DNA of 64,000 nt from a virus. This document shows, one piece after another, positions 1-64,000 of the stretch. Position 1 is the stretch's first letter. Each line of letters starts with the position of its first letter. The DNA lies in the IMG/VR virus record IMGVR_UViG_3300032294_002877, positions 62,001 to 126,000 of that record; one strand, given 5' to 3'. The notes beneath the pieces were generated by a model. It did no database searches, was not told where the DNA came from, and was given only the letters and a program-made list of their open reading frames with translations. Both the position numbers and the translations under genes were made by a program.

Positions 1-662
1 AGGAAGAAAACCGTAAGAACGGCAGCAATTATTACTATAACAGACTCCCGTCAACAGATAAACAGTTTTTGTTTCACGCTTTAAACCTGTTTGGACTCAA
101 GTATGCCGATTACATTAAAAACGATAAGTTGGTCAAGGCTCTTGACGATACTATGCTGATTGAGTTCTTTGCCGAGACTGTTCATTGTTCAGTGTTTAAT
201 ATTCGCAAGTTCTCAGAGTCAGACTACTTTGATCACATGAATAAGATATTCCAGGCTAACGGTATGTCTAGTATTAATAGCAAAGATATTAGAGACACTA
301 CCGTGGCGTATGGACATCTGATTGGTATCTGTAATAACTTGTATAAAACATCCGATACCGATAATGCTAAGGAGTATATCTCTCTTATCAAGCCATCAAT
401 TGATACGAAGTATACTCTGCCTAAGATCAGTGAGATTCGTGATAGTATTCGCAATGAACTAGATAAGAATCCTATGCTGAAGTTTATCATATCCACAAAT
501 CTTAGAGCATCAAGTATTAGGGATCTTGTTGTATCCAATCCTATTAGCCAACTTCATAGTGATGGATATTGGGGGAATAGATCGGAGGATAAATGGTATA
601 CTGCTATGGATAACAATATGGTCGATTTGTTCAGGGTTCAATTGAGTAGTTTGATCAAGTGA
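1..662 (+). CDS. C-terminal part of an unknown protein, possibly rIIA-like (5' truncated)
   Basis: The reading frame is open from the first bases of the window to a TGA at 660-662, so this is the C-terminal ~219 residues of a longer protein. The TTG at 69 is only an internal codon, because in-frame sense codons continue upstream of it. I see no catalytic motif; the part visible is mixed and mostly helical, with a run near NRLPSTDKQFLFHALNLF. It ends 75 bp before an rIIB-like gene. In T4-type phages rIIA lies directly upstream of rIIB, so an rIIA-like membrane-integrity protein is a positional guess only. The ATPase domain that would settle this lies outside the window. Confidence 0.75.
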   Translation, partial: EENRKNGSNYYYNRLPSTDKQFLFHALNLFGLKYADYIKNDKLVKALDDTMLIEFFAETVHCSVFNIRKFSESDYFDHMNKIFQANGMSSINSKDIRDTTVAYGHLIGICNNLYKTSDTDNAKEYISLIKPSIDTKYTLPKISEIRDSIRNELDKNPMLKFIISTNLRASSIRDLVVSNPISQLHSDGYWGNRSEDKWYTAMDNNMVDLFRVQLSSLIK

Positions 663-666
663 GAAC

Positions 667-694
667 TTGACAAGTCTGCTGGTTGTTGTAGAAT
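667..694 (+). promoter_or_regulatory. Sigma70-type promoter for rIIB-like gene
   Basis: A perfect -35 TTGACA (667-672), a 16-nt spacer and -10 TAGAAT (689-694) are followed by ATG-like bases (TAGAATATG). The region lies just after the upstream stop and before the strong AAGGAG Shine-Dalgarno (724-729) of the rIIB-like gene. It shares the TAnnATATG core with promoters at 16430, 24564 and 49277. Confidence 0.75.
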
Positions 695-736
695 ATGCTA
701 ATCACAGGTATCGAAATCACACTAAGGAGATGAAAA

Positions 737-1621
737 ATGGCCGTTCCGTTTATGTTTGTTGATGGTAATTTGACTCTGGTTCTTAATAATAGAACCTATC
801 AGGTTTTGCCGGATCATATTAATTATAAGATGATTCTGCAAGTGCTTCCGACTGCAACTTCAGAAGAGTTGCTGGAAATTGTGGATATTGAAAAGGCTGT
901 TTCGGTTTATTCCGATGGTCAGGTAGAAATTAAGAATGGTCAGGTTATGTATGCTGGCGAAGTTGTTCATGGCAGCATCAGCAAGCGTATTCTGGAGTTT
1001 ATGAGTAAGGGTCTGCCTTTCCAGCCCCTCGTTAACTTCCTCAATAATCTGATGGAGAATCCTAGTATGCAAAGCCAGAAGGAACTATATGATTTCCTTG
1101 AGCATGAGAATCTGCCTATTACTGAGGATGGACATTTCTTGGCATACAAGGCTGTTCGCGGTGACTATAAAGACAAGTATCGCGGAGTATTTGATAATAG
1201 GGTTGGTCAAGTTGTTACCATGCAACGTGCAAAGGTTGATGATAATCGTAGCGTAGGATGTTCTCAGGGTCTTCATGCTGGGGCATTAAACTATGTTGCT
1301 GGTTACGGTAGCGTTGAGCATGGTGATCGTATTGTGATCGTCAAGATTAATCCGCGTGATGTTGTGAGTGTTCCTAGCGATTGTAATTGCGAGAAACTTC
1401 GCACCTGTCGTTATGAAGTTGTTGGCGAGTACCAAGGTGAACTAAAAAAGCCATTGTACTCGTCTAACTTTAATGAGGACTCGTATGAGGACGATGAGGA
1501 CGATTATGATCGTGAATACGATTGGGGATGGAATGAAGATGAGGATGAAGAAGATGAGAATTTTGATGCGTATGCCGATGAAGATGAAGACGATTATGAC
1601 CCAGATGGATTTTACAACTAA
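737..1621 (+). CDS. rIIB: rIIB-like protein
   Basis: This 294-residue protein resembles phage rIIB proteins, the partner of rIIA in T4 lysis inhibition and exclusion phenotypes. The family signature runs from about residue 119 to 230: a FLEHENLPITEDGHFLAYK segment (120-138), CSQGLHAG (175-182), VKINPRDVVSVP (202-213) and a closing YEVVGEY. The last ~50 residues are almost all Asp, Glu and Tyr, an acidic disordered tail. The start is set by AAGGAG 8 nt upstream. It has its own promoter at 667-694 and possibly a terminator at 1658-1685. Its base and codon use (AAG, CTG, CGT) is more GC-rich than genes after 2.9 kb, suggesting strong early expression. The biochemical role of the family is unresolved. 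Confidence 0.8.
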   Translation: MAVPFMFVDGNLTLVLNNRTYQVLPDHINYKMILQVLPTATSEELLEIVDIEKAVSVYSDGQVEIKNGQVMYAGEVVHGSISKRILEFMSKGLPFQPLVNFLNNLMENPSMQSQKELYDFLEHENLPITEDGHFLAYKAVRGDYKDKYRGVFDNRVGQVVTMQRAKVDDNRSVGCSQGLHAGALNYVAGYGSVEHGDRIVIVKINPRDVVSVPSDCNCEKLRTCRYEVVGEYQGELKKPLYSSNFNEDSYEDDEDDYDREYDWGWNEDEDEEDENFDAYADEDEDDYDPDGFYN

Positions 1622-1630
1622 ATAAACTTT

Positions 1631-1681
1631 GGGGTAGTCTGGTGACTGGAGCGATCCGGTGGTTCGATTCCGCCGCCTCTT
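1631..1681 (+). ncRNA. tRNA-like miniature cloverleaf / possible terminator
   Basis: The bases can fold into a four-way junction with no unpaired junction bases: closing stem GGGGT/GCCTC (1631-1635 with 1675-1679, including two G-T pairs), AGTC-TGGT-GACT (1636-1647), GGA-GCGA-TCC (1648-1657) and a canonical T-arm GGTGG-TTCGATT-CCGCC (1658-1674). At 49 nt it is too short for a normal tRNA and the middle loop has no seven-base anticodon loop. A T-run follows (1680-1685), so the last arm may instead work as a terminator for rIIB. A decayed tRNA is the third option. Only the T-arm is convincing on its own. Confidence 0.4.
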
Positions 1682-1712
1682 TTTGATGCCGATTATGATG
1701 ATAATGTTTATT

Positions 1713-1725
1713 GTCCCGGTATCTT
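1713..1725 (+). repeat. 13-bp GTCCCGGTATCTT motif, copy 1
   Basis: This GC-rich 13-mer in the leader of the primase-like gene recurs exactly at 24575-24587, where it overlaps the spacer and -10 of a promoter. A purine-rich SD-like stretch follows each copy (TAGGAAAG here, GTAAGGAAC there). Confidence 0.5.
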
Positions 1726-1735
1726 CATAGGAAAG

Positions 1736-2857
1736 ATGAAGGAAGTAGTTATGTTTAATGATGTTTTGGACTTTAATCCCTTCGATAAGAATAACGATGT
1801 CTATAATAGAAGATATGCTAATAGAAGATGTGATTTTCTAAACGCTTTCAAACAAAGCCATATTTATTGCTATAATGGTAATCCTCGCAAGAAGATCAGC
1901 AGTATGAATCATACTAATGATGCTAATGAGGCTATTGATGCGAATAGAGATAAGGGTGCTGACGTTTATTTTTATGTAAATGGTGGTCGCAAACTGTACG
2001 CTATCAAACAGTTTACTTGTTGCTTTTGCGATATGGATGCTGGTCGTGATGATCAGGGCAAGTATTTTAAGCCCAGCGTTGTAATGACCAAGAAGAAGCA
2101 GTTCCTAAAGAAGATTAATGAATTTTCGGTAAAGCCTAGTTGGGTTATTGATACTCGTAATGGGTATCAGTGCTACTGGATTTTTGACGATGCTAGTCGC
2201 AAGATTGTTGGTGGAAATAAAACATTTTGGAACGGTCTACAGAAGAAACTGGTAAATTACTTTGGTGGTGATCCAAGGGCTATCAAGCCGAATCAGATTT
2301 ATCGTGTTCCTTATACTTGGTGGCGTAAAGGTTGGGAGGGCAAGGCTCCATACTTTACTAGTATTCTTCCCGGTAGCACTGGCGCTCCAATAAATGTTGC
2401 TGATCTTAAAGCGGCACTTACTGGTCAACCAGCAACGCTACAGATCATTCCTGAAAAATGTAGTGATGAATGGTATAAGGGATATGCCAAGGCTTATAAG
2501 CAGTCTGATATTACGGGCGTTCCAGTATCAGCAAATGTTGCTGCTGATATTCTGAATTCTATGCAGACATTAAATGCTAAAGCAAAAGCGTTTTGTAATT
2601 ATGCCGGAGATGAAGATGACGATGTTGAGGTTGCTCACGGTGATCCGATGCCGGTGTATGCTGGTCGCGTGAGCGAACCGGAGTCGATCCCTGACGAGGA
2701 TTTAAATCTTGACGGCCAGCAGACACGACTCTTAAAAACGGTGGTCGAGTTCCTAAACCAAGTGAGTACACCACTCTACTTTAGTAATAATCGATTCCTA
2801 AGTAGTGCGGCCAAAGACTTGGCTAATCAGATCAGCGACAAGTTTTGCATAGGCTAA
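1736..2857 (+). CDS. AEP/RepB-type primase-like protein
   Basis: The central part resembles archaeo-eukaryotic primase domains of the RepB-primase type: FCDMDAG (97-103) gives the two metal-binding Asp, KPSWVIDTRNGYQCYW (133-148) matches the segment that normally reads sxHvYW, and GGDPRAIKPNQIYRVP (177-192) matches the third conserved block. The usual His of the second motif is Gln here, so activity may be altered. The C-terminal ~170 residues are not recognised. Two starts are possible: ATG 1736 preceded by AGGAAAG, or ATG 1751 preceded by AAGGAA with good spacing. A likely role is primer synthesis, but a DnaG-like primase is also encoded at 59.9 kb. It shares the GC-richer codon use of its upstream neighbour. 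Confidence 0.55.
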   Translation: MKEVVMFNDVLDFNPFDKNNDVYNRRYANRRCDFLNAFKQSHIYCYNGNPRKKISSMNHTNDANEAIDANRDKGADVYFYVNGGRKLYAIKQFTCCFCDMDAGRDDQGKYFKPSVVMTKKKQFLKKINEFSVKPSWVIDTRNGYQCYWIFDDASRKIVGGNKTFWNGLQKKLVNYFGGDPRAIKPNQIYRVPYTWWRKGWEGKAPYFTSILPGSTGAPINVADLKAALTGQPATLQIIPEKCSDEWYKGYAKAYKQSDITGVPVSANVAADILNSMQTLNAKAKAFCNYAGDEDDDVEVAHGDPMPVYAGRVSEPESIPDEDLNLDGQQTRLLKTVVEFLNQVSTPLYFSNNRFLSSAAKDLANQISDKFCIG

Positions 2858-2859
2858 AG

Positions 2860-3288
2860 ATGAATGATCCATATGACGATGAGCCATACAACGATTATGA
2901 TGACTATGATGATAGTCACGACTATGATTACAGTCAGTCAGATTGGAAAAAGTTTTATTTCAAATTTGACATTAATCCATACGGATCATTATCAGATTGG
3001 TTCAAAAAAATGATGGAGGATTTGATAAACTATAAAACGCCAACTCTTCCAGAGGGTTTTTCTCCTGTTTCGTTTCCTGTGAATGATTTGTTTTCCCAAT
3101 ATACAGCGAGTGGGAGCAATCCCCTCCTGTATTTGGGGAACAATCATTACAATGAGCCGATATGGAAGAAGAAAGATTTTATCCAAGACAAACTAGGAAT
3201 AGCGTATGTTTTACATTTACAGAGTAATGCTGGGCATTTTATTAGTCAGCCGAGATATTATAAAGGGCTTTTTGACATACTTAATTAG
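2860..3288 (+). CDS. Hypothetical protein with Asp/Tyr-rich N-terminus
   Basis: The protein has 142 residues from ATG 2860, two bases after the upstream stop; the in-frame codon at 2845 overlaps the previous gene and is less likely. The first ~27 residues are almost only Asp and Tyr, an acidic low-complexity segment like the rIIB tail. The rest has aromatic residues and no motif I recognise. It ends in TAG, showing TAG works as a stop in this genome. Base composition drops to the AT-rich level typical of the rest of the window here. Confidence 0.65.
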   Translation: MNDPYDDEPYNDYDDYDDSHDYDYSQSDWKKFYFKFDINPYGSLSDWFKKMMEDLINYKTPTLPEGFSPVSFPVNDLFSQYTASGSNPLLYLGNNHYNEPIWKKKDFIQDKLGIAYVLHLQSNAGHFISQPRYYKGLFDILN

Positions 3289-3296
3289 GTTTGTAT

Positions 3297-3734
3297 ATGA
3301 ATAAAGATAACTGGTATATAGTAGATGATATAGATGAATTTGTTTTATCCACAAGAAAATTGATCTACAACCATTTTGGCAAAGAAAAATCTAATCAGTC
3401 TAAATTTGATTCTCTTATGCTAACAGAGATTAATCCAGACGAACAAGAAGAATTTGATCAAGTCTTAACTCAAGAAGAATCTTTGCTAATAGCAAAAAAT
3501 ATTTTGAAAAAACAAACGCATAAAAAAAGCAATGAAGTAAGATATTTGGTTTCTGATAATCTCTACCGTGATATGGTAGAAAGTTTGAATGATCGTATGG
3601 TTAGTAATATATTGAATAGTTTAGTTAATAAGGGATACTTAGAAAGTGGATACGATGCCGAATCAAACGATTTCGTATTTTGGATAAAAGAAGACCAAGA
3701 TGAGCAAAATAAAGAAAAACCAGAAACCGATTGA
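3297..3734 (+). CDS. Hypothetical protein
   Basis: A 145-residue, acidic protein from ATG 3297 (a TTG at 3291 is also in frame). The middle (about 95-135) reads like a winged-helix: helix with MVESLNDRMVSNILNSL, then NKGYLESGYDAES as a possible beta wing. This suggests a small DNA-binding or regulatory role, but only weakly. Its 3' end overlaps the next gene by 35 bp, which indicates translational coupling within the RuvA-like/RuvB operon. Confidence 0.6.
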   Translation: MNKDNWYIVDDIDEFVLSTRKLIYNHFGKEKSNQSKFDSLMLTEINPDEQEEFDQVLTQEESLLIAKNILKKQTHKKSNEVRYLVSDNLYRDMVESLNDRMVSNILNSLVNKGYLESGYDAESNDFVFWIKEDQDEQNKEKPETD

Positions 3735-4059
3735 ATACGACATTCATCTAAAATATAAATGCAAAAACTGCTGTCAAGACCACTGGCTATCTTTTAACGA
3801 AGCATCTACAAAAAATTTCAAAATTGTTTGTTATTGTGGTAATGTTTTTGGAGTTAAAAGAGTAAGTAAATGCAAAATAATCTATACTAAATCAAACACA
3901 GTTAATAGTAAAATCATAAAATCATGCCTAAGTGTTTTATTAGGCTATGGCTATGATAAGGAGAGATCAGAACAAATCATTAGAGAAATATTATCGGCTT
4001 CACCAGAAATAAAACTTGCGGACTTAATAAAAAAATCTTTGGTAAAACTTGGAGAATAA
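3700..4059 (+). CDS. Zinc-ribbon protein with RuvA domain III-like C-terminus
   Basis: The 119-residue protein has two parts. The N-terminal part is a zinc ribbon with Cys at about 21, 24, 44 and 46 (CKNCC ... CYCG). The C-terminal ~47 residues (72-118) resemble domain III of RuvA, the flexible UBA-like module that binds and activates the RuvB motor: LLGYGYDKERSEQIIREI followed by LADLIKKSLVKLGE. The Holliday-junction-binding domains I and II of RuvA are absent. The gene ends one base before the ATG of ruvB. I infer an adaptor that recruits or activates RuvB through a different DNA-binding module. Confidence 0.55.
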   Translation: MSKIKKNQKPIEYDIHLKYKCKNCCQDHWLSFNEASTKNFKIVCYCGNVFGVKRVSKCKIIYTKSNTVNSKIIKSCLSVLLGYGYDKERSEQIIREILSASPEIKLADLIKKSLVKLGE

Positions 4060-4060
4060 A

Positions 4061-4975
4061 ATGGCAACGAATTTTCGACCCTCTTGCTTTAGCGATATAG
4101 TTGGACAAACAGAATCTATTAACAGACTCAAAATCATAACATACGGATGCAAAATGTCCGATGGTGTTATGCCACATATTCTAATTGATGGGCCTCCAGG
4201 TCTTGGTAAAACAACAATAGCAAGTGCTATTGCTAATGAGTTAAATGTTAATCTGTATACGATTAATGCTGCTAATATTAGAGCAATCAAAAATATTCTC
4301 CCATATATCATGGGTTTATCTCCACGATCAGTTTTATTTATAGATGAAATTCATAGACTACCAAAGATTGTCGAAGAATTTTTGTATCCCATCATGGAAG
4401 ATTTTGTATTAAATATTACTGTAAAAAATGAGGAAGATAAAGACGTTCCAGAAAAAATTGATATTCCTCAGTTTACTCTGGTAGGAGCAACAACAAGCGG
4501 TGGAACTTTAAGCCAGCCTTTCTATGATAGATTTACTATCAAAGAACATTTGAGTTTCTATAAAGACGAAGAATTAGCTAAACTTGCCCGGTTGAACGCA
4601 AATAGACTCGGACTAATTGTTTCTGACGAGGACTTATTAGAAATAGCAAGAAGAAGCAAAGGAACGCCACGAATTCTAAATGCCAGACTACAATGGTATA
4701 AAAATTTTACCGCCTATCATAGTGGTAAAACTATAACAGTAGAGGAGGTATTTAATAGTCAAGGCATCGACAAGGATGGTCTGGATAATTATGATAGATT
4801 ATATCTACAAATTTTACATAAAGCCAAGGGAAGTCCTCTTGGATTAAAGAGTATATCATCAATGACAGGTATAGCAATAGACACAATTGAAAACAGTATT
4901 GAGCCGTTTCTTTTGAGAAAAGGATTTGTTCAAAGGACACAAAAGGGAAGGATTATAGGTTCATATAAGATATGA
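4061..4975 (+). CDS. ruvB: RuvB-like Holliday junction branch-migration ATPase
   Basis: A 304-residue AAA+ motor closely following bacterial RuvB. Walker A is GPPGLGKTT (44-52), Walker B is FIDEIHRL (93-100), VEEFLYPIMEDF follows, sensor 1 lies in FTLVGATTSGG (~142-152) and the sensor 2 region reads KGTPRILNARL. The C-terminal winged helix with IENSIEPFLLRKGF and RTQKGR matches the RuvB DNA-binding domain. RuvB drives branch migration of Holliday junctions together with RuvA. Start ATG 4061 has GGAG upstream. The preceding gene supplies a RuvA domain III-like module. A complete RuvB in a phage is uncommon; RuvC-type resolvases are the usual phage acquisition, and none is seen here. Confidence 0.9.
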   Translation: MATNFRPSCFSDIVGQTESINRLKIITYGCKMSDGVMPHILIDGPPGLGKTTIASAIANELNVNLYTINAANIRAIKNILPYIMGLSPRSVLFIDEIHRLPKIVEEFLYPIMEDFVLNITVKNEEDKDVPEKIDIPQFTLVGATTSGGTLSQPFYDRFTIKEHLSFYKDEELAKLARLNANRLGLIVSDEDLLEIARRSKGTPRILNARLQWYKNFTAYHSGKTITVEEVFNSQGIDKDGLDNYDRLYLQILHKAKGSPLGLKSISSMTGIAIDTIENSIEPFLLRKGFVQRTQKGRIIGSYKI

Positions 4976-5361
4976 AATACAAGACATGGATTGTTGCATT
5001 ATTTTTTATTTTTTGTACAACTATATCACTAGCAGACAATAAATTTCCTATTTTTGTTGATAGTTTGTTGGATGCTATTGTAGAATCAGAAAATTCTAAA
5101 AAAGATGTGCTGCTAATCTTTAGTGCTGACTGGTGTAAGTTTTGCAGAGTAATGAAGAAAGATATAGATAATAATATACGTGATTTAAACGGTATAATTA
5201 TTAGTTATGTGGATGTTGATAAAGATCCAGAACTAGCAAAAGAATTTAAAGTCAAACAGTTACCGGATTACATAATACTAAGGAATAAGATAGAGATAAA
5301 AAGAAAAGTAGGATACAAAAATTTTGAAACTTTTAAACGATGGTTAAAAGATAATGATTAA
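4972..5361 (+). CDS. Secreted thioredoxin-fold protein
   Basis: A 129-residue protein with an N-terminal signal peptide (about 1-22; YKTWIVALFFIFCTTISLAD) followed by a thioredoxin fold. The redox motif is WCKFC (54-58) and the cis-proline loop is QLPDYII near residue 97. It resembles short periplasmic thioredoxin-like proteins (thioredoxin_7/DsbD-gamma type) that reduce or rearrange disulfides. Its ATG overlaps the ruvB stop (ATGA). Nearby secreted Cys-rich proteases could be clients; that is inference from neighbourhood. Confidence 0.8.
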   Translation: MKYKTWIVALFFIFCTTISLADNKFPIFVDSLLDAIVESENSKKDVLLIFSADWCKFCRVMKKDIDNNIRDLNGIIISYVDVDKDPELAKEFKVKQLPDYIILRNKIEIKRKVGYKNFETFKRWLKDND

Positions 5362-5659
5362 AGAATCAGTATTTATAGTTTTTTCTATATGTGTAATGGC
5401 ATTATTTTTTCTGGTAGGCTATACTCTAGGGAGAATGTCAGCAAACTATGGTGTATATGATGGTGATATTAAATCGTCAATAGTTGATAACAGTAAGAAA
5501 AAACAACAAAAGAACAATATAACAATTGACGACACTAAATATGTTGTTGATATTAAAACGGATGATATTGAGAAAAAGTATCATTCATTAGGAGATAAAA
5601 AAACATCAACAGACAACATCAGTAGTTCTGTAGATAAACTCAAAAACTTAAAGAGGTAA
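5354..5659 (+). CDS. Small single-pass membrane protein
   Basis: The 101-residue protein has one hydrophobic segment (about 4-26, ending in a GYTLGRMSAN motif) followed by a Lys/Asp-rich hydrophilic tail. It overlaps the thioredoxin gene by 8 bp, so the two are probably co-translated. The tail has no motif I know. It may anchor a partner at the membrane, perhaps the thioredoxin or the following actin-like protein. Confidence 0.65.
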   Translation: MIKESVFIVFSICVMALFFLVGYTLGRMSANYGVYDGDIKSSIVDNSKKKQQKNNITIDDTKYVVDIKTDDIEKKYHSLGDKKTSTDNISSSVDKLKNLKR

Positions 5660-5664
5660 TAATT

Positions 5665-6669
5665 ATGGCAGGAAAAGGTTGTGACGTAGGCACTAGTTTT
5701 ATTGTTTTAGCAAAAGAAACACCTAATGGAATCGAATACAAAGATTTCCGTGATGCTTTTTATGTTATCAAGCCTACGACCCCAGTTTCTGTCAAGATGA
5801 TCGAAAAAGGATTAACAGGCAAAGTTTTTATCAAAGATACTGATGGATCATTTGTTCTTTTGGGCAAAGACGCTATAGAAAAAGCAGTGGAAAGAAACGA
5901 TAATGCTAAAAGACCAATGAAAAAAGGCGTTGTTTCCGCACAAGAAAAAGACGCAAAAAGAATATTAGCGTTTATTCTAAAAGAAGTTGCTGGCACAGCA
6001 TCAGAACCAAATGAGAAACTTATTTTTTGCGTACCAGCACAACCAGTAGATGTTGAAGATGATGATTTTGATATAGGCTATCATGAAGATGTATTAAAGT
6101 CTATATTCCAAGAATGTGGATATGATGCTAGAAGTATCAATGAAGCGGAAGCAATCTGTTATGCGGAACTGGAGGCTGAGGACTATACTGGAATTTCTGT
6201 ATCGGCAGGATCTGGTATGCAGAATGTCTGCGTTATGCTTAATGGTGAACCAACCGTAAAATTCAGCACCACTAAATCTGGAGATTTTATCGACAGAATG
6301 GCCGCTGTTGCAACAGGAGAAAAGGATACTGTAGTTCAAGCGGAGAAAGAGGGTGGTGAATTTGTTATTGGTCAACCTAATGATAATCCAGTATTAGCTG
6401 CCGTATCTGCATATTATGAAAGATTAATTGACTATACAACAAAACAATTAGCAGCATCATTAACAAATCATAAGTCTTTACCAAAATTTAAGCAACCATT
6501 AAGGATTGTGGTAGCCGGAGGAACATCATTAGCCAAAGGTTATGTTGAAATGTTTCATAAAAAATTATTAGAGAATAACTTCCCCTTACCTATTAAAGAA
6601 GTTGTTCATGCCGCTGATCCTTTACATGCGGTAGCAAAAGGCTGTTTAATAGCAGCTAAGATATTGTGA
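5665..6669 (+). CDS. Actin/ParM-like ATPase
   Basis: A 334-residue member of the actin/Hsp70/ParM ATPase superfamily. The phosphate-1 loop is GCDVGTS (5-11), phosphate-2 is VSAGSGMQNVCV (~179-190), and the adenosine motif is VVAGGTSLAKGY (~281-292). AEAICYAELE (~155-165) lies in the connecting region. Such proteins polymerise into filaments in plasmid and phage DNA segregation, or act as shape and positioning factors. AAGAGG precedes the ATG. No ParR-like adaptor is evident next to it. Filament formation by this protein is inferred, and an FtsA- or EutJ-like non-polymerising role is possible. Confidence 0.75.
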   Translation: MAGKGCDVGTSFIVLAKETPNGIEYKDFRDAFYVIKPTTPVSVKMIEKGLTGKVFIKDTDGSFVLLGKDAIEKAVERNDNAKRPMKKGVVSAQEKDAKRILAFILKEVAGTASEPNEKLIFCVPAQPVDVEDDDFDIGYHEDVLKSIFQECGYDARSINEAEAICYAELEAEDYTGISVSAGSGMQNVCVMLNGEPTVKFSTTKSGDFIDRMAAVATGEKDTVVQAEKEGGEFVIGQPNDNPVLAAVSAYYERLIDYTTKQLAASLTNHKSLPKFKQPLRIVVAGGTSLAKGYVEMFHKKLLENNFPLPIKEVVHAADPLHAVAKGCLIAAKIL

Positions 6670-6980
6670 TGTTTGGCATATTTAAACTAAGATATGCCAC
6701 AAGATCGCCTAAATGGTCAAAAGTTAGAGAAAACCATCTGAAAGAAAATCCACGCTGTTGTGCGTGCGGTAAAAATAAGAAGCTAGAAGTTCATCATATA
6801 GTTCCTGTGCATATTGATTCTTCCAGGGAACTTGATCCTAGCAATCTAGTCACACTATGTGCAGATCCTTGTCATATAGTATTTGGCCATTTATTAGACT
6901 TTAAAAGTTGGAATATTGATGTTATAAAAGATTGTGAGGTGTATTATAATAGAGTAAAAAATAAACCCTTTAAAAAATAA
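6669..6980 (+). CDS. HNH endonuclease
   Basis: A 103-residue HNH nuclease: CCACG forms the first zinc half, LEVHHIVPV carries the HH of the active site, NLVTLC gives the Asn, and PCHIVFGH the final His. The ATG overlaps the stop of the actin-like gene (TGATG). It could be a free-standing homing endonuclease or a packaging or repair nuclease; the size fits either. No intron or intein is seen next to it. Confidence 0.8.
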   Translation: MFGIFKLRYATRSPKWSKVRENHLKENPRCCACGKNKKLEVHHIVPVHIDSSRELDPSNLVTLCADPCHIVFGHLLDFKSWNIDVIKDCEVYYNRVKNKPFKK

Positions 6981-6991
6981 AAGGGATTTTG

Positions 6992-7750
6992 ATGAGATAC
7001 ATTTTAATTCTTATTATAACATTTTTTTGTTCTACTATATCAGCTGGAACAATTGATCCGTCAACTCCTCAACAAAAGTATCTTGAGTACGGAAAAAAAT
7101 TCAGATGCATAGCCAGACTGTGCGGTAAAGATCGTGCTGGAACAACGTATTGCGCATCTGCCGTCGCTATTAAACCAAACTGGTTCCTGACAGCGGCTCA
7201 TGTCGTTAAAGATATTGAAACGTGTCATATTACCATAGAAAACAGAGAGAAAATATGTGTAGATAAAATATATTGTCATAATAAATTTGATGATAATATT
7301 TTTGGATATAATGATATTGCTTTGGGATATGTAGCTCAAGGCTTAGATCTAGATTTTTATCCAGAATTATATACAGACAAGGATGAGACTGGTAAGATAT
7401 GTTCAATGTCTGGTTATGGTTTAACCGGTACGTTTCTAACTGGATCAAAAGATTCTGATTCTAATCGCAGAGCCGGGTCGAATATTATCGACGGGATACA
7501 AAAACAATTATTGATTTGCACACCATCTAAAAGTCACCAGAACTCTACAGAGCTAGAATTTCTTATTGCTAGTGGAGATAGTGGTGGCGGTTTATTTATT
7601 GATTCAAAATTAGCCGGAATTAATTCTTGCGTAATAGCCGCTGATCGTAAACCAGACTCATCATATACCGATGAGAGCGGACACACAAGAGTTAGTGAAC
7701 ATACTGAATGGATTAAATCTATTATAAATAGTAACTCAAATGAGAAATAA
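6992..7750 (+). CDS. Secreted trypsin-like serine protease
   Basis: The 252-residue protein begins with a signal peptide (1-18, MRYILILIITFFCSTISA). The chymotrypsin-fold triad is visible as His in TAAHVV (~70), Asp in NDIALG (~108) and Ser in SGDSGGG (~197). Several Cys flank these motifs and suggest disulfide bonds, consistent with export. ATG 6992 is preferred over the TTG at 6989; AAGGG lies upstream. It overlaps the following subtilisin gene by 11 bp, so two unrelated serine proteases are co-translated. The target is unknown: host surface proteins, virion maturation, or competing cells are all possible. Confidence 0.85.
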   Translation: MRYILILIITFFCSTISAGTIDPSTPQQKYLEYGKKFRCIARLCGKDRAGTTYCASAVAIKPNWFLTAAHVVKDIETCHITIENREKICVDKIYCHNKFDDNIFGYNDIALGYVAQGLDLDFYPELYTDKDETGKICSMSGYGLTGTFLTGSKDSDSNRRAGSNIIDGIQKQLLICTPSKSHQNSTELEFLIASGDSGGGLFIDSKLAGINSCVIAADRKPDSSYTDESGHTRVSEHTEWIKSIINSNSNEK

Positions 7751-8675
7751 AGAATACAGCCTATTACCTTTTATTAGAGAAGATATTCACGGGTTATCCC
7801 CGGACGATGCTCAAATATTTGGTTGGGAAATAACAAAATTTGATATACCAAATTTATGGAAATATTCTACAGGCAAAAGTGTTAAGATAGCTGTGATAGA
7901 TACGGGATGCGATTTGGATCATCCAGATATTAAAAATAATATTATTCAAGGTAAGAACTTCATAGATAAAAATAAAGATCCGTATGACGATAATGGTCAT
8001 GGATCTCATTGTGCCGGAACAATTGCCGCGGAGAACAACGGGACGGGTATGGTTGGGGTCGCCCCTCAAGCAAAGATTATGCCTGTCAAAGTTTTGAATA
8101 GTGCTGGTCAGGGAGGTTTACAAAATATAGTCAATGGTATTATTTGGGCTGTTGATGCTGGGGCGGATATTCTTTCATTAAGTTTAGGTTCTACATCTCC
8201 AGCTATTCCTTTAGAAAATGCTATCAATTATGCTGCATCAAAAGGATGTATAGTATTTTGTGCTGCTGGAAATAATGGAGTAAATTCAGATATTACATAT
8301 CCAGCAAAATACGACCATACTATAGCCATAGGAGCCATAGACAAAAACCTAGAACGTACCCAGTTTACCTGTAGCGGTGAGACGCTTGATTTTCTAGCAC
8401 CAGGGCATGATATTTTAAGTTGTGTACCTGGAGGACATTACGCTTTAATGAGCGGAACCAGTATGAGTACTCCGTTTGCTGTAGGGTGTGCTGCTCTATT
8501 ATTAGACTATACTAGGCAAGTCAAATATTCAGCAATTAATGATATATTAAAAAATACAGAAGATTATATTAATATTTTTAGGAAGAAAAGCAAAAGCTTA
8601 AAAGATCCAAAATTTTCTGGACAGAAGAAGTACGAGGGGTATGGAATACTATACCCTTTTCTTGCTGGTAGATAG
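7740..8675 (+). CDS. Subtilisin-like serine protease (S8)
   Basis: A 311-residue S8 protease with the triad in canonical order: Asp54 in VIDTGCDLDHPD, His87 in DNGHGSHCAGT, oxyanion Asn178 in AAGNNG and Ser241 in SGTSMSTPFA. There is no obvious signal peptide; the first ~40 residues resemble a short N-terminal extension before the catalytic core. It is coupled to the trypsin-like gene upstream. The protein could be cytoplasmic, virion-associated or released at lysis. Its stop abuts the stop of the minus-strand gene at 8676. A terminator-like hairpin overlaps its last codons. Confidence 0.9.
   Translation: MRNKEYSLLPFIREDIHGLSPDDAQIFGWEITKFDIPNLWKYSTGKSVKIAVIDTGCDLDHPDIKNNIIQGKNFIDKNKDPYDDNGHGSHCAGTIAAENNGTGMVGVAPQAKIMPVKVLNSAGQGGLQNIVNGIIWAVDAGADILSLSLGSTSPAIPLENAINYAASKGCIVFCAAGNNGVNSDITYPAKYDHTIAIGAIDKNLERTQFTCSGETLDFLAPGHDILSCVPGGHYALMSGTSMSTPFAVGCAALLLDYTRQVKYSAINDILKNTEDYINIFRKKSKSLKDPKFSGQKKYEGYGILYPFLAGR
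8635..8660 (+). terminator. Rho-independent terminator-like hairpin inside the end of the S8 protease gene
   Basis: AGGGGTAT (8635-8642) pairs with ATACCCTT (8651-8658, including a G-T pair) around an 8-nt loop and is followed by a TTTT run. It lies within the last coding codons of the plus-strand gene, just before the convergent minus-strand gene. Confidence 0.5.
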
Positions 8676-9095
8676 TCAGGGCTTGTATACGTTATAAATA
8701 TTTTCTATTGCTTCTTTATCGTACTTACCGCTATATCTTAATCTGGCTTTTTCTTTCTTTTGCCATGCTTCTATATCTCTATAGTAGCTATTAATTTGGC
8801 GACCATTAAAGTAAGTTCTAATTTTTTTATTTTTATTATCCAGCTGCATAGAGTACGCTGTTTGATTATTAATATTTGCTTGAGATTCATTTAGTAAATA
8901 ATTACCTTGACTATTAATAAGTGCAGCTTCACCATTTAATAATCCTTGTTGTTGGGTTGATGCATAGTTATTATTGAATAAAATTCCTTGCAATGCCAGA
9001 TCGGCGGCCTGAAAATTATTTGGATATTGTGCCATAGAGATTTGACAATATAGTATAATTGCAATAGAAATAAAGTATTTTGTTAAGTGTTTCAT
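8676..9095 (-). CDS. Small secreted protein of unknown function
   Basis: From ATG 9095 (AAGAGA just upstream on the minus strand; an earlier ATG at 9125 is less well placed) it encodes 139 residues. A signal peptide (MKHLTKYFISIAIILYCQISMA) is followed by a Gln/Asn/Ala-rich region and a basic C-terminus. Repeated short NxxQ and LxN elements around residues 30-80 look like a flexible or fibre-like protein. It is last in the minus-strand run and tail-to-tail with the subtilisin gene. No family recognised. Confidence 0.65.
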   Translation of the reverse strand: MKHLTKYFISIAIILYCQISMAQYPNNFQAADLALQGILFNNNYASTQQQGLLNGEAALINSQGNYLLNESQANINNQTAYSMQLDNKNKKIRTYFNGRQINSYYRDIEAWQKKEKARLRYSGKYDKEAIENIYNVYKP

Positions 9096-9166
9096 TGAAA
9101 TCTCTTTTTTGTATGTGTCAACCACTCATAATAATAAACAGGCCAATTGAAAAAGCAACAAAAAAA

Positions 9167-9814
9167 TTATGCAAGTTTGATTAGAACTCCTAGTTCGTGG
9201 AAAATCTTAAACAATACGTATCTATCGCTATTAATATTTTGTTTGCTTATATAAGTTTCTACGGCTGCTTTTACACCAGGTAGATCTGGTCGTTCATAAT
9301 CATGAAATACAATACAGCCTCCCACAGATAGTCTTGGGTATACTAGAGATAAACTATCAAAAATACTATCATAGAAGTCTCCATCCAAAAAACCAAAAGA
9401 GATACTATCAGGGAGATCCTTGGGACCAATGTTGCTAAACCAACCTTTAGTAATAATTGGCGGAACCAAACCATTTTGTTCAAAATTAGCAATCAAAACA
9501 TCTTGTGTTGTCTTAAGTGTGCCAGATTTCCATCCTGTATTTTTTTCATAGTCACTCAATTCTGGGAGCCCCTCGAAAGAATCATAAACATATAATTTTT
9601 TATGAGATAATTTATTATCTAACATCATTCTGAGATATTTAGACGATTCCCCAACAAAACAACCAAACTCAACAACATCTCCTAGTATATTATTATTAAT
9701 AGTATTTTCTAATAACGATATGAGCATTCTAATTTGATCTTTAGATATGATACTTGCATCAATGCATTGATTAGGTCTTCGTAGTAAAAGATTAGCGGTT
9801 TGAAAGTTTATCAT
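9167..9814 (-). CDS. TylF/macrocin O-methyltransferase-like protein
   Basis: A 215-residue class I SAM-dependent methyltransferase. The start is ATG 9814, with AAGGA seven bases upstream on the minus strand. The SAM-binding motif I is VVEFGCFVGESSKYL near residue 46, followed by YVYDSFEGLPELS, the TylF-family signature. FLDGDFYDS and GGCIVFHDYE supply the metal-binding Asp/His region. These enzymes methylate sugar hydroxyls. It is the last glycan gene of the minus-strand operon, so a methyl cap on a sugar of the same glycan is likely. Confidence 0.75.
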   Translation of the reverse strand: MINFQTANLLLRRPNQCIDASIISKDQIRMLISLLENTINNNILGDVVEFGCFVGESSKYLRMMLDNKLSHKKLYVYDSFEGLPELSDYEKNTGWKSGTLKTTQDVLIANFEQNGLVPPIITKGWFSNIGPKDLPDSISFGFLDGDFYDSIFDSLSLVYPRLSVGGCIVFHDYERPDLPGVKAAVETYISKQNINSDRYVLFKIFHELGVLIKLA

Positions 9815-9815
9815 A

Positions 9816-10448
9816 TTATTCCTTAATAAAAGATCCCCACGCAACAGAGACCATTTCTTCGTGCATGAAGGGTTTAAGATTATATTTGTCTATAGATAGT
9901 TGTATATCTGAGTCTTTGATTTCGTGCCAATTCCATACTTTGCCCTTCATTGTGGTATTAAAATATTCTGTTGTTGGAGCATAGTCATGTGTCATGATTA
10001 TATCGTCTTTTTTAAGGTATTGTGATAGTATATTGAACTCACAAACTTTGCACCCTCCATCACATAGAACTATCGCTCTGCCATCAAGACCAATAAAATC
10101 AGATACTGAACTATCTATAAGTCTAGTATATGATTCATTAAAAATATTTTGTACTTTTACATCTATAGTATCCGATACCATCTCTTTATACCAAGATCTC
10201 TCAGAAATATCGTAAGATAAAATTTTGGTATTCAGATTATAGTTTCTACAAGCATAATCCAGAAAATTTGTAAATCCACCTAGAGCTGTACCTATTTCTA
10301 AAATTCTATTAGGTTTAGTTGTATGTATAAAATCCCAAAAAATACCGTATGCATGATGAGATTGTTGTGCAGAGTGATTTCTCCATGCTGACAAACCATC
10401 ATTGTTTTCTAAGTCTATTTTTCTAGTAATGTCACTATTAATACTCAT
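9816..10448 (-). CDS. CmcI-like SAM-dependent methyltransferase
   Basis: A 210-residue Rossmann methyltransferase-like protein. Motif I is ILEIGTALGGFTNFL (~49-63), acidic motif II is SYDIS, and VLCDGG then MTHDYAP follow, a pattern seen in the cephalosporin hydroxylase/CmcI and rhamnosyl O-methyltransferase group. Its stop is one base before the start of the next methyltransferase. Likely decorates a glycan together with the TylF-like enzyme. Substrate unknown. Confidence 0.65.
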   Translation of the reverse strand: MSINSDITRKIDLENNDGLSAWRNHSAQQSHHAYGIFWDFIHTTKPNRILEIGTALGGFTNFLDYACRNYNLNTKILSYDISERSWYKEMVSDTIDVKVQNIFNESYTRLIDSSVSDFIGLDGRAIVLCDGGCKVCEFNILSQYLKKDDIIMTHDYAPTTEYFNTTMKGKVWNWHEIKDSDIQLSIDKYNLKPFMHEEMVSVAWGSFIKE

Positions 10449-11152
10449 TAGAACCTCACATGTAGACGGCCTGATATATCATTAAATTCAAAACAGCTAG
10501 ATAATGATCTTAATTCTTGCCAAGAAAAAGTCATGCCAGCATCTATAACGCTCATGCCAATCTCGACGCCCTCAGCAAAAGTCCAAAGATTATTGTCTAT
10601 GCAAAATTGATTTCTATTTTTCCACGCTTCAACAAATACAGATAATTTATTGGTATTCTTAAGTATAAAAAATTGCTCATTACACACATGAGCGTTGTCA
10701 TATTTTGATGTTTCATTTAAATTATAGGGAATAATTTTATGTTTCCAAAAACATGACCACTCATCATTTTTTCCTGTTCCTATAAGATGAGGTCTTTCGA
10801 AATAAAAATCTAATGTATTGTTATCAAAAAACATATCTAGTTTGCTATAATTGTATCTTTCATGTATCCTCCAGTCAGCATCTGTATATATAATATACTC
10901 AAAATTATAATTTAGTGCTTTTTCTATAGCTTGGTATTTTAGATTATAGTTAAAGCCATTTCCAACTCTGGTAATAGTGTCGGCATCTACAGGAATTATA
11001 GTAGTATTACTAGGCACATCTAAATGAATAAGATCAGATATTATTATTCTGTGAACATCTATGTCTTTTGTTAGAAGCTCATGACTAAACTTCAAAGCGC
11101 GATCAAGATAATCTGTTCCTATCGCTAAAGTAGTATATATATATTTTTTCAT
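10448..11152 (-). CDS. GT-A type glycosyltransferase
   Basis: A 234-residue protein with a GT-A layout: N-terminal nucleotide-binding strand (KKYIYTTLAIG), LKYQAIEKAL, then the metal-binding motif YTDADW (~92-97), a later acceptor region and a C-terminal SWQELRSL. The DAD triplet is the DxD that binds the sugar-nucleotide metal. The CAZy family cannot be assigned. It overlaps the neighbouring genes by 1 and 4 bp, which shows tight translational coupling. Confidence 0.65.
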   Translation of the reverse strand: MKKYIYTTLAIGTDYLDRALKFSHELLTKDIDVHRIIISDLIHLDVPSNTTIIPVDADTITRVGNGFNYNLKYQAIEKALNYNFEYIIYTDADWRIHERYNYSKLDMFFDNNTLDFYFERPHLIGTGKNDEWSCFWKHKIIPYNLNETSKYDNAHVCNEQFFILKNTNKLSVFVEAWKNRNQFCIDNNLWTFAEGVEIGMSVIDAGMTFSWQELRSLSSCFEFNDISGRLHVRF

Positions 11153-11820
11153 AGATTTAAATCATTAAGAAAAGCTAGAGATTTTTGACATAACGGATTA
11201 TCATTTTCGTCTAGTTGTATACCTATAAAAAAAGATTTATTGTCCCTAGGAATATAATTACTAGAATTGTATTCACATCTATAAATATTAGGAGATATAT
11301 AATAATTATACACAAAGCTATTAAGCATCTCTTGGTCTTTACCCCAACCCGTATCGTTTTCAGATATAAACTTGATAAAAAACTCTTCAAAAACATTCCC
11401 AATGTTTCTCATGCCAATTAAACCCCCAGGAACCTGAGAGTGCCACGGATGGTCTCTGATAATAAAAAAGTTACTATCTGAATCTATCCAATTATCTATA
11501 TAAGTTTTTTCTCTGCTAGTCAGACGAGAATCGAGATCCCTTGCTATGCATGGAGTATTATTAAAAAAAGATAAATATCTCCAAAACATTCGGGCATTGA
11601 ATAATTTTTCTCCTAATCCAAATGAATCTGGATCAACAACCGAAACATTTCTATATGTTTTTAATTTTTTAATTGTCTCATAAGACGTTACTTTATCATT
11701 GGTATAAATGGTAACAGTCCAGTCAGGCATGATTTCGGATGCTATCTGTGCATTTTTATATGCTCCTACAACATATTTAGGATCATCTCCATAAAGACAA
11801 AAAGATATAGTTTTATTCAT
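11149..11820 (-). CDS. Putative glycosyltransferase (DxDSR type)
   Basis: A 223-residue protein beginning with ISFCLYGDD and carrying CIARDLDSRL (~91-100), where DLDSR is a metal-binding DxD-like motif, then FFIIRDHPWHS, PGGLIGMR and GWGKDQEMLN. This arrangement recurs in short glycosyltransferases of capsule loci that add a single sugar. It sits between a fucosyltransferase-like gene and another GT. The exact linkage and donor cannot be read. Confidence 0.6.
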   Translation of the reverse strand: MNKTISFCLYGDDPKYVVGAYKNAQIASEIMPDWTVTIYTNDKVTSYETIKKLKTYRNVSVVDPDSFGLGEKLFNARMFWRYLSFFNNTPCIARDLDSRLTSREKTYIDNWIDSDSNFFIIRDHPWHSQVPGGLIGMRNIGNVFEEFFIKFISENDTGWGKDQEMLNSFVYNYYISPNIYRCEYNSSNYIPRDNKSFFIGIQLDENDNPLCQKSLAFLNDLNL

Positions 11821-11821
11821 A

Positions 11822-12823
11822 TTATTTTTCTTCTATAATTTTTTCTAAAAAGTTTAACAGATATTCTTCATCGAAATATATTGGCAGTTTGTTATCTATA
11901 AAGAATGGTTCGCCAAGCATTTTTACCATTTTAGTTTTATCATTTATTAATTCGTCTAAATAAGAAAAAACATCCTCTAGACTTTGAAATTTATGACAAT
12001 TAACAAAACTGTCAGGATTGAATCCTTCATTTTCTATAAATCTATTGCCCCAGAAAATAGGAATCGTATTCGCAGCAAATGCGTGTATTATTTTTTCCTG
12101 AGTAAGATGATCAGTATCTGTATACTGAAAAGCAATATTAAAAAAACAGTCTTCAAAAAATTTAATTTTATCTCTATATACTAGTCCATCTATTTTCCCT
12201 ATATAGTTTGGATTTGAGTAATTATGATATTGACTCGTATTAAGAGTTTCTTCTGGTGAAACTGTATTTTTGAATGCTCCACTAGCTTTAATCCAGTATT
12301 TTTTTTCTATGATATCACAAAGTTTTTTTCTATCTTCATTAAAACTATTCTGGACTATACTACAAAAATATTTTTTGGTATAGAAAATTTGTCTTGCGTC
12401 TCTTTTTTGTGTTAACCAGCCGAATTTATTTTCAAACAATCCCCCTTCATTATGAAGAACGTATGCATCCAATACATACGTTGGAAATCTAAGATATCTG
12501 TCATGTTCTATGTGTTCATATCCAAGAACATAATTATTCTCTCCACGAGTCAAATGACTATGATATCCGGGATTAGCTTCTCCGCTAATGAATATCTTTT
12601 TTACATTACTGGAATAATCGCCTATTCCTCGTATCTTTTTTTTAGTAAAATAATCTATTTCATTTTCTATGTAAAATAAATTACTATATATAACTATATC
12701 AGGATTTTCGCTATCTATTACAACTTCGTATTTTAGATTCAAGATTTCAATAAAATAATTAATCCAAGAAAAATTTCCAACATTATGAAAATTAGATCTA
12801 GATATTTTAAGTAATTTCTTCAT
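11822..12823 (-). CDS. GT10 alpha-1,3/4-fucosyltransferase-like protein
   Basis: A 333-residue protein whose C-terminal half matches GT10 fucosyltransferases: FFNIAFQYTDTDHLTQEKI (~228-246), AFAANTIPIFWGN and FNPDSFVNCHKF. These are the GDP-fucose-binding blocks of the family (the usual form is YxTEKxxxA ... P.xxG ... SFI). The N-terminal half holds the more variable acceptor-binding domain. It would transfer fucose or a related deoxysugar from GDP. GDP-fucose synthesis genes are not visible in the window, so the donor would come from the host or elsewhere in the genome. Confidence 0.75.
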   Translation of the reverse strand: MKKLLKISRSNFHNVGNFSWINYFIEILNLKYEVVIDSENPDIVIYSNLFYIENEIDYFTKKKIRGIGDYSSNVKKIFISGEANPGYHSHLTRGENNYVLGYEHIEHDRYLRFPTYVLDAYVLHNEGGLFENKFGWLTQKRDARQIFYTKKYFCSIVQNSFNEDRKKLCDIIEKKYWIKASGAFKNTVSPEETLNTSQYHNYSNPNYIGKIDGLVYRDKIKFFEDCFFNIAFQYTDTDHLTQEKIIHAFAANTIPIFWGNRFIENEGFNPDSFVNCHKFQSLEDVFSYLDELINDKTKMVKMLGEPFFIDNKLPIYFDEEYLLNFLEKIIEEK

Positions 12824-12827
12824 TGGT

Positions 12828-13430
12828 CTATTGCTTTAGAAAAATCCCTGTAACCAAACCACTTTCAGACCAACGATTATCTTCGATACATTCTAATGTT
12901 TTAAAATTATTTTTTGTAAATATGTCTGCAAGATTTTGACTATTGAAATAATTTACATGAGCAGGATCATTGTAGCATTTTTCGTAAGGTACGCACACTA
13001 TAATATGTCCACCGCTCTTAAGACTGACATAAAATTTTTGTAAGATATAATCCAAATCTTCTGGATATATATGCTCTAACGTATGAAATGTATAGATTGT
13101 ATCAAAATAGTTATCAAAATTTTCATTCAAAAAATTGCCAGATAAAAATTTGACTTTATCTATTTTAAGTTTCTCTTTAGTTTCGATAGCTAGTGATATT
13201 GAATTCTCATTTATATCATAACCTATAACTGAATCAATTGAGCCAATTTCGCTAAGTAAAAAAGTGCAGGCGCCATGATTACAGCCAAAATCTAGGACAT
13301 GCCCTTTCGCTATGTCTGAATAATGTCTCATAATTTGGCCATTAGGATGATCTCTCCATTTATCTGGAATAGGATCTCTTGTTATGTACTGTTCTTTTTC
13401 TTTATATTTTATTATGTCTATATTCGTCAT
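12828..13430 (-). CDS. SAM-dependent methyltransferase
   Basis: A 200-residue class I methyltransferase. Motif I is VLDFGCNHGACTFLL (~45-59), motif II is VIGYDINENSIS, and motif IV is FDTIYTFHTLEHI with a post-motif SGGHIIVCVPYE. It is of the small-molecule Methyltransf_11/23 type. It overlaps the upstream GT60 gene by 4 bp and sits 4 bp before the GT10 gene, so it probably modifies a sugar in the same glycan. Confidence 0.7.
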   Translation of the reverse strand: MTNIDIIKYKEKEQYITRDPIPDKWRDHPNGQIMRHYSDIAKGHVLDFGCNHGACTFLLSEIGSIDSVIGYDINENSISLAIETKEKLKIDKVKFLSGNFLNENFDNYFDTIYTFHTLEHIYPEDLDYILQKFYVSLKSGGHIIVCVPYEKCYNDPAHVNYFNSQNLADIFTKNNFKTLECIEDNRWSESGLVTGIFLKQ

Positions 13431-14701
13431 AGGTTTCCTGTTATCCTTTCACACCAACCTTTGCTCTTGCTGAAAGGCCAAACGACCCAATATTTTGGTT
13501 TAACGGCAGTTGGGAATTCTCTCCAAACTTTACAATAATTATCCGGATCATGTTTCATACTATTTATTTCGTTTATATCAGCATCTTTTCGATACAGAGT
13601 ATTATCATTCTCATCATGGAAAGCAACTACCCAAAATTCGTAATCATTTTCTGGAACTTGACTATACTGAATATCTATGCAGTGCTTAAAGATACTAGAA
13701 AAACTACTCATCCAATCTTCTTCGCTATTAAACACATAGGGGTTGGGTGGGTATTGTTTATCTAAAGTATATTGCTGAACAGCTCTTTTAGAAAAAAGAA
13801 TTCCAGCATATTTTTCATAATCTCTTAAAGATCTTTCGGTGCCAAATCCATATATTCCATCGTGGCCCTCTTGTTTTTCTCCATCCATTCCAAAAAGTTT
13901 TCTGTTAGTTAAGTGAGAGGTATTGTTTTTTTCTCCCCATTTAGGATCATCATCCCATTGTTTTGTTCGTCCTTTTCTTGTATATTCATGCCATATAAGA
14001 GCCTTATGAGGATGAAATAGATCATAGCCATAAGTAAATGCTCTGACCCCAACACTGATCTCCTCGCCATGGAAATAGTAATTAGGATTATGCTGGACTT
14101 CTTTGCTAAATTGTCCAAGAGTGAAACAGAAGTGAGCCGAATAAAATCTTGCCGGGACCGGAGAGTCTAATGATTCATGATTAGGTATAGTTTCCGGTAG
14201 AAAGAAAACAGCACCCTCTGGAATAAATCTATCAAAAACCATCCTCCAAGGTTCCCTCGCTCTGCCAGCCGGATCGTTGTTGGGATCAAAAGACGATACG
14301 TACCCTGTAAGTAGGGGTTTTTTGTACCCTTTGGTCTGTAAACTCTCTATCATCTCAATAAATTCAGTATCCCAATTTTTAGCAAATCTCATATGGGAAT
14401 CTATTTGCATAGTATATTTTTCATCTTTATATAATTGCTGAACTTGATGCCGAGCCCAACACACACCTTTAGATTCTTTATATGGGATATTTAATATTCT
14501 GAATCTGTTATCCTGTTCATATTTATCTAGATTATCAAATTTATCTTCAGGATGATATTGTCTTGCTATCCCAAAAACAAGATTTTCTGGATTAGAAGCA
14601 TTATTTAATGCATCTTCAATAGTCAGAACTAATTGAGGATCCCTATAAGAAGCTATTTGTATAAAAATAGTATCAGTTTTCTTTTCTTGCGTTTGATTCA
14701 T
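13427..14701 (-). CDS. GT60-type GlcNAc transferase
   Basis: The 424-residue protein matches the GT60 family (Skp1 hydroxyproline-GlcNAc transferase domain). Visible are IFIQIASYRDPQ (12-23), KGVCWARHQVQ (78-88), MQIDSHMRFAKNWD (98-111) with a DSH metal-binding motif, ARFYSAHFCFT, and FHGEEISVGVRAFTYGYD. In eukaryotes the family adds GlcNAc to hydroxyproline; in bacteria and viruses it appears in glycan loci with undefined acceptors. The C-terminal ~110 residues are outside the core. It raises the possibility that a protein is the acceptor. Confidence 0.8.
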   Translation of the reverse strand: MNQTQEKKTDTIFIQIASYRDPQLVLTIEDALNNASNPENLVFGIARQYHPEDKFDNLDKYEQDNRFRILNIPYKESKGVCWARHQVQQLYKDEKYTMQIDSHMRFAKNWDTEFIEMIESLQTKGYKKPLLTGYVSSFDPNNDPAGRAREPWRMVFDRFIPEGAVFFLPETIPNHESLDSPVPARFYSAHFCFTLGQFSKEVQHNPNYYFHGEEISVGVRAFTYGYDLFHPHKALIWHEYTRKGRTKQWDDDPKWGEKNNTSHLTNRKLFGMDGEKQEGHDGIYGFGTERSLRDYEKYAGILFSKRAVQQYTLDKQYPPNPYVFNSEEDWMSSFSSIFKHCIDIQYSQVPENDYEFWVVAFHDENDNTLYRKDADINEINSMKHDPDNYCKVWREFPTAVKPKYWVVWPFSKSKGWCERITGNL

Positions 14702-16322
14702 AAAAGTGAACTCTGTTGTGAAAGATTGGACTAGCTAATAATATTGCCGAAGAAACCTTCTTATCTCTTGTTAAAGAATATATGTGACTCATCCATGTTT
14801 GTTCAAACGGATAGGCCCATGTTGTATCAAGGAATAACTTTTGATTACCCTTCTGACCTATAATATGAGGCCAATTACAATAGTAAATTTCTCCATCAAC
14901 ATACGGGTTTCCGTTTATCGTTTTTATGTTATTAAATACTGTGTTTGGTTTGCTATTTATGTTACCAAAATATTCTATCTTTTTGTCGTGTGGTAAATTA
15001 TGCCAACTCCATTGTTCTCCGTTATGACCATAAAATTCACTAAATGAAAATTTTAGAAAATCATAATCTTCTTTATCCATAATTTTTATTAGAGTATCGA
15101 ATAAATTATTTACTTTTCTTTTGAATCCGAAACCACAAGTTTCATCTATTTCCATTCTTAGTAACATATCGTCTTCAAAAAACATCATATACTGGGATTG
15201 GCTATCTCTAAAGTGTTCTGCGGCTCTTTGTCTTGCTCTGCATATTCCTAAGTTTCCTTCACGTATTTCTTCTACAAAATCGTATTTTCCTATTATCTCT
15301 TCGTAGGCAGGAAACAGTTCTTCTTCAGTTGTGTTGTTTATTAGTATCTTTTTGGTATTATTGAGGAATTTTTGATCATATTTTTCAAATGAATCAAGTA
15401 CCATCTGTAATTGTTCAGGCGAATTAAATGCATTTATATATAGAAGAATATCTTCATTTTTGTGAATAGAATCTTTTCTTTTGATTTGTAATTGTGTCTT
15501 TTCTGTTTTTACATTTTCAAAAAACGTATTAATAAGACCATCACTATTGATCATTTCGTGTTGAAAAATATCTGGTTTTAGATATGTCATCAACGTAAAA
15601 ATACTTTCCTCAGTACCCATAAATCCTTGATTAAGAGTATCATTTAATAATGAATAGTATAGATCGTTTGCCGAAGATATGTAGTCTTTATGGCCACCGA
15701 AGAACCCTCCTCTAGCCACTCTATTGACATTCATATCACATATGTTGTTCATCTTATTAATATCGAAACCGTGTATTTCGCTATTTGTTTCGTAAGGGAA
15801 ACATACAAACAAGAATTTTTTTACAAATTTCTCTATTTTGTCTACAACATTATCACTACTAAAGTATCCGGTATGAACAGTATTACTTATTCCTCCGTCT
15901 AGCCAAAAGTAGTAGTCAGAATCAAATGGGTTGTATAGTTTAGCGTTATGCAAGAGAAACATTTTACTCATAACCATAGGATTATACCATTCCATGGTTG
16001 CTTGAGTACTATCTCTAAGCCACCCAGCTTGAGCCAGCCACGCTTCATTCTGTCTTATTGCTTGTATTTTATCGAAAAATGGAAAAAATCCACCAGAAAA
16101 ATCCTCTTTTCTATGAGGATAAACTACTGTATTGGATCTATCTCGTACCTTCCAAACCATATCTTCTAGAGATGGATCTATAAATATAGCAAGATTGATA
16201 TTTTTAACAGATAATAGGTCGTTAAACTTTGATATATAGTGGTCAAAACCCCTAGACCAACCTTGTGAAAGATCGCCCCTACCTAGATCCCATATACCTG
16301 TGACAATAGTAGTGGAGCGCAT
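14673..16322 (-). CDS. Two-domain glycosyltransferase: HtrL/YibB-like plus GT-A
   Basis: A 549-residue fusion. The N-terminal ~280 residues resemble the HtrL/YibB family: STTIVTGIWDLGRGD (3-17), LAIFIDPSLEDMVWKVRDR, NPMVMSKMFLLHNA and YYFWLDGGISNTVH. The C-terminal ~270 residues are a second GT-A domain with ILLYINAFNSPEQLQMVLDS, GNLGICRARQRAAEH and the metal-binding FFEDDMLL. It is the first gene of the minus-strand glycan operon, transcribed from the promoter at 16368-16396, and overlaps the GT60 gene by 29 bp. One polypeptide may add two consecutive sugars. Confidence 0.7.
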   Translation of the reverse strand: MRSTTIVTGIWDLGRGDLSQGWSRGFDHYISKFNDLLSVKNINLAIFIDPSLEDMVWKVRDRSNTVVYPHRKEDFSGGFFPFFDKIQAIRQNEAWLAQAGWLRDSTQATMEWYNPMVMSKMFLLHNAKLYNPFDSDYYFWLDGGISNTVHTGYFSSDNVVDKIEKFVKKFLFVCFPYETNSEIHGFDINKMNNICDMNVNRVARGGFFGGHKDYISSANDLYYSLLNDTLNQGFMGTEESIFTLMTYLKPDIFQHEMINSDGLINTFFENVKTEKTQLQIKRKDSIHKNEDILLYINAFNSPEQLQMVLDSFEKYDQKFLNNTKKILINNTTEEELFPAYEEIIGKYDFVEEIREGNLGICRARQRAAEHFRDSQSQYMMFFEDDMLLRMEIDETCGFGFKRKVNNLFDTLIKIMDKEDYDFLKFSFSEFYGHNGEQWSWHNLPHDKKIEYFGNINSKPNTVFNNIKTINGNPYVDGEIYYCNWPHIIGQKGNQKLFLDTTWAYPFEQTWMSHIYSLTRDKKVSSAILLASPIFHNRVHFYESNARKEN

Positions 16323-16367
16323 AAAGACTAATTATTACCTAAGTAGTATATCTACCCGACCTGCATA

Positions 16368-16396
16368 ATCTTATGCTCAAAATGATGTTATGTCAA
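16368..16396 (-). promoter_or_regulatory. Minus-strand promoter of the glycan operon
   Basis: Read on the minus strand this is TTGACA (16391-16396), a 17-nt spacer and TAAGAT (16368-16373), followed by TATG. It faces the first glycan gene (start 16322), and its -35 is an inverted copy of the -35 of the plus-strand promoter (TGTCAAGA at 16391-16398 versus TCTTGACA at 16428-16435). Confidence 0.7.
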
Positions 16397-16429
16397 GAAA
16401 AAAGATTTTTAGACTTCGCATCATGTGTC

Positions 16430-16458
16430 TTGACACAATCGAATCATCAGGTTATCAT
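16430..16458 (+). promoter_or_regulatory. Plus-strand promoter of the second glycan/small-protein operon
   Basis: TTGACA (16430-16435), a 17-nt spacer and TATCAT (16453-16458) followed by ATG, close to the sigma70 consensus. The 180-bp region 16323-16502 holds only this pair of divergent promoters; the -35 boxes are about 33 bp apart, so one regulator bound between them could control both operons. Confidence 0.75.
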
Positions 16459-16502
16459 ATGGTTGTAAGTTTTAAGTTTACCGTTGATACTTTTTTCAGA
16501 AA

Positions 16503-16709
16503 ATGAACAAAAACAAAGACGATTTTAGTGATAGAAAGGACTTTCGTAGGAAAAACCTTAAAAACAAATCCTTGGATAAAAGGGATAAGTTTGAAGACGA
16601 TGCCTATATCCCAAAAGCTCGAAAAGAAATAAAAAAGAAAGTACAAGATATGCGAGCTGAAGAAATTTGGGAAGACTGGGAAGACTGGGAAGATCACTAC
16701 AATAAATAA
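16503..16709 (+). CDS. Small charged hypothetical protein
   Basis: The 68-residue protein is almost entirely charged: a Lys/Asp/Arg-rich N-terminal two thirds and a C-terminus with WEDWEDWED, encoded by a short 9-bp tandem repeat (16671-16697). No domain is recognised. It is the first gene after the plus-strand promoter at 16430. Being small, charged and first in its transcript is typical of early phage proteins that bind host factors, but that is a guess. Confidence 0.6.
   Translation: MNKNKDDFSDRKDFRRKNLKNKSLDKRDKFEDDAYIPKARKEIKKKVQDMRAEEIWEDWEDWEDHYNK
16671..16697 (+). repeat. 9-bp tandem repeat (GAAGACTGG) in coding sequence
   Basis: Two exact copies and one diverged copy of GAAGACTGG encode the Glu-Asp-Trp repeats at the C-terminus of the small charged protein. 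The short period could expand or contract by slippage. Confidence 0.7.
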
Positions 16710-16721
16710 AAGAATATCCAG

Positions 16722-16967
16722 ATGACTAAATACATTGAAGAACTCAATAATGGAGATTCTTTTACCATAGATTCTATTATCTACATTCTTACCACAGACT
16801 TTAAAAGATCTGGAGAAAGATCCGCCGTATCGACTAAAGATGGGCGTTGTAGGTGGTTTGGTCCAAGTCAGATAGTTAATACTTGCCAACTATATAGTAT
16901 GGATAAAGACAATAACATAATACCTATCAAGATATCAGAGAAACCAAATGCTTTTAATCAAACTTAA
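16722..16967 (+). CDS. Small hypothetical protein
   Basis: An 81-residue protein with predicted beta-strands (SFTIDSIIYILTTDF, RCRWFGPSQIV) and no motif I can name. It is in line with the small charged gene upstream and overlaps the next gene by 20 bp. The FGPS and WFG motifs suggest a small barrel fold, but no function can be supported. Confidence 0.55.
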   Translation: MTKYIEELNNGDSFTIDSIIYILTTDFKRSGERSAVSTKDGRCRWFGPSQIVNTCQLYSMDKDNNIIPIKISEKPNAFNQT

Positions 16968-17199
16968 AGTATTTTTGCGGTCTTTATTTTTCCATATCTA
17001 TTCTGGATTTCCAAAATCTACGAAAGAAGAAATACTCTACAGATTTTCTATATGTAAATTATGCACTAGATATAACGCTATTAAATCAGAATGCATGGAA
17101 TGTGGATGTAATCTTAGCGAAAAAAAAATATTTTTAAACAAATTAGCTTGGGCAGACCAAGAGTGTCCTATAGGTAAATGGCCCAAAATCAAAAGGTGA
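16948..17199 (+). CDS. Small cysteine-rich zinc-binding protein
   Basis: An 83-residue protein with a hydrophobic N-terminus and a probable zinc-binding pattern: CKLC (36-39), CMECGC (49-54) and a final ECPIGKWP. The same CxxC...CxxCGC...CPxGKW layout occurs in small proteins of many phages and bacteria, with unknown role. It overlaps the preceding gene and is followed 4 bp later by the macro-domain gene. Confidence 0.65.
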   Translation: MLLIKLKVFLRSLFFHIYSGFPKSTKEEILYRFSICKLCTRYNAIKSECMECGCNLSEKKIFLNKLAWADQECPIGKWPKIKR

Positions 17200-17202
17200 A
17201 CT

Positions 17203-17760
17203 ATGAAACCTAGAATGGCTGAGAAATATTCAAATATTATTTATACCAATCAAGATATATTTCATAATGCGACTCAAAGAATACTTGGAGGTAATAATGG
17301 AGCTACTGTCTTTATTCCTCATGTATGTAATAATCTAGATATGTTCGGAGCCGGATTTGCTGCTCAAGTTGCGGACAGATACCCTTCTGTAAAAGCCGAT
17401 TACCATATGTTGGGTAGGAATTTTCTAAAAAATAATTTCGGATACGCCCAAATACTTAAAGTTAATGAAGATTCTAAATATAAACATAAGCTATATATAG
17501 TAAATATGATAGCACAAAATGGCATAAAAAATATCACCAACCCAAGACCTCTGCACTACCCTGCTCTGGTTAGAAGCATGACTCAGATAGCACAATTCAT
17601 AAGCGCCAACACAGGATTCCTAAACAAAACAGAAAATGTAGAAATACATGCTCCAAAATTTGGTAGTGGATTAGCTGGAGGAAATTGGAATTTTATACAT
17701 GACCTCATTGTTGATACTTGGGGCAAATTTTTTGTAACAATCTATAACTACAAGAAATAA
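17203..17760 (+). CDS. Macro domain protein
   Basis: A 185-residue protein similar to macro domains of the Poa1/ADP-ribose-1''-phosphate phosphatase type. Visible are FIPHVCNNLDMFGAGFAAQV (the ligand-binding Asn and glycine loop, ~37-56), YIVNMIAQNGI (~104-114), RPLHYPALVRSM and HAPKFGSGLAGGNW (the second phosphate loop). Macro domains bind or hydrolyse ADP-ribose derivatives. In a phage it could remove ADP-ribose marks, process tRNA-splicing by-products, or counter ADP-ribosyl-based defence. Context (next to glycan genes) does not decide. Confidence 0.75.
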   Translation: MKPRMAEKYSNIIYTNQDIFHNATQRILGGNNGATVFIPHVCNNLDMFGAGFAAQVADRYPSVKADYHMLGRNFLKNNFGYAQILKVNEDSKYKHKLYIVNMIAQNGIKNITNPRPLHYPALVRSMTQIAQFISANTGFLNKTENVEIHAPKFGSGLAGGNWNFIHDLIVDTWGKFFVTIYNYKK

Positions 17761-17762
17761 TA

Positions 17763-18611
17763 ATGGATAAAATATCTACGATAGGACTATTCAGAGACTC
17801 TTCTACAAATATCAAGAATACCCTTGATTCATTAGATGATCTTAAAAAAATATGTTTACCAAGTTTTTATTTTTATGAGAATGATTCCGTTGATGATACA
17901 AAAAACATTATTAAACAATGGATATCTGATCATGACGGTGACTTGTTATCAGAAAATCTAGGAGCACCAAAATATGGCTCTGTAATAGACATTAACAGAT
18001 TTGTATTCTTGTCCTATTATAGAAATAAAGCTAGAGATCTAATAAAAAATACAGAATCTGAATTTACTATTTTATTTGACACTGATATTCTTTTTGATAA
18101 TAATCATATAAACCTATTACTTACAGCAATCAAGAGTTTAGATTGTGCTATGGTAGTATCGAATACAAGACAAGATATACCAGATTTAATGCTAGATGAA
18201 ACACCAGATAGTTTTTATGATGTACTACCGATTAGAGATCTCTATAATAATAGCGGATTATATTTCACAGACTGTCCGTTAGTATTGGATGCGGACAGAG
18301 AAAAATGGCAAGCTAAAGTCCCAGTTAAAATAAATGCAGGTTTTAGTGGATTAGCAATAATAAAAACAGAGATATTAAAAAAATGTAAATGGTCTACATC
18401 CGGTTTAGTGGAGCATATAAATTTTTGTTCAGAGGTCCTTGAGTATAATGATATATATATAATACCAGAATCTAAACCGAGAGTAATATTAGACATCAAG
18501 ACACTACCTATTCATAGGTTTAAAGAGTCAGCGATACAACAGAAACAAATATATCAAAATATTAATATGATATATAATACATCGATATCAAAACATATTA
18601 ACATACAATGA
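17763..18611 (+). CDS. CAP59/mannosyltransferase-like GT-A glycosyltransferase
   Basis: The 282-residue protein resembles the CAP59/alpha-1,3-mannosyltransferase group. FYFYENDSVDDTKNIIKQW (~37-55) is the N-terminal signature, FLSYYRNKARDLI lies at about 81-93, and FTILFDTDILFD (~100-111) carries the DTD metal-binding motif. Such enzymes transfer mannose or similar from a nucleotide sugar. It overlaps the next gene by 4 bp. It opens the plus-strand glycan operon 17.8-24.6 kb. Confidence 0.65.
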   Translation: MDKISTIGLFRDSSTNIKNTLDSLDDLKKICLPSFYFYENDSVDDTKNIIKQWISDHDGDLLSENLGAPKYGSVIDINRFVFLSYYRNKARDLIKNTESEFTILFDTDILFDNNHINLLLTAIKSLDCAMVVSNTRQDIPDLMLDETPDSFYDVLPIRDLYNNSGLYFTDCPLVLDADREKWQAKVPVKINAGFSGLAIIKTEILKKCKWSTSGLVEHINFCSEVLEYNDIYIIPESKPRVILDIKTLPIHRFKESAIQQKQIYQNINMIYNTSISKHINIQ

Positions 18612-19570
18612 ATAAATACATTAAAAATATTATAGATGATCAGTTCTCAGTATACGAGAAACCCCAAAACTATAGTATAGATGATATTATGCTTGAGGAT
18701 GATGATATATTATTACAATATGCAGATAATAATATTAACTTAAACGCAAAAGACAATTTGAGCCCAGGATGTAAGTATAGATTAGAACTATTACTGCCTT
18801 ATATTCATAATTATATAACAAATAGAAATATTAAGAAATTTGATCTTCTAATAGGCTTGGGAGATTTGATTAGAAAAGAACACAATATACCATCAATATG
18901 TTTTTCAAAAAATAAAACAATAAATAGCATACTAATTCCAAATATAGATTTTTTCACCGGAGCAATACACCAGTTCTTCACCACTGTACAAAAAACAGAT
19001 ATACCCTACACTCTCAAGCTTAAGAATTCTATATTTATAGGATCATCAACAGGACCATTTAAGAACAATACACGAGCACTGTTCTGTGATATGTGTCTCG
19101 GTTCAGATAGACACAAAGCATATATTCATAACTTATGTCAAAACGACAGAGAAGAATGGATCAAAGAGTATCCGAATATTGAGAAATCTATTGTTGAAGG
19201 TATTGGTATATGGGATCAAATTAAGAGTAAAGTTGTAGTAAATATCGACGGCAATACTGCATGTTGGAGCAGACTGTATTGGCAGATGTTGTCCAACTCT
19301 ATCCCTGTATATATTAATAAAATCGATACTGATATTCAGTTTTTTGACTACATAGATAATAGTAGTACCTACGTATCTTGTTCTTTATCAGACTCTATTA
19401 AAACTATCAATTCTATTTTAGATTTATCTGACAATAATAAACAAATCACAGAGATGAATCAGGCAGGTAAAGAATATGTAACAAATTGCTTCGCCCCCTA
19501 TATGCAAAATCCAGTAGAATTTCTGAAAACTACTATTACAGAAATTTTGGATAGATTACTACTAAATTGA
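18608..19570 (+). CDS. GT90 (CAP10/POGLUT-like) glycosyltransferase
   Basis: A 320-residue protein with the GT90 hallmarks: FIGSSTGPF (~142-150), a downstream Arg/Cys region (TRALFCDMCLG), EYPNIEKSIVEG, then SKVVVNIDGNTACWSRLYWQ (~211-230) and NSIPVYI. GT90 enzymes include CAP10 xylosyltransferase and protein O-glucosyltransferases. A second GT90 member is encoded at 45269, so two related sugar additions are likely. The N-terminal ~100 residues are variable. Confidence 0.75.
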   Translation: MNKYIKNIIDDQFSVYEKPQNYSIDDIMLEDDDILLQYADNNINLNAKDNLSPGCKYRLELLLPYIHNYITNRNIKKFDLLIGLGDLIRKEHNIPSICFSKNKTINSILIPNIDFFTGAIHQFFTTVQKTDIPYTLKLKNSIFIGSSTGPFKNNTRALFCDMCLGSDRHKAYIHNLCQNDREEWIKEYPNIEKSIVEGIGIWDQIKSKVVVNIDGNTACWSRLYWQMLSNSIPVYINKIDTDIQFFDYIDNSSTYVSCSLSDSIKTINSILDLSDNNKQITEMNQAGKEYVTNCFAPYMQNPVEFLKTTITEILDRLLLN

Positions 19571-19571
19571 T

Positions 19572-20210
19572 ATGAAAATCGCTCTGATATACTCTGGTCT
19601 GCCATCTTTTGATCAAGAGATATTTGATAATCATTACAAATATATCATCAAGCCATATAATCCTGATATTTTTATAAGCACGTATGAATCAGAAAAGATA
19701 TCTGATATACATAATACATATAAGCCTAAATCTATTCATATAGAAGACTACAGCCTTATAGAACCATATTTAGAAAAATTATCATCTTTTATATTAAATG
19801 TTTGTCATGAAACCAAAGTAGTGAATAGCTTATCTATGTTCTATAAAATACATAGAGGTTTCTGTTTAATTGATAACTCATATGATATTATTATTAGAAA
19901 TAGATTCGATATTAAATTTGATAAACAGCTTGAGATAGAACAAAATGCTTCTCTTAATGTTCCTTTTGGCGGCGATCACAGGGGAGGACTAATGGATATG
20001 TTTGCTTATGGAAACTATGAAAATATGTCGGTTTATAGTAATCTAGTATTGTTTATAGCTAGTTATTTGCGTTATCATAATGCTGTATTTCACCCAGAGT
20101 CTCTTTTAAGAGGTCATTGTAAAATAAATAATATTGATATCAAGAGATTTGATTTTAATATTTATTTAAGAGGTATGTGTTTCAACGATACGGCTCCAAC
20201 ATACTATTAA
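19572..20210 (+). CDS. Putative glycosyltransferase with RxRFD motif
   Basis: A 212-residue protein starting MKIALIYSGLPSFD and containing YDIIIRNRFDIKF (~104-116), a motif seen in a group of short capsule-locus glycosyltransferase-like proteins where RFD may act as the metal site. MDMFAYGNYENM follows. Related proteins are at 21582 and 41118 in this window, so the family has expanded. Function is inferred from motif and context. Confidence 0.5.
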   Translation: MKIALIYSGLPSFDQEIFDNHYKYIIKPYNPDIFISTYESEKISDIHNTYKPKSIHIEDYSLIEPYLEKLSSFILNVCHETKVVNSLSMFYKIHRGFCLIDNSYDIIIRNRFDIKFDKQLEIEQNASLNVPFGGDHRGGLMDMFAYGNYENMSVYSNLVLFIASYLRYHNAVFHPESLLRGHCKINNIDIKRFDFNIYLRGMCFNDTAPTYY

Positions 20211-20214
20211 TACA

Positions 20215-21585
20215 ATGATTAAACTAATTATTTTCGATATGGATGGAGTATTGGTCGATATCAAAAATATGCATTTTGATACTCTAAATGAAGCATTACG
20301 TAATTATGACCCAAAATTTTCTATATCTTATGAAGAGCATATAGCAAAATATGATGGGTTGAAAACTAAAGACAAATTACATATACTAACAGCAGAAAAA
20401 AATCTACCACCGCAGTCCTATGACACAATATGGAAAGATAAACAAAAAGCAACGATCAAATACGTTAGAACTCTAAAACAAAACACCATAATATACAGCA
20501 CCCTCAAAACCCTAAAAGAACAAGGTTATATTCTGGCAGTTGCATCAAACTCCATAAGAGATACTGTCAAACATGTTTTAGTATCAACAGGATACATAGA
20601 TCATATCGATTTCTTCTATTCTAATGACGATGTTGCACGGTCTAAGCCAGATACAGAAATATATCTAAAATGTATGATTAGAGCCGGAATTGCTCCCAAA
20701 GAAACCGTTATTTTAGAAGATTCTCCAGTAGGTATTCATGGAGCAGAGATGAGCGGAGCCCATGTTATTCAAATTAAAAATACATCAGATATTAATAATA
20801 ATTTAATTAGTAGGATTAATAATATGCATATAAAAACAACAGGATCTAAATGGAATGACCCAAAACTAAATATTGTCGTACCTATGGCCGGAGCAGGGTC
20901 AAGATTTGAACAAGCCGGGTATACATTTCCTAAACCTCTTATTGAGGTTCATGGCCAGCCTATGATCAAAACAATAGTCGATAATCTGAATATTGATGCA
21001 AATTATATTTTTATAGTTCAAAAACAGCATTATGAAAAATATAATCTTCAATATTTAATGAATATGATCACGCCGAACTGTAAAATCATACAGGTTGATG
21101 GCGTTACTGAAGGAGCTGCGTGTACAGTTTTATTGGCTAAAGATCTAATAGACAACGATTCACCATTGCTTTTAGCAAACTCAGATCAGTTTGTAGAGTG
21201 GAATAGTTATGATTTCATGTACTACTGCTCTAATTCTACAACAGATGGATGTATATTAACATTTAAATCCATTCACCCAAAATGGTCATATGCAAAACTA
21301 GATAATAACGGATTAGTAACAGAGGTAGCAGAAAAAAAACCAATATCAGATATCGCTACTGTCGGCATATATTTTTGGAAACACGGTTCAGATTTTGTAA
21401 AATATGCGAATCGTATGATAGAAAAAGATATTAGAGTTAATAATGAATTTTATGTATGCCCAGTATACAACCAAGCTATTCAGGATAATAAAAAGATTAA
21501 TACATATAATATCTCAAATATGTGGGGACTCGGAACTCCAGAGGATTTAAACAAATTCGTAGAAAACTACGAGGGAGATATATGA
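20215..21585 (+). CDS. Fusion of HAD phosphatase/phosphomutase and sugar nucleotidyltransferase
   Basis: The 456-residue protein joins two enzymes. Residues 1-~210 are a HAD hydrolase of the beta-phosphoglucomutase type: FDMDGVLVD (7-15), SNS near 112, KPDTEIY and EDSPVGI. Residues ~220-450 are a sugar-1-phosphate nucleotidyltransferase: VVPMAGAGSRF (222-232), FPKPLIEVHGQPMI, LLANSDQFVEW with the metal-binding Asp, and VNNEFYVCP. Together they could isomerise or dephosphorylate a sugar phosphate and activate it to a nucleotide sugar. It ends overlapping the next gene (ATGA). Confidence 0.8.
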   Translation: MIKLIIFDMDGVLVDIKNMHFDTLNEALRNYDPKFSISYEEHIAKYDGLKTKDKLHILTAEKNLPPQSYDTIWKDKQKATIKYVRTLKQNTIIYSTLKTLKEQGYILAVASNSIRDTVKHVLVSTGYIDHIDFFYSNDDVARSKPDTEIYLKCMIRAGIAPKETVILEDSPVGIHGAEMSGAHVIQIKNTSDINNNLISRINNMHIKTTGSKWNDPKLNIVVPMAGAGSRFEQAGYTFPKPLIEVHGQPMIKTIVDNLNIDANYIFIVQKQHYEKYNLQYLMNMITPNCKIIQVDGVTEGAACTVLLAKDLIDNDSPLLLANSDQFVEWNSYDFMYYCSNSTTDGCILTFKSIHPKWSYAKLDNNGLVTEVAEKKPISDIATVGIYFWKHGSDFVKYANRMIEKDIRVNNEFYVCPVYNQAIQDNKKINTYNISNMWGLGTPEDLNKFVENYEGDI

Positions 21586-22361
21586 GAATAGCATTTTGCA
21601 TATCTGGACACTTAAGAGATTATAAAAGTCTTACAGATAATTTTTTTGAATTCAAAACTTTTTGTGAAAAATTTGGAACAGTAGACACATTTATTGCTAC
21701 ATGGGATAAGATAAGTACAAAATATTCGTGGTCAGCAGCGCATAATTTAACACTACATAAGAATACAGAAACTAAAGTTAGATATCAAGACATATCTGAT
21801 CACTATAAAACAAAAGATGTAATAATTTTTGATGATGAATTCTATTCTTCTGACAGAAGTCCATTAAAATATCAGCATTTTACAAAACATCAATACAATT
21901 GGGATCACAGAGGTATTAGCAATAATGTCATACACTCTACGCGTATGTTTTTTTTAATCCATCAAGCTAATGTACTGAAATTAAATAAAGAATATTCTAA
22001 CAATATAAAATACGATTTGGTTATACGATTAAGACCAGATATGCTGTTTCATAAACATCTTTATGAATCTATAGACTTTAATAAAATACTACATACTAAT
22101 AAAATTTTTATTGTTCCACACTCAATGCCTCATAAAAATCACATCTCTTATTGCGACAGATTCATCATAGGATCTTCTAATCTTATGGACAAATTATCCT
22201 CAACTATGTATAATTTATCAATACCATTTAATAGAAATATTTTCGGAGATCCAGAAGATGTTCTCTTTCATGCTATACATAATATAATAGATCAAGACAA
22301 AATAGAATTTATGCAACCAATTGAAAACATTATATCAGAAAATAGTAATTTTTTAAGATAG
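21582..22361 (+). CDS. Putative glycosyltransferase with RLRPD motif
   Basis: A 259-residue protein from ATG 21582, which overlaps the upstream stop and has GAGGGAG upstream; the longer frame from 21522 lies inside the fusion gene. It starts RIAFCISGHLRDY and has FIATWDK, YDLVIRLRPDMLF (~143-155), CDRFIIGSS and FGDPEDVLF. This is the pattern of a family of short glycosyltransferase-like proteins in polysaccharide loci. Sister genes are at 19572 and 41118. Donor and acceptor unknown. Confidence 0.55.
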   Translation: MRIAFCISGHLRDYKSLTDNFFEFKTFCEKFGTVDTFIATWDKISTKYSWSAAHNLTLHKNTETKVRYQDISDHYKTKDVIIFDDEFYSSDRSPLKYQHFTKHQYNWDHRGISNNVIHSTRMFFLIHQANVLKLNKEYSNNIKYDLVIRLRPDMLFHKHLYESIDFNKILHTNKIFIVPHSMPHKNHISYCDRFIIGSSNLMDKLSSTMYNLSIPFNRNIFGDPEDVLFHAIHNIIDQDKIEFMQPIENIISENSNFLR

Positions 22362-22375
22362 AGAGCAAGAATAAT

Positions 22376-23008
22376 ATGATTATTATATTTGATGTAGGAG
22401 CTAATTTTGGTACCTTTTCTCTAGACATAACGAGAGAAAACCCAGATATTCTATGTTTTGCTTTTGAGCCTACCCCTTATCTGATAGATCATTTAAAAAA
22501 ACAAAGTCAAGAATTTTCTGATAGATATATTGTGTGTCCATATGCTGTTTCGAATTATGTAAGAAAGGCCCAATTTCATGTTAGTGGGAATGCTGATTGG
22601 GGATGTAGTTCTTTACTACTATTTAATACGAATTTGAAAGAAACATGGCCAGAGAGAAACGACTTTAACGTTACGGATAATATTGAAGTTGATGTTATTA
22701 CAATTGAATATTTTTTAGATAATATATACACTGGAAATATTTCTAAAATAGATTTCTTCCATTGTGATACACAAGGATCTGATCTGAATGTTCTTAAAGG
22801 TACCGGAAGATATATAAAACTAATAAAATCAGGTGAAGTTGAAGCCGCTAATAAACCAGATATTTTATATAAAAACCAAAATACTAAAGAAGATACTATT
22901 AATTTTTTAATAGATAATGGATTTTATATAAAATCCATTCTTCCTAATGATATGCATCAAAACGAAGTCAATATAGAATTTCTTAAAATTAATCATGAAT
23001 ATTTATAA
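22376..23008 (+). CDS. FkbM-family methyltransferase
   Basis: A 210-residue SAM-dependent methyltransferase of the FkbM type. FDVGANFGTFSLDI (5-18) is motif I, FAFEPTPYLIDHL (~30-42) the acidic motif II, IVCPYAVSN follows, and DFFHCDTQGSDLNVLKG (~124-140) is the FkbM signature. The family methylates hydroxyls, often on sugars. Its C-terminus overlaps the cupin gene by 14 bp. Likely caps a sugar of the glycan made by this operon. Confidence 0.8.
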   Translation: MIIIFDVGANFGTFSLDITRENPDILCFAFEPTPYLIDHLKKQSQEFSDRYIVCPYAVSNYVRKAQFHVSGNADWGCSSLLLFNTNLKETWPERNDFNVTDNIEVDVITIEYFLDNIYTGNISKIDFFHCDTQGSDLNVLKGTGRYIKLIKSGEVEAANKPDILYKNQNTKEDTINFLIDNGFYIKSILPNDMHQNEVNIEFLKINHEYL

Positions 23009-23315
23009 AGAACAAAACTTAATTAAAGGATGGTTTGTTGGTAGCTTTAGTCCAACTGCTTACTCTACAGATAATTGTGAAGTAGCTATTAAAAGATATA
23101 AAAGAGGAGAATGTGAAAGTAAACACCATCATAAGATAGCAACGGAGATCACATTTATCATAGATGGAAAAGTTAAAATGAATGATAAAATACTAAATAA
23201 AGGCGATATTATAGTCATTTTACCAAACGAATCCACAGATTTCTTGGCAATGGAAGACACAATTACTTCTGTGGTCAAAGTTCCGTGCGTAGCAAATGAT
23301 AAATATGAAAATTGA
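22995..23315 (+). CDS. Cupin-domain protein
   Basis: A single-domain cupin of 106 residues: CESKHHHKIATEITFIIDG (~35-53) is the first cupin motif with His and Glu metal ligands, and LNKGDIIVILPNESTDF (~64-80) the second. Small cupins include sugar isomerases and epimerases and sugar-binding regulators. It sits between FkbM and GT2-like genes, so a sugar-modifying isomerase is plausible but not shown. Confidence 0.7.
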   Translation: MNIYKEQNLIKGWFVGSFSPTAYSTDNCEVAIKRYKRGECESKHHHKIATEITFIIDGKVKMNDKILNKGDIIVILPNESTDFLAMEDTITSVVKVPCVANDKYEN

Positions 23316-23321
23316 CAGCAG

Positions 23322-24116
23322 ATGATAGACCTGTACTGCATAACATATAATAACAATAGGATACTAAACGATTGGTTCTGCCAATCGTTATTAGAATCAG
23401 ATTATCCTAGAGACACTACTTCTATATTTGTTATAGACAATCATTCATCGGCTAAGATAGAATACACATACAGACACTTAAATATTAAAATTATAGAAAA
23501 TTCTTTAAGACCTAACTTTTCTACTGGTCATTTAAGTAGAAATTGGAATCAGTGTATCATTAACGGTTTTGAAAATCTTAATAGCCCAGCATGCGATGCG
23601 GTAGTATGCTGTCAAAACGATACGATACTACAGAAAGATTGGTACTATAGAATGTTGTATCTAAATAATAATCTAGATTTTTATTCCTTTGGTGCTGGAG
23701 ATCAACTACAAGTATTCAATACTAGAGCTATCAAAAAAGTTGGATTGTACGATGAAAGATTTTGCTCAATAGCATACCAAGAAGCGGACTATTTTTTGAG
23801 ATCTGTATTGTACAATACAGAAAAAACTAGTATTAATGACTATTATCATAAGAGAGTTCATAATCCTATAAAACCAGAAATTTGTATGATACAACCTTCA
23901 GAAATAGGATGTGAAAGAGACCCTCATCTACATAATATGGATCATCATAAACTATGTCTTAATCTTTTTCACAAGAAATGGCGAATTAATCCACATAATT
24001 GGAATCATGATAATATAAAAAATCTATCTCCTCAAATAGACTCTTTTATATATTATCCATATTTTGAAAAAGATATTGATAAAGACTCTTTAGTCAAACA
24101 AAAATATTTATTATGA
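23322..24116 (+). CDS. GT2-like glycosyltransferase
   Basis: A 264-residue protein with GT2 features: LYCITYNNNRILNDWF (4-19), FVIDNHSS, NWNQCIINGF and VVCCQNDTILQKDWYYRM (~89-106), where QND takes the DxD position. The later IKKVGLYDERFCSIAYQEADY is the GT2 acceptor/base region (GxFDExFxxxxxxxDY). It overlaps the GDPD-like gene by 4 bp. Confidence 0.65.
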   Translation: MIDLYCITYNNNRILNDWFCQSLLESDYPRDTTSIFVIDNHSSAKIEYTYRHLNIKIIENSLRPNFSTGHLSRNWNQCIINGFENLNSPACDAVVCCQNDTILQKDWYYRMLYLNNNLDFYSFGAGDQLQVFNTRAIKKVGLYDERFCSIAYQEADYFLRSVLYNTEKTSINDYYHKRVHNPIKPEICMIQPSEIGCERDPHLHNMDHHKLCLNLFHKKWRINPHNWNHDNIKNLSPQIDSFIYYPYFEKDIDKDSLVKQKYLL

Positions 24117-24553
24117 TTTTTATTTCGCATAGAGCTAATTTATACGGCAAAGATCCCACACGAGAAAATCGTATTACTTCAGTTAATGAATGTCTGAATC
24201 TTGGTCTACATGTGGAAATAGATGTATGGTTTCATAATGGATCTTTTTGGCTCGGTCATGATAAACCAGAATCTATTATAGATGAAAAATTTTTAGAGAA
24301 TAAAAAACTATGGTGCCATGCAAAAAATTCTGCAGCGTTGTTTCGTATGTTAGATAACGCTAAAATACATTGTTTCTGGCACGACACAGATAAGCATACC
24401 ATCACATCAAATGGTTTTATATGGAGTTTCCCAAATTGCCCAACCAACGAAAAAAGTATTTGTGTACTACCAGAAAAATATAACACTGTTATTGAAAACT
24501 GTTACGGTATATGTAGCGACTACATTCATAATTACATAAGCCAATATGGTTAA
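24113..24553 (+). CDS. Glycerophosphodiester phosphodiesterase-like protein
   Basis: A 146-residue TIM-barrel fragment resembling GDPD/PI-PLC-like proteins: ISHRANLYG (4-12), TRENRITSVNECLNLG, HVEIDVWFHNGSFWLGHD (~33-50) with the metal-binding Glu-Ile-Asp and His, then LWCHAKN and FWHDTDK. The protein is shorter than canonical GDPD (about 240), but the short form recurs in glycan loci. It closes the second glycan operon. It may cleave a glycerol- or inositol-phosphate unit. Confidence 0.6.
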   Translation: MIFISHRANLYGKDPTRENRITSVNECLNLGLHVEIDVWFHNGSFWLGHDKPESIIDEKFLENKKLWCHAKNSAALFRMLDNAKIHCFWHDTDKHTITSNGFIWSFPNCPTNEKSICVLPEKYNTVIENCYGICSDYIHNYISQYG

Positions 24554-24563
24554 CAATAGGTAT

Positions 24564-24592
24564 TTGACCGCACGGTCCCGGTATCTTATAAT
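24564..24592 (+). promoter_or_regulatory. Sigma70-type promoter
   Basis: TTGACC (24564-24569), a 17-nt spacer and a perfect TATAAT (24587-24592) followed by ATG. It drives the 24.6-27.7 kb genes. The spacer contains the 13-mer GTCCCGGTATCTT also found at 1713. Confidence 0.8.
24575..24587 (+). repeat. 13-bp GTCCCGGTATCTT motif, copy 2
   Basis: Exact second copy of the 13-mer at 1713-1725. Here it overlaps the promoter spacer and first base of the -10. Confidence 0.5.
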
Positions 24593-24619
24593 ATGTAAGG
24601 AACTGGTAGCCTGCACACT

Positions 24620-24778
24620 ATGAACAATACTCTACTGCTATTTTTGGCTTTATCAATATTGGGTGGTATTGCTCACGGTCTTCTTAGAACGGTTGAAGTG
24701 AGACATAATCCATCAACCGGAATAAAACCATCTAAGAATCTATTTTCTTTTATTTTTATGGACACCAACAGATACTAA
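24620..24778 (+). CDS. Small membrane protein (52 aa)
   Basis: A short frame from ATG 24620 to TAA 24776-24778. One hydrophobic segment (LLLFLALSILGGIAHGLL) is followed by a short polar tail. Its stop overlaps the next ATG (TAATG), as in real couplings in this genome. The only purine-rich SD-like stretch (AAGGAA) is unusually far upstream, which lowers confidence. It is the first frame behind the promoter at 24564. Confidence 0.5.
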   Translation: MNNTLLLFLALSILGGIAHGLLRTVEVRHNPSTGIKPSKNLFSFIFMDTNRY

Positions 24779-25308
24779 TGAACAGACTTAAAAACCAAAG
24801 AGTCTATTTAGCCGGTGCTATGGATAGGGTTGCGGACAGAGGAACAACATGGAGAGATAATATAACTCCTTTTCTAGAAAATTTAGGGGTTGTGGTCTTC
24901 AATCCTATAAAAAAACCAACAGATATAGGTCTGGAAGATAATGAAAGTCACAACGTCAAAACAAAGTTAAAAGCCCAACATAGATACGATGAATTATCGT
25001 CTATGATGAAAACTATACGTGGCGTAGATCTTAGATTGGTAGATATTAGTGATTTTCTTGTGGTAAATTTAGACCTAGATGTTCATCCTTGTGGAACATA
25101 TGAAGAAATCTTTGATGCTAATAGATCTAAGAAGCCAATACTCATACACGTTGAGCAAGGCAAACACTCAACTCCTGACTGGCTTTTTGGAACAATCCCT
25201 CATCAAATGTTTTTTTCTAATTGGGATGATATCAAAAGCTATCTATTGCATATCAATCAAGATGAAAACATTACAACATTCAATAGATGGCGTTTTTTCA
25301 ACATGTGA
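24778..25308 (+). CDS. Nucleoside 2-deoxyribosyltransferase-like protein
   Basis: A 176-residue protein with the nucleoside 2-deoxyribosyltransferase/DUF4406 signature: VYLAGAMDRV (9-18), VVVFNPIKKP (~38-47), DFLVVNLDLD (~92-101) and HPCGTYEEIFDANRSKKPIL (~103-122) carrying the catalytic-type Glu. The family exchanges bases between deoxynucleosides or cleaves N-glycosidic bonds. In a phage it may salvage or alter deoxynucleotide pools; a role in base modification is possible. It overlaps the small membrane gene by one base. Confidence 0.7.
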   Translation: MNRLKNQRVYLAGAMDRVADRGTTWRDNITPFLENLGVVVFNPIKKPTDIGLEDNESHNVKTKLKAQHRYDELSSMMKTIRGVDLRLVDISDFLVVNLDLDVHPCGTYEEIFDANRSKKPILIHVEQGKHSTPDWLFGTIPHQMFFSNWDDIKSYLLHINQDENITTFNRWRFFNM

Positions 25309-25311
25309 TTT

Positions 25312-25515
25312 ATGCCCAAATACTATGTGGTATCAGGACAGATAAAATTTATTATTGATGCAAAAGACGAACTTACAGCTATTTTAGCAACAGTATCTCA
25401 TTATAGAGGCAAAGGATTGCTATTTGGCCCACAAATATGCATTAATCAAAAAGGATTTACAGCACAAAAAAGCAAACAAAAATGTTATGATACAGATAAA
25501 TTTCTAGGAATGTAA
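25312..25515 (+). CDS. Small hypothetical protein
   Basis: A 67-residue protein, mostly beta: YYVVSGQIKFIIDAKDELTA then GKGLLFGPQICINQKGF. It is placed 3 bp after the deoxyribosyltransferase-like gene and 1 bp before the GMP reductase gene. The fold looks like a small ferredoxin-like or sandwich domain, but no function is recognised. Confidence 0.6.
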   Translation: MPKYYVVSGQIKFIIDAKDELTAILATVSHYRGKGLLFGPQICINQKGFTAQKSKQKCYDTDKFLGM

Positions 25516-25516
25516 T

Positions 25517-26650
25517 ATGCAAAAAATAATTAATGATACAAAGTTGGATTTTGACGATGTACTTATAGTACCTCAAAGATCTACTCTTACTAGTAGATCA
25601 GAAATTAAACTCGATAGAACATTCAGATTCTATCATTCTCCCAGAGAATGGACAGGCATACCGATAATGTGTGCTAATATGAGTTTTTCTTCTTTCGACA
25701 TGGCTAAAAACTTATCAAAATATAAGATTATTACTTGCTTACATAAATATCATAGTGTTAATGAGTTAATAGAATATTTTACTAATTATCCACAAAATAT
25801 AGATTATACTTTTATTTCAATAGGATATAAAAAAACAGACCTTAATCATTTATTAGAATTTAAAAATAAAACAGGAATACAGCCGAATATCTGTATAGAC
25901 GTACCGAATGGTCATATGGATGTTTTTGTAAAATACTGTAAGAAAGTTAGGGATAGCTTTCCGGACTCTATTATCATAGCCGGTAATGTTACCAATACAT
26001 CGTCAACACAAGAATTGTTAATTTATGGAGGTGTCGATATTGTAAAAGTTGGTATAGGTGGTGGTAGAATGTGTACTACAAGATTTGTTACCGGATGTGG
26101 AATACCACAACTATCATGCTGCTTAGATAATTCCTATATCTCTCATGGACTACAAAACGGTTCCAAAAAATTAGGATTGATATGCTCAGATGGTGGACAT
26201 AAAACAGTCGGGGATGTTTGCAAAGCTCTTTGTGCTGGTTCAGATTTTGTAATGCTCGGTAGTTATTTTGCCGGTACTGACCCTTGCGTTGGAGAATGGC
26301 AATACGAAACAGAATATAGTCAAGAAACCAACTTAGACTACTGGGAAACGCAAAATTTGAACACAACAATAAACAGAAAAAAGACTAAGTTTACATATTA
26401 TGGAATGAGTACACATAAAGCACAAGAAATATTCGAAGATCATATTAAAGATTATAGAGCATCAGAAGGAACTGTCATCACCATACCATACAAAGGACCT
26501 GTAGAAAATGTTGTACAGGAATTGCTTGGCGGTATCAGATCCGCTTGTTGTTATATAGGGGCCTACCATATAAAGCATATGGCTAAATGTAGTCAATTTT
26601 GCAGAGTTAATCACATACATTCAAATAAAAATCCCGAGCTCGGTGTTTAA
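25517..26650 (+). CDS. guaC: GMP reductase (IMPDH/GMPR family)
   Basis: The 377-residue TIM-barrel enzyme follows GMP reductase rather than IMP dehydrogenase: KLDFDDVLIVPQRS (9-22), CANMSFSSFDMA (52-63), CIDVPNGHMDVF (126-137), IAGNVTNT, VKVGIGGGRMCTTR (176-189) with catalytic Cys186 and the following Thr, SDGGHKTVGDVCKAL, DFVMLGSYFAG, YYGMST and ASEGTVITIPYKGPV. No CBS domain is present. GuaC converts GMP to IMP with NADPH, recycling guanine nucleotides to the IMP pool. A phage copy would shift host purine pools; length is slightly above the usual ~345. Confidence 0.85.
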   Translation: MQKIINDTKLDFDDVLIVPQRSTLTSRSEIKLDRTFRFYHSPREWTGIPIMCANMSFSSFDMAKNLSKYKIITCLHKYHSVNELIEYFTNYPQNIDYTFISIGYKKTDLNHLLEFKNKTGIQPNICIDVPNGHMDVFVKYCKKVRDSFPDSIIIAGNVTNTSSTQELLIYGGVDIVKVGIGGGRMCTTRFVTGCGIPQLSCCLDNSYISHGLQNGSKKLGLICSDGGHKTVGDVCKALCAGSDFVMLGSYFAGTDPCVGEWQYETEYSQETNLDYWETQNLNTTINRKKTKFTYYGMSTHKAQEIFEDHIKDYRASEGTVITIPYKGPVENVVQELLGGIRSACCYIGAYHIKHMAKCSQFCRVNHIHSNKNPELGV

Positions 26651-27709
26651 ATGAAAATATCCTTATCCGCTCCTATAAACGATACAGGTTATGGTATAGC
26701 CTCTCTGAATATTATAAGGGAGCTAGCAAATCTAGATTATGATATATCTTATTTTGCTTTAGGACAACCGTCTGTTCATAATAGTCAAGACTATGATTTG
26801 ATTAAAAAAATATTGCACAATCAAGATAATTTTGATGTATATGCTCCATATCTTAAAATATGGCATCAGTTTGATCTGGCTCAGAGAATAGGACGAGGTA
26901 AGTATTGTGCGTTCCCTTTTTTCGAACTAGATATTTTTAATAAAAGAGAAAAACTTCACCTATCTGTACCAGATGAAATCATAGTATGTTCGGATTGGGC
27001 GAAACGTATAGTGATTGAAAATGGTATAAAGAATCCGGTTAATGTGGTACCACTAGGTGTGAATAGACTGATTTTTAATGACATGGTTAAAAAACAAAGG
27101 AATGATGATAAGTATGTTTTTATTAATATAGGTAAATGGGAAATTCGCAAAGGACACGATATACTTATAGATATTTTCCATAGAGCTTTTCCTGATAACA
27201 ATAATGTCGAACTTTGGATATTAGCACCAGAACATAATAATTCATATTCTAATGAAGAAGAATTAGAGAGATGGCATAAAAAATATTCTGGCGATAGGAT
27301 AAAACTTTTTAACGGACTACCAACCCATGAAGATGTAGCAAGGCTTATAGCAGAAGCTGATTGTGGTATTTTTCCATCTAGAGCAGAGGGTTGGAATTTG
27401 GAACTACTAGAGACTATGAGTATGGGTAAACCTGTTATAACAACAAATTATTCAGCACACACAGAATTCTGTAATCAAGATAATGCTTATCTTGTAGATA
27501 TTGCTTCTGTTGAACCGGCATATGATGGCAAAGCTTTTTATAAACAGGGCAATTGGGCAAAAATATCTGGTCCTGAGATTGACAAATTTACAGAATATAT
27601 GAAATATGTTGTCAAAAATAACATTAGAAATAATCCTAATGGTATTATAACGGCTAAACAATATAGTTGGAAAAATTCAGCCACAATACTTTCTGGGTGT
27701 ATTAAATAA
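26651..27709 (+). CDS. GT4-type glycosyltransferase
   Basis: The 352-residue GT-B enzyme starts one base after guaC. The N-terminal loop is NDTGYGIASLNIIREL (10-25), DEIIVCSDWAKRIVIENG lies at about 111-128, VVPLGVN at about 135, and VFINIGKWEIRKGHDILIDIF (in part ~158-176) opens the donor domain. The donor site is ADCGIFPSRAEGWNLELLE (~237-255) with the conserved E-x7-E pattern, then MGKPVITTNYSAHTEF. It transfers a sugar with retention. It is separated from the main glycan operons. Confidence 0.8.
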   Translation: MKISLSAPINDTGYGIASLNIIRELANLDYDISYFALGQPSVHNSQDYDLIKKILHNQDNFDVYAPYLKIWHQFDLAQRIGRGKYCAFPFFELDIFNKREKLHLSVPDEIIVCSDWAKRIVIENGIKNPVNVVPLGVNRLIFNDMVKKQRNDDKYVFINIGKWEIRKGHDILIDIFHRAFPDNNNVELWILAPEHNNSYSNEEELERWHKKYSGDRIKLFNGLPTHEDVARLIAEADCGIFPSRAEGWNLELLETMSMGKPVITTNYSAHTEFCNQDNAYLVDIASVEPAYDGKAFYKQGNWAKISGPEIDKFTEYMKYVVKNNIRNNPNGIITAKQYSWKNSATILSGCIK

Positions 27710-27729
27710 TAACCAGGAGATAATATATT

Positions 27730-28275
27730 ATGCCTATTCCATCGCCAAACGGTAACGAAAAAAAAGATAAGTTTGTCTCTCGTTGTATGAGTGATGAGAT
27801 TATGAAAAAAGACTACCCAGACACAAAACAAAGGGTAGCAATATGTTTGGGGCAAACAAAAAAAGATAAATCTACACTTATGGAAGAAATAGATGATAAT
27901 ATTATGGCCTCAAACAGCAATTGGGATGATGAATGGAATGAATTTATATGGGATATAGATTCGCCTAAAAATATCTATGATGAAAATGAAATGATTATAG
28001 CATCAGACAAACCCAAAGACAAAAAAGTAACACTTAACAAACCATTCAGAACTCCTGGCGGTCCTAAAAAATTTAGTGTGTATGTAAAAAATGATAAGGG
28101 TAATGTTGTCAAAGTTAATTTTGGCGATCCTAATATGGAGATCAAAAGAGACGATCCAGAAAGAAGAAAATCATATAGAGCAAGACATAACTGTGATAAC
28201 CCAGGACCAAAATGGAAAGCAAATTATTGGTCATGTAAAATGTGGTCAAAAACAAATGTTTCAGATTTAACCTAA
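27730..28275 (+). CDS. Phage-type conserved protein with two short motifs
   Basis: A 181-residue protein made of two conserved ends joined by an acidic linker. The N-terminus (KDKFVSRCMSDEI ... QRVAICLGQ, ~12-46) follows a pattern (FxxxCM ... QRxAIC) that I associate with phage proteins. The C-terminal ~70 residues (KPFRTPGGPKKFSVYVKN; ERRKSYRARHNCDNPG; YWSCKMW) form another compact, phage-associated module of unknown role. A strong CAGGAG precedes the ATG. A virion or assembly protein is possible. Confidence 0.6.
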   Translation: MPIPSPNGNEKKDKFVSRCMSDEIMKKDYPDTKQRVAICLGQTKKDKSTLMEEIDDNIMASNSNWDDEWNEFIWDIDSPKNIYDENEMIIASDKPKDKKVTLNKPFRTPGGPKKFSVYVKNDKGNVVKVNFGDPNMEIKRDDPERRKSYRARHNCDNPGPKWKANYWSCKMWSKTNVSDLT

Positions 28276-28305
28276 TTCAATAAAGAAATAACGGAGAAAT
28301 TGATC

Positions 28306-28845
28306 ATGAGCGATAAAAAAAATATTGAAGAATTATTAGTTGAACAAGAATCACAAACCAAAGCTCAAGAGGTAGAGGGTTATAGCTCGCAAACCGTTAT
28401 TGATTTATTAAAACAGTCTCTTAATATTCATTGGCAACAAACCACAGTATTATCCGCACAGGCTGTTCATTTAGAAAGATGGGGATATAAAAAACTTGCA
28501 GAAACCATTAAAGTAGATGCAGAAGAGGAGCATAAACATGCCATGATTAATTTGCAACGTCTAGAATTTTTTGATGCAGATTATCAACCACTGCTAGTAA
28601 ATCCACCAGCATGGACAAGACATGATATGCTAGCTATGATTCAATACAATCTAAATTCTGTTAGAGAAGCATCTCAAACAGAAAGAGCAACAGTTGTTGC
28701 TGCTAGAGCAGTTGGAGACGAAATGACAGCAAATATGATGATTCCTCTTCTACAAGGTAGCGAAGACGGAATCACGCTATATGAGGGCTATTTAAAACTT
28801 ATAGAACAAATGGGTCTGGATAATTTCTTGAGCATTCAGGCCTAA
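28306..28845 (+). CDS. Bacterioferritin/Dps-like four-helix protein
   Basis: A 179-residue ferritin-like protein from ATG 28306, with GGAG upstream. Helices include LLKQSLNIHWQQTTVLSAQA, HLERWGYKKLAETI and a metal-binding-like EEEHKHAMINLQRL (~64-77). Relative to bacterioferritin, the first iron-binding Glu appears as Gln (HWQQ) and the last ExxH appears lost (SEDGITLYE), so the di-iron centre is probably incomplete. A storage, DNA-protection or purely structural role is possible. Confidence 0.65.
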   Translation: MSDKKNIEELLVEQESQTKAQEVEGYSSQTVIDLLKQSLNIHWQQTTVLSAQAVHLERWGYKKLAETIKVDAEEEHKHAMINLQRLEFFDADYQPLLVNPPAWTRHDMLAMIQYNLNSVREASQTERATVVAARAVGDEMTANMMIPLLQGSEDGITLYEGYLKLIEQMGLDNFLSIQA

Positions 28846-28846
28846 A

Positions 28847-29512
28847 ATGGGTTCCTACAAAAAAATACTTAATGATATTTCGTATTATTTGACATCTAAA
28901 GATATAGATAATATCAAATATGAAGAATTTCTCATCGAGTATCCTGTACCGAATATTGTTAAATTTAACTGGCATGATATACTCCCATCTCCTTATAGAA
29001 ATTCCAGTAATAAGACAATCAGAGAACTGGAGTTGCTAGAACAAAAAACGAACAGTAGATCTACCGAAGACGTAGAAATGCTATTGCTAATTGATGCGTC
29101 TCCAGAATATTATATCAATCAAATTATAGACAAATATAGATTAAACTCACATTTTGAGGCAATGAGAGAATTTTACAATATTATTAAGCCAATATTATTA
29201 AATCTCAAATATAAATTTAATAGACCAAGACCTTATCAATTAGCCAAAATTTATGGCTATGATATAAAGATTGTCAATACTCTAACGCATCACACACCGG
29301 CTTATCCGTCTGGACATACGGTGTATACAGCATTATATAGTAATATTTTATCATATTATTATCCCGAATATGCGACTCTTTTCGATCAAGCAATAGACAA
29401 AACAGCGTATGCTAGGGTTCTCCAAGGAGTTCACTATCCATCCGATAATCAAGCCTCAATTAAATTAACTAAATTTTTATTCGATAACCTATACCCGATG
29501 GTGCTAACATGA
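28847..29512 (+). CDS. PAP2-family phosphatase-like protein
   Basis: The 221-residue protein has the three phosphatase motifs of the PAP2/vanadium haloperoxidase superfamily: KYKFNRPRPYQ (~122-132), TPAYPSGHTVY (~150-160) with the proton-donor His, and ARVLQGVHYPSDNQAS (~187-202) with the nucleophilic His and Asp. The first residue of the third motif is Ala rather than Ser. No membrane helices are seen, so a soluble acid-phosphatase type is more likely than a lipid phosphatase. It overlaps the next gene by 4 bp. Confidence 0.75.
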   Translation: MGSYKKILNDISYYLTSKDIDNIKYEEFLIEYPVPNIVKFNWHDILPSPYRNSSNKTIRELELLEQKTNSRSTEDVEMLLLIDASPEYYINQIIDKYRLNSHFEAMREFYNIIKPILLNLKYKFNRPRPYQLAKIYGYDIKIVNTLTHHTPAYPSGHTVYTALYSNILSYYYPEYATLFDQAIDKTAYARVLQGVHYPSDNQASIKLTKFLFDNLYPMVLT

Positions 29513-30021
29513 CAGATAGAATCTATGAAATACTTAATGACATATCAGAAGCTGCTCAAAAAGCAACAAAAGAAAAATTAGAGACTTCAAACACTAAAGC
29601 AGAAATTGGAGATTTCACACAAATAGAACAATCTGAGGTTGAGACTCCAGAAATGGAACTGATGGAATATAAAAATGATTTCTATCAGATGAGCTTGGGT
29701 GCTATTAAGTCAATAGCGGTTCACGCTCAAGCCATCCTCGACGCCGTAGAAAGCGATTCTGTAAAAGAAGGCTTGACCGAGAGCTGGCTACAGGGTAAAA
29801 TCGCCATAACAGAAGATTACATGCTCACCATTCACAATTTCCTAATGTTCGGAGAGGCAGAAGCCGATATCAATGAGGCAGAAGCGAAAAAAAATCTTCC
29901 AGGACTTTGGGAAAACATAAGGAAGAAAAAAGAAAAGATGGGGAAAAAATATAAACCAGCAAAACCAGGAGATAAAGATAGACCAGATCCTGAAACATGG
30001 AAAAAACTGACAAAAGACTAA
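29509..30021 (+). CDS. Hypothetical helical protein with conserved C-terminal tail
   Basis: A 170-residue protein with a long helical middle (LGAIKSIAVHAQAILDAVES, then TESWLQGKIAITEDYMLTIH) and a basic C-terminal tail (LWENIRKKKEKMGKKYKP; GDKDRPDPETWKKL). The middle pattern is seen in phage proteins near structural genes, but I cannot assign a function. Coupled by a 4-bp overlap to the PAP2 gene and followed by the sigma-like factor. Confidence 0.55.
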   Translation: MTDRIYEILNDISEAAQKATKEKLETSNTKAEIGDFTQIEQSEVETPEMELMEYKNDFYQMSLGAIKSIAVHAQAILDAVESDSVKEGLTESWLQGKIAITEDYMLTIHNFLMFGEAEADINEAEAKKNLPGLWENIRKKKEKMGKKYKPAKPGDKDRPDPETWKKLTKD

Positions 30022-30061
30022 TTCGGAAATTTTTAAGAAACTAATCAAAGGATATTTACTA

Positions 30062-30646
30062 ATGGAAAAACAGTTTGATTCTCTGTCTACATATATTTCT
30101 TTAGCCAAAAAGACCATATCAAAATTTGCTCCAAAGTTTTATAATGGTCTCTCAATAGAGATGCTTAAAAATGAAGAAGCTATCTCGGATGTTGCTACTG
30201 CATTGATGTATGCTGATTGGAGATTTGACGATCAAAGAACGGGAAAAACAGGCAAACAGAAAACACTATATTCGTACAGAAATCAATGTGCAATATGGGC
30301 TATCAAGACATACGTAACGAATAAGTATAAAAAGAAAAAGAACTACAGTATAGACTACGATAATGAAAATGATCAATCAATGAACTCTATGATTGCTGAC
30401 GAATCTCAGAAATCGCCGTTGGATATTCTTATAGATTCAGAGAATGCAGAAATTCTATCTACAGGAATAGAGTGTTTATTAGATAATAACTTATTATCCT
30501 CAAAACAAAAACAACAAATTAGGATGTACTATTTTGAGGAAAAAACTTTGTCAGCGATAGGAAAAGAGTTTGGTGTCTCTAGGGAGGCTGTAAGACAAAA
30601 TATTAAAAGAGGCTTAGATATTATTAAATCCCATGATCACAGCTAA
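30062..30646 (+). CDS. Sigma factor-like protein (phage late sigma type)
   Basis: The 194-residue protein looks like a small sigma70-family factor. Residues ~60-115 (ALMYADWRFDD; TLYSYRNQCAIWAIKTYV) resemble region 2, and ~150-190 (LDNNLLSSKQKQQIRMYYFE; TLSAIGKEFGVSREAVRQNI) are a clear region 4 helix-turn-helix. It is about the size of T4 gp55, the sigma for TATAAATA late promoters. A TATAAATA site lies 2.6 kb downstream (33241), which fits this role. Start preceded by AAAGGA. Confidence 0.8.
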   Translation: MEKQFDSLSTYISLAKKTISKFAPKFYNGLSIEMLKNEEAISDVATALMYADWRFDDQRTGKTGKQKTLYSYRNQCAIWAIKTYVTNKYKKKKNYSIDYDNENDQSMNSMIADESQKSPLDILIDSENAEILSTGIECLLDNNLLSSKQKQQIRMYYFEEKTLSAIGKEFGVSREAVRQNIKRGLDIIKSHDHS

Positions 30647-30980
30647 AATAAAAATCTATATACTGATTTTTAATAAAGTTACACTCAAGCACGACATAGT
30701 ATCTTTAGATAAAGACATATTAAGTATTCCATCAATAGATATATGCGAAGGAATGAATTTGCATAATTCTTTGTGTCAAGTTTTTGAATCTTACATAGAC
30801 TTATCATCTATGTATATGAGATATAAACTTTATGATGTGTCGATAAATAACCAAGAATTACATATATCATATCTAATAATGCTACCATTTGGATCAAGAA
30901 TCAAAAATTGTTTTTTAATACCATCATCAGCGACACAAACTAATAATGAAAATATTAAACAAATTCTTCAGCTTCTTTAA
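30633..30980 (+). CDS. Hypothetical protein
   Basis: A 115-residue, probably beta-rich protein overlapping the sigma-like gene by 14 bp and the next gene by 35 bp. Only alternating hydrophobic strands (KIKIYILIFNKV, ELHISYLIMLPFGS) are visible. No motif or family recognised. Tight overlaps suggest co-translation with the sigma-like factor. Confidence 0.5.
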   Translation: MITAKIKIYILIFNKVTLKHDIVSLDKDILSIPSIDICEGMNLHNSLCQVFESYIDLSSMYMRYKLYDVSINNQELHISYLIMLPFGSRIKNCFLIPSSATQTNNENIKQILQLL

Positions 30981-31383
30981 AAAGCCTCATGAAGAGACAA
31001 TGAATTTAGAAGACGAACAGTATGTTGGTGTGCTGTCTTTTAAAATTACGAACAAAAAAAATATAGATATCAATTGCTCATTACCAGATTTAAAAAATCA
31101 ATCAATTATAGACGTAGAAAACTTAGCCAAAATTTATGCAGAATTTTTATTCTATATCAATGAAGGTTTTTTAAAAGACGACATAATAGGAATCTTACAA
31201 AAAGATATCGATTCTGGTTATTACAAACAAGATGACGATAAAGCCAAAGCAACACTTTTTATAGACAATTTATTATTTAACTGGGCAATGGCTCATATAG
31301 AAAATAGAAAAAAAATAACCAAATCAGAAAAAAGTCATCAACCTATGATTAAACCTTCTTCGGTTTTCAATATATCCAGATAG
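30946..31383 (+). CDS. Hypothetical protein
   Basis: The 145-residue protein starts with a short basic/aromatic segment (KILNKFFSFFKK), possibly a membrane-associating amphipathic helix, and continues with a helical region (VENLAKIYAEFLFYINEGFL) and a basic C-terminus. It stops with TAG. No known family. Confidence 0.55.
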   Translation: MKILNKFFSFFKKPHEETMNLEDEQYVGVLSFKITNKKNIDINCSLPDLKNQSIIDVENLAKIYAEFLFYINEGFLKDDIIGILQKDIDSGYYKQDDDKAKATLFIDNLLFNWAMAHIENRKKITKSEKSHQPMIKPSSVFNISR

Positions 31384-31446
31384 ATATTTGCTTTTTTGGT
31401 TTTGTATATTACTATACATAAGCAATATACAGAGCAAAACTATACA

Positions 31447-31887
31447 ATGAATGACAACTCTGATAAAAATATTATAGTCTGGCAGAAATGGGTGGATCCT
31501 TTTGGGGAAGAGGAGTTGTCTGAATTGCTGTCCTCTACAGACCAGTCTAATGAAAACGATGAAGAAATAAGCCAAGATTATATAGACGAAGATAATGATA
31601 AACAAAAAAATATTATTAGTAGAAAAAACATAAAAGTCATTGCAACACCAATGGGTATAATTCCTATAACGGAGAATACAGCAAGCGGTAAAATTTTTAA
31701 TTTTTGGATAGGCCATACAAATTTCAGTATAACTAAAAAAATAGCATCTATAATAGAAGAAATCTCTGGAGTAGAATCATTAGATGTTTTTACTAGGTAT
31801 AGATTTAGAATTGGTGTTGGTAAAGCTTTTAGTGATTCATCCGTAATGAGAAATATCAATGAAGAAATCTACTCGTATCTGGAATAA
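31447..31887 (+). CDS. Hypothetical acidic protein
   Basis: From ATG 31447 it encodes 146 residues; the frame extends upstream to 31396 but lacks a good start there. An acidic N-terminal half (DDEEISQDYIDEDND-like) precedes a globular C-terminal half with VIATPMGIIPITENTAS, FWIGHTNFSI and SLDVFTRYRFRIGVGKAF. The C-terminal half looks conserved and may bind the ClpP-like neighbour, whose gene starts 2 bp later. Function unknown. Confidence 0.6.
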   Translation: MNDNSDKNIIVWQKWVDPFGEEELSELLSSTDQSNENDEEISQDYIDEDNDKQKNIISRKNIKVIATPMGIIPITENTASGKIFNFWIGHTNFSITKKIASIIEEISGVESLDVFTRYRFRIGVGKAFSDSSVMRNINEEIYSYLE

Positions 31888-31889
31888 AC

Positions 31890-32570
31890 ATGACACCATC
31901 GATTAACAATAATGATTCAGATATATCCAATATTCATCTATATAATATAGATATAGAAAATAGAGAGATATACCTACACGCACCATTTGATAATATAGAA
32001 GAAAGTAATCTTGACTATAGATCTGCTGTTATTTTTGAAAAAAATCTTAGACATCTAAATCTATTATCTCTTGAACCGATATTAGTTCATATGCATATTC
32101 CCGGAGGAGATTGGCAAGACTGTTTAGGTATGTATGATGCTATTAAATTATCAAAAGCTAGTGTTATAATTATCGCATATGCCAGAGCAGAATCTTGTAG
32201 TAGCGTTTTATTACAGGCTGCTGATCTTAGAATTTTGATGCCAAATACTAATGTATTGATTCATTATGGGTCTTTTACTTTAGATGGCGAACACAGTAAA
32301 GCGGCAGCGAGCAGTATAGAATGGAACGAGAGAGAGTGCGACAAGATGGTGGATATCTTCACAGACAGGTGTATAAATAGTAGTATATATAAAGAAAAAA
32401 ACTGGAAGAGAATGATGGCAAAAAAACATATTACATCACAATTAGCTAATAAATGCGATTGGATTTTAACAGCTGATGAAGCTGTTCATTATGGTTTTGC
32501 TGATGGTATTCTTGGTAGCAAAAAATTTCCTAATATAGACTATTTAAAAACTTATATTAAAAGAAAATAA
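31890..32570 (+). CDS. ClpP-like serine protease
   Basis: A 226-residue protein with the ClpP/crotonase-type protease fold: ILVHMHIPGGDWQDCLGMYD (~64-83) is the substrate-loop and oxyanion glycine region, YARAESCSSVLLQAADLR (~97-114) carries the nucleophile Ser (about 102), and NVLIHYGSF (~121-129) the catalytic His. ADEAVHYGFADGIL near the end matches the ClpP GLID region. In phages ClpP-like enzymes often act as prohead proteases, but no capsid gene is adjacent here. Its stop overlaps the next ATG. Confidence 0.75.
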   Translation: MTPSINNNDSDISNIHLYNIDIENREIYLHAPFDNIEESNLDYRSAVIFEKNLRHLNLLSLEPILVHMHIPGGDWQDCLGMYDAIKLSKASVIIIAYARAESCSSVLLQAADLRILMPNTNVLIHYGSFTLDGEHSKAAASSIEWNERECDKMVDIFTDRCINSSIYKEKNWKRMMAKKHITSQLANKCDWILTADEAVHYGFADGILGSKKFPNIDYLKTYIKRK

Positions 32571-33229
32571 TGCGCATAGAATACGCCTGCTATGACTATA
32601 GCTTAATAGAAGAAGAAGTCAAAGACAATATAGAACAAGCTATAAAGATGGGCATTACAAATATAGCCCTATATCAATACAGCATTCCTTCCATAAAGTC
32701 TCTATTAGCTAATACAGAGAAACAAATATCGATATCTTGCCCAATCGATTACCCTTATGGTCTTTCTGATTTTAAAAGCCGTAATTTTATGGTTACCCAG
32801 GCGGCAAAACTGGATGTGTCTGTTATTGATTTAGTTATACCGGCCAAATGCGTGACCAATAGAAAATATGATAAAATTCGGGACGACATAAAAAGCAATT
32901 TAGAAATATGTCAAGAAAATAATATAGAGCTAAGATACATATTAGAGTATAGAGTATTTAATCATGAAATTTTAGCCAAAATATGTCAAATACTGAAAAC
33001 AATGGGTGTTAATAGCGTTATCCCGTCTACCGGTCAAATGATAGACGATATTAATGATAATATCATAGCGGCTAAATATTTAAATACCAAATCTGGTATA
33101 AGTACAATAATTAATGGGAATGTTTGGAATAAAACCCAGGCTGAAAATATCAAGCATTCTGGAGTTGAGTCAATAAGACTACACAAATTGTCAAGTATTG
33201 ATTTTTTTATCAAAAATAACAAATCCTAA
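32570..33229 (+). CDS. DeoC-like TIM-barrel protein, catalytic Lys not conserved
   Basis: The 219-residue protein resembles deoxyribose-phosphate aldolase in layout: SISCPIDYPYG (~54-64), AAKLDVSVIDLVIPA (~77-91), LRYILEYRVF (~122-131) and a phosphate-site like VIPSTGQ (~148-154). In the classical enzyme this last motif reads KTSTG, with the Schiff-base Lys; here that Lys is replaced by Ile. So it is probably not an active aldolase of the usual type and may only bind a sugar phosphate. It overlaps the ClpP-like gene by one base. Confidence 0.6.
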   Translation: MRIEYACYDYSLIEEEVKDNIEQAIKMGITNIALYQYSIPSIKSLLANTEKQISISCPIDYPYGLSDFKSRNFMVTQAAKLDVSVIDLVIPAKCVTNRKYDKIRDDIKSNLEICQENNIELRYILEYRVFNHEILAKICQILKTMGVNSVIPSTGQMIDDINDNIIAAKYLNTKSGISTIINGNVWNKTQAENIKHSGVESIRLHKLSSIDFFIKNNKS

Positions 33230-33240
33230 ACTATTTGGGG

Positions 33241-33248
33241 TATAAATA
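33241..33248 (+). promoter_or_regulatory. T4-type late promoter TATAAATA
   Basis: An exact TATAAATA octamer lies in the 58-bp gap between the DeoC-like gene and the virion-like gene at 33288, preceded by GGGG. This is the T4 late consensus recognised by gp55-type sigma; a sigma-like gene is at 30062. Confidence 0.65.
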
Positions 33249-33287
33249 TAGTGATTTCGCACACCCCTAATTTTGTAGGAGAAAACA

Positions 33288-33821
33288 ATGTCTATAGTAC
33301 AAGTCGATGGTTCCAGTGTTGTAGGTGGCTATTACGAAGGCGGATCCACAAAAAATAGTGGCGGTGTAGCAGTAAATGCTGGGCTATCTACCACTCTAGT
33401 TAACGAGCCAGTCAGCTCGCCCGATGTGGGAGTATTTGCTTCTGTTGTTGTTGACGGAACAGATACAGACGCCTCTCTGCTTGCTGGTGTTTTTGCTTAT
33501 AGTAACCAAAAACCAGTAGCAAAAAGAGTAACATCTTCATTAGCCACAATCAGCAACAAAGTATTAAGATCCGGCGCTGCTGTACCAAGTTTACAAACAG
33601 ATATTAATAAATTAGAATCTATTATCACCAATAAATTCTCAACATCTTTTAGAGCTGGTAATTTTAATTTATATACTGGCAAGTACAGTAGCGTGACTAC
33701 AGCAACAGATTCGTTTGGTAACGATACAGAGGCTCGCGTAACAAGAAGTGCTCCTGGTAGATTGGCATATCTCATTGGTAAATCCCCAGTAACTGTTGGT
33801 TACAAATCCAAAACAGGTTGA
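33288..33821 (+). CDS. Probable virion or late structural protein
   Basis: A 177-residue protein rich in Gly, Ser, Thr and Val with beta-rich sequence (VQVDGSSVVGGYYEGGS; VGVFASVVVDGTDTDASLLA). It has no catalytic motif. It stands alone behind a TATAAATA late promoter with a strong TAGGAG Shine-Dalgarno, and is closed by a strong terminator (33850-33881), a design typical of abundant late proteins such as decoration, collar or fibre subunits. The codon use is somewhat richer in GC than neighbours, consistent with high expression. Structural assignment is inference. Confidence 0.6.
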   Translation: MSIVQVDGSSVVGGYYEGGSTKNSGGVAVNAGLSTTLVNEPVSSPDVGVFASVVVDGTDTDASLLAGVFAYSNQKPVAKRVTSSLATISNKVLRSGAAVPSLQTDINKLESIITNKFSTSFRAGNFNLYTGKYSSVTTATDSFGNDTEARVTRSAPGRLAYLIGKSPVTVGYKSKTG

Positions 33822-33849
33822 GTATTATACAAAAAACCAAAATACTAAG

Positions 33850-33881
33850 AGCCAATGATGCATAATGTATCGTTGGCTTTT
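33850..33881 (+). terminator. Strong rho-independent terminator
   Basis: AGCCAATGAT (33850-33859) pairs with ATCGTTGGCT (33869-33878, one G-T pair) around a 9-nt loop, followed by TTTT. It lies 29 bp after the virion-like gene and isolates it from the downstream membrane-protein block. Confidence 0.85.
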
Positions 33882-33909
33882 AGCATATATATATATGTAA
33901 GGAGAAATT

Positions 33910-34227
33910 ATGAACGAAACCATCATCCATTTCTGGGAAAATATTGCAACAACTAGCGTAGGCATAATTGTTACAATGTTAGGATTTTGGATTACTATTG
34001 GCAAAAATATGGCAACTAAAGCCGAAGTTCTTTCTATGATAGAGACTCAATCTCCATATGTTCATGATCGTCAATTTATTATGGAAAGACTCAATAGTGG
34101 AAAAGAAAGCCAAGCCGCTTTTGCAATGGCTTTGCAAAGAAATACAGAAGTAATGAATGAGCTAAAAATTCAAATAGCAACCCTTGGTAAAACATTAGAA
34201 GCGCTTGAAGATAGAATAGAAAGATAA
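33910..34227 (+). CDS. Membrane-anchored coiled-coil protein
   Basis: The 105-residue protein has one N-terminal membrane segment (about 14-31, TSVGIIVTMLGFWITIG) and a C-terminal coiled coil (NTEVMNELKIQIATLGKTLE). AAGGAG precedes the start. The topology resembles spanin-like or tail-assembly membrane proteins and small phage proteins next to holins. It begins the 33.9-38.9 kb block of membrane and secreted proteins. Confidence 0.65.
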   Translation: MNETIIHFWENIATTSVGIIVTMLGFWITIGKNMATKAEVLSMIETQSPYVHDRQFIMERLNSGKESQAAFAMALQRNTEVMNELKIQIATLGKTLEALEDRIER

Positions 34228-34276
34228 TATGGTGTATTTTCCTAATGAGCTTTAAACTACATATCGGAGCCATACA

Positions 34277-34498
34277 ATGCCAAGACCATTTACAGATATT
34301 GCCTTAATTAAAAACGATCAACCTATTAAAAATCAAACAACAGTTTGCACAACCTCAAATACTGGAGCATATCAAACCTACGACAGATATGTTAGAAACA
34401 CACCAGATATCACAGAAATATCAGCTAAATACGGATATAGATTCTATAATGGACTATTAGTTCGTTTAGCTGACGATCAAATAGTAGTAGGTGGTTGA
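34277..34498 (+). CDS. Small hypothetical protein
   Basis: A 73-residue soluble protein without recognisable motif; the sequence alternates polar turns and short strands (QTTVCTTSNTGAY; YGYRFYNGLLVRLADDQIVV). It has CGGAG upstream and lies two bases before the start of the holin-like gene. No function can be proposed. Confidence 0.55.
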   Translation: MPRPFTDIALIKNDQPIKNQTTVCTTSNTGAYQTYDRYVRNTPDITEISAKYGYRFYNGLLVRLADDQIVVGG

Positions 34499-34500
34499 CA

Positions 34501-34863
34501 ATGCCAATCAAACCCGGCTATAGAACCAGCGAATTCTGGTTTACACTAGTTAGCTTTATTTTTAGTGGGCTCTATTTAACTGGAGTACTAAACGACACAG
34601 CACAAAAGGATGAACTAATATCATCTGTTTCTCATGCTGTTGAAAGTGTTATTTTAATTAGTGGACAAGCTGCTATTCTGTATAGATATATTAAGGGAAG
34701 GAACGAAGTCAAAAAAATAGTTGAAACTGAGATATTAGAACAAGTTAAAGAGGAGACCAGCAATGACGATAACATCAAAAGAGTTAATACTCGAACAAGC
34801 CGAAAAAACAACGGCTCAAATAAAAGAGTCAGTAAAAAATCTAAAAAAAATAGCACTAAGTGA
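34501..34863 (+). CDS. Holin-like membrane protein
   Basis: From ATG 34501, 120 residues. The start KPGYRTSEFWFTLVSFIFSG and the layout of two membrane helices (FWFTLVSFIFSGLYLTGVL; VESVILISGQAAILYRYI) with a charged C-terminal tail are typical of small phage holins that open the inner membrane at lysis. The tail (~45 residues) is highly basic and is encoded in a 101-bp overlap with the next gene. No peptidoglycan hydrolase is recognised nearby; lysis function is therefore a guess. Confidence 0.6.
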   Translation: MPIKPGYRTSEFWFTLVSFIFSGLYLTGVLNDTAQKDELISSVSHAVESVILISGQAAILYRYIKGRNEVKKIVETEILEQVKEETSNDDNIKRVNTRTSRKNNGSNKRVSKKSKKNSTK

Positions 34864-35152
34864 AGCTTGGAAAATTTTACAGCTTGTAGTAGCTGGTGTT
34901 GTACAAGTAATAGAAGCTATAGCTACTGATTTAGATGGTAAAGATAAAAAAGCTATCGCTCTAGAATTTATAGAAAGATTTTATGATACTACGTTCATTA
35001 TGGTTGATATTCCCTTTGTTCCTAGTATCGTTGAACCTATTATACATAGGTATATTAAAAGTATTCTGATGGTTATGGTTTCATCCTCAATAGATGCTAC
35101 CGTAACAATTTTCAGACAAACTGGGGTTTTTCTCAAGAAAGGTACGGTATAA
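34763..35152 (+). CDS. Conserved membrane-associated protein overlapping the holin-like gene
   Basis: A 129-residue protein starting behind GAGGAG, inside the 3' part of the holin-like gene in another frame (101-bp overlap). It has an amphipathic N-terminus, a hydrophobic segment (KILQLVVAGVVQVIEAIA), then FIERFYDTTFIMVDIPFVPS and a second hydrophobic stretch (KSILMVMVSSSIDATVTIF). The aromatic/proline block looks conserved. Function unknown; probably acts at the membrane with its neighbours. Confidence 0.6.
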   Translation: MTITSKELILEQAEKTTAQIKESVKNLKKIALSEAWKILQLVVAGVVQVIEAIATDLDGKDKKAIALEFIERFYDTTFIMVDIPFVPSIVEPIIHRYIKSILMVMVSSSIDATVTIFRQTGVFLKKGTV

Positions 35153-35156
35153 GAAT

Positions 35157-35513
35157 ATGTTAGACTATGCACAAAAATTTGAGGATTTTGCAGGAGCTGT
35201 CAGGCCAATGGATTTGGCGCTATATGCTGGTGTTGGTTTAATTCTATTTGTTTTATTTAAGGATAAACTATCACCAGTTCAGACGATGATATTACAGGTT
35301 ATCAATAAAGCAAAGGCTCTTCTTGGCGGTGTTGTACCAAAAACATCTGCTGCTGTTAAGGCCAATGATGATGTGTTTTTTCAATTAGTAACATCGTGGA
35401 AGCAAACACGAGACTTAGCTGAAAAAAGCGGTTGTGTAGAAGCAGTTAAAGTTGCTGATCAAATGTTTCCTTTATTAAGTCCAAATACGTGCGGAAAGGT
35501 ATCAAATGAATAA
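35157..35513 (+). CDS. Small membrane protein
   Basis: The 118-residue protein has one membrane helix (about 18-34, MDLALYAGVGLILFVLF) and a soluble C-terminal part with helices (VNDDV-like segment, SWKQTRDLAEKSGC, AVKVADQMFPLLSP). No family recognised. It overlaps the next gene by 8 bp, continuing the chain of small membrane proteins. Confidence 0.6.
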   Translation: MLDYAQKFEDFAGAVRPMDLALYAGVGLILFVLFKDKLSPVQTMILQVINKAKALLGGVVPKTSAAVKANDDVFFQLVTSWKQTRDLAEKSGCVEAVKVADQMFPLLSPNTCGKVSNE

Positions 35514-36006
35514 TAAAAAATCTTTATTATTAGTTCTAGGACTTGTTCTTGTTGGTGTTGGATTTTTTGGTTCTAGAATGGAACGACCAGTAATTAATAA
35601 ACCGAATGTGGTAGATACTATTGTTGTCATTACTCCACCAGCAGATAAAGCGCTACTGGAAGCCTGCTCAGGAGTAGTAGAAGCTCTCAAACAAGGAGAT
35701 GCTTCAAGGGTTGCTGACGGACGAAGATTATCTTCTTTATACATGGATCTTGCCACTCTTGTCGAATTAGATAGAGATCAGGAAGTTATTAAAAATACAG
35801 AAGAAATTCGTCAAGCTAATAGTCTTAGTGGAGTTATGTTAAAAATGAATATCAAAGATAAATATTCAGGATTAGCAGAAGCTGCCAATAATGTTATGGT
35901 TACTGGGATTGGAGATGATGCTGTTCCTTTAGATGAAACGCTAAGAGCAAAGGCTGCTGAAACTTTTAGAGCATTAGCATGGGCTTGTAATGAAGGAGCC
36001 AAATAA
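35506..36006 (+). CDS. Membrane-anchored or secreted helical protein
   Basis: A 166-residue protein with an N-terminal hydrophobic segment (SLLLVLGLVLVGVGFFG) that may be a signal anchor, followed by a helical soluble domain (ADKALLEACSGVVEALKQGD; SSLYMDLATLVELDR). It precedes the papain-like protease with a one-base overlap. The position suggests a partner or inhibitor of the protease, but no sequence motif supports that. Confidence 0.6.
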   Translation: MNNKKSLLLVLGLVLVGVGFFGSRMERPVINKPNVVDTIVVITPPADKALLEACSGVVEALKQGDASRVADGRRLSSLYMDLATLVELDRDQEVIKNTEEIRQANSLSGVMLKMNIKDKYSGLAEAANNVMVTGIGDDAVPLDETLRAKAAETFRALAWACNEGAK

Positions 36007-36932
36007 TGGCAAGATTATCTCCAGATGACTTATATAACGAATATAAAAAAGGACTACAAGGATGTCTTTGGGAGCAACACGTATTTGACGAATTATTAGA
36101 AAGCAGCAAATACGCTTACTTTGCTGATGGGGCACAAAAAATAAAAAACAGCGGCAAAGGGAAATTAAGTACTCCATACAAAAGCGTATTAAAATTTGAT
36201 AAGAATCCATATAATGAGAGACAAACTACCGGAGACTGTGTTAGTCATTCTACAAGAAACGCGGTGGATGTAAGCAGAGCGGTAGAAATTGATATCAATA
36301 GAGATAAAGAATCCTGGATAGCAAGAGGCGCAACAGAGGCTATTTATGGTGCCAGGGGTCATGGTGGACAAGGAATGAGTTGTTCAAGAGCTGCTACCTT
36401 TGTTAGTCAAAGTGGTGGTGTTCTTGTTAGAAAAGTATATAAAGGTATTGCTGATTTTACCAAATACAATGGTTCTCTAGGTGCCGGCTGGGGCAGCAGA
36501 GGATTACCTGATCCTGTAATAGATATAGCTAATGATCATCAAATACGAACAGTTAGTCTTGTTAGAACAGTAGAAGAAGCCAGAGATGCTTTAGCTAATG
36601 GTTATGGAATATCGGTATGTTCTAATTATGGTTTTAGTAATAAACGAGATAGCAAGGGATTTGCAAGAGTAAGCGGTAATTGGGCGCATGCGATGGCTTG
36701 GATAGCGTGTGATGATACTGGTGATGAACCAGCATTTTTGGTGCAAAATAGTTGGGGTAAATGGAATGATGGAGGCCATCCCGAATGGGGTCCTATTCCA
36801 GATGGCAGCTTTTTGATCAAAGCAGAAGTTGCTGCTGGCATGCTATCCGGAAATGGTTCGTATGCTTTTAGCAATTTTGACGGTTTTCCTGTACAAAAAC
36901 TTCCAGACTATGGGTTTAAAAAATACCTATGA
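36006..36932 (+). CDS. Papain-like cysteine protease (C1 type)
   Basis: The 308-residue protein carries the papain-fold active site: ERQTTGDCVSHSTR (~71-84) with oxyanion Gln and nucleophile Cys, NWAHAMAWIA (~224-233) with the His, and VQNSWGKWND (~247-256) with the Asn/Trp signature. There is no signal peptide, so if it works outside the cell it must be released by lysis or carried in the virion. It lies among membrane proteins and upstream of a secreted trypsin-like protease. Papain-like enzymes are rare in phages; the substrate is unknown. Confidence 0.8.
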   Translation: MARLSPDDLYNEYKKGLQGCLWEQHVFDELLESSKYAYFADGAQKIKNSGKGKLSTPYKSVLKFDKNPYNERQTTGDCVSHSTRNAVDVSRAVEIDINRDKESWIARGATEAIYGARGHGGQGMSCSRAATFVSQSGGVLVRKVYKGIADFTKYNGSLGAGWGSRGLPDPVIDIANDHQIRTVSLVRTVEEARDALANGYGISVCSNYGFSNKRDSKGFARVSGNWAHAMAWIACDDTGDEPAFLVQNSWGKWNDGGHPEWGPIPDGSFLIKAEVAAGMLSGNGSYAFSNFDGFPVQKLPDYGFKKYL

Positions 36933-37081
36933 AACTAATAGATAAAATAGCGCTTAACAGATTGCTCAGTATTATTAGTTCTTTTATACTAAGTTTAGTC
37001 AAGATTTTTGCGAATCGGCCTGATACGCAACCAAAACCTAAACGTAAAAGAATATTACCGTGGAGATCAGATCATGAATAA
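36929..37081 (+). CDS. Small basic membrane protein (50 aa)
   Basis: The frame from ATG 36929 to TAA 37079-37081 overlaps the papain gene by 4 bp and the next gene by 8 bp. It has a central hydrophobic segment (LLSIISSFILSLVKIFA) and a strongly basic Pro-rich tail (KPKRKRILPWR). The double overlap is the main evidence that it is real. Function unknown. Confidence 0.55.
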   Translation: MKLIDKIALNRLLSIISSFILSLVKIFANRPDTQPKPKRKRILPWRSDHE

Positions 37082-37388
37082 ATTATTATGTTTATGTTTA
37101 TTCGGGGCTGTACTATTAAACAGCACTAGTCAGTCGTATACCGGATCCACCACAGCCTCCGTGGTACTGTCGGGTGGTATAGTAGCGGCCCAACACGTTA
37201 ATAATGAAAAGAAATATAAAAGAAAAGATTGTCCTGTATGCAAAGGTAAAGGGTGGTATATTAGTGGTGATAATATCACAAAAGTGCCTTGCGGATATTG
37301 TGAACCCGATAAACAGCAACCACAAACAGCAACAGCGGATCCAAATTGCACAGATGATAAATGTAAAACTATAATTATTAGGAGATGA
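37074..37388 (+). CDS. Secreted small zinc-knuckle protein
   Basis: From ATG 37074 it encodes 104 residues with a signal peptide (MNKLLCLCLFGAVLLNSTS; a lipoprotein-type Cys is possible) and a DnaJ-like zinc knuckle: CPVCKGKGWY and later CGYC. A second Cys pair occurs near the C-terminus (NCTDDKC). Start chosen because the frame upstream overlaps the 50-aa gene and lacks an SD. It may bind unfolded or Cys-rich exported proteins such as the neighbouring protease; that is inference. Confidence 0.6.
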   Translation: MNKLLCLCLFGAVLLNSTSQSYTGSTTASVVLSGGIVAAQHVNNEKKYKRKDCPVCKGKGWYISGDNITKVPCGYCEPDKQQPQTATADPNCTDDKCKTIIIRR

Positions 37389-37390
37389 TC

Positions 37391-38257
37391 ATGAAATACG
37401 GTTTATGGATAATAGTATTTTTCTTCTGCATGTTCTCATCGAAAGGCATGGCTGCCGAAGTTAGTGAATATCTCCAAGATATTAGTGTTACGATTAAAAC
37501 AACTAAAGGAGAAGGTAGTGGTGTTGTTTTTACGAGAGAAATCAAGACAGAAGATGGGAATAAAAAAATTAATTTTGTTTGGACGGCTGCTCATGTCTTG
37601 GAGAGTATACGTAATGTTAAAACCGTATTAGATACCGATGGTCATCTAAAAAAAGTAGTAGAATTTCAAGATGCAGAAGTTATAAAAAAGTTAGTTGAAA
37701 ATGGTAGAACGGTTGGTCAATTGGCTATGGATGCTAAAGTTATCAAATATAGCGATGCTAAAGACGGAGAAGATCTAGCTTTACTAATGATTCGTAAGTT
37801 TGACTTTATACAATCATCAGCCAAATTTTTAGAAGACAAAGATAACAAAGGAGTAGCATTAGGAACACAATTATACCATGTAGGATCATTACTCGGATCA
37901 GAAGGAAGTAATAGCATGACTACAGGCATAATGAGCCAAGTTGGCCGAACAATAAGTTTAAATGGAGGAGCAAAGGTATTATTTGATCAAACCACTGTCA
38001 CAGCATTTCCTGGGAGTAGTGGAGGTGGTGTATTTCTAACCAGCGGAGAATATGTTGGTATGCTGGTTCGTGGTGCTGGAGAGACCTTTAATCTGATTGT
38101 TCCCATGAGAAGAATCAGCAAATGGTCTAAAGCAGAAAAAATTGATTGGGCATTAAACCAATCAGTAGATGCTCCAACACTAGAAGAAATTGAAAAATTA
38201 CCGGTAGAAAAGTTAGGCAAGATAGAAACTCCATCAACAGGTTTAATCATCCCATGA
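37391..38257 (+). CDS. Secreted trypsin-like serine protease (second copy of the fold)
   Basis: From ATG 37391, favoured over ATG 37385 because AGGAG sits six bases before it, the protein has ~288 residues. A signal peptide (about 1-21) is followed by a chymotrypsin/DegP-type domain: GEGSGVVF, FVWTAAHVL (His, ~58), GEDLALLMI (Asp) and FPGSSGGGVF (Ser, ~213). No PDZ domain is present. It is not a close copy of the protease at 6992; it lacks the Cys residues and is nearer to DegP/S1C enzymes. Confidence 0.85.
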   Translation: MKYGLWIIVFFFCMFSSKGMAAEVSEYLQDISVTIKTTKGEGSGVVFTREIKTEDGNKKINFVWTAAHVLESIRNVKTVLDTDGHLKKVVEFQDAEVIKKLVENGRTVGQLAMDAKVIKYSDAKDGEDLALLMIRKFDFIQSSAKFLEDKDNKGVALGTQLYHVGSLLGSEGSNSMTTGIMSQVGRTISLNGGAKVLFDQTTVTAFPGSSGGGVFLTSGEYVGMLVRGAGETFNLIVPMRRISKWSKAEKIDWALNQSVDAPTLEEIEKLPVEKLGKIETPSTGLIIP

Positions 38258-38658
38258 GCATAAAAAAAGAAGGTAGCGAAAAATTAAAATCTATAGCTCA
38301 AAAAGTTATTAATAATGCTGGTCTTCAAGAAGATAGTAATTTTGGTAGTGTTATAATAATATTAACAATTATTAGTATAATACTAACAGCAATAAGAGTT
38401 CTACAAGAATGTAATAAAAATAAACTTATTGGAGCATCCAGCGAACAGAAATGTGAATTATACGGATCTCAGATAAAAGAATTTAGTTCTCGTAGAGGAT
38501 GGTTTACCAGAATGAGAATCAAAAAGATTATCAGAAGAGAACTTAAAAAAGAAGATTATGAGAAATATGGTTTAAAATTAACAGAAGCTATTCTGAATAT
38601 AGGAGAAACTCTCAAGGATGATGAAATTAAAACTTTAGTGGAGGCAGCAAATGTTTAA
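38254..38658 (+). CDS. Hypothetical membrane protein
   Basis: A 134-residue protein with one hydrophobic segment (GSVIIILTIISIILTAIRV, ~31-49) and a basic, helical C-terminal domain (FTRMRIKKIIRRELKKEDYE). It overlaps the protease gene by 4 bp and the next gene by 8 bp. No family recognised. Confidence 0.6.
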   Translation: MSIKKEGSEKLKSIAQKVINNAGLQEDSNFGSVIIILTIISIILTAIRVLQECNKNKLIGASSEQKCELYGSQIKEFSSRRGWFTRMRIKKIIRRELKKEDYEKYGLKLTEAILNIGETLKDDEIKTLVEAANV

Positions 38659-38899
38659 TATTTTAGTATGGTGTGTTTATGGATTATTTGTTGGATCAAT
38701 AGCCAAAAGCATAGTACCGGGTGAAGAAAACTTCAATTTTGTAAAAACCGTAGCGTTAGGTGTGGCTGGCTCATATATGGGAGGTGCCATATTATATCTA
38801 TTAGGGCAGTATGATGGTCTCAGTCCCGCCGGTATACTAATGGGCATAGCAGGTGCTGTGATCAGCCTTGTACTCTATAATAAACTTACAGAAAAATAA
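38651..38899 (+). CDS. GlsB/YeaQ/YmgE-type small membrane protein
   Basis: The 82-residue protein has three hydrophobic segments with small-residue motifs of the GlsB/YeaQ/YmgE (transglycosylase-associated) family: VWCVYGLFVGSIAKSIVPGE (6-25), GVAGSYMGGAILYLLG (~37-52) and GILMGIAGAVISLVLYN. The family consists of small stress-related membrane proteins of unknown biochemical role. It is the last gene of the membrane/protease block. Confidence 0.75.
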   Translation: MFNILVWCVYGLFVGSIAKSIVPGEENFNFVKTVALGVAGSYMGGAILYLLGQYDGLSPAGILMGIAGAVISLVLYNKLTEK

Positions 38900-39806
38900 A
38901 ATAGCAGTATGTTTATATCTATATCATACTGACTTATGGCAAGAGTTTAAACGTCTACTGTTCCCTATTAGGGACGATATAACTTTATATTTGGCCTTAT
39001 CTAAAGAGCACCAATTTCCTGAATTGGAGACTAATGAATTTAGTTGTAAAATCAGCTATCACGATAATTATGGTGCGGATGTAGCGCCATTTTTACATCA
39101 ATTATCTGTTATTGATGAACCATATTTTGTTAAATTGCATTCTAAGAAAAGCTTTTGGGGGTTTAAATTCCATATAAATTGGAGGCATCTAATATTAAAC
39201 GATCTATTGGGATCTATAGAAATTTTTCAATCCAATATAGAATCGCTTAATAGCCCTAGAATAGGAGCAATATGCGGTAAGCCATTACTCATGAAAAACA
39301 GAGAATTGAAAAATAGAGAGAAAATTAAAGAACTATGTAGTCTGATCAATATGGATTATAATATTGTTAAGAATTCCTATTTTATGGCCGGAAATATGTT
39401 TATTGGAAAAACTGATTTGTATAGACAGACATTTATTTCTTATATGGCGCAGTTGGACGAGATATTGCAGCAAGAGCAGGGTAAGATCAGTGATACTTTT
39501 TATGGAACATATACCCATTCAATCGAAAGATTATTCGGATATATCATAGAATATAATAAATTAAATTTTGCTAATCCCAAACATAAATACATTAAAATTT
39601 TAAATACAAAAGCACCAAATAAAAAATATTTTCATATGATTACAACGTTCGATAACCACTGTTATTTACTTGAAGACGCTAATGTTTATGGTAAGATTAT
39701 TGACATAAATAGCGATACCTCCTTGATTGAATGGACCCATATGAATACTATAGTAGGTCAACGGTATAAAATAATTTCTCCAGAATATATAACCAAAATA
39801 CAATGA
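38868..39806 (+). CDS. RgpF-like rhamnan synthesis protein
   Basis: The 312-residue protein matches the rhamnan synthesis F (RgpF) family: NKIAVCLYLYHTDLWQEF (~10-27), SYHDNYGADVAPFLHQL (~63-79), YFVKLHSKKSFWGF (~85-98), WRHLILNDLL and YFMAGNMFIGKTDLY. RgpF proteins act in rhamnose-polymer synthesis. The only candidate start is TTG 38868, inside the upstream gene (32-bp overlap), and there is no ATG before the conserved part. It opens the third glycan operon, together with RmlB- and RmlC-like genes, which fits a rhamnose-type sugar. Confidence 0.75.
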   Translation: MYSIINLQKNKIAVCLYLYHTDLWQEFKRLLFPIRDDITLYLALSKEHQFPELETNEFSCKISYHDNYGADVAPFLHQLSVIDEPYFVKLHSKKSFWGFKFHINWRHLILNDLLGSIEIFQSNIESLNSPRIGAICGKPLLMKNRELKNREKIKELCSLINMDYNIVKNSYFMAGNMFIGKTDLYRQTFISYMAQLDEILQQEQGKISDTFYGTYTHSIERLFGYIIEYNKLNFANPKHKYIKILNTKAPNKKYFHMITTFDNHCYLLEDANVYGKIIDINSDTSLIEWTHMNTIVGQRYKIISPEYITKIQ

Positions 39807-40786
39807 AAAAAATACTTGTAACAGGCGCTGCCGGATTTCTAGGATCCCATCTAATAGAAGAAATCCTTATCAATACAGATTGGGAAATCATTGCTTTATG
39901 TAGACTAACATTTGTTGGAGACCTAACCAGAATAGTTAATAGTTTGCATGTTAATCAACATAAAGATAGAATTAAATTGGTATATCATGATTTACGCTTT
40001 GAGATTCCTCCTCATACCAAAGAAGAGATCGGAGAGGTTGATTATATCGCACATGTGGCAGCAAATAGCCATGTTGACAGATCAATACAATATCCAAAGC
40101 AGTTTTTTGAAGATAATGTTATGGGAACAGTTAATTTATTAGAATGGTACAGATCCTGCTCTCCAAAAGCATTATTTATAAACTATCTTACAGATGAAGT
40201 TTTTGGACCGGCGCCAGAAAACTACGACTTTAAGGAAGACGATAGATGGAGACCAAGTAATCCGTACAGCGCAAGCAAGTGTGGTCAAGGAGCTGCTGGT
40301 ATAAGTTATTATAATACCTATCGTTTACCCATAATAACAACATATACGATGAATCTCTTTGGAGAAAGACAACATCCAGAAAAATTAGTAGCAAAAAGCA
40401 TATCTAATATTTTACATAATAAGGTTATCAAGATACATGCAAAACTAGATGAGTCTGGGAACGTTGAATATGTTGGACAAAGACACTGGCTACACGCCAG
40501 AAATGCTGCTAGCGCTACACTATTCCTATTCAATTATGGAAAACCAGGCGAACACTATAATGTTGTTGGAGACGTAGAATTACACAACGACGATCTGGTT
40601 AAAAAAATAGCATCATTGATGAACAAAGAAGCCAGAATAGAGTATGTTGATTTTAGTCACGCTAGACCAGGACACGATAGGAGATATAGTTTAGATGGCT
40701 CCAGACTGAAAGACATGGGATGGAAACCTCCTGTAGATTTTAATACGTCTCTTCAACGAACCATTAATTGGATAGTAAGTCAATAA
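39803..40786 (+). CDS. RmlB-like dTDP-glucose 4,6-dehydratase / NAD-dependent epimerase
   Basis: The 327-residue extended short-chain dehydrogenase has the NAD-binding GAAGFLGSHLIEE (8-20), AHVAANSHVDRSI (~92-104), TDEVFGPA (~131-138) with the dehydratase-type Thr-Asp-Glu, and the catalytic YSASK (~156-160). The TDE motif points to nucleotide-sugar 4,6-dehydration (RmlB type) rather than plain epimerisation. It would make the 4-keto-6-deoxy intermediate used by the RmlC-like enzyme 2 kb downstream. No RmlA or RmlD is identified nearby. Confidence 0.8.
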   Translation: MKKILVTGAAGFLGSHLIEEILINTDWEIIALCRLTFVGDLTRIVNSLHVNQHKDRIKLVYHDLRFEIPPHTKEEIGEVDYIAHVAANSHVDRSIQYPKQFFEDNVMGTVNLLEWYRSCSPKALFINYLTDEVFGPAPENYDFKEDDRWRPSNPYSASKCGQGAAGISYYNTYRLPIITTYTMNLFGERQHPEKLVAKSISNILHNKVIKIHAKLDESGNVEYVGQRHWLHARNAASATLFLFNYGKPGEHYNVVGDVELHNDDLVKKIASLMNKEARIEYVDFSHARPGHDRRYSLDGSRLKDMGWKPPVDFNTSLQRTINWIVSQ

Positions 40787-40788
40787 AT

Positions 40789-41121
40789 ATGAATAATCAG
40801 AATAAAAAATTAAAGCCATGGGAAATTATTGCTTTACAGGGAATGGAGCTAGCATTTGATAGTAAAGGCTCTGTACTTAAGGACTTGAGTAATGACAATA
40901 AACAAAAGGCTATAGAATTGTTATATCGTAGTATAGAGTTAAAAGCGGACTTGTGTTGGCCATATATTAAACTTGCGGATCTAATAGATAACCATAAAGA
41001 AAAAATAAAACTATATTTTAAAGCCTATCTGATTGAAGATAATATCTTTTCTATTAAGTTTCTATTTAAGCAAATACTACAAGATCATCCGCATATTCTA
41101 GATAACTATCTATTATCATGA
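40789..41121 (+). CDS. Small TPR-like helical protein
   Basis: From ATG 40789 the protein has 110 residues and is all helical: KQKAIELLYRSIELKADLCW and YIKLADLIDNHKEKIKLYF follow a TPR-like helix pair pattern. It overlaps the next gene by 4 bp. Single TPR proteins occur among glycosyltransferase genes, where they can scaffold complexes; no specific role is shown. Confidence 0.5.
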   Translation: MNNQNKKLKPWEIIALQGMELAFDSKGSVLKDLSNDNKQKAIELLYRSIELKADLCWPYIKLADLIDNHKEKIKLYFKAYLIEDNIFSIKFLFKQILQDHPHILDNYLLS

Positions 41122-41822
41122 ATATAGCAATTTGTTTTTTTGGACAAGTTAAAAATTTTTCGGTTGATTTATACAACAATTATATTAGCAATATTTATGA
41201 TAAAGTACAAGTTTTTTCTCATGATTATTTTTTAATAACATGGAATAATAAGCATATAGATAACCCAAGAAACCGAGAGAACATCGATATAGACTATACT
41301 TCTATCTTGCCATTTTTCAACTTTGTAAAGACTAATATTTTGGATATAGATTCTGATTGCACTAAAACGATAGACGCATATAGTGATTTGTTAGTATCCA
41401 AATATGGAGGATCATGGGGAGAAAATAGTATTCTTAGCACAAGGTTCGGCTTAAGACAACCGTACTCTCTGCAAATTATGAAACAAGAATTCGAACAGTA
41501 TCCAATAAAATACGATAAGTATATTCTACTAAGACCAGACTTATGGTTCAATAGCCCTCTGCCCACAGACTGTTTAAACAAAAATTATGATCTGTGTATT
41601 CCTGATTTCGATTCTTATGGAGGATATAACGATAGATTTGCCGTAACCTCATACAACGGTATGCTCGCTTATTGTAATAGATATAGAGCTATGTTATCTG
41701 AATCTAAAAAATATCATAGCGAGAATTTCTTAAAAGAATATACAGATAAGCAAAATATTAATATCAAAAAAATAGATAATTTTACATTCCAAAGAGTTCG
41801 ATCAGGCCACAATACACAATGA
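41118..41822 (+). CDS. Putative glycosyltransferase with RPD motif
   Basis: A 234-residue protein beginning MNIAICFFGQVKNF, with TRFGLRQPYSLQIMKQEF (~110-127), YDKYILLRPDLWF (~133-145) and SYGGYNDRFAVTSYNGM (~165-181). The RPD plus NDRF pattern is the same as in the proteins at 19572 and 21582. The group is found in polysaccharide loci and is probably a GT-A-like family. Coupled by 4-bp overlaps on both sides. Confidence 0.55.
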   Translation: MNIAICFFGQVKNFSVDLYNNYISNIYDKVQVFSHDYFLITWNNKHIDNPRNRENIDIDYTSILPFFNFVKTNILDIDSDCTKTIDAYSDLLVSKYGGSWGENSILSTRFGLRQPYSLQIMKQEFEQYPIKYDKYILLRPDLWFNSPLPTDCLNKNYDLCIPDFDSYGGYNDRFAVTSYNGMLAYCNRYRAMLSESKKYHSENFLKEYTDKQNINIKKIDNFTFQRVRSGHNTQ

Positions 41823-42301
41823 CTATTAATACCACTCATATAAAAGATTGTATCTATACCATACCAAACTTATTTACCGATAATCGTGGTATTTTCTCAG
41901 AAATCTTTAAAAGCTCCAAACTCACAGGATTTATACCAAAACAGTTAAATTACAGCTATTCGCATTTTGGTGTTTTTAGAGGTATACACAGAACACCATA
42001 CGCTAAACTAGTAACGTGTGTTAGTGGAGCTGTATATGATATATGTGTAGATTTAAGAGAAGAAAGTCTAACATATGGCGAATACTTCGGCTTAGAACTC
42101 AATTCTGATAAATTGAATTCTTTATATATACCTCCGTATTGTGGTCATGGATTTTTGGCCTTAAAAAATAGCGTGCTGGTGTATGCTCAAGAAGACGAGT
42201 ATATGCCAGACAAAGACGAGGCCCACTGCTACAAAAATTTTGGTATACAACTACCTTTTGATCCAAAAATAATTTCTCAAAAAGACATCTCTCAGTGCTA
42301 A
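41819..42301 (+). CDS. RmlC-like dTDP-4-dehydrorhamnose 3,5-epimerase
   Basis: A 160-residue cupin-fold epimerase. Motifs: DNRGIFSEIFKSS (21-33), PKQLNYSYSHFGVFRGIHR (~40-58) with the catalytic-type His, KLVTCVSGAVYDICVDLREE, YGEYFGLEL and IPPYCGHGFLAL (~98-109). This matches RmlC, which inverts C3 and C5 of the 4-keto sugar. Slightly shorter than RmlC (about 180). With the RmlB-like gene it gives two steps of a dTDP-6-deoxyhexose pathway; the final reductase is not seen in the window. Confidence 0.8.
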   Translation: MTINTTHIKDCIYTIPNLFTDNRGIFSEIFKSSKLTGFIPKQLNYSYSHFGVFRGIHRTPYAKLVTCVSGAVYDICVDLREESLTYGEYFGLELNSDKLNSLYIPPYCGHGFLALKNSVLVYAQEDEYMPDKDEAHCYKNFGIQLPFDPKIISQKDISQC

Positions 42302-42317
42302 TATAAGGACTAATGAT

Positions 42318-42839
42318 ATGGCCCATAAAGAACAAAAAGATTATCTAATATCAATTAAAGAAAAATTTTTAGATAAATTTAATAACTGTTCTGTCTTAGA
42401 TATAGGATCGTTAGACATTAACGGAAATAATAGATATCTATTCACCGATTATTCCTATATTGGTATAGATATAGGTTCTGGTAAAAACGTAGATGTAGTA
42501 TGCCCAGGACATCTATATAAACCAAATCAAAAATTTGATATAGTTATTAGCACAGAATGTTTTGAGCATGATGAGCATTATCGTGAAACAATAATAAACG
42601 CTATAGATCTTACAAAATCTGGAGGAATGTTTATTTTTTCGTGTGCTACCACAGGCAGACCCGAACACGGAACAAAAAAATCTTCCCCATCATCCAGTCC
42701 TTTTACTAACGAATACTATAAAAATCTAACAGAAACTGACATTCGTGATATTCTAATTATAGAAGATGTATTCTCTATATATGAATTTTCTGTCAATAAT
42801 AAACATAAAGATCTTTATTTCTATGGCATCAAAAAATAA
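42318..42839 (+). CDS. SAM-dependent methyltransferase
   Basis: The 173-residue protein has SVLDIGSLDINGNNRYLF (~25-42) as motif I, YIGIDIGSGKNVD as motif II, and FDIVISTECFEHDEHYRET (~76-94) as motif IV, typical of small class I methyltransferases. SGGMFIFSCATTGRPEHG follows. Upstream AAGGAC lies before the ATG. It is in the third glycan operon and likely methylates a sugar. Confidence 0.7.
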   Translation: MAHKEQKDYLISIKEKFLDKFNNCSVLDIGSLDINGNNRYLFTDYSYIGIDIGSGKNVDVVCPGHLYKPNQKFDIVISTECFEHDEHYRETIINAIDLTKSGGMFIFSCATTGRPEHGTKKSSPSSSPFTNEYYKNLTETDIRDILIIEDVFSIYEFSVNNKHKDLYFYGIKK

Positions 42840-43488
42840 TACGTCTAATATTTTAGTTGCGATTGTAAACTATAATTTTAGTGACAATGCGGATTTCTTA
42901 AAAAAAAAATTCCAAAATAAATTTCCTACTATTATTATAGATTCTTCGTCTAAAACACATCCCAATGGTGTTGATTTTATCATAGAGAACCAATATTATA
43001 CAGGTCAATGGAATTGTGCGGTCAATAAAGCTATTGATAATGGGTATGATTGGCTATTTTTCATTGCCTCAGATCTGACTTTTATTATTGATCAAGATAT
43101 AGATATAATTATTAAAGATATTATTGCTAATAATAGTATAGGTATTTATACGCCGTCTGTTGACAAAGAATCAAGATGCTCATTTACAGATTTATTTAAT
43201 CAAAACACCAATAATATAAGGTATACAAATTTAGTAGAAGGTTTTTGTTTTTTAGCGAGAACACAGATTCTGAAACATATGTACCCTGTAAATTATTCAC
43301 AAAATAAGTACGGCTGGTGTCTAGACACAACGATGTGCGATATATGTACAAAAAAGAGATATAAAATAGTAGTAGATGATAGAATAGTAATACATCATCC
43401 ACAATCACTAACGTCTATTGATAGAAATTTAGCAAGTATTCAGTGTAATGAGTATAGAGGATTGTTTGCTGGTAAAACATATGAATAG
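42823..43488 (+). CDS. GT2-like glycosyltransferase
   Basis: From ATG 42823 the protein has 221 residues and overlaps the methyltransferase by 17 bp; the longer frame from 42766 lies inside that gene. It has ILVAIVNYNFSDN (~10-22), IIIDSSSK, YTGQWNCAVNKAIDNGYDWL (~57-76) and FFIASDLTFI, where SDL takes the DxD place. NKYGWCLDTTMCDIC and IHHPQS close the acceptor region. Small GT2 enzymes of this kind add one sugar. Confidence 0.65.
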   Translation: MASKNNTSNILVAIVNYNFSDNADFLKKKFQNKFPTIIIDSSSKTHPNGVDFIIENQYYTGQWNCAVNKAIDNGYDWLFFIASDLTFIIDQDIDIIIKDIIANNSIGIYTPSVDKESRCSFTDLFNQNTNNIRYTNLVEGFCFLARTQILKHMYPVNYSQNKYGWCLDTTMCDICTKKRYKIVVDDRIVIHHPQSLTSIDRNLASIQCNEYRGLFAGKTYE

Positions 43489-44413
43489 TGACAAAAAATA
43501 TTACGTTATTAAAGGGAATTGTGGATTTAATGATTTTTTATGTACATTTTTGCGATCATGTCAAGATATTGAATATATTCAAAAGCTAGGGATTGATTTA
43601 TGGCCAGTAATACAATGGGAACAAGTAGATTCAAATTTTTGGAAGATTTTTAATATATCAGATAGAATTTTGAACACAGGCCTACTTCATGACGAAGCTA
43701 TTGAGTACAATAAGTGCATACAGTCCGTTGCTGGTAGCGAAGCTATAAATTTCGATACTATAGCTAGTTCAAATAGACAATGGGATTATATTATTCGTCA
43801 TAATATTGGCGGGGCATTTAATCTACACAATTTATTTTTTCAGTATCTGTGTTTGACCAATACATTCAGAGACTATCTTAGAGAAAAATATATTCGTATC
43901 AAAAACAATGATGGATATATAGCTATTCATTATAGAATATCTGATTATTTTATAAAATACTATAAAAACGATATTGTTAATAATAATGAGTTATTTAGTC
44001 GTAAATATACAGATTATATAAATAAATGTTGTGATTATATAAATAATAAAGCAAAAAATAATAAGATATTACTATGTACAGATAATCTAGATATTATTCT
44101 TAGATGTGTTGATAACATAAAAATATTCAGCTTTAGCTTTTCTAAAACACTCATATTAGATAAGGGTATAGACGCCAATAGTTTTGATCAATTTCATGGG
44201 ATACATATCAATAAATATTATGAATCCTTCAATATCTCTAGTTATGATCTATATCTGAATACTTATTTAGATTATTTCTTAATGGTATTATCTGACGAGT
44301 TAATTGTATCAGATTTGGGCCAGTTCAGTAAAAGCGCTGCTAAATTAAAGAATTTCTTAAAATTAGAATATGGCAATGATTATGCTCAAAAAATATTTGA
44401 GAAAACTATATGA
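43481..44413 (+). CDS. Fucosyltransferase-like protein
   Basis: From ATG 43481 the 310-residue protein contains IAIHYRISDYF (~147-157), like the GDP-fucose-binding HxRxxD motif of alpha-1,2/alpha-1,6 and protein O-fucosyltransferases, followed by KILLCTDN and ELIVSDLGQFSKSAAKL (~276-292), which corresponds to the conserved SxFS segment. The remaining sequence is divergent. It overlaps both neighbours (8 and 4 bp). A GT10-type fucosyltransferase is also encoded at 11822, so fucose-like sugars may be used twice. Confidence 0.55.
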   Translation: MNSDKKYYVIKGNCGFNDFLCTFLRSCQDIEYIQKLGIDLWPVIQWEQVDSNFWKIFNISDRILNTGLLHDEAIEYNKCIQSVAGSEAINFDTIASSNRQWDYIIRHNIGGAFNLHNLFFQYLCLTNTFRDYLREKYIRIKNNDGYIAIHYRISDYFIKYYKNDIVNNNELFSRKYTDYINKCCDYINNKAKNNKILLCTDNLDIILRCVDNIKIFSFSFSKTLILDKGIDANSFDQFHGIHINKYYESFNISSYDLYLNTYLDYFLMVLSDELIVSDLGQFSKSAAKLKNFLKLEYGNDYAQKIFEKTI

Positions 44414-45279
44414 AATTACAAAGACCAGGATACACAGAAACAGATTTATTATTTTGTCACTATCTCAAGAATATAGGGATTTATGACAGTATTGTTAAAG
44501 ATACTGAAGAAAATTTTGTATTATGGTTATATAGTACAGCCGGATGGTACGATAATTCATTACCATATAGTGGTCCAAAGTTTTTTCATAAATACAAAGA
44601 TAGATCAGAAGTTTCAAGAGTATTATTAAATAGTGATGTTTATAAATTTTGGATAGATAAATACTATCATAGCGTTACAAATGCTGATTTTATAATTCCA
44701 TTATGTCATAAAAGCAATTTTAAAGATCATTATGAAAATCATTTCCACAACTTTATAGATTCTCTAATGCCTAAAAATAAAGTAAATACTCAATTTGATA
44801 ATTTTTGGTGTGTTTACAGAAACATATATCCTATTATTGAAAACAAAAAACTATTAGTCGTAAGTAGTTTTGCTAAGCTAATTGACGATCAATATACGTC
44901 TAATAATATATACAAAATATATTCTAGCTTTCCACAAATACAACAACTTATCACCTATAGGTTTCCATACACATTTTTTAATAGAGGTCCAGACCAAAAT
45001 AGTATAGAAACTTTACATAAAATCTATAATGATATCAAACAATATGATTTTGATGTATTATTAATTGGCGCCGGATGCTACGGATGTATATTAACAGATA
45101 TGGTAAACGATTTAGGAAAAACAGGAATAACGATTGGTCATCATATAAGTGATTTTTTCGGTATCAATCCACTTAAAAAGAATGAGTATTGGATATACAA
45201 CATTCCAGACGAATATATACCAGAAGGATACGAACACATAGACCACGGCAAATACTGGAAACCAACGGATGCTAAATGA
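44410..45279 (+). CDS. Putative GT-D-like glycosyltransferase
   Basis: A 289-residue protein with a C-terminal Rossmann-like segment FDVLLIGAGCYGCILTDMV followed by GKTGITIGHHISDFFGI (~213-250). That order (LxGAGxxG, then a strand with GxxIGxHxSDFFG) resembles proteins of the GT-D fold (DUF1792 type) found in glycan loci. The N-terminal ~200 residues are not recognised. Coupled to the fucosyltransferase-like gene and overlapping the GT90 gene by 11 bp. Confidence 0.5.
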   Translation: MKLQRPGYTETDLLFCHYLKNIGIYDSIVKDTEENFVLWLYSTAGWYDNSLPYSGPKFFHKYKDRSEVSRVLLNSDVYKFWIDKYYHSVTNADFIIPLCHKSNFKDHYENHFHNFIDSLMPKNKVNTQFDNFWCVYRNIYPIIENKKLLVVSSFAKLIDDQYTSNNIYKIYSSFPQIQQLITYRFPYTFFNRGPDQNSIETLHKIYNDIKQYDFDVLLIGAGCYGCILTDMVNDLGKTGITIGHHISDFFGINPLKKNEYWIYNIPDEYIPEGYEHIDHGKYWKPTDAK

Positions 45280-46309
45280 ATCTTTAGATTTTTTCTTATC
45301 TAGATACTCAAGTGAAAATAAAAATACTGATTATATATCCGAGGAAACCCTTGGTGATCTACTAGTTAAACACAATTTAAAAAATAAGTATCCGCCGGAC
45401 TTTGCAATTTTTACTATAAATACAGACCTTAATGTTATCTGTACTAATAGAGATAAGATCAGACTAGACACCAGAATAATTCTATATGAAAATTATTTTA
45501 AAAAGTTACTTATAAAGTATGGTATTAGCATACATAAAAGCATTACATTTTTAATTGATCTGAGCGATGGTTGTCAGAATAGAGACTTTTTATTTGATAT
45601 AGACAAGATTTGTTTAGCTCCAAGTATACCTAACAGAAAAGAGTTGGGCTCTTTACCAATATCAGATCCTCATTATCTTCACCCTAACTATCGTAAATAT
45701 TACGATAAATCTGTTGAATTGAGTAAATTGACATGGAAAGAAAAAAATAATAAATTCCTATACAGAGGAACCGTAAGACCCACATTAAGACCAGATATAA
45801 GAGAAGGATCTAGTTGGATAACACCAAGACTAGACTTTTGTAAAAAATATTGTGACAACCAATACCTAGATATAGGTTTTCCTCCACCAAATACAACAGA
45901 GGTATGGCAAAAAGACTATATACCATACTTTAAAGAAAAATTATCCAGAGAGCAGATGTCTTCATATAAATATAACATTATTATTTCTGGTATAGGAGGT
46001 AATTTTGACGCATTTATTTGGTTGATTCTTAGCAACACAACCTTACTCAGAATGTGCGATAAAGAACAAGATCATTCGTTGGCTCCGGATTATCCATATT
46101 GGCTTTTATGGTTTGACTCTTTGTGTAAACCTTATGAGCACTATGTTCCATTTAATATTGATAATTTTGATACCATTATTACTTGGTGCTTGAATAACGA
46201 AAGCGTATGTGAAAAAATCGCTAATAATGCGCAAAAATTATACGATACTATTATAGACAAATGGGATGATTACAATATTTCTGTGATTAAATTTTTAATA
46301 GATCTATGA
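45269..46309 (+). CDS. GT90 (CAP10-like) glycosyltransferase
   Basis: The 346-residue protein shows GT90/CAP10 features: WKEKNNKFLYRGTVRPT (~157-173) corresponding to the FxRG motif, RPDIREGSSWITPRLDF, a middle YIPYFKEKLSREQMSSYKYN (in part ~210-228), then IIISGIGGNFDAFIWLILSN (~229-248) for the sugar-nucleotide site and YEHYVPFNIDNFD. It is diverged from the GT90 at 18608, so duplication is not recent. Acceptor unknown. Confidence 0.7.
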   Translation: MLNESLDFFLSRYSSENKNTDYISEETLGDLLVKHNLKNKYPPDFAIFTINTDLNVICTNRDKIRLDTRIILYENYFKKLLIKYGISIHKSITFLIDLSDGCQNRDFLFDIDKICLAPSIPNRKELGSLPISDPHYLHPNYRKYYDKSVELSKLTWKEKNNKFLYRGTVRPTLRPDIREGSSWITPRLDFCKKYCDNQYLDIGFPPPNTTEVWQKDYIPYFKEKLSREQMSSYKYNIIISGIGGNFDAFIWLILSNTTLLRMCDKEQDHSLAPDYPYWLLWFDSLCKPYEHYVPFNIDNFDTIITWCLNNESVCEKIANNAQKLYDTIIDKWDDYNISVIKFLIDL

Positions 46310-46316
46310 GACATAA

Positions 46317-47144
46317 ATGCATAATATTTGTATAATAAGAAATACTTTTAATGACAGAAGCTCATTCTTGAAGCTATCACTAGAGTACCAGCAAAGCGCT
46401 ATTCAGCCAACACATGCTTTTCCTACTTTTATCTTTTTGGATCCACACCCAGAATACGGTCTATCCAAATCCTACAATGATGAGTATATAAATAAATTTC
46501 CAAAAATAGTTTTTGAAAATTATAAAAACAGAATGAGTTGGTATTTAGCAACAAAATATATGTTTGATAATTACCAATTTGATTATATATTATCTATAGA
46601 AGATGATGTTTTGATTAGTAAAGACTACCTATTAATGTGTGAACAAGTAGTTAAAGATGATATACTCAATAAAAAAGAAAACGCACTATATTTTCACATA
46701 GGAGCATGGGAAGAACCTACTGGAGACCCCAATAAGATAGTATATTCAGGAGCATCTAGTAGATCTATTTTAATCAATAGGAATAAGTTTTCGGTTATAC
46801 AAGACCACATGCTTGGCAACACTGAACATAATCCAAAAATAGGAAATGACGCTATGATAACACAGATACTAAAATCTCATAATATGAGAACCATAGCGCC
46901 TAAATGTAATAGACATGCTCATATAGGAATATATGGTTGGAGCAGCAACGGTGTTCATGCAGATAATAGGGGCAAGAGTAGCGTTTTTGATAACGGAATT
47001 TCTGACAACGAATTGTATCTGATACTAAAACGAAGCTGTTTGCACAAAAATAAATTACTTGAACTAAATCAACAAAAAAATCCCCAATATTTTTGGGACT
47101 TTAATCCCGATATCAATTTTACACAACTGGTTTATCAACTATGA
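46317..47144 (+). CDS. GT-A glycosyltransferase (EDD motif)
   Basis: A 275-residue GT-A protein with NICIIRNTFNDRSSFLKLS (3-21), YQFDYILSIEDDVLISKDYL (~85-104) bearing the metal-binding Glu-Asp-Asp, SGASSRSILINRNKF, GNDAMITQIL and HIGIYGWSSNGVH (~197-209). The EDD and the closing His-Gly-Trp elements recall GNT-I-like enzymes. It overlaps the next gene by 4 bp. Confidence 0.65.
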   Translation: MHNICIIRNTFNDRSSFLKLSLEYQQSAIQPTHAFPTFIFLDPHPEYGLSKSYNDEYINKFPKIVFENYKNRMSWYLATKYMFDNYQFDYILSIEDDVLISKDYLLMCEQVVKDDILNKKENALYFHIGAWEEPTGDPNKIVYSGASSRSILINRNKFSVIQDHMLGNTEHNPKIGNDAMITQILKSHNMRTIAPKCNRHAHIGIYGWSSNGVHADNRGKSSVFDNGISDNELYLILKRSCLHKNKLLELNQQKNPQYFWDFNPDINFTQLVYQL

Positions 47145-49273
47145 AATGGAGATCGTCGGAATACTCTGTAGCGCTATTCAAACAATTAGAGTTTTTGTTA
47201 CCAGAAGATTTTGATTACCAGACATATATAGACCTACACCCTGATCTTATAGCGGCAGAAATAGATAATGAACAAAAAGCCAAAGAACATTATTTATTTT
47301 TTGGAAGAAAAGAGGGTAGAGCCTATAAAATATTATCCTATGAGTATTCGGTAGATGATACCGATTCATATGAGATATGGAACAATGACAACAATAATAT
47401 TATGGTGTTCTCCCCTACTGCACCAGATTACGATTGTAGCAGTGGAGGGAATAGGCTGTATGAGTTATTAAAAATACTCAAATTACTACAATATAATGTT
47501 TATTTTTTTTGTAATACTATTATTGATTTAAAATATAAAAAAGCAGTAAAAGATTTGGGTATAAATATTTATTATCCCAATATCGATGACGGTATTTATA
47601 TGGATAAATATATAGAGGACTTAAAAGTATCTAATGTTTATTTTGACAATGTTATATTTTGTTGGTATGATATAGGCAATCAGTATATAGATATAGTGAA
47701 ACAATACTATCCAAATATCAAAATTATAGCGGACAGTGTTGACGTACACTGGATACGAGAGCAAAGAGGAAAAGATAATGGAGAATTATCTATATCTCAA
47801 ATGTCTCTTGACCACAGGCAAAATATTGAGATGCAGGTTTATAGAAAATCTAATGTGGTCTTGGCTATAACATCAGAAGATAAACGACACATAGAACAAG
47901 AACTAGGAGATAAAATAAATACTAAAATTTTAAGTAATATTCATCATAAGCAATTTGGACCGTTAGGACCAAACATATTTTTTATAGGTAATTATAATCA
48001 TTATCCGAATATACAAGGAGCAATAGAATCTATAAAAATTTTTGATGTTTTTAGTCGTTCTCAAACCTATTTCAATCTTAAGCAAAAACCTAAACTATTA
48101 ATAGTCGGACCAAATATAGATAACAGAGTGTTGTCTCATATACATACAGACAATATAGAAGTGTGTGGTAAAATAGAAGATCTAGAATCTTTATACTCCC
48201 AAAGCTGTTTATGTTTGAGTCCACTTTACTGGGGAGCGGGAATCAAGGGTAAAATTTGCGATAGCGCCATGAGAGGTATTCCAATTTTAACCACGCCTAT
48301 TGGGAATGAAGGAATTAACTTTATTAACAATCAACATGCTATGATTGGTAATACAACAGAGGATATGGTGGAACATATGATTAATTTTTTCAGCATGTCA
48401 TACGAACAAAAAATAGAGCTTGGAAGAAGAGGACAAGAATATATTGAAAACATAGTAGGTTTAAAAGCGGCTGTTGAAACTATTCAATCTGTTCTTGAAG
48501 AAAAACATATTGTAATAAGCATAGTCGCTTATAGTCAGACAGAAAAACTATATAGGTGTCTTGAGACAATATTCGACAAAGCAAAATATTCGAACTTTAC
48601 TGTTGTTGTCACAGATAATAGCTCGGATAGTACGATATACGAAACAATAAAACCGTTTGCTATTAGACATAATTTCATATACAAAAAGAATGTGTCCAAT
48701 AGATACTTCATAGAGCCTAATAACGATGTTATGTTCGATCCTAAGTATCTCAATTCTGACGTTGTTTTGGTCAATGATGATATAGAAATTTTATCTGATG
48801 GATGGCTGAATTATTTGTATTCCTCCGCATATTCGGAACCAAAAATAGGAGCAGTGGGTGGCAAAACTCTATATCCCAACTATACAATAGCAGAAGCTGG
48901 TGCTGAATTGTATTCAGATGGTACTGGTAAGAACTTGTATAGACATTATCCTAACGATGAGCCATTGGCAAATATCAGAAAAAGTGTAGGTTATTGTTCA
49001 GGGTGTCTGTTGTATTTGAAAAGGTCCGTCATAGACGAAATAGGAGTATTTGATACAGATTTAGAAAAAATGTATTATGAAGATAGCGAATGGCAATATA
49101 GAGCTCATACAAAAGGATTCAAAACAATCTATGAACCAAGATGTGTCGCTATACATCACGAGGGATCGTCTAGTGGTACGGATATCAATAAGGGAACTAA
49201 AAAATATCAAGCTATCAATCAAAAAATATTTGTAAAGAAGTACAAAAATCTCAACATCGAGCAATATAACTAG
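47141..49273 (+). CDS. Two-domain glycosyltransferase: GT4-like plus GT2
   Basis: At 710 residues this is the largest complete gene of the window. Residues ~15-60 carry the DYQTYIDLHPDL ... HYLFFGRKEGR module common at the start of phage and capsule glycosyltransferases. Residues ~80-445 form a GT-B (GT4-like) domain with FSPTAPDYDCSSGGNRLYEL and LSPLYWGAGIKGKICDSAMR. Residues ~450-700 form a GT2 domain with ISIVAYSQTEKLYRCLETIF, VVLVNDDIEIL (metal site), CSGCLLYLKRSVIDEIGVFD and MYYEDSEWQYRAHTKG. It ends the third glycan operon and may add two sugars in sequence. Confidence 0.8.
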   Translation: MKWRSSEYSVALFKQLEFLLPEDFDYQTYIDLHPDLIAAEIDNEQKAKEHYLFFGRKEGRAYKILSYEYSVDDTDSYEIWNNDNNNIMVFSPTAPDYDCSSGGNRLYELLKILKLLQYNVYFFCNTIIDLKYKKAVKDLGINIYYPNIDDGIYMDKYIEDLKVSNVYFDNVIFCWYDIGNQYIDIVKQYYPNIKIIADSVDVHWIREQRGKDNGELSISQMSLDHRQNIEMQVYRKSNVVLAITSEDKRHIEQELGDKINTKILSNIHHKQFGPLGPNIFFIGNYNHYPNIQGAIESIKIFDVFSRSQTYFNLKQKPKLLIVGPNIDNRVLSHIHTDNIEVCGKIEDLESLYSQSCLCLSPLYWGAGIKGKICDSAMRGIPILTTPIGNEGINFINNQHAMIGNTTEDMVEHMINFFSMSYEQKIELGRRGQEYIENIVGLKAAVETIQSVLEEKHIVISIVAYSQTEKLYRCLETIFDKAKYSNFTVVVTDNSSDSTIYETIKPFAIRHNFIYKKNVSNRYFIEPNNDVMFDPKYLNSDVVLVNDDIEILSDGWLNYLYSSAYSEPKIGAVGGKTLYPNYTIAEAGAELYSDGTGKNLYRHYPNDEPLANIRKSVGYCSGCLLYLKRSVIDEIGVFDTDLEKMYYEDSEWQYRAHTKGFKTIYEPRCVAIHHEGSSSGTDINKGTKKYQAINQKIFVKKYKNLNIEQYN

Positions 49274-49276
49274 ATC

Positions 49277-49304
49277 TTGACAGAAAGTTCCTGCTGGCTA
49301 CAAT
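49277..49304 (+). promoter_or_regulatory. Sigma70-type promoter of the nucleotide/replication operon
   Basis: TTGACA (49277-49282), a 16-nt spacer and TACAAT (49299-49304) followed by ATATG. It starts directly after the glycosyltransferase stop and precedes the dCMP deaminase gene with its GGAGAG ribosome site. It shares CTGCTGG in the spacer with the promoter at 667. Confidence 0.75.
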
Positions 49305-49329
49305 ATATGATCAAGAGCCGGAGAGAACA

Positions 49330-49797
49330 ATGAGACCTTCATGGATTGATTATTTTTTGGGATTAGCGAAAGTTATTTCTAAACGTAGCCATGATGTTCA
49401 TACGCAACACGGTTGTGTGATTACTGATCAAAATAATAGAATTTTAGGTGTAGGCTACAATGGCTTTCCTCGCGGGTTAGACGACACTAATCTGCCCACG
49501 ACGCGACCAGAAAAATATAAATGGATGGTACATTCTGAAAGAAACGCATTAGCAAATTGTGTTGTTAGACCAGACGATGGAATAGCATATGTTACTGGTC
49601 AATGTTGTAATGATTGTGTTATAGCGTTGTGGCAGGAAGGAATAAAGACAATATATATGATTGATGGTCACGGAACCCACCTATTCGATATCGAGGAACA
49701 AAAAGTGTTCGATACTTTTGTTAAAATGAGTCAAATAAAAATCAATAAAGTAGATCCTGATCTTTCTTGGTTGAACGATGTGTGTGGTGTAATATGA
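49330..49797 (+). CDS. dCMP deaminase (ComE-type)
   Basis: A 155-residue zinc deaminase: WMVHSERNALANC (~65-77) provides the HxE motif, and GQCCNDCVIALWQEGI (~90-105) the Cys pair (CxxC) of the active site. RSHDVHTQHGCVITDQ is the N-terminal signature of deoxycytidylate deaminases. It makes dUMP from dCMP, feeding thymidylate synthesis. The canonical PCxxC is QCCNDC here. Clustered with ribonucleotide reductase and dUTPase as in T4-type phages. Confidence 0.85.
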   Translation: MRPSWIDYFLGLAKVISKRSHDVHTQHGCVITDQNNRILGVGYNGFPRGLDDTNLPTTRPEKYKWMVHSERNALANCVVRPDDGIAYVTGQCCNDCVIALWQEGIKTIYMIDGHGTHLFDIEEQKVFDTFVKMSQIKINKVDPDLSWLNDVCGVI

Positions 49798-49946
49798 GTA
49801 TACTATTTTACGGTTTAGTTTTTTATTACTATTACCAATTTTTTACTAATCCATCATTCAATATCTGTGGTCCTGAATTTGTTGGTTTAGTAATTGTTGG
49901 AATAATAGCCAACTTAAGAAAAAGGGTTAACAATGATATTCGATGA
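49794..49946 (+). CDS. Small membrane protein (50 aa)
   Basis: The frame from ATG 49794 overlaps the deaminase stop (ATGA) and runs to TGA 49944-49946, overlapping the next start by 14 bp. It has an aromatic N-terminus (ILFYGLVFYYYYQFF) and a second hydrophobic segment (FVGLVIVGIIANL) ending in basic residues. Two overlaps support reality. Function unknown. Confidence 0.5.
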   Translation: MSILFYGLVFYYYYQFFTNPSFNICGPEFVGLVIVGIIANLRKRVNNDIR

Positions 49947-50904
49947 GCAAATAACCAGGAAACCAGACAATTATCCTTGGACTCAAGATTTTATAGAAGC
50001 TATGCATAATGGCTTTTGGACCCACAGAGAATTTAATTTTAGTAGCGATGTTCAAGACTTTAGAGTCAAACTAAATGAACAAGAGAAACAAATTATTGTC
50101 CGTGCTCTGTCTACAATAGGACAACTCGAAATATCTGTTAAAAAGTTTTGGGCAAAATTAGGTGATAATCTTCCACACCCATCGATAAACGACATGGGAT
50201 ATGTTATGGCTAATGTCGAAGTAATACACGGAGATGCCTACGAACGCCTGCTAGAAGTATTGGGTATAGACGATAGTTTTGATGAGATTCTTAAGTTAGA
50301 TATTATAAAGGGTAGAGTAAATTATTTACGTAAACATTTGCATAAATTTCATGATAACAATAGGAAACAGTTTATATATTCTTTAATTCTTTTTACTTTG
50401 TTTGTAGAGAACATAGCCTTATTTTCTCAGTTCTATACAATCAGTTGGTTTGGCCGATATAAAAACGTATTGAAAGACACCAATAAACAGGTCGAGTATA
50501 CATCGAGAGAAGAAAATCTACACGCAATGATAGGCATAAAAGTTATCAATACAATTAAAGAAGAGTACCCTGAGTTGTTTGACGAAGAACTTAAAAAACG
50601 CATAGAGCACGAAGCAGGAGAAGCTATAAAGTATGAATGCCAGATCATAGAGTGGATAGTCAATGGATACAAACATGACAAATTAAATTCCAATTTACTC
50701 AAAGAGTTCATAAAGAACAGAATGAACGAATCTCTTGTACAAATAGGCTACGAGCCGATATTCGAAGTTGATCAAGATGTCATAGCTAATACAGTCTGGT
50801 TTGATGAACAAGTACTAGGTAATAATATGACCGATTTCTTTCATAGCCGACCAGTCGAATATGCCAAATGTTCTCAAAGTTTTGATGCTGAAGACTTGTT
50901 CTAA
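49933..50904 (+). CDS. nrdB: Class I ribonucleotide reductase small subunit
   Basis: The 323-residue radical-generating beta subunit. Iron ligands are visible: Glu96 and His99 in VEVIHGDAY with the radical Tyr at 103, Glu159 in LFVENIALF, and Glu194/His197 in SREENLHAM; the first acidic ligand is likely Glu66. Spacing E-x2-H-x3-Y matches E. coli Glu115/His118/Tyr122, so this is a tyrosyl-radical enzyme. It works with the NrdA-like subunit encoded next to reduce ribonucleotides to deoxyribonucleotides. Confidence 0.9.
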   Translation: MIFDEQITRKPDNYPWTQDFIEAMHNGFWTHREFNFSSDVQDFRVKLNEQEKQIIVRALSTIGQLEISVKKFWAKLGDNLPHPSINDMGYVMANVEVIHGDAYERLLEVLGIDDSFDEILKLDIIKGRVNYLRKHLHKFHDNNRKQFIYSLILFTLFVENIALFSQFYTISWFGRYKNVLKDTNKQVEYTSREENLHAMIGIKVINTIKEEYPELFDEELKKRIEHEAGEAIKYECQIIEWIVNGYKHDKLNSNLLKEFIKNRMNESLVQIGYEPIFEVDQDVIANTVWFDEQVLGNNMTDFFHSRPVEYAKCSQSFDAEDLF

Positions 50905-50920
50905 AACTAGAAAATAGGAT

Positions 50921-52573
50921 ATGAGTAATAAAAAATACTATTGGCTCAACAATCATAGCAGACTCTTTCTCGAAAGAGGATATCTAAAAGAGGGTCTGAC
51001 TCCAGAGCAGAGAATAAAAGATATAGCCAAGAACGCAGAAACAATACTTAATCAACCAGGATTTGCTGATAAGTTTGAAGACTATATGGCTAGAGGATTC
51101 TATAGTCTGGCGACACCGGTATGGAATAATTTTGGTAATGAAAGAGGTCTTCCTGTTTCGTGTTTTAATTCTCATGTAGACGATCAAATGGTAGATATAC
51201 TACATAAAGTAGCAGAAGTTGGCATGATGAGTAAATTGGGAGGAGGAACTAGTGGCTACTTCGGTGATCTAAGAGAAAGAGGTTCTAAAATCAGTGTTGG
51301 CGGAGAAAGTAGCGGACCTGTTCATTTTATGGAATTATTTGATAAAGTAGCCGATGTTGTTAGCCAAGGTTCTGCTAGGAGAGGCTCTTTTGCTGCTTAT
51401 CTTCCGATTGAACATAAAGACATTGAAGAGTTTCTACAGATTAGAAGCGAAGGGCATCCAATCCAAAATATGAGTATCGGAGTAACGATATCTGATGAGT
51501 GGATGAAGACAATGATATCTGGAGATAAAGATAAAAGAAAAATATGGGCAAAGATTATTCAAAAGAGATTTGAAACAGGTTACCCATATATAATGTTCAC
51601 AGATAATGTAAATAATAATTCTCCATCTGTATACAAGGATAAAAATATCAAAGTGAATTCATCCAATCTTTGTTCAGAGATAACATTACAATCAGATAAT
51701 GACAATTCATTTGTATGTGTATTATCTAGTTTAAATCTATTGCATTGGGACGAAATAATCGATACAGATGCTGTAGAAACCATGATTTATTTTCTCGATG
51801 CTGTCAATGAAGAATTTATAAGAAAAAGCAAAGGTATTAAATTCATGGAAACAGCCCATAATTTTGCTAAAAATCAGAGAGCGCTAGGTATGGGTGTTTT
51901 AGGGTGGCATTCTTTATTGCAGTCAAAAATGATAGGTTTTGAAAGTATGCAAGCCAAAATGCTCAACTCCTCTATCTGGAAAACAATCAGAGAAAGAGCA
52001 GATAAAGCAACACAACAACTAGCAGACATATACGGAGAACCAGATTTGCTGAAGGGCTATGGCAGAAGAAATGTGACGACGCTTGCTGTAGCACCAACCA
52101 CATCCAGCAGTTTTATTCTTGGTCAAGTAAGCCCGTCGATAGAGCCTCTAAATTCTAATTATTTTGTTAAGAAACTAGCCAAAGGAAGTTTCACATACAA
52201 AAATCCTTATCTAAAAAAGTTGCTCAAAGAAAAACATCAGGACAATGATGAAATATGGAAGGGTATATTAGTTAGAGGAGGATCGGTTCAACATCTAGAA
52301 TTTCTATCAAAAGAAGAAAAGGATGTATTCAAAACATTTGGAGAAATCAGTCAAAAAGAAATTATTATTCAAAATATACAAAGACAAAAATTTGTAGACC
52401 AGTCAATATCATTAAATCTTATGATACCGCCTAATTCTCCGGCTAAAGAGGTAAGCGAATTACTTATATACGGATGGGAACATGGTATAAAAACATTCTA
52501 TTATCAAAGATCCTCCAACCCAGCACAAGAATTGGCTCGTAGCATATTAACCTGTACATCTTGCGAGGCATAA
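50921..52573 (+). CDS. nrdA: Class I ribonucleotide reductase large subunit (short form)
   Basis: At 550 residues this alpha subunit is shorter than NrdA (about 760) because the N-terminal ATP-cone is missing, so allosteric activity control by ATP/dATP is probably absent. Active-site residues are present: Cys81 (VSCFN), Asn249/Cys251/Glu253 (NLCSEI), Cys266, and the radical-transfer Tyr pair in TFYYQRSS. The C-terminal redox pair is CTSC (545-548). APTTSSSFILG and SPSIEP complete the family signature. GAAAATAGGAT precedes the start. Confidence 0.9.
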   Translation: MSNKKYYWLNNHSRLFLERGYLKEGLTPEQRIKDIAKNAETILNQPGFADKFEDYMARGFYSLATPVWNNFGNERGLPVSCFNSHVDDQMVDILHKVAEVGMMSKLGGGTSGYFGDLRERGSKISVGGESSGPVHFMELFDKVADVVSQGSARRGSFAAYLPIEHKDIEEFLQIRSEGHPIQNMSIGVTISDEWMKTMISGDKDKRKIWAKIIQKRFETGYPYIMFTDNVNNNSPSVYKDKNIKVNSSNLCSEITLQSDNDNSFVCVLSSLNLLHWDEIIDTDAVETMIYFLDAVNEEFIRKSKGIKFMETAHNFAKNQRALGMGVLGWHSLLQSKMIGFESMQAKMLNSSIWKTIRERADKATQQLADIYGEPDLLKGYGRRNVTTLAVAPTTSSSFILGQVSPSIEPLNSNYFVKKLAKGSFTYKNPYLKKLLKEKHQDNDEIWKGILVRGGSVQHLEFLSKEEKDVFKTFGEISQKEIIIQNIQRQKFVDQSISLNLMIPPNSPAKEVSELLIYGWEHGIKTFYYQRSSNPAQELARSILTCTSCEA

Positions 52574-52576
52574 CTA

Positions 52577-53008
52577 ATGTTAGTAAAAGTTAAAAAAGTT
52601 CATTCGGAAGCGAAACTACCTGTTAGAAACAATATTACAGATGCTGGCGCGGACTTGTGTTCTGTTGAAAATTTATCAATACCACCACAATCTAGAGCTT
52701 TGGTAAGCACCGGAATATCTATACAACTCCCGTCAGAAAATGTCTATGGTCGCATAGCACCGCGATCAGGACTAGCTTTTAAAAATGGTATAGATGTCCT
52801 GGCTGGCGTTATTGATAATGGATACACAGGCACCATCGGGGTGGTTCTGATCAACACAGATAAAGAAAAATCTTTCGACATCAAAATTGGTGATAGAATA
52901 GCACAGCTTATTATAGAAACCTATCATCAGTGTGTTTTTAGCGAAACAGATAATCTTGAAGAAACCTCAAGATCAGATAAAGGTTTCGGATCTAGCGGAA
53001 TAAAGTAA
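52577..53008 (+). CDS. dut: dUTP pyrophosphatase
   Basis: A trimeric-type dUTPase of 143 residues with all five motifs: DAGADL (22-27), APRSGLAF (61-68), GVIDNGYTGTI (77-87) with the catalytic Asp and uracil-specific Tyr, GDRIAQLI and the C-terminal RSDKGFGSSG. It keeps uracil out of DNA and supplies dUMP. Coupled to nrdA with three intergenic bases. Confidence 0.95.
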   Translation: MLVKVKKVHSEAKLPVRNNITDAGADLCSVENLSIPPQSRALVSTGISIQLPSENVYGRIAPRSGLAFKNGIDVLAGVIDNGYTGTIGVVLINTDKEKSFDIKIGDRIAQLIIETYHQCVFSETDNLEETSRSDKGFGSSGIK

Positions 53009-53013
53009 AAATG

Positions 53014-53064
53014 CTATAGTCGGTGTATATTAAAGCATAATTGGTTATACACTCCCTATAGTCG
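53014..53064 (+). repeat. Inverted and direct repeat between dut and phoH
   Basis: The 65-bp gap holds CTATAG-tcg-GTGTATA (53014-53029) and its imperfect mirror TATACAC-tcc-CTATAG (53046-53061), 13 of 16 positions paired around a 16-nt loop. At the same time CTATAGTCG occurs twice as a direct repeat (53014-53022, 53056-53064). It is not followed by a T-run, so an operator, RNA hairpin or attenuator is more likely than a terminator. It sits immediately before the phoH ribosome site. Confidence 0.6.
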
Positions 53065-53073
53065 AGGTGCAAC

Positions 53074-53805
53074 TTGAGAAAAAACAACAAAGGCTCAAAG
53101 AAAAAATCTAAGGTTATAGATCTCACAAATCAGATAGAAAATAATAGTTTAGCATCTAAAAATTCTCTTAAACCACGAACCTCCAATCAATCCGAATATA
53201 TTAGAACCATATCTGAAAATACTATTACCTTTTGTCAGGGAGTTGCCGGCTCTGGTAAAACGCATTGTGCAGTAGGCTTGGCTTTAGAGTATCTTTTAGC
53301 GTCTAAAGTCAAAAAAATTATCATAACTCGACCTGTTGTAGAAGCGGGAGAGAAGATAGGTTATTTGCCCGGAGATGCTAATACAAAATTGTTCCCATAT
53401 CTATTGCCGATAGAAGATGAAATCAATTATTTTATTGGCCCAGCTCATAACGCCTCGTTAAAACTAAATAATAAAATAGAAATAGTTCCATTGGGTTTTA
53501 TGCGTGGACGTAATTTTCATGAAAGTTTTATCATAGCTGATGAGTGTCAGAATGCTAGCTATGATCAGCTTAAAATGTTATTAACAAGAATCGGCAGAAA
53601 TAGCAAAATGGTTCTTACTGGCGATGTGCAGCAGTCAGATCTGCCAAGACATTTACAGGGTGGCTTCTACACACTATCATCTATACTAGAAGGTGTTGAA
53701 GGGGTTGGTATTTCTAAACTACAGGATGTTGATATAGTTAGAAATCCTATTATAGGTAAAATTCTAGGACGTTTAGACTCTTACGAAAATGAAAGCAAAA
53801 AATAG
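53074..53805 (+). CDS. phoH: PhoH-like P-loop ATPase
   Basis: A 243-residue ATPase with a basic, disordered N-terminus of ~40 residues. Walker A is GVAGSGKT (56-63), RPVVEAGEKIGYLPGD (~88-103) is the PhoH signature, Walker B is FIIADECQNAS (~153-163) and VLTGDVQQSDLP follows. PhoH-like genes are common in phages, with roles proposed in RNA metabolism or stress; the exact function is unsettled. The start is a TTG with GAGGTG upstream. The 3' end overlaps the next gene by 17 bp. Confidence 0.85.
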   Translation: MRKNNKGSKKKSKVIDLTNQIENNSLASKNSLKPRTSNQSEYIRTISENTITFCQGVAGSGKTHCAVGLALEYLLASKVKKIIITRPVVEAGEKIGYLPGDANTKLFPYLLPIEDEINYFIGPAHNASLKLNNKIEIVPLGFMRGRNFHESFIIADECQNASYDQLKMLLTRIGRNSKMVLTGDVQQSDLPRHLQGGFYTLSSILEGVEGVGISKLQDVDIVRNPIIGKILGRLDSYENESKK

Positions 53806-54367
53806 TAAATGTCTGATATTGAACTCGGACTATACCCCATTATCTGTAATTGATTGGCAGAAAGCATTGATATGGTATATCAAATATCAATATCACTCCG
53901 AGATTGGTATAGAAATAATAGATTTCTATAAAGATGATTTTATAAATGGCGTGAATAAGAAATACCCAATTCCAGCAGTTATAAAGACAACAAAATACTT
54001 TAGACTGAACAATAAAAGAGTAAATTTTTCACGTAAAAATCTATTTATAAGAGATGGTTATACTTGTCAGTATTGTGGACAAAAACCAGATATAAAATAT
54101 CTAACATATGATCATGTAATACCAAAGTCTTTATGGAGTCACGATAAAGGATCCCCAACAACATGGACAAATATTGTAACTGCTTGTGTTTCGTGCAATC
54201 GTAAAAAAGGTAATAAAACACCAAAACAAGCTATGATGAAATTACATACATTACCAATAGCTCCTAATAAAAGCGCAAAGTACTTGCCCATAACAGATTT
54301 TCTTCTTACTATAAGATCTGATATTCCTGACGAGTGGAAATTTTATTTACCAGAATCCTATTTTTAA
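53789..54367 (+). CDS. HNH endonuclease (long HNH_5 type)
   Basis: The 192-residue protein matches chromosomal-type HNH proteins: CLILNSDYTPLSVIDWQKAL (8-27) is the conserved N-terminus, NKRVNFSRKNLFIRDGYTCQ (in part ~76-94) leads into CQYCG, LTYDHVIPKS (~104-113) gives the active-site His, and WTNIVTACVSCNRKKGNKTP (~124-143) the second zinc pair and Asn. Likely a DNA nuclease with a repair or genome-processing role; not obviously a homing enzyme. Confidence 0.8.
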   Translation: MKAKNSKCLILNSDYTPLSVIDWQKALIWYIKYQYHSEIGIEIIDFYKDDFINGVNKKYPIPAVIKTTKYFRLNNKRVNFSRKNLFIRDGYTCQYCGQKPDIKYLTYDHVIPKSLWSHDKGSPTTWTNIVTACVSCNRKKGNKTPKQAMMKLHTLPIAPNKSAKYLPITDFLLTIRSDIPDEWKFYLPESYF

Positions 54368-54368
54368 T

Positions 54369-54716
54369 ATGCCTACATATTCTTATACTTGCGATTCATG
54401 TCATAGCGATTTTGAATTATTCTTCTATATCAAGGACTACACGGAAAATCCAGAATGTATATCTTGTGGTAGCAGCAAAACGTCTAGATGTATCACTAAA
54501 GACGCTATAACACTAAATGCTTCAGTTAAAAAATCTGATAGCGAGCTGAAAACAATCGGAGATTTAGCAAACAGAAATAGAGATAAAATGAGCGAGGACC
54601 AAAAGATTAATCTATATAATAAGCACAATGACTATAAAGACAAAACTCCTCAAAAAGAACTACCAAAAGGAATGACTAGAATGAAAAAACCAGGAGTAAA
54701 GAACAAATGGACATGA
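54369..54716 (+). CDS. FmdB-like zinc-ribbon protein
   Basis: A 115-residue protein whose first ~45 residues are an FmdB-type zinc ribbon: PTYSYTCDSCHSDFELF (2-18), then CISCGSSKTSRCI. The rest is charged and helical, ending in a basic tail (GMTRMKKPGVKNKW). Such proteins are regulators or nucleic-acid binders of unclear role. It overlaps the next gene by 10 bp. Confidence 0.7.
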   Translation: MPTYSYTCDSCHSDFELFFYIKDYTENPECISCGSSKTSRCITKDAITLNASVKKSDSELKTIGDLANRNRDKMSEDQKINLYNKHNDYKDKTPQKELPKGMTRMKKPGVKNKWT

Positions 54717-55063
54717 ATGACATAAATCCAGATTTTAGTAAAATGGATGATGAGACACTTAAAAATTTCCTAAAAGATCATTACTCTTCCCAAGACTATG
54801 CACAAAATCTCAGTGACGAACCAGAAAAATTATCATTATCCCCATACGAAATAGTTTTTAATGTCACGGCTAATGTTTTACAAGAAAATGAGAAAGGAGA
54901 AAAATTACGATCAAAACACATCTCTACTAAATTCTATCACATTCCCGTTCCTGTGGACGGCGACTATAATGTATTTATGGAATCTTTTTTTAAGTTTCTG
55001 GAAGAAAATCTAGCATCCGCAGCTAATAAGGCGTACGAAGAGAACAACCCCTATAAGAAATAA
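54707..55063 (+). CDS. Hypothetical protein
   Basis: The 118-residue acidic protein starts at ATG 54707, with AGGAG ten bases upstream; ATG 54713 is also possible. A beta-rich core (YEIVFNVTANVLQENEKGEK; HISTKFYHIPVPVDGDYN) is followed by a helix (FMESFFKFLEENLASAANKA). No family recognised. Located in a chain of small replication-associated genes. Confidence 0.6.
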   Translation: MDMNDINPDFSKMDDETLKNFLKDHYSSQDYAQNLSDEPEKLSLSPYEIVFNVTANVLQENEKGEKLRSKHISTKFYHIPVPVDGDYNVFMESFFKFLEENLASAANKAYEENNPYKK

Positions 55064-55068
55064 ATCAT

Positions 55069-55446
55069 ATGGAAAACTTTATTCATCAGCATAGCAAACC
55101 TAAAAACCAAAAAAACTTAAATGAATATTATTGCATGATAGGTGAGGAAGATTTTCTTGATAAAGAGAACTATCCTAGATGCAAAGACGAAGCATCAAAA
55201 AATATTTGTGCAAAAAAAGTTATCAGAACAGACGGTACTGCTAGATATAGTATCAAAACATCAGAAGATAGAAAACTTTTGAATCCTTGGTCTATATTTG
55301 ACCCTAAGGATAAAAAATTCTTAGATTCTATATCTAGAAACCAAGATCCATTTATAGACGTTAATTACAATGTTTTTGGATTATATATCAAGTTCTTAAA
55401 AACAAAAAATGTAGCGTACCTTAACAATGCAGAAAGAGAGATGTGA
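55069..55446 (+). CDS. Hypothetical protein
   Basis: A 125-residue protein with a few Cys residues (YCMIGEEDF, YPRCKDEASKNICAKK) that do not form a clear zinc pattern. The C-terminal part (FDPKDKKFLDSISRN; NVFGLYIKFLKTKN) is helical and aromatic. No function assigned. Confidence 0.6.
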   Translation: MENFIHQHSKPKNQKNLNEYYCMIGEEDFLDKENYPRCKDEASKNICAKKVIRTDGTARYSIKTSEDRKLLNPWSIFDPKDKKFLDSISRNQDPFIDVNYNVFGLYIKFLKTKNVAYLNNAEREM

Positions 55447-55449
55447 TAC

Positions 55450-55788
55450 ATGGCTAGATTAAACAAAACGCAAATATATGCAATTCAATGGCTTAATAGT
55501 CAAAATAAAAGTCCCGATCAAATAGCTGACGAACTCACACTATCTGTTGAACAAGTTACAAAAACAATAGAGAAACATTCAACTAGCAAAACAGATGATG
55601 ATGCTATCAAAACAGGTAAATCGCCAGTTAGTAGGTCTCATAATTTAATGATAACAGAAACAGCCAATAAGGGCACAAAAAATGTTGCGATCATGACAAA
55701 AGAAGCATCTCAGCTTAATGATGAACTAAAGAATAAGGCAGCAAATCACCCACTAACAGAGAAAGCTATTTTTAGGCCAAGGCAATAA
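55450..55788 (+). CDS. Small helix-turn-helix protein
   Basis: The first ~45 residues (NKTQIYAIQWLNSQNKSPDQ, then IADELTLSVEQVTKTIEKH) form a helix-turn-helix like sigma region 4 or resolvase HTH. The rest is polar and basic with a conserved-looking end (PLTEKAIFRPRQ). It may bind DNA as a regulator or with the replisome. The next gene starts directly after its stop. Confidence 0.6.
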   Translation: MARLNKTQIYAIQWLNSQNKSPDQIADELTLSVEQVTKTIEKHSTSKTDDDAIKTGKSPVSRSHNLMITETANKGTKNVAIMTKEASQLNDELKNKAANHPLTEKAIFRPRQ

Positions 55789-56223
55789 ATGTTACAAGAT
55801 CCTAACAAGTATATTTCTAAATACTCTAATGGGAAAGAAGTATCCGCTGCTCAATATATAACAGAACTGATATGTGAAAATAAAGCCAGATTACAAAAAA
55901 TGGATTTACACTTTAGATTTTGGACTAATAAAACATGGTCTAAATTCTATAGAGATCAGATAGCAACATCTAATAAGCTGCTGAAAAAATATGAGCCAAA
56001 AGCTATTATAGCAGCATTACGGGATCAGGAGGCCTCAAAAATATACTCTTTGCGGGCTCCTCATCTGATCGCTATTATAGACAAACACAAGGAAATACTT
56101 GACCAACAAAACAAAGATTTCACATTATCCGTTGATAGAAAAGAGCAAAAATCTTTTAGGACGGAATCTCAAAAAAAATCAGGCATACTATCAAGACTAA
56201 AGGATATAGATAATGACAATTAA
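55789..56223 (+). CDS. Hypothetical helical protein upstream of recA
   Basis: A 144-residue, highly helical and basic protein (AQYITELICENKARLQKMDL; FWTNKTWSKFYRDQIATSNK; KYEPKAIIAALRDQEASKIY). It has 11 bp overlap with the recA-like gene. Size, charge and place would suit a helicase loader or recombination mediator, but no motif proves either. Confidence 0.55.
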   Translation: MLQDPNKYISKYSNGKEVSAAQYITELICENKARLQKMDLHFRFWTNKTWSKFYRDQIATSNKLLKKYEPKAIIAALRDQEASKIYSLRAPHLIAIIDKHKEILDQQNKDFTLSVDRKEQKSFRTESQKKSGILSRLKDIDNDN

Positions 56224-57229
56224 AGAAGATATAACTAAAAATTTTGGCGATAATATTGTTTTAACCGGTAATGCAATAGTAGACAAAAAAGTTCTCACTA
56301 TACCTGTTAGTCCATCTCTAGATATTATTCTTAATGGAGGGATACCAGAAGGTAGTTTCGTTATATTAACTGGACAGCCAAAAAGCGGAAAAACTACAAC
56401 ATCACTAGATTTTGCTGCTAATGCTCAAAAATTAGAATATGCACACGGCTCCTTCAAAGACGGTAGACAGGTATACTATCTAAATATTGAAGGTAGATTG
56501 AAAAAGAGAGATCTTGAGGGCATACCAGGACTTGATCTAACAAGATTTCATGTGATAGGAAGTCAACAAGGTAAAATTCTACACGCAGAAGAATACCTAC
56601 AGATAGGCGAAAAAATCATTAATGAGGTTCCAGGATCGGTTGTTATTATAGACTCATATTCTGCGCTATGCACAGAAGCTGAGATCACTAGCGATATGGA
56701 TAAAATGCAAAGAGCAGATGGAGCAAAATTACTAGCTAAATTCTGTAGGAAAGTAGCAAATGTTATACCCGTAAATCAAAATATTGTAATAGGTATTACT
56801 CATTTAATGGGTAACCCAACAGGCTATGGGGCTGAATTTAAAGAAAAGAGCGGTCAGGCTATAGCGTATCAGACAGATATTAAATTACGAGTAAAAACTT
56901 TCAAGCCTTGGACTTTGAGTGCAGATAATACTCAGATAGGACAAGAAATAGAGTGGCAAGTAATATGTTCGGCATTAGGCCCTCCTGGAGGTACTATTAC
57001 GTCTTATCTCAGATATGGCCAAGGCATAGATAAATATATGGAAGCCATATCGTTGGCCTCTGACCTCGGTTTAATTCAAAAGGGTGGAGCATGGTATACT
57101 CTTGTTAATACAAAGGATAAGCCAAAGTTTCAGGGTACAGAGAAGATACGAGCATTTTTATTGGAAAACCCAAGCGAATATGAGAATTTAGTCGTAAGTA
57201 TTAAACAAACTATGGGAATTAAATGCTGA
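56213..57229 (+). CDS. RecA/UvsX-like recombinase
   Basis: The 338-residue recombinase has Walker A GQPKSGKTT (54-62), LNIEGRLKKRDLEGIPGLDL (in part ~89-108) in the ATPase core, Walker B SVVIIDSYSALC (~145-156) and GITHLMGNPTGYGAEFKEKS (~199-218) corresponding to the L2 region. It lacks the long RecA C-terminal domain. It forms filaments on single-stranded DNA for strand exchange and recombination-dependent replication. Coupled on both sides (11 and 7 bp overlaps). Confidence 0.85.
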   Translation: MTIKEDITKNFGDNIVLTGNAIVDKKVLTIPVSPSLDIILNGGIPEGSFVILTGQPKSGKTTTSLDFAANAQKLEYAHGSFKDGRQVYYLNIEGRLKKRDLEGIPGLDLTRFHVIGSQQGKILHAEEYLQIGEKIINEVPGSVVIIDSYSALCTEAEITSDMDKMQRADGAKLLAKFCRKVANVIPVNQNIVIGITHLMGNPTGYGAEFKEKSGQAIAYQTDIKLRVKTFKPWTLSADNTQIGQEIEWQVICSALGPPGGTITSYLRYGQGIDKYMEAISLASDLGLIQKGGAWYTLVNTKDKPKFQGTEKIRAFLLENPSEYENLVVSIKQTMGIKC

Positions 57230-57645
57230 TTAAAGATCTGGATAACTTAGGACATACTTGGCATATTACAGGACATATATCCAAAGGACGGCTGACGAAT
57301 AAGTCTAGCTTGCATTTGGCCGCCCGAGAGGTTATAGTATCGGTGTTCCCAACGCTACAAGTTCTTGAGGAAGTAACAATACCTCTCAGGAGGTCTGAGA
57401 CTTTATATCTAGACTTCTATCTGCCTTTAAAAAAGATGTGCATAGAAGTGCATGGAGAGCAGCATTATAAGTTCACACCATACTATCACAACAATATGTT
57501 GGCATTTTTAAAATCTCAAAAAAGAGATAGAGAAAAAGAGGAGTGGTGTTCTATAAATTCAATTTCATATATAGTATTCCCTTATGATGAAACTCCAGAA
57601 CAATGGAAACAAAGGATAATGAGCGATGACACAAAAAACAACTAA
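57223..57645 (+). CDS. PD-(D/E)xK-like endonuclease
   Basis: A 140-residue nuclease candidate. TLYLDFYLPLKKMCIEVHGE (~61-80) fits the restriction-fold pattern D-xn-E-x-H/K, with EVHGEQHY as the second half, and REKEEWCSINSISYIVFPYD the following helix and strand. The layout is like VSR/DUF559-type nucleases. The place between RecA and the next recombination-like gene suggests a resolvase or DNA-repair nuclease, perhaps filling the role of RuvC for the RuvB motor at 4.1 kb. That link is inference. Confidence 0.65.
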   Translation: MLIKDLDNLGHTWHITGHISKGRLTNKSSLHLAAREVIVSVFPTLQVLEEVTIPLRRSETLYLDFYLPLKKMCIEVHGEQHYKFTPYYHNNMLAFLKSQKRDREKEEWCSINSISYIVFPYDETPEQWKQRIMSDDTKNN

Positions 57646-58120
57646 AGAAGAAATACAATATTGGGATAATATATTAGATGAATATGAGACATCATTAGGT
57701 CTCAGCAAATATTCCGATACACATAGTTTTACTGAGCAGGAACTCAATGAATATTTTTCAATGAATAGAGACGCTATAGAAAAACTTAATCCTGAAGATT
57801 GTGCTCAAATAGCATATAGACTTGCTCAGTATGCATTTTTCTTACAAAGGACCATCAACAGAGAAATAGCCAGATATAACTGGGCGGATGAAAGCATCAA
57901 GGAAGTAATCGCTCCAGAGATCAACAACTATAAAGGATATGGATATATTGAAAAATCCTATCAAGCAATTAAACAAAACGATAGAGCGTCCGGACTCAAT
58001 AGTATAAGAAAATACGCCAAACAAAGAATTGACAGACTATCATATCTGGCTAACAATATTAAAAATCTATCAGACGTCATCATGTCTGTACAAAAGAATA
58101 AGGTGAAACATGGATCTTAA
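57626..58120 (+). CDS. Hypothetical helical protein next to RecA, possible recombination mediator
   Basis: The 164-residue protein is all-helical with a recognisable repeat-like centre: AQIAYRLAQYAFFLQRTINR (~82-101), EIARYNWADESIKEVIAP and KSYQAIKQNDRASGLNSIRK. Its pattern of heptads suggests an oligomer. Proteins with similar centre occur in large phages beside recA/uvsX, and a UvsY-like mediator is plausible, though UvsY itself is not recognisable. Overlaps both neighbours (20 and 11 bp). Confidence 0.55.
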   Translation: MTQKTTKEEIQYWDNILDEYETSLGLSKYSDTHSFTEQELNEYFSMNRDAIEKLNPEDCAQIAYRLAQYAFFLQRTINREIARYNWADESIKEVIAPEINNYKGYGYIEKSYQAIKQNDRASGLNSIRKYAKQRIDRLSYLANNIKNLSDVIMSVQKNKVKHGS

Positions 58121-58517
58121 TGATATGTCCAAAAATCCAGAACAGATTAAGCAGTTAATATCTCTTTTACAGCAACTATTACCACAAGAATCAGATAACC
58201 AAGCTGATGAGTCAGATTCAAAATCTGAGACACAAGATAGTGGTTATAGCGATGTTATGAGAACTAAAGGTCAAAAATCACGGAAAAATCAACACAACAA
58301 TAAGTTCTTAAGTATGAGAGAAAAGGATATGCATAAAGAAGACACGAAAGTGGATAAGCTATTATGTAAAAATAATCCTGTTTCTAGAAGTAGGGAATTT
58401 TCTTTGGTTAAAGTTACATGTCGTGTATGCGGTAAAACAGAAGAAATAAATCCTGTCTTACTGTTTGATAGTCCTAATAGATACAAATGCAACAATTGCT
58501 CAACAACTTCAGGGTGA
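58110..58517 (+). CDS. Zinc-ribbon protein upstream of dnaB
   Basis: The 135-residue protein has an N-terminal helix (EQIKQLISLLQQLLPQE), a polar disordered middle (about 25-95) and a C-terminal four-Cys zinc ribbon: VTCRVCGKTEEI (~103-114) and YKCNNCST (~125-132). It lies 7 bp before dnaB. It may be a single-strand-binding or helicase-associated factor; no direct evidence. Confidence 0.65.
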   Translation: MDLNDMSKNPEQIKQLISLLQQLLPQESDNQADESDSKSETQDSGYSDVMRTKGQKSRKNQHNNKFLSMREKDMHKEDTKVDKLLCKNNPVSRSREFSLVKVTCRVCGKTEEINPVLLFDSPNRYKCNNCSTTSG

Positions 58518-58524
58518 TTATTTT

Positions 58525-59994
58525 ATGATTTTGTGTGACCCGTCAGCTGAACGTGCTGTTCTCAGTGGGATCTTTCATTATGGAGAACAAGTATATTTAG
58601 ATATAGCCGATCTTGTCAAAGAGTCTACTTTTACTATTGATAGCAATCAATATATATTTAAATGCCTAAAAACTATTTGCGAAACCACACAACCCAAATC
58701 GGCAATAGATATAGCATCTATCTACTCGGTTGCTCAGGACCTTGGTTTGTCGCATGTATTTAATCAAAAAGAAGAGGTTCAGCACCTAAAAGCAGTCAAA
58801 GACTTTCCTGTTAATATAGAAAATATACGAAAATTTGCAGCCAAAATTAAAAAATTGGAAATAGCCAGATCTTTACATAAAGAGATGGAAGTTATACAAG
58901 AAAAGCTTTTGGATGTTAACGGATCAGAGTCTGTTACAGCTATCATGAGCATAGCAGAAGATTCCATATTCAACTTTGCCACAAATATTTCTGGCGACAG
59001 CGATGAATCTCCAAGCCAAATCGGTTTAGGAATAGAAGAATATATACAGTTTTTACAAGAAAATACTATTGATCAGGTTGGTATTCCAACAGGATTTCCT
59101 GTATATGATCAAGCTATTGGCGGAGGTTTACGTAAAGGCACAATTAATGTTATAGGGGCAAGACCAAAAGTTGGAAAGACATTATTATCAGACAATATAG
59201 GATTTCATATCTCAAATAAGCTTAAAATTCCTGTCTTGAATATGGATACAGAAATGAGCAAAGAAGATCATATTCATAGAATTATAGCAATGAACACAGA
59301 GATAGAAGTAAATAAGATAGAGACCGGTAAATTTTCAGATTCTCCAAGCAATATAACAAAAATCAAAGATACAGTAGCAGAATTAAAGCAAACACCATTA
59401 TATCATAAAGTCATAGCCGGTAAGCCGTTTGACGAACAGCTAGCGATAATGAAAAGATGGCTCATCAAAGAAGTTGGTCTTAACGAAGATGGCACAGCGA
59501 AGGATTGCGTAATAATCTATGATTATCTAAAGCTTATGGATAGTACAGGAATATCTCAAGACATGAAAGAATATCAAGTATTGGGCTTTATGATGACGGC
59601 ACTTCACAACTTCGCTGTCAAATATAAAGTTCCTATACTAGCATTTATCCAATTAAATAGAGATGGTATTACCAAAGAAAGTACCGATTCTGCTAGTGGA
59701 TCCGATAGAATTATATGGTTGTGTAGTAATTTTAGTATTTTCAAACGAAAAAGCGATGAAGAAATAGCCGAAGATGGTGGTAAGTCTGGAAACAGAAAAT
59801 TAATACCGATTATCTCAAGACACGGTGGAGGTCTGGACGATAACGACTATATTAATTGTCACATGAAGGGTTGGTGTGCTAAGATTACAGAAGGACAGAC
59901 CAAACTGGAAATAATGAACAATAACAAAACTGAACAAGATGGATTTATAGTTGATGAAAACAATAATGAAGAACAAGTCATACCTTTCGTATAA
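58525..59994 (+). CDS. dnaB: DnaB-type replicative helicase
   Basis: The start is ATG 58525 (MILCDPSAERAVL), which fits the DnaB N-terminus; a longer frame from 58465 overlaps the preceding gene. AGGGTGA precedes it. The 489-residue protein has the DnaB N-terminal domain, a linker, then the RecA-like motor: GIPTGFPVYDQAIGGGLRKG (~187-206), Walker A GARPKVGKTLL (211-221), NMDTEMSKED, Walker B-like CVIIYDYLKLM and AFIQLNRDG. It unwinds DNA at the phage fork with the primase encoded next. Confidence 0.9.
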   Translation: MILCDPSAERAVLSGIFHYGEQVYLDIADLVKESTFTIDSNQYIFKCLKTICETTQPKSAIDIASIYSVAQDLGLSHVFNQKEEVQHLKAVKDFPVNIENIRKFAAKIKKLEIARSLHKEMEVIQEKLLDVNGSESVTAIMSIAEDSIFNFATNISGDSDESPSQIGLGIEEYIQFLQENTIDQVGIPTGFPVYDQAIGGGLRKGTINVIGARPKVGKTLLSDNIGFHISNKLKIPVLNMDTEMSKEDHIHRIIAMNTEIEVNKIETGKFSDSPSNITKIKDTVAELKQTPLYHKVIAGKPFDEQLAIMKRWLIKEVGLNEDGTAKDCVIIYDYLKLMDSTGISQDMKEYQVLGFMMTALHNFAVKYKVPILAFIQLNRDGITKESTDSASGSDRIIWLCSNFSIFKRKSDEEIAEDGGKSGNRKLIPIISRHGGGLDDNDYINCHMKGWCAKITEGQTKLEIMNNNKTEQDGFIVDENNNEEQVIPFV

Positions 59995-61111
59995 TCAATT
60001 TCAACTAAAACATTTATCGGATGTTTTATGCGACGATATAACGAATTTATTAGAAGCTCTTGGTGTCGATTTGTATAAAGATTTTGGTAAAATGATAGCT
60101 ATGAGCTGTCCAGTTCATGGAGGAGACAATGAGTCGGCATTTAACTTATATCATCAAGGAGAACACTATAGAGGCAATTGGAAATGCAGAACACATAAAT
60201 GTGAAGAAACATTTAAGGGTTCTATTATAGGATTTATTAGAGGCTGTATATCTCATAGCAAATACGGATGGCAAAAACCCGGAGATGAAATGTGTTCTTT
60301 CCAGGAGGCCCTCCAGTTTGCAACAGATTTTACTAAACAAGATCTAAAATCTATTAAAATTTCCAAAAAAGCAAAAGAAAAGAACAGCTTTATTAACTCC
60401 GTTAGATATATCAAGAATACCAATAGTAGTATACTCAATAAGGTTAATAGGTCTTTTATACGGCAGAATTTATCAATTCCGTCGGAATACTTTGTATCAA
60501 GAGGATTTTCTTCAGAGATTCTACAAAAATACGATATTGGTGAATGTACGAACCCAGATAAAGAAATGTATAATAGAGCGGTAGCGCCGATATACGACAA
60601 CGATCACAAGTATATGATAGGGTGTACTGGTAGGAGTATATTTGAAAAATGTGAAAATTGTAAAGGTTTTCATGAGGTATCAGTAGTTTGTCCATCAAAG
60701 GAAGAAGCCTGGAAATACTCGAAATGGAAACATAGCTATAAATTCAAAAGCGAAGAACATCTATATAATTTCTGGTTTGCTAAAGATTCCATAAAAGAAT
60801 CATCTACAGTTATATTAGTAGAAAGTCCGGGAAATGTATGGAGACTAGAAGAGGCCGGTATCCATAATTCTGTGGCTATTTTTGGATCATCACTAAGCGA
60901 TAGACAGAAAATGATACTGGATACCTCAGGAGCAATGACTATATTTACATTAATGGATAATGATGACGCCGGAATAAAAGCAGAAAACCAGATTATAAAT
61001 AAATGTGAAAAAACCTATAACATAAAGAAGATCCCCTTTAATTATCCAGATATTGGGTCGATGACAATAGCGCAAATACAACAGGAAATCTCACCACTAC
61101 TAATAGGATAA
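59954..61111 (+). CDS. DnaG-like primase (zinc-finger plus TOPRIM)
   Basis: The protein has ~385 residues; the start is unclear (ATG 59954 or ATG 59966, both inside dnaB, overlap about 41 or 29 bp). A zinc-binding N-terminus has CPVHGG (~52) and CRTHKCEETFKGSIIGFI (~78-95). The core (FVSRGFSSEILQKYDIGEC, GCTGRSI) leads to a TOPRIM domain: VILVESPGNVWRLEEAGI (~285-302) and TLMDNDDAGIKAEN (~332-345). It makes RNA primers and likely pairs with DnaB like T4 gp61/gp41. A second, AEP-type primase-like protein is at 1.7 kb. Confidence 0.85.
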   Translation: MKTIMKNKSYLSYNQFQLKHLSDVLCDDITNLLEALGVDLYKDFGKMIAMSCPVHGGDNESAFNLYHQGEHYRGNWKCRTHKCEETFKGSIIGFIRGCISHSKYGWQKPGDEMCSFQEALQFATDFTKQDLKSIKISKKAKEKNSFINSVRYIKNTNSSILNKVNRSFIRQNLSIPSEYFVSRGFSSEILQKYDIGECTNPDKEMYNRAVAPIYDNDHKYMIGCTGRSIFEKCENCKGFHEVSVVCPSKEEAWKYSKWKHSYKFKSEEHLYNFWFAKDSIKESSTVILVESPGNVWRLEEAGIHNSVAIFGSSLSDRQKMILDTSGAMTIFTLMDNDDAGIKAENQIINKCEKTYNIKKIPFNYPDIGSMTIAQIQQEISPLLIG

Positions 61112-61114
61112 ATA

Positions 61115-61897
61115 ATGCTAATTTTAGGAATATCAGGAAAGAAACAATCCGGTAAAACAACATCCGGTAACTTTATTTTATCTGTGTTTATGACTAATTT
61201 AAATATTAGCAAAAAAATACATATAGACAATGATGGACAAATAGTTATCTCCGATCTTTTCGGAAATGAACAGTATGCTGGGGTATTCGATCTTGCTAAG
61301 AATATCAACAGTACAGACTATCTTATACAAAAAGCAATAGATACACTAAATCCACATGTTAAACTATATAGCTTTGCAGATCCGCTCAAACAAAACATAT
61401 GTATGGATATGCTAGGATTATCATATAATCAATGTTATGGTACTGATGAAGATAAAAACACATTAACATCAATACGGTGGGAAAACATACCAGGATATAA
61501 TACATCTTCTAAATACGGATCGCATGATCCTAGCGGATTCATGACCGCGAGACAAGTAATGGAAATCGTTGGTACTAATATTTTCAGATCAATGAAAAAA
61601 GACGTATGGGTCAACGCAACACTAAATAAAATTGCCAAGGAAAAACCTAAACTAGCGATTATTACAGATTGTAGATTTCCTGACGAAATCACAGCTATAA
61701 AAAATCAAAACGGAAAAACAATAAGACTAACAAGATCAAAGTTTATTTCTGATCACGAAAGCGAATTAGTGCTAGATAAAGATAGATACGATTGGTCTAA
61801 TTTTGATTTTATTGTCGAAAACAGCGAAACAAGTATATATGATCAATGTATCGAGTTACAAAACATTTTAACACAATTATCTAAAGCGACATCATGA
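61115..61897 (+). CDS. Deoxynucleoside monophosphate kinase (T4 gp1-like)
   Basis: A 260-residue kinase with P-loop GISGKKQSGKTTSGN (5-19) and features of phage dNMP kinases: YSFADPLKQNICMDMLGLS (~91-109), MTARQVMEIVGTNIFRSMKK (~147-166), VWVNATLNKI and ITDCRFPDEI (~189-198). It phosphorylates dNMPs for phage DNA synthesis. It begins 3 bp after the primase gene and overlaps the nuclease gene by 4 bp. Confidence 0.85.
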   Translation: MLILGISGKKQSGKTTSGNFILSVFMTNLNISKKIHIDNDGQIVISDLFGNEQYAGVFDLAKNINSTDYLIQKAIDTLNPHVKLYSFADPLKQNICMDMLGLSYNQCYGTDEDKNTLTSIRWENIPGYNTSSKYGSHDPSGFMTARQVMEIVGTNIFRSMKKDVWVNATLNKIAKEKPKLAIITDCRFPDEITAIKNQNGKTIRLTRSKFISDHESELVLDKDRYDWSNFDFIVENSETSIYDQCIELQNILTQLSKATS

Positions 61898-62937
61898 TAG
61901 TAACATATTTTCGTAGTTCTTCGTATAATACCCATTCTATGTGTGAGCAGCAGTACTTTGCTGAATACGTCTTGGGGTGGCGAGGTCTTTCCGGACAAAA
62001 GGCCGATAAAGGCACTATTGTGCATAAAGTTTTAGAGATTTTAGCCGTGATAAAAAAGGCTCTTCAAGATAAAATTACTAATGTAGAAGATGATATTATT
62101 GGTAAAATAGACTGTAATAAATATGATTTAGATAATATTATTAAGTCTGTATATAAGTATTATTCAGAAGCGAACGCTCATCATAAGTGGTCTCAGAAAG
62201 ACTACAAAGATTGCCATGCATGGGTCTATAAGGCTATAGAATTTAATAATGGGATGTTTGATCCAAGGAATCGGAACATATTGTGCCCAGAGCAACATTT
62301 TGATATAGAGATCAAAAAACCCTGGTCTGCGTATTCTTACGACACAGATGAGGGGAAATTAGAAGGATATTTAGCCATTAAGGGCACAATAGATTTAATC
62401 ACACTATTAGATTCAAATACCATAGAAATTATTGACTGGAAAACCGGTAGAAGACTGGATTGGGCAACCGGTCAAGAAAAAACACAAGAGAAACTGGAAA
62501 ATGACCCTCAACTAAGAATATATCACTATGCTATCAGTCATCTTTATCCCGAAATAGACCATATCATATTTTCTATCTATTTTATTAATGATGGTGGTCC
62601 GTTCTCTATTTGTTTTGATAAATCTGATTTGCAAAAAACAGAAGATATGCTACGCAGAAAATTTGAGATTGTCAAAAACACTAAGCGTCCCAAACTTAAT
62701 AAAAGTTGGATGTGCAATAAATTATGTCATTTTGGTAAAACAACATTTGAAAACACTGCGATTCAGCCACAAATAGAATATAGAGATAATCAAATTTGTA
62801 AGACCGGATCTGTAATGACTAAATGCGAACAAATAAAACACGATATGGACTTGCACGGCATGGATGCTGTGGTAAACTTATACAAAAATCCTGGTCACTC
62901 GTTTGGTAAATACAAAGCACCCGGAAGCACAGAATGA
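61894..62937 (+). CDS. RecB/Cas4-type PD-(D/E)xK exonuclease
   Basis: The 347-residue nuclease has RSSSYNTHSMCEQQYFAEYV (7-26) with a Cys, KGTIVHKVLEIL (~39-50) with the His, AIKGTIDLITLL (~158-169) with the metal Asp, IEIIDWKTGRRLDW (~174-187) with the D-x-K catalytic pair, and QLRIYHYAI (~203-211) matching the QxxxY motif. Late Cys (MCNKLCHFGK) could bind an iron-sulfur cluster as in Cas4/AddB. Likely a DNA-end processing exonuclease in phage recombination. Confidence 0.85.
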   Translation: MIVTYFRSSSYNTHSMCEQQYFAEYVLGWRGLSGQKADKGTIVHKVLEILAVIKKALQDKITNVEDDIIGKIDCNKYDLDNIIKSVYKYYSEANAHHKWSQKDYKDCHAWVYKAIEFNNGMFDPRNRNILCPEQHFDIEIKKPWSAYSYDTDEGKLEGYLAIKGTIDLITLLDSNTIEIIDWKTGRRLDWATGQEKTQEKLENDPQLRIYHYAISHLYPEIDHIIFSIYFINDGGPFSICFDKSDLQKTEDMLRRKFEIVKNTKRPKLNKSWMCNKLCHFGKTTFENTAIQPQIEYRDNQICKTGSVMTKCEQIKHDMDLHGMDAVVNLYKNPGHSFGKYKAPGSTE

Positions 62938-62963
62938 CCCCCTATTTAAAGGAGACAGACTGA

Positions 62964-63004
62964 GATGGACGTGAATAAAAGGTATGTGCCTTTACACGTC
63001 CATT
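62964..63004 (+). promoter_or_regulatory. Hairpin covering the dnaE start codon
   Basis: ATGGACGTG (62965-62973) pairs perfectly with CACGTCCAT (62995-63003), extended by a G-T pair (62964 with 63004). An inner stem AAAGG/CCTTT (62978-62982 with 62989-62993) closes a 6-nt loop. The stem contains the start codon on one side and the codons for His-Val-His on the other. It may gate translation or act as the upstream hairpin of a recoding site. Confidence 0.7.
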
Positions 63005-64000
63005 CCTAGGTGAATCTCATTATTCACTTTTGGATGGACTTTCAAAACCCTCGCAGATAGCAGAAAGATGCGTCAATATTGGCGTAAACTCCTGCGCACT
63101 TACTGATCATGGAACCATATCGGGATGTGTTCAATTCTATCAAGAATTAAAAGCTAAAAAGATTAAGCCTATTCTTGGTTGTGAGCTATATTTATGTCAT
63201 CAAAATGCCACAATAAAGACTAAGGACAATTCATCCCTAAGTCATTTCATAGTTTTGGCTAAAAATTTTGCCGGTTGGAAAACACTGATCAAGATAGTAT
63301 CTGAAGCCAATAAACCAAATAAATTTTATCATAAGCCAAGATTAAGTATGGCTGAGTTAGCAGAATATTTAGACGGTAATATTATTGGGTTCTGTGGACA
63401 TCTAGGATCATATTTGTCCAATATAATAGAAAATAAAGACGGGTCTGAATCAAAGAAGTTGGGTATAGATTTTATCTCACAGATGAATGATATTTTTGGT
63501 AAAGGCAATTTCTTTTTAGAGTCTCAGCTAATGGACCAACAGCACAATCCTGCTCAAGTACAACTAACAGAATACATAAGAAACTTAGGTAGTGCGACAA
63601 ATACAAAAGTAATATGCACTCCCGATGCTCATTATTGTGAGAAAAGCGATGCTGTTGATCAGCGCATACTCCTATGCAACAATCTAAAGACTACTCTTGT
63701 TAATATAAATAAGAGATTATTAGATAATGAAGATGTTCCGATGTCGTGTTTTTTCAGATCGGACAACTATCATATTTTATCGCCAGAAGAGATGATAGAT
63801 ATTCATACAGAGGAAGAAATAGATAATACAAATTATCTTAACTCATTATGCGAAGAATACTCCATTCTTAGCAAACCATTACTTCCTCCCTTCTCTTGCC
63901 CAGACGGATACGATCCAGATGAGTATCTTAGGGAACTGTGTCGCAAAGGCTGGAGAGAAAAAATATCTAGTGTTATTGCTGAAAATGAGCAACAAGAATA
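62965..64000 (+). CDS. dnaE: DNA polymerase III alpha subunit, N-terminal PHP domain; reading frame interrupted near the start, 3' end outside window
   Basis: ATG 62965, behind AAAGGAG, opens MDVNKRYVPLHVHS and stops at TAG 63007-63009. The frame two bases on resumes with HYSLLDGLSKPSQIAERC and stays open to the window end (about 330 codons). PLHVHS and HYSLLDG are adjacent in DnaE-type PHP domains, so one protein is split by 11 nt. Further PHP motifs follow: ALTDHGTISG, ILGCELYL, SHFIVLAKN, CGHLGS and TPDAHY. The enzyme copies the phage genome with the DnaB and primase encoded upstream. A hop from TCC 63004-63006 to TCT 63015-63017, or a -1 frameshift adding Leu-Gly-Glu-Ser, would join the parts. 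The polymerase domain lies beyond the window. Confidence 0.85.
63008..63029 (+). promoter_or_regulatory. Hairpin directly after the internal UAG of dnaE
   Basis: AGGTGAAT (63008-63015) pairs with ATTCACTT (63022-63029, one G-T pair) around the loop CTCATT. It begins at the second base of the UAG stop and holds part of the proposed TCT landing codon in stem and loop. Confidence 0.65.

What the first reader, a model, noticed from the sequence alone, without database searches (positions are those of the whole stretch)
9167..49273. Very large glycan-building capacity: about 19 glycosyltransferases in three operons
The window encodes GT10, GT60, two GT90, GT4, GT2, YibB, RgpF-like and other GT-A proteins, 5 methyltransferases, RmlB- and RmlC-like enzymes and a HAD-nucleotidyltransferase. 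That is far more than needed to modify phage DNA and enough for one or more branched glycans with fucose- or rhamnose-like sugars. The targets could be capsid or tail proteins, or replacement of host surface glycan.
Basis: partly seen in the sequence, partly recalled or inferred. Interest (0 to 1): 0.6.

Follow-up and report, generated by a model that had tools for sequence, protein, structure and literature searches.

The report
Phage sugar-coating genes for mucin-like fibres
This large uncultured virus of bacteria carries its own kit for building complex sugar chains, and comparison with related viruses suggests the kit coats the virus's own threonine- and proline-rich surface proteins in the way mucins are made, with sugar-adding genes that differ from one related virus to the next.

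Summary
Three same-strand gene runs at 9167-49273 carry 9 glycosyltransferase (GT) proteins with family hits (one, the GT90, is below its cut-off), about 10 more GT candidates that no library confirms, 5 methyltransferases, RmlB- and RmlC-like enzymes and a HAD-nucleotidyltransferase. The window belongs to a 180-kb myophage-like viral contig, not a host chromosome. Relatives show a conserved core (GT60, YibB, a GT4, RgpF, a GT4-GT2 fusion) with three hypervariable islands; island 3 is absent from a syntenic relative. The key gene is GT60 (13427-14701), of the family that starts mucin-type O-glycans on threonine. It has the family's invariant DxH motif, and its predicted fold is nearest to polypeptide GalNAc-transferases. 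In many relatives, Thr/Pro-repeat genes (TPTNTVTPTNT...) lie directly upstream of GT60 on the same strand. GT60 occurs in 20/40 TPT-repeat contigs, against 2/26 random and 1/25 collagen-repeat contigs. This genome has five or six such proteins, outside the window. Cultured XacN1 carries GT60 and YibB, and glycoproteins were reported in it. The genome shows no polytopic membrane protein and no dCMP hydroxymethylase. Best reading: phage-encoded mucin-type glycosylation of Thr/Pro-rich proteins, probably in the virion; not biochemically shown.

The parts
13427..14701 (-). GT60 (PF11397), predicted polypeptide O-GlcNAc-transferase; the proposed initiator
   Evidence: Pfam 224 bits vs cut-off 21; invariant D101-S102-H103 (DxH) in 22 homologues; AlphaFold model pLDDT 87, best PDB folds polypeptide GalNAc-transferases; 35 viral contigs
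14673..16322 (-). YibB/HtrL protein with a second C-terminal domain; tandem GT-A-like, proposed extender; conserved partner of GT60
   Evidence: PF09612; in 40 of 57 GT60 loci, always on the same strand with same-strand genes between; fold resembles LARGE1, chondroitin polymerase, LH3
9167..13430 (-). Hypervariable island 1: TylF-type and two other methyltransferases, GT10, two proteins without family hit
   Evidence: replaced by 3 other genes in G006 and 5 (one a 42% homologue of 9816) in G007 at the same site
8676..9125 (-). Short protein bordering island 1, conserved
   Evidence: 34% in G006, 51% in G007; signal peptide-like N-terminus in relatives seen by eye
17203..17760 (+). Conserved border protein of island 2
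   Evidence: 54% in G006, 68% in G007
17763..18611 (+). CAP59/GT69-like glycosyltransferase
   Evidence: PF11735 31.8 bits vs 28.8; 50% in G006
18608..24553 (+). Hypervariable island 2: HAD+nucleotidyltransferase fusion (20215-21585), FkbM methyltransferase (22376-23008), DUF7796-related protein and unassigned proteins
   Evidence: a single other gene in G006, six unrelated genes in G007
24778..26650 (+). Nucleoside deoxyribosyltransferase-like and IMPDH/GMP-reductase genes, conserved border of island 2
   Evidence: 70-78% in G006/G007
26651..27709 (+). GT4 glycosyltransferase, conserved core
   Evidence: PF00534 63.5 bits; 58% in G006 and G007
38868..39806 (+). RgpF-like glycosyltransferase, conserved border of island 3
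   Evidence: PF05045 43.9 bits; 50% in G006
39803..47144 (+). Island 3: RmlB-like, RmlC-like, methyltransferase, DUF7796-related, GT-D-like, GT90-like (weak) and unassigned proteins
   Evidence: absent from G006, where the RgpF homologue (151569-152507) abuts the GT4-GT2 homologue (149400-151559)
47141..49273 (+). GT4+GT2 bifunctional glycosyltransferase, conserved core
   Evidence: PF13692 and PF13641/PF00535; 59% in G006

Best explanation
The phage encodes a cytoplasmic protein-glycosylation system of mucin type. GT60 (13427-14701) puts the first sugar, probably alpha-GlcNAc, on threonines of Thr/Pro-repeat domains (TPTPTxTPT) of phage-encoded proteins, most likely surface fibres or adhesins of the virion. 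The tandem YibB enzyme and the other core GTs extend the chain. The variable islands add and modify outer sugars (6-deoxy sugars, O-methylation), so each phage lineage would carry a different glycan, which might shield the particle or serve in attachment. Shown here: gene content, conservation pattern, GT60 family motif and predicted fold, and association and adjacency of GT60 with Thr/Pro-repeat genes across relatives. Inferred: the chemistry, the acceptor, the virion location and the biological role.
For: GT60 is the family of pp-alphaGlcNAcTs that start mucin-type glycans on Thr (PMC8724618, PMC9472816, PMC3769586); GT27/GT60 carry DxH instead of DxD (PMC7185993), invariant here; nearest solved folds are polypeptide GalNAc-transferases. 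Thr/Pro-repeat gene on the same strand directly upstream of GT60 in 7 of 21 lineages found by GT60 and 10 of 16 found by repeat; within three genes upstream in 11/21 and 13/16; within three genes downstream 0/21 and 0/16; permutation p about 0.0009 and 5e-5. GT60 in 20/40 TPT-repeat contigs vs 2/26 random (Fisher p 4e-4) and 1/25 collagen-repeat contigs. TPTxTPTxTP pattern in 20/27 GT60 records including this one (15 hits) and XacN1, reversed control 0; in random contigs only in G069, which has GT60. Repeat domains are 45% Thr, 22% Pro, 5% Ser, near T. cruzi mucins at 46-54% Thr. Only XacN1, CM1 and RAS14 of 50,697 phages carry GT60, and the same three carry full-length YibB; glycoproteins reported in XacN1. 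No polytopic membrane protein. GlmS for GlcNAc supply in this genome.
Against: In the window's own lineage GT60 is not adjacent to a repeat gene; the candidate acceptors lie about 84-100 kb away near the contig end. Half of the TPT contigs have no GT60 seen (many are fragments, but some exceed 100 kb). GT60-positive G001 (219 kb) has no Thr/Pro-repeat protein. Related phages are not independent observations. The text read does not say which XacN1 proteins are glycosylated. The repeat proteins are virion proteins by neighbourhood only. GlmS is absent from the 23 other GT60 records tested.
Confidence: 0.5

Rival explanations
1. Virion glycosylation of another kind: the system glycosylates capsid, tail tube or fibre proteins at sites other than Thr/Pro repeats, and the repeat genes are neighbours by chance of ancestry.
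For: Mycobacteriophage capsid and tail tube proteins are glycosylated (cited in PMC12619734); some GT60 lineages lack repeat genes.
Against: Upstream but never near-downstream placement of Thr/Pro-repeat genes and the enrichment against collagen-repeat and random contigs.
Confidence: 0.2
2. Host surface modification: the enzymes remodel or replace host LPS/capsule glycans during infection, as proposed for cyanophage clusters.
For: Cyanophage clusters with GTs, epimerases and cupin isomerases were read this way (PMC7824862); RgpF, GT4 and RmlB/RmlC-like enzymes also occur in surface polysaccharide loci; variability between relatives fits either reading.
Against: No polytopic membrane protein in G000, G006 or G007, so no flippase, polymerase or ligase of its own; GT60 is a polypeptide transferase family. 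The contig is partial, and soluble GTs could act on host lipid-linked intermediates.
Confidence: 0.2
3. DNA hypermodification: the GTs attach sugars to modified bases of the phage genome.
For: Phages are known to glycosylate DNA; a dCMP deaminase, RNR and an IMPDH-like enzyme are encoded.
Against: No dCMP hydroxymethylase/ThyA family (PF00303) in G000 or G006; GT60 and YibB resemble protein and polysaccharide enzymes.
Confidence: 0.05
4. The window is a host chromosome capsule locus or a binning chimera.
For: Capsule-type enzymes; DUF1501-type proteins elsewhere on the contig.
Against: Phage replication genes on both sides; long synteny with independent viral contigs G006 and G007.
Confidence: 0.02

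Closest known systems
GT60 pp-alphaGlcNAc-transferase systems of Trypanosoma cruzi and Dictyostelium (mucin-type O-glycosylation)
   Same: Same Pfam family PF11397, DxH motif, nearest fold GT27; Thr-rich, Pro-containing repeat candidate acceptors
   Different: Phage genome, cytoplasmic rather than Golgi; extension enzymes differ (YibB, GT10, GT4-GT2); activity untested
Xanthomonas phage XacN1 (ORF334 GT60, ORF330 YibB) and Stenotrophomonas phages CM1, RAS14
   Same: Homologous GT60 (43-45% by tblastn) and YibB (39-40%); Thr/Pro-repeat proteins in XacN1 and RAS14; glycoproteins reported in XacN1
   Different: The XacN1 paper lists only two GTs, and the islands of the window are not seen in the stretches examined; the link to Thr/Pro repeats was not noted there
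Mycobacteriophage virion glycosylation
   Same: Phage-encoded GTs acting on virion proteins
   Different: Capsid and tail tube C-termini, few GTs, no GT60 or Thr/Pro repeats reported in what I read; the primary paper was not held
Chlorovirus PBCV-1 glycan machinery
   Same: A virus encodes most of its own machinery to build a capsid glycan independent of host secretory glycosylation (cited in PMC5852040)
   Different: Eukaryotic algal virus; acceptor is the major capsid protein
Cyanophage LPS/capsule-type clusters (P-SSM2)
   Same: Clustered GTs with epimerases, variable between relatives
   Different: Read as host surface modification; no GT60 or Thr/Pro-repeat link described in the passages read

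Membership tests
GT60 (PF11397) | Profile match over the curated cut-off | tested here: met
   224.2 bits vs 21
GT60 (PF11397) | DxH in place of DxD, shared with GT27 (PMC7185993) | tested here: met
   D101-S102-H103 invariant in 22 sequences
GT60 (PF11397) | GT-A fold close to polypeptide GalNAc-transferases | tested here: met
   Top PDB hits ppGalNAc-T2, T4, PGANT9, E about 1e-9, TM about 0.47
GT60 (PF11397) | Transfer of alpha-GlcNAc from UDP-GlcNAc to Thr or hydroxyproline | not testable with these tools
   needs enzymology
Mucin-type O-glycosylation | Dense Thr/Ser/Pro-rich acceptor domains encoded in the same genome | tested here: met
   G000 162707-180135, domains 41% Thr, 24% Pro
Mucin-type O-glycosylation | O-glycans on those domains | not testable with these tools
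   needs mass spectrometry of a cultured relative
Virion glycosylation system of phages | Acceptor is a virion protein | tested here: inconclusive
   Repeat proteins lie among large structural-type genes, some with weak head/virion PHROG hits; no proteome for this phage
Host surface polysaccharide (Wzx/Wzy or LPS) cluster | Membrane flippase, polymerase or ligase | tested here: not met
   No polytopic membrane protein in G000, G006, G007 by hydropathy; contig partial
DNA glucosylation via hydroxymethylated pyrimidine | dCMP/dUMP hydroxymethylase (PF00303) | tested here: not met
   absent from G000 and G006
Dictyostelium Skp1-type hydroxyproline glycosylation | Prolyl 4-hydroxylase encoded with GT60 | tested here: not met
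   PF13640 absent from G000; only 2 of 14 records

The most novel reading that the evidence does not exclude
A widespread group of mostly large aquatic phages makes true mucins: GT60 starts dense O-glycans on Thr/Pro-repeat virion fibres, YibB extends them, and swappable GT islands give each lineage its own glycan coat, making these the first prokaryotic viruses known to carry out mucin-type O-glycosylation.
Probability: 0.42. Interest if true: 0.85.

Novelty: new variant of a known kind. Interest (0 to 1): 0.68.

Why it matters
Phage virion glycosylation is documented in few systems, and what phage GT clusters act on is an open question usually answered as DNA or host surface. This gives a named initiator (GT60), a named acceptor type (TPT repeats), a cultured model (XacN1) and a clear test. 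If right, mucin-type O-glycosylation extends to prokaryotic viruses, and the variable islands would be sets of glycan-coat genes with a role in shielding or attachment.

Tried and rejected
Skp1-type hydroxyproline glycosylation: no prolyl hydroxylase with GT60 in most records. DNA modification: no PF00303 in G000/G006. Sequence search of the PDB with GT60 and YibB profiles gave nothing useful. Families for the unassigned island proteins: Pfam, PHROGs and NCBIfam at loose thresholds gave nothing firm, and two of them had no phage match. GlmS as a general partner of GT60: only in this genome. Cellular GT60 loci as a wider test: only 10 repeat genes of 677 near 58 loci, so the repeat link is mainly a phage feature. 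Literature searches found no report linking phage GT60 and Thr/Pro repeats in the held papers.

Full report
What it is. The window is bases 62001-126000 of a 180,460-base viral record. It carries rIIB, clamp loader, ribonucleotide reductase, UvsX, DnaB helicase, primase and exonuclease genes of a large T4-like phage. Two independent viral contigs, G006 (224 kb) and G007 (59.5 kb), are syntenic with it. It is therefore not a host capsule locus.

Observation. Pfam supports eight GT proteins over cut-off plus a weak GT90, five methyltransferases, RmlB- and RmlC-like enzymes and a HAD-nucleotidyltransferase fusion. Ten more GT candidates, needed to reach 19, are weak (two DUF7796-related proteins) or without any convincing hit (eight). 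The two-GT90 claim fails: one of the pair has no hit and does not resemble the other. More capacity lies outside the window: a GT4 at genome 129857-131521 and a full-length GlmS (744 bits) at genome 2876-4759.

Conserved core, variable islands. GT60, YibB, the GT4 at 26651, RgpF at 38868 and the GT4-GT2 fusion at 47141 are kept at 50-79% in the relatives that cover them. Between them lie three islands with conserved borders. Island 1 (9167-13430) is replaced by three other genes in G006 and five in G007, of which one is a 42% homologue of 9816. Island 2 (18608-24553) is a single other gene in G006 and six unrelated genes in G007. Island 3 (39803-47144) is missing from G006, where RgpF abuts the GT4-GT2 gene. 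The islands have about 30% G+C against 34-36% elsewhere.

The initiator. GT60 was found in 35 further viral contigs. Among 50,697 phage records it is found only in XacN1, CM1 and RAS14, and the same three have full-length YibB. GT60 is the family of pp-alphaGlcNAcTs that start mucin-type glycans in T. cruzi and Dictyostelium (PMC8724618, PMC9472816, PMC3769586). GT27 and GT60 share a DxH motif in place of DxD (PMC7185993); here it is D101-S102-H103, invariant in 22 sequences. The model (pLDDT 87) has polypeptide GalNAc-transferases as best solved folds. YibB models as two GT-A-like domains, with LARGE1, chondroitin polymerase and LH3 as nearest folds.

The proposed acceptor. In relatives the usual order is Thr/Pro-repeat gene(s), GT60, one to five variable GT or methyltransferase genes, YibB, all on one strand. 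YibB is in 40 of 57 loci, always co-directional with GT60. In 21 lineages found by GT60 alone, the gene directly upstream is a same-strand repeat gene in 7, and one lies within three genes upstream in 11, never within three downstream (p about 0.0009). In 16 lineages found by the repeat pattern the numbers are 10, 13 and 0 (p 5e-5). The repeat domains are 45% Thr, 22% Pro and 5% Ser. This genome carries five such proteins by the stricter 40-residue test and six by the 24-residue test, at 162707-180135, outside the window.

Association tests. GT60 is in 20 of 40 contigs of at least 40 kb picked by a TPTNT DNA pattern, in 2 of 26 random contigs (Fisher p 4e-4), and in 1 of 25 picked by a collagen-like GPx pattern. 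The TPTxTPTxTP pattern is in 20 of 27 GT60 records, with the reversed pattern in none. Among random contigs it is in one only, which is one of the two with GT60. Related contigs are not independent, so these p-values overstate the strength. Exceptions exist: G001 has GT60 and no repeat protein, and half of the repeat contigs show no GT60.

Virion or host. The XacN1 paper reports at least two glycoproteins detected by proteomic analysis and suggests the phage GTs, including ORF334, which is the GT60 homologue (PMC5852040). The text read does not name the glycosylated proteins. XacN1 has a 676-aa Thr/Pro-repeat protein beside a gene annotated as structural. G000, G006 and G007 show no polytopic membrane protein, which argues against a self-contained surface polysaccharide pathway. 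No PF00303 enzyme is present in G000 or G006, which argues against hydroxymethyl-based DNA glycosylation.

Verdict. Protein glycosylation of the virion is the most likely use (about 0.65 to 0.7 in all), with mucin-type O-glycosylation of Thr/Pro-repeat proteins as the specific mechanism (0.5). The chemistry, the acceptor and the role are inferred. Phage virion glycosylation and GT60 mucin-type initiation are each known. Their combination with Thr/Pro-repeat genes was not found in the held literature, hence a new variant of a known kind.

Noticed in passing
L037:2876-4759 (genome 2876-4759, outside window): Full-length GlmS (744 bits), the first committed enzyme towards UDP-GlcNAc, in this phage contig; absent from 23 other GT60-positive records.
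   Followed up: yes
L039:9280-12404 and genome 54146-55387: A DUF1501 protein (337 bits) beside a VWA-like protein, and a second DUF1501-like paralogue (25%); unusual for a phage.
   Followed up: no
window 24778-26650: Nucleoside deoxyribosyltransferase-like and IMPDH/GMP-reductase genes conserved at 70-78% in relatives; possible nucleotide modification or salvage.
   Followed up: no
window 7740-8675 and L037:4829-6394: Two subtilase-family protease paralogues (31%) in the genome; the first borders island 1.
   Followed up: no
window 37385-38257: Trypsin-like peptidase present here but without a match in G006 at the syntenic site.
   Followed up: no
G069 (180,934-base viral record): 109 matches to the TPTxTPTxTP DNA pattern, many of them upstream of GT60; an extreme case of the repeat arrangement.
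   Followed up: partly
G001:101311-101607 near GT60 at 105304: A 2OG-Fe(II) prolyl-hydroxylase-type domain about 4 kb from GT60 in a phage with no Thr/Pro-repeat protein; possibly a hydroxyproline variant.
   Followed up: no
L382 (Jiulongibacter sediminis), L376, L392, L404: Bacterial chromosomes and MAGs also carry GT60 beside or near YibB; L382 has a divergent repeat gene next to it.
   Followed up: partly
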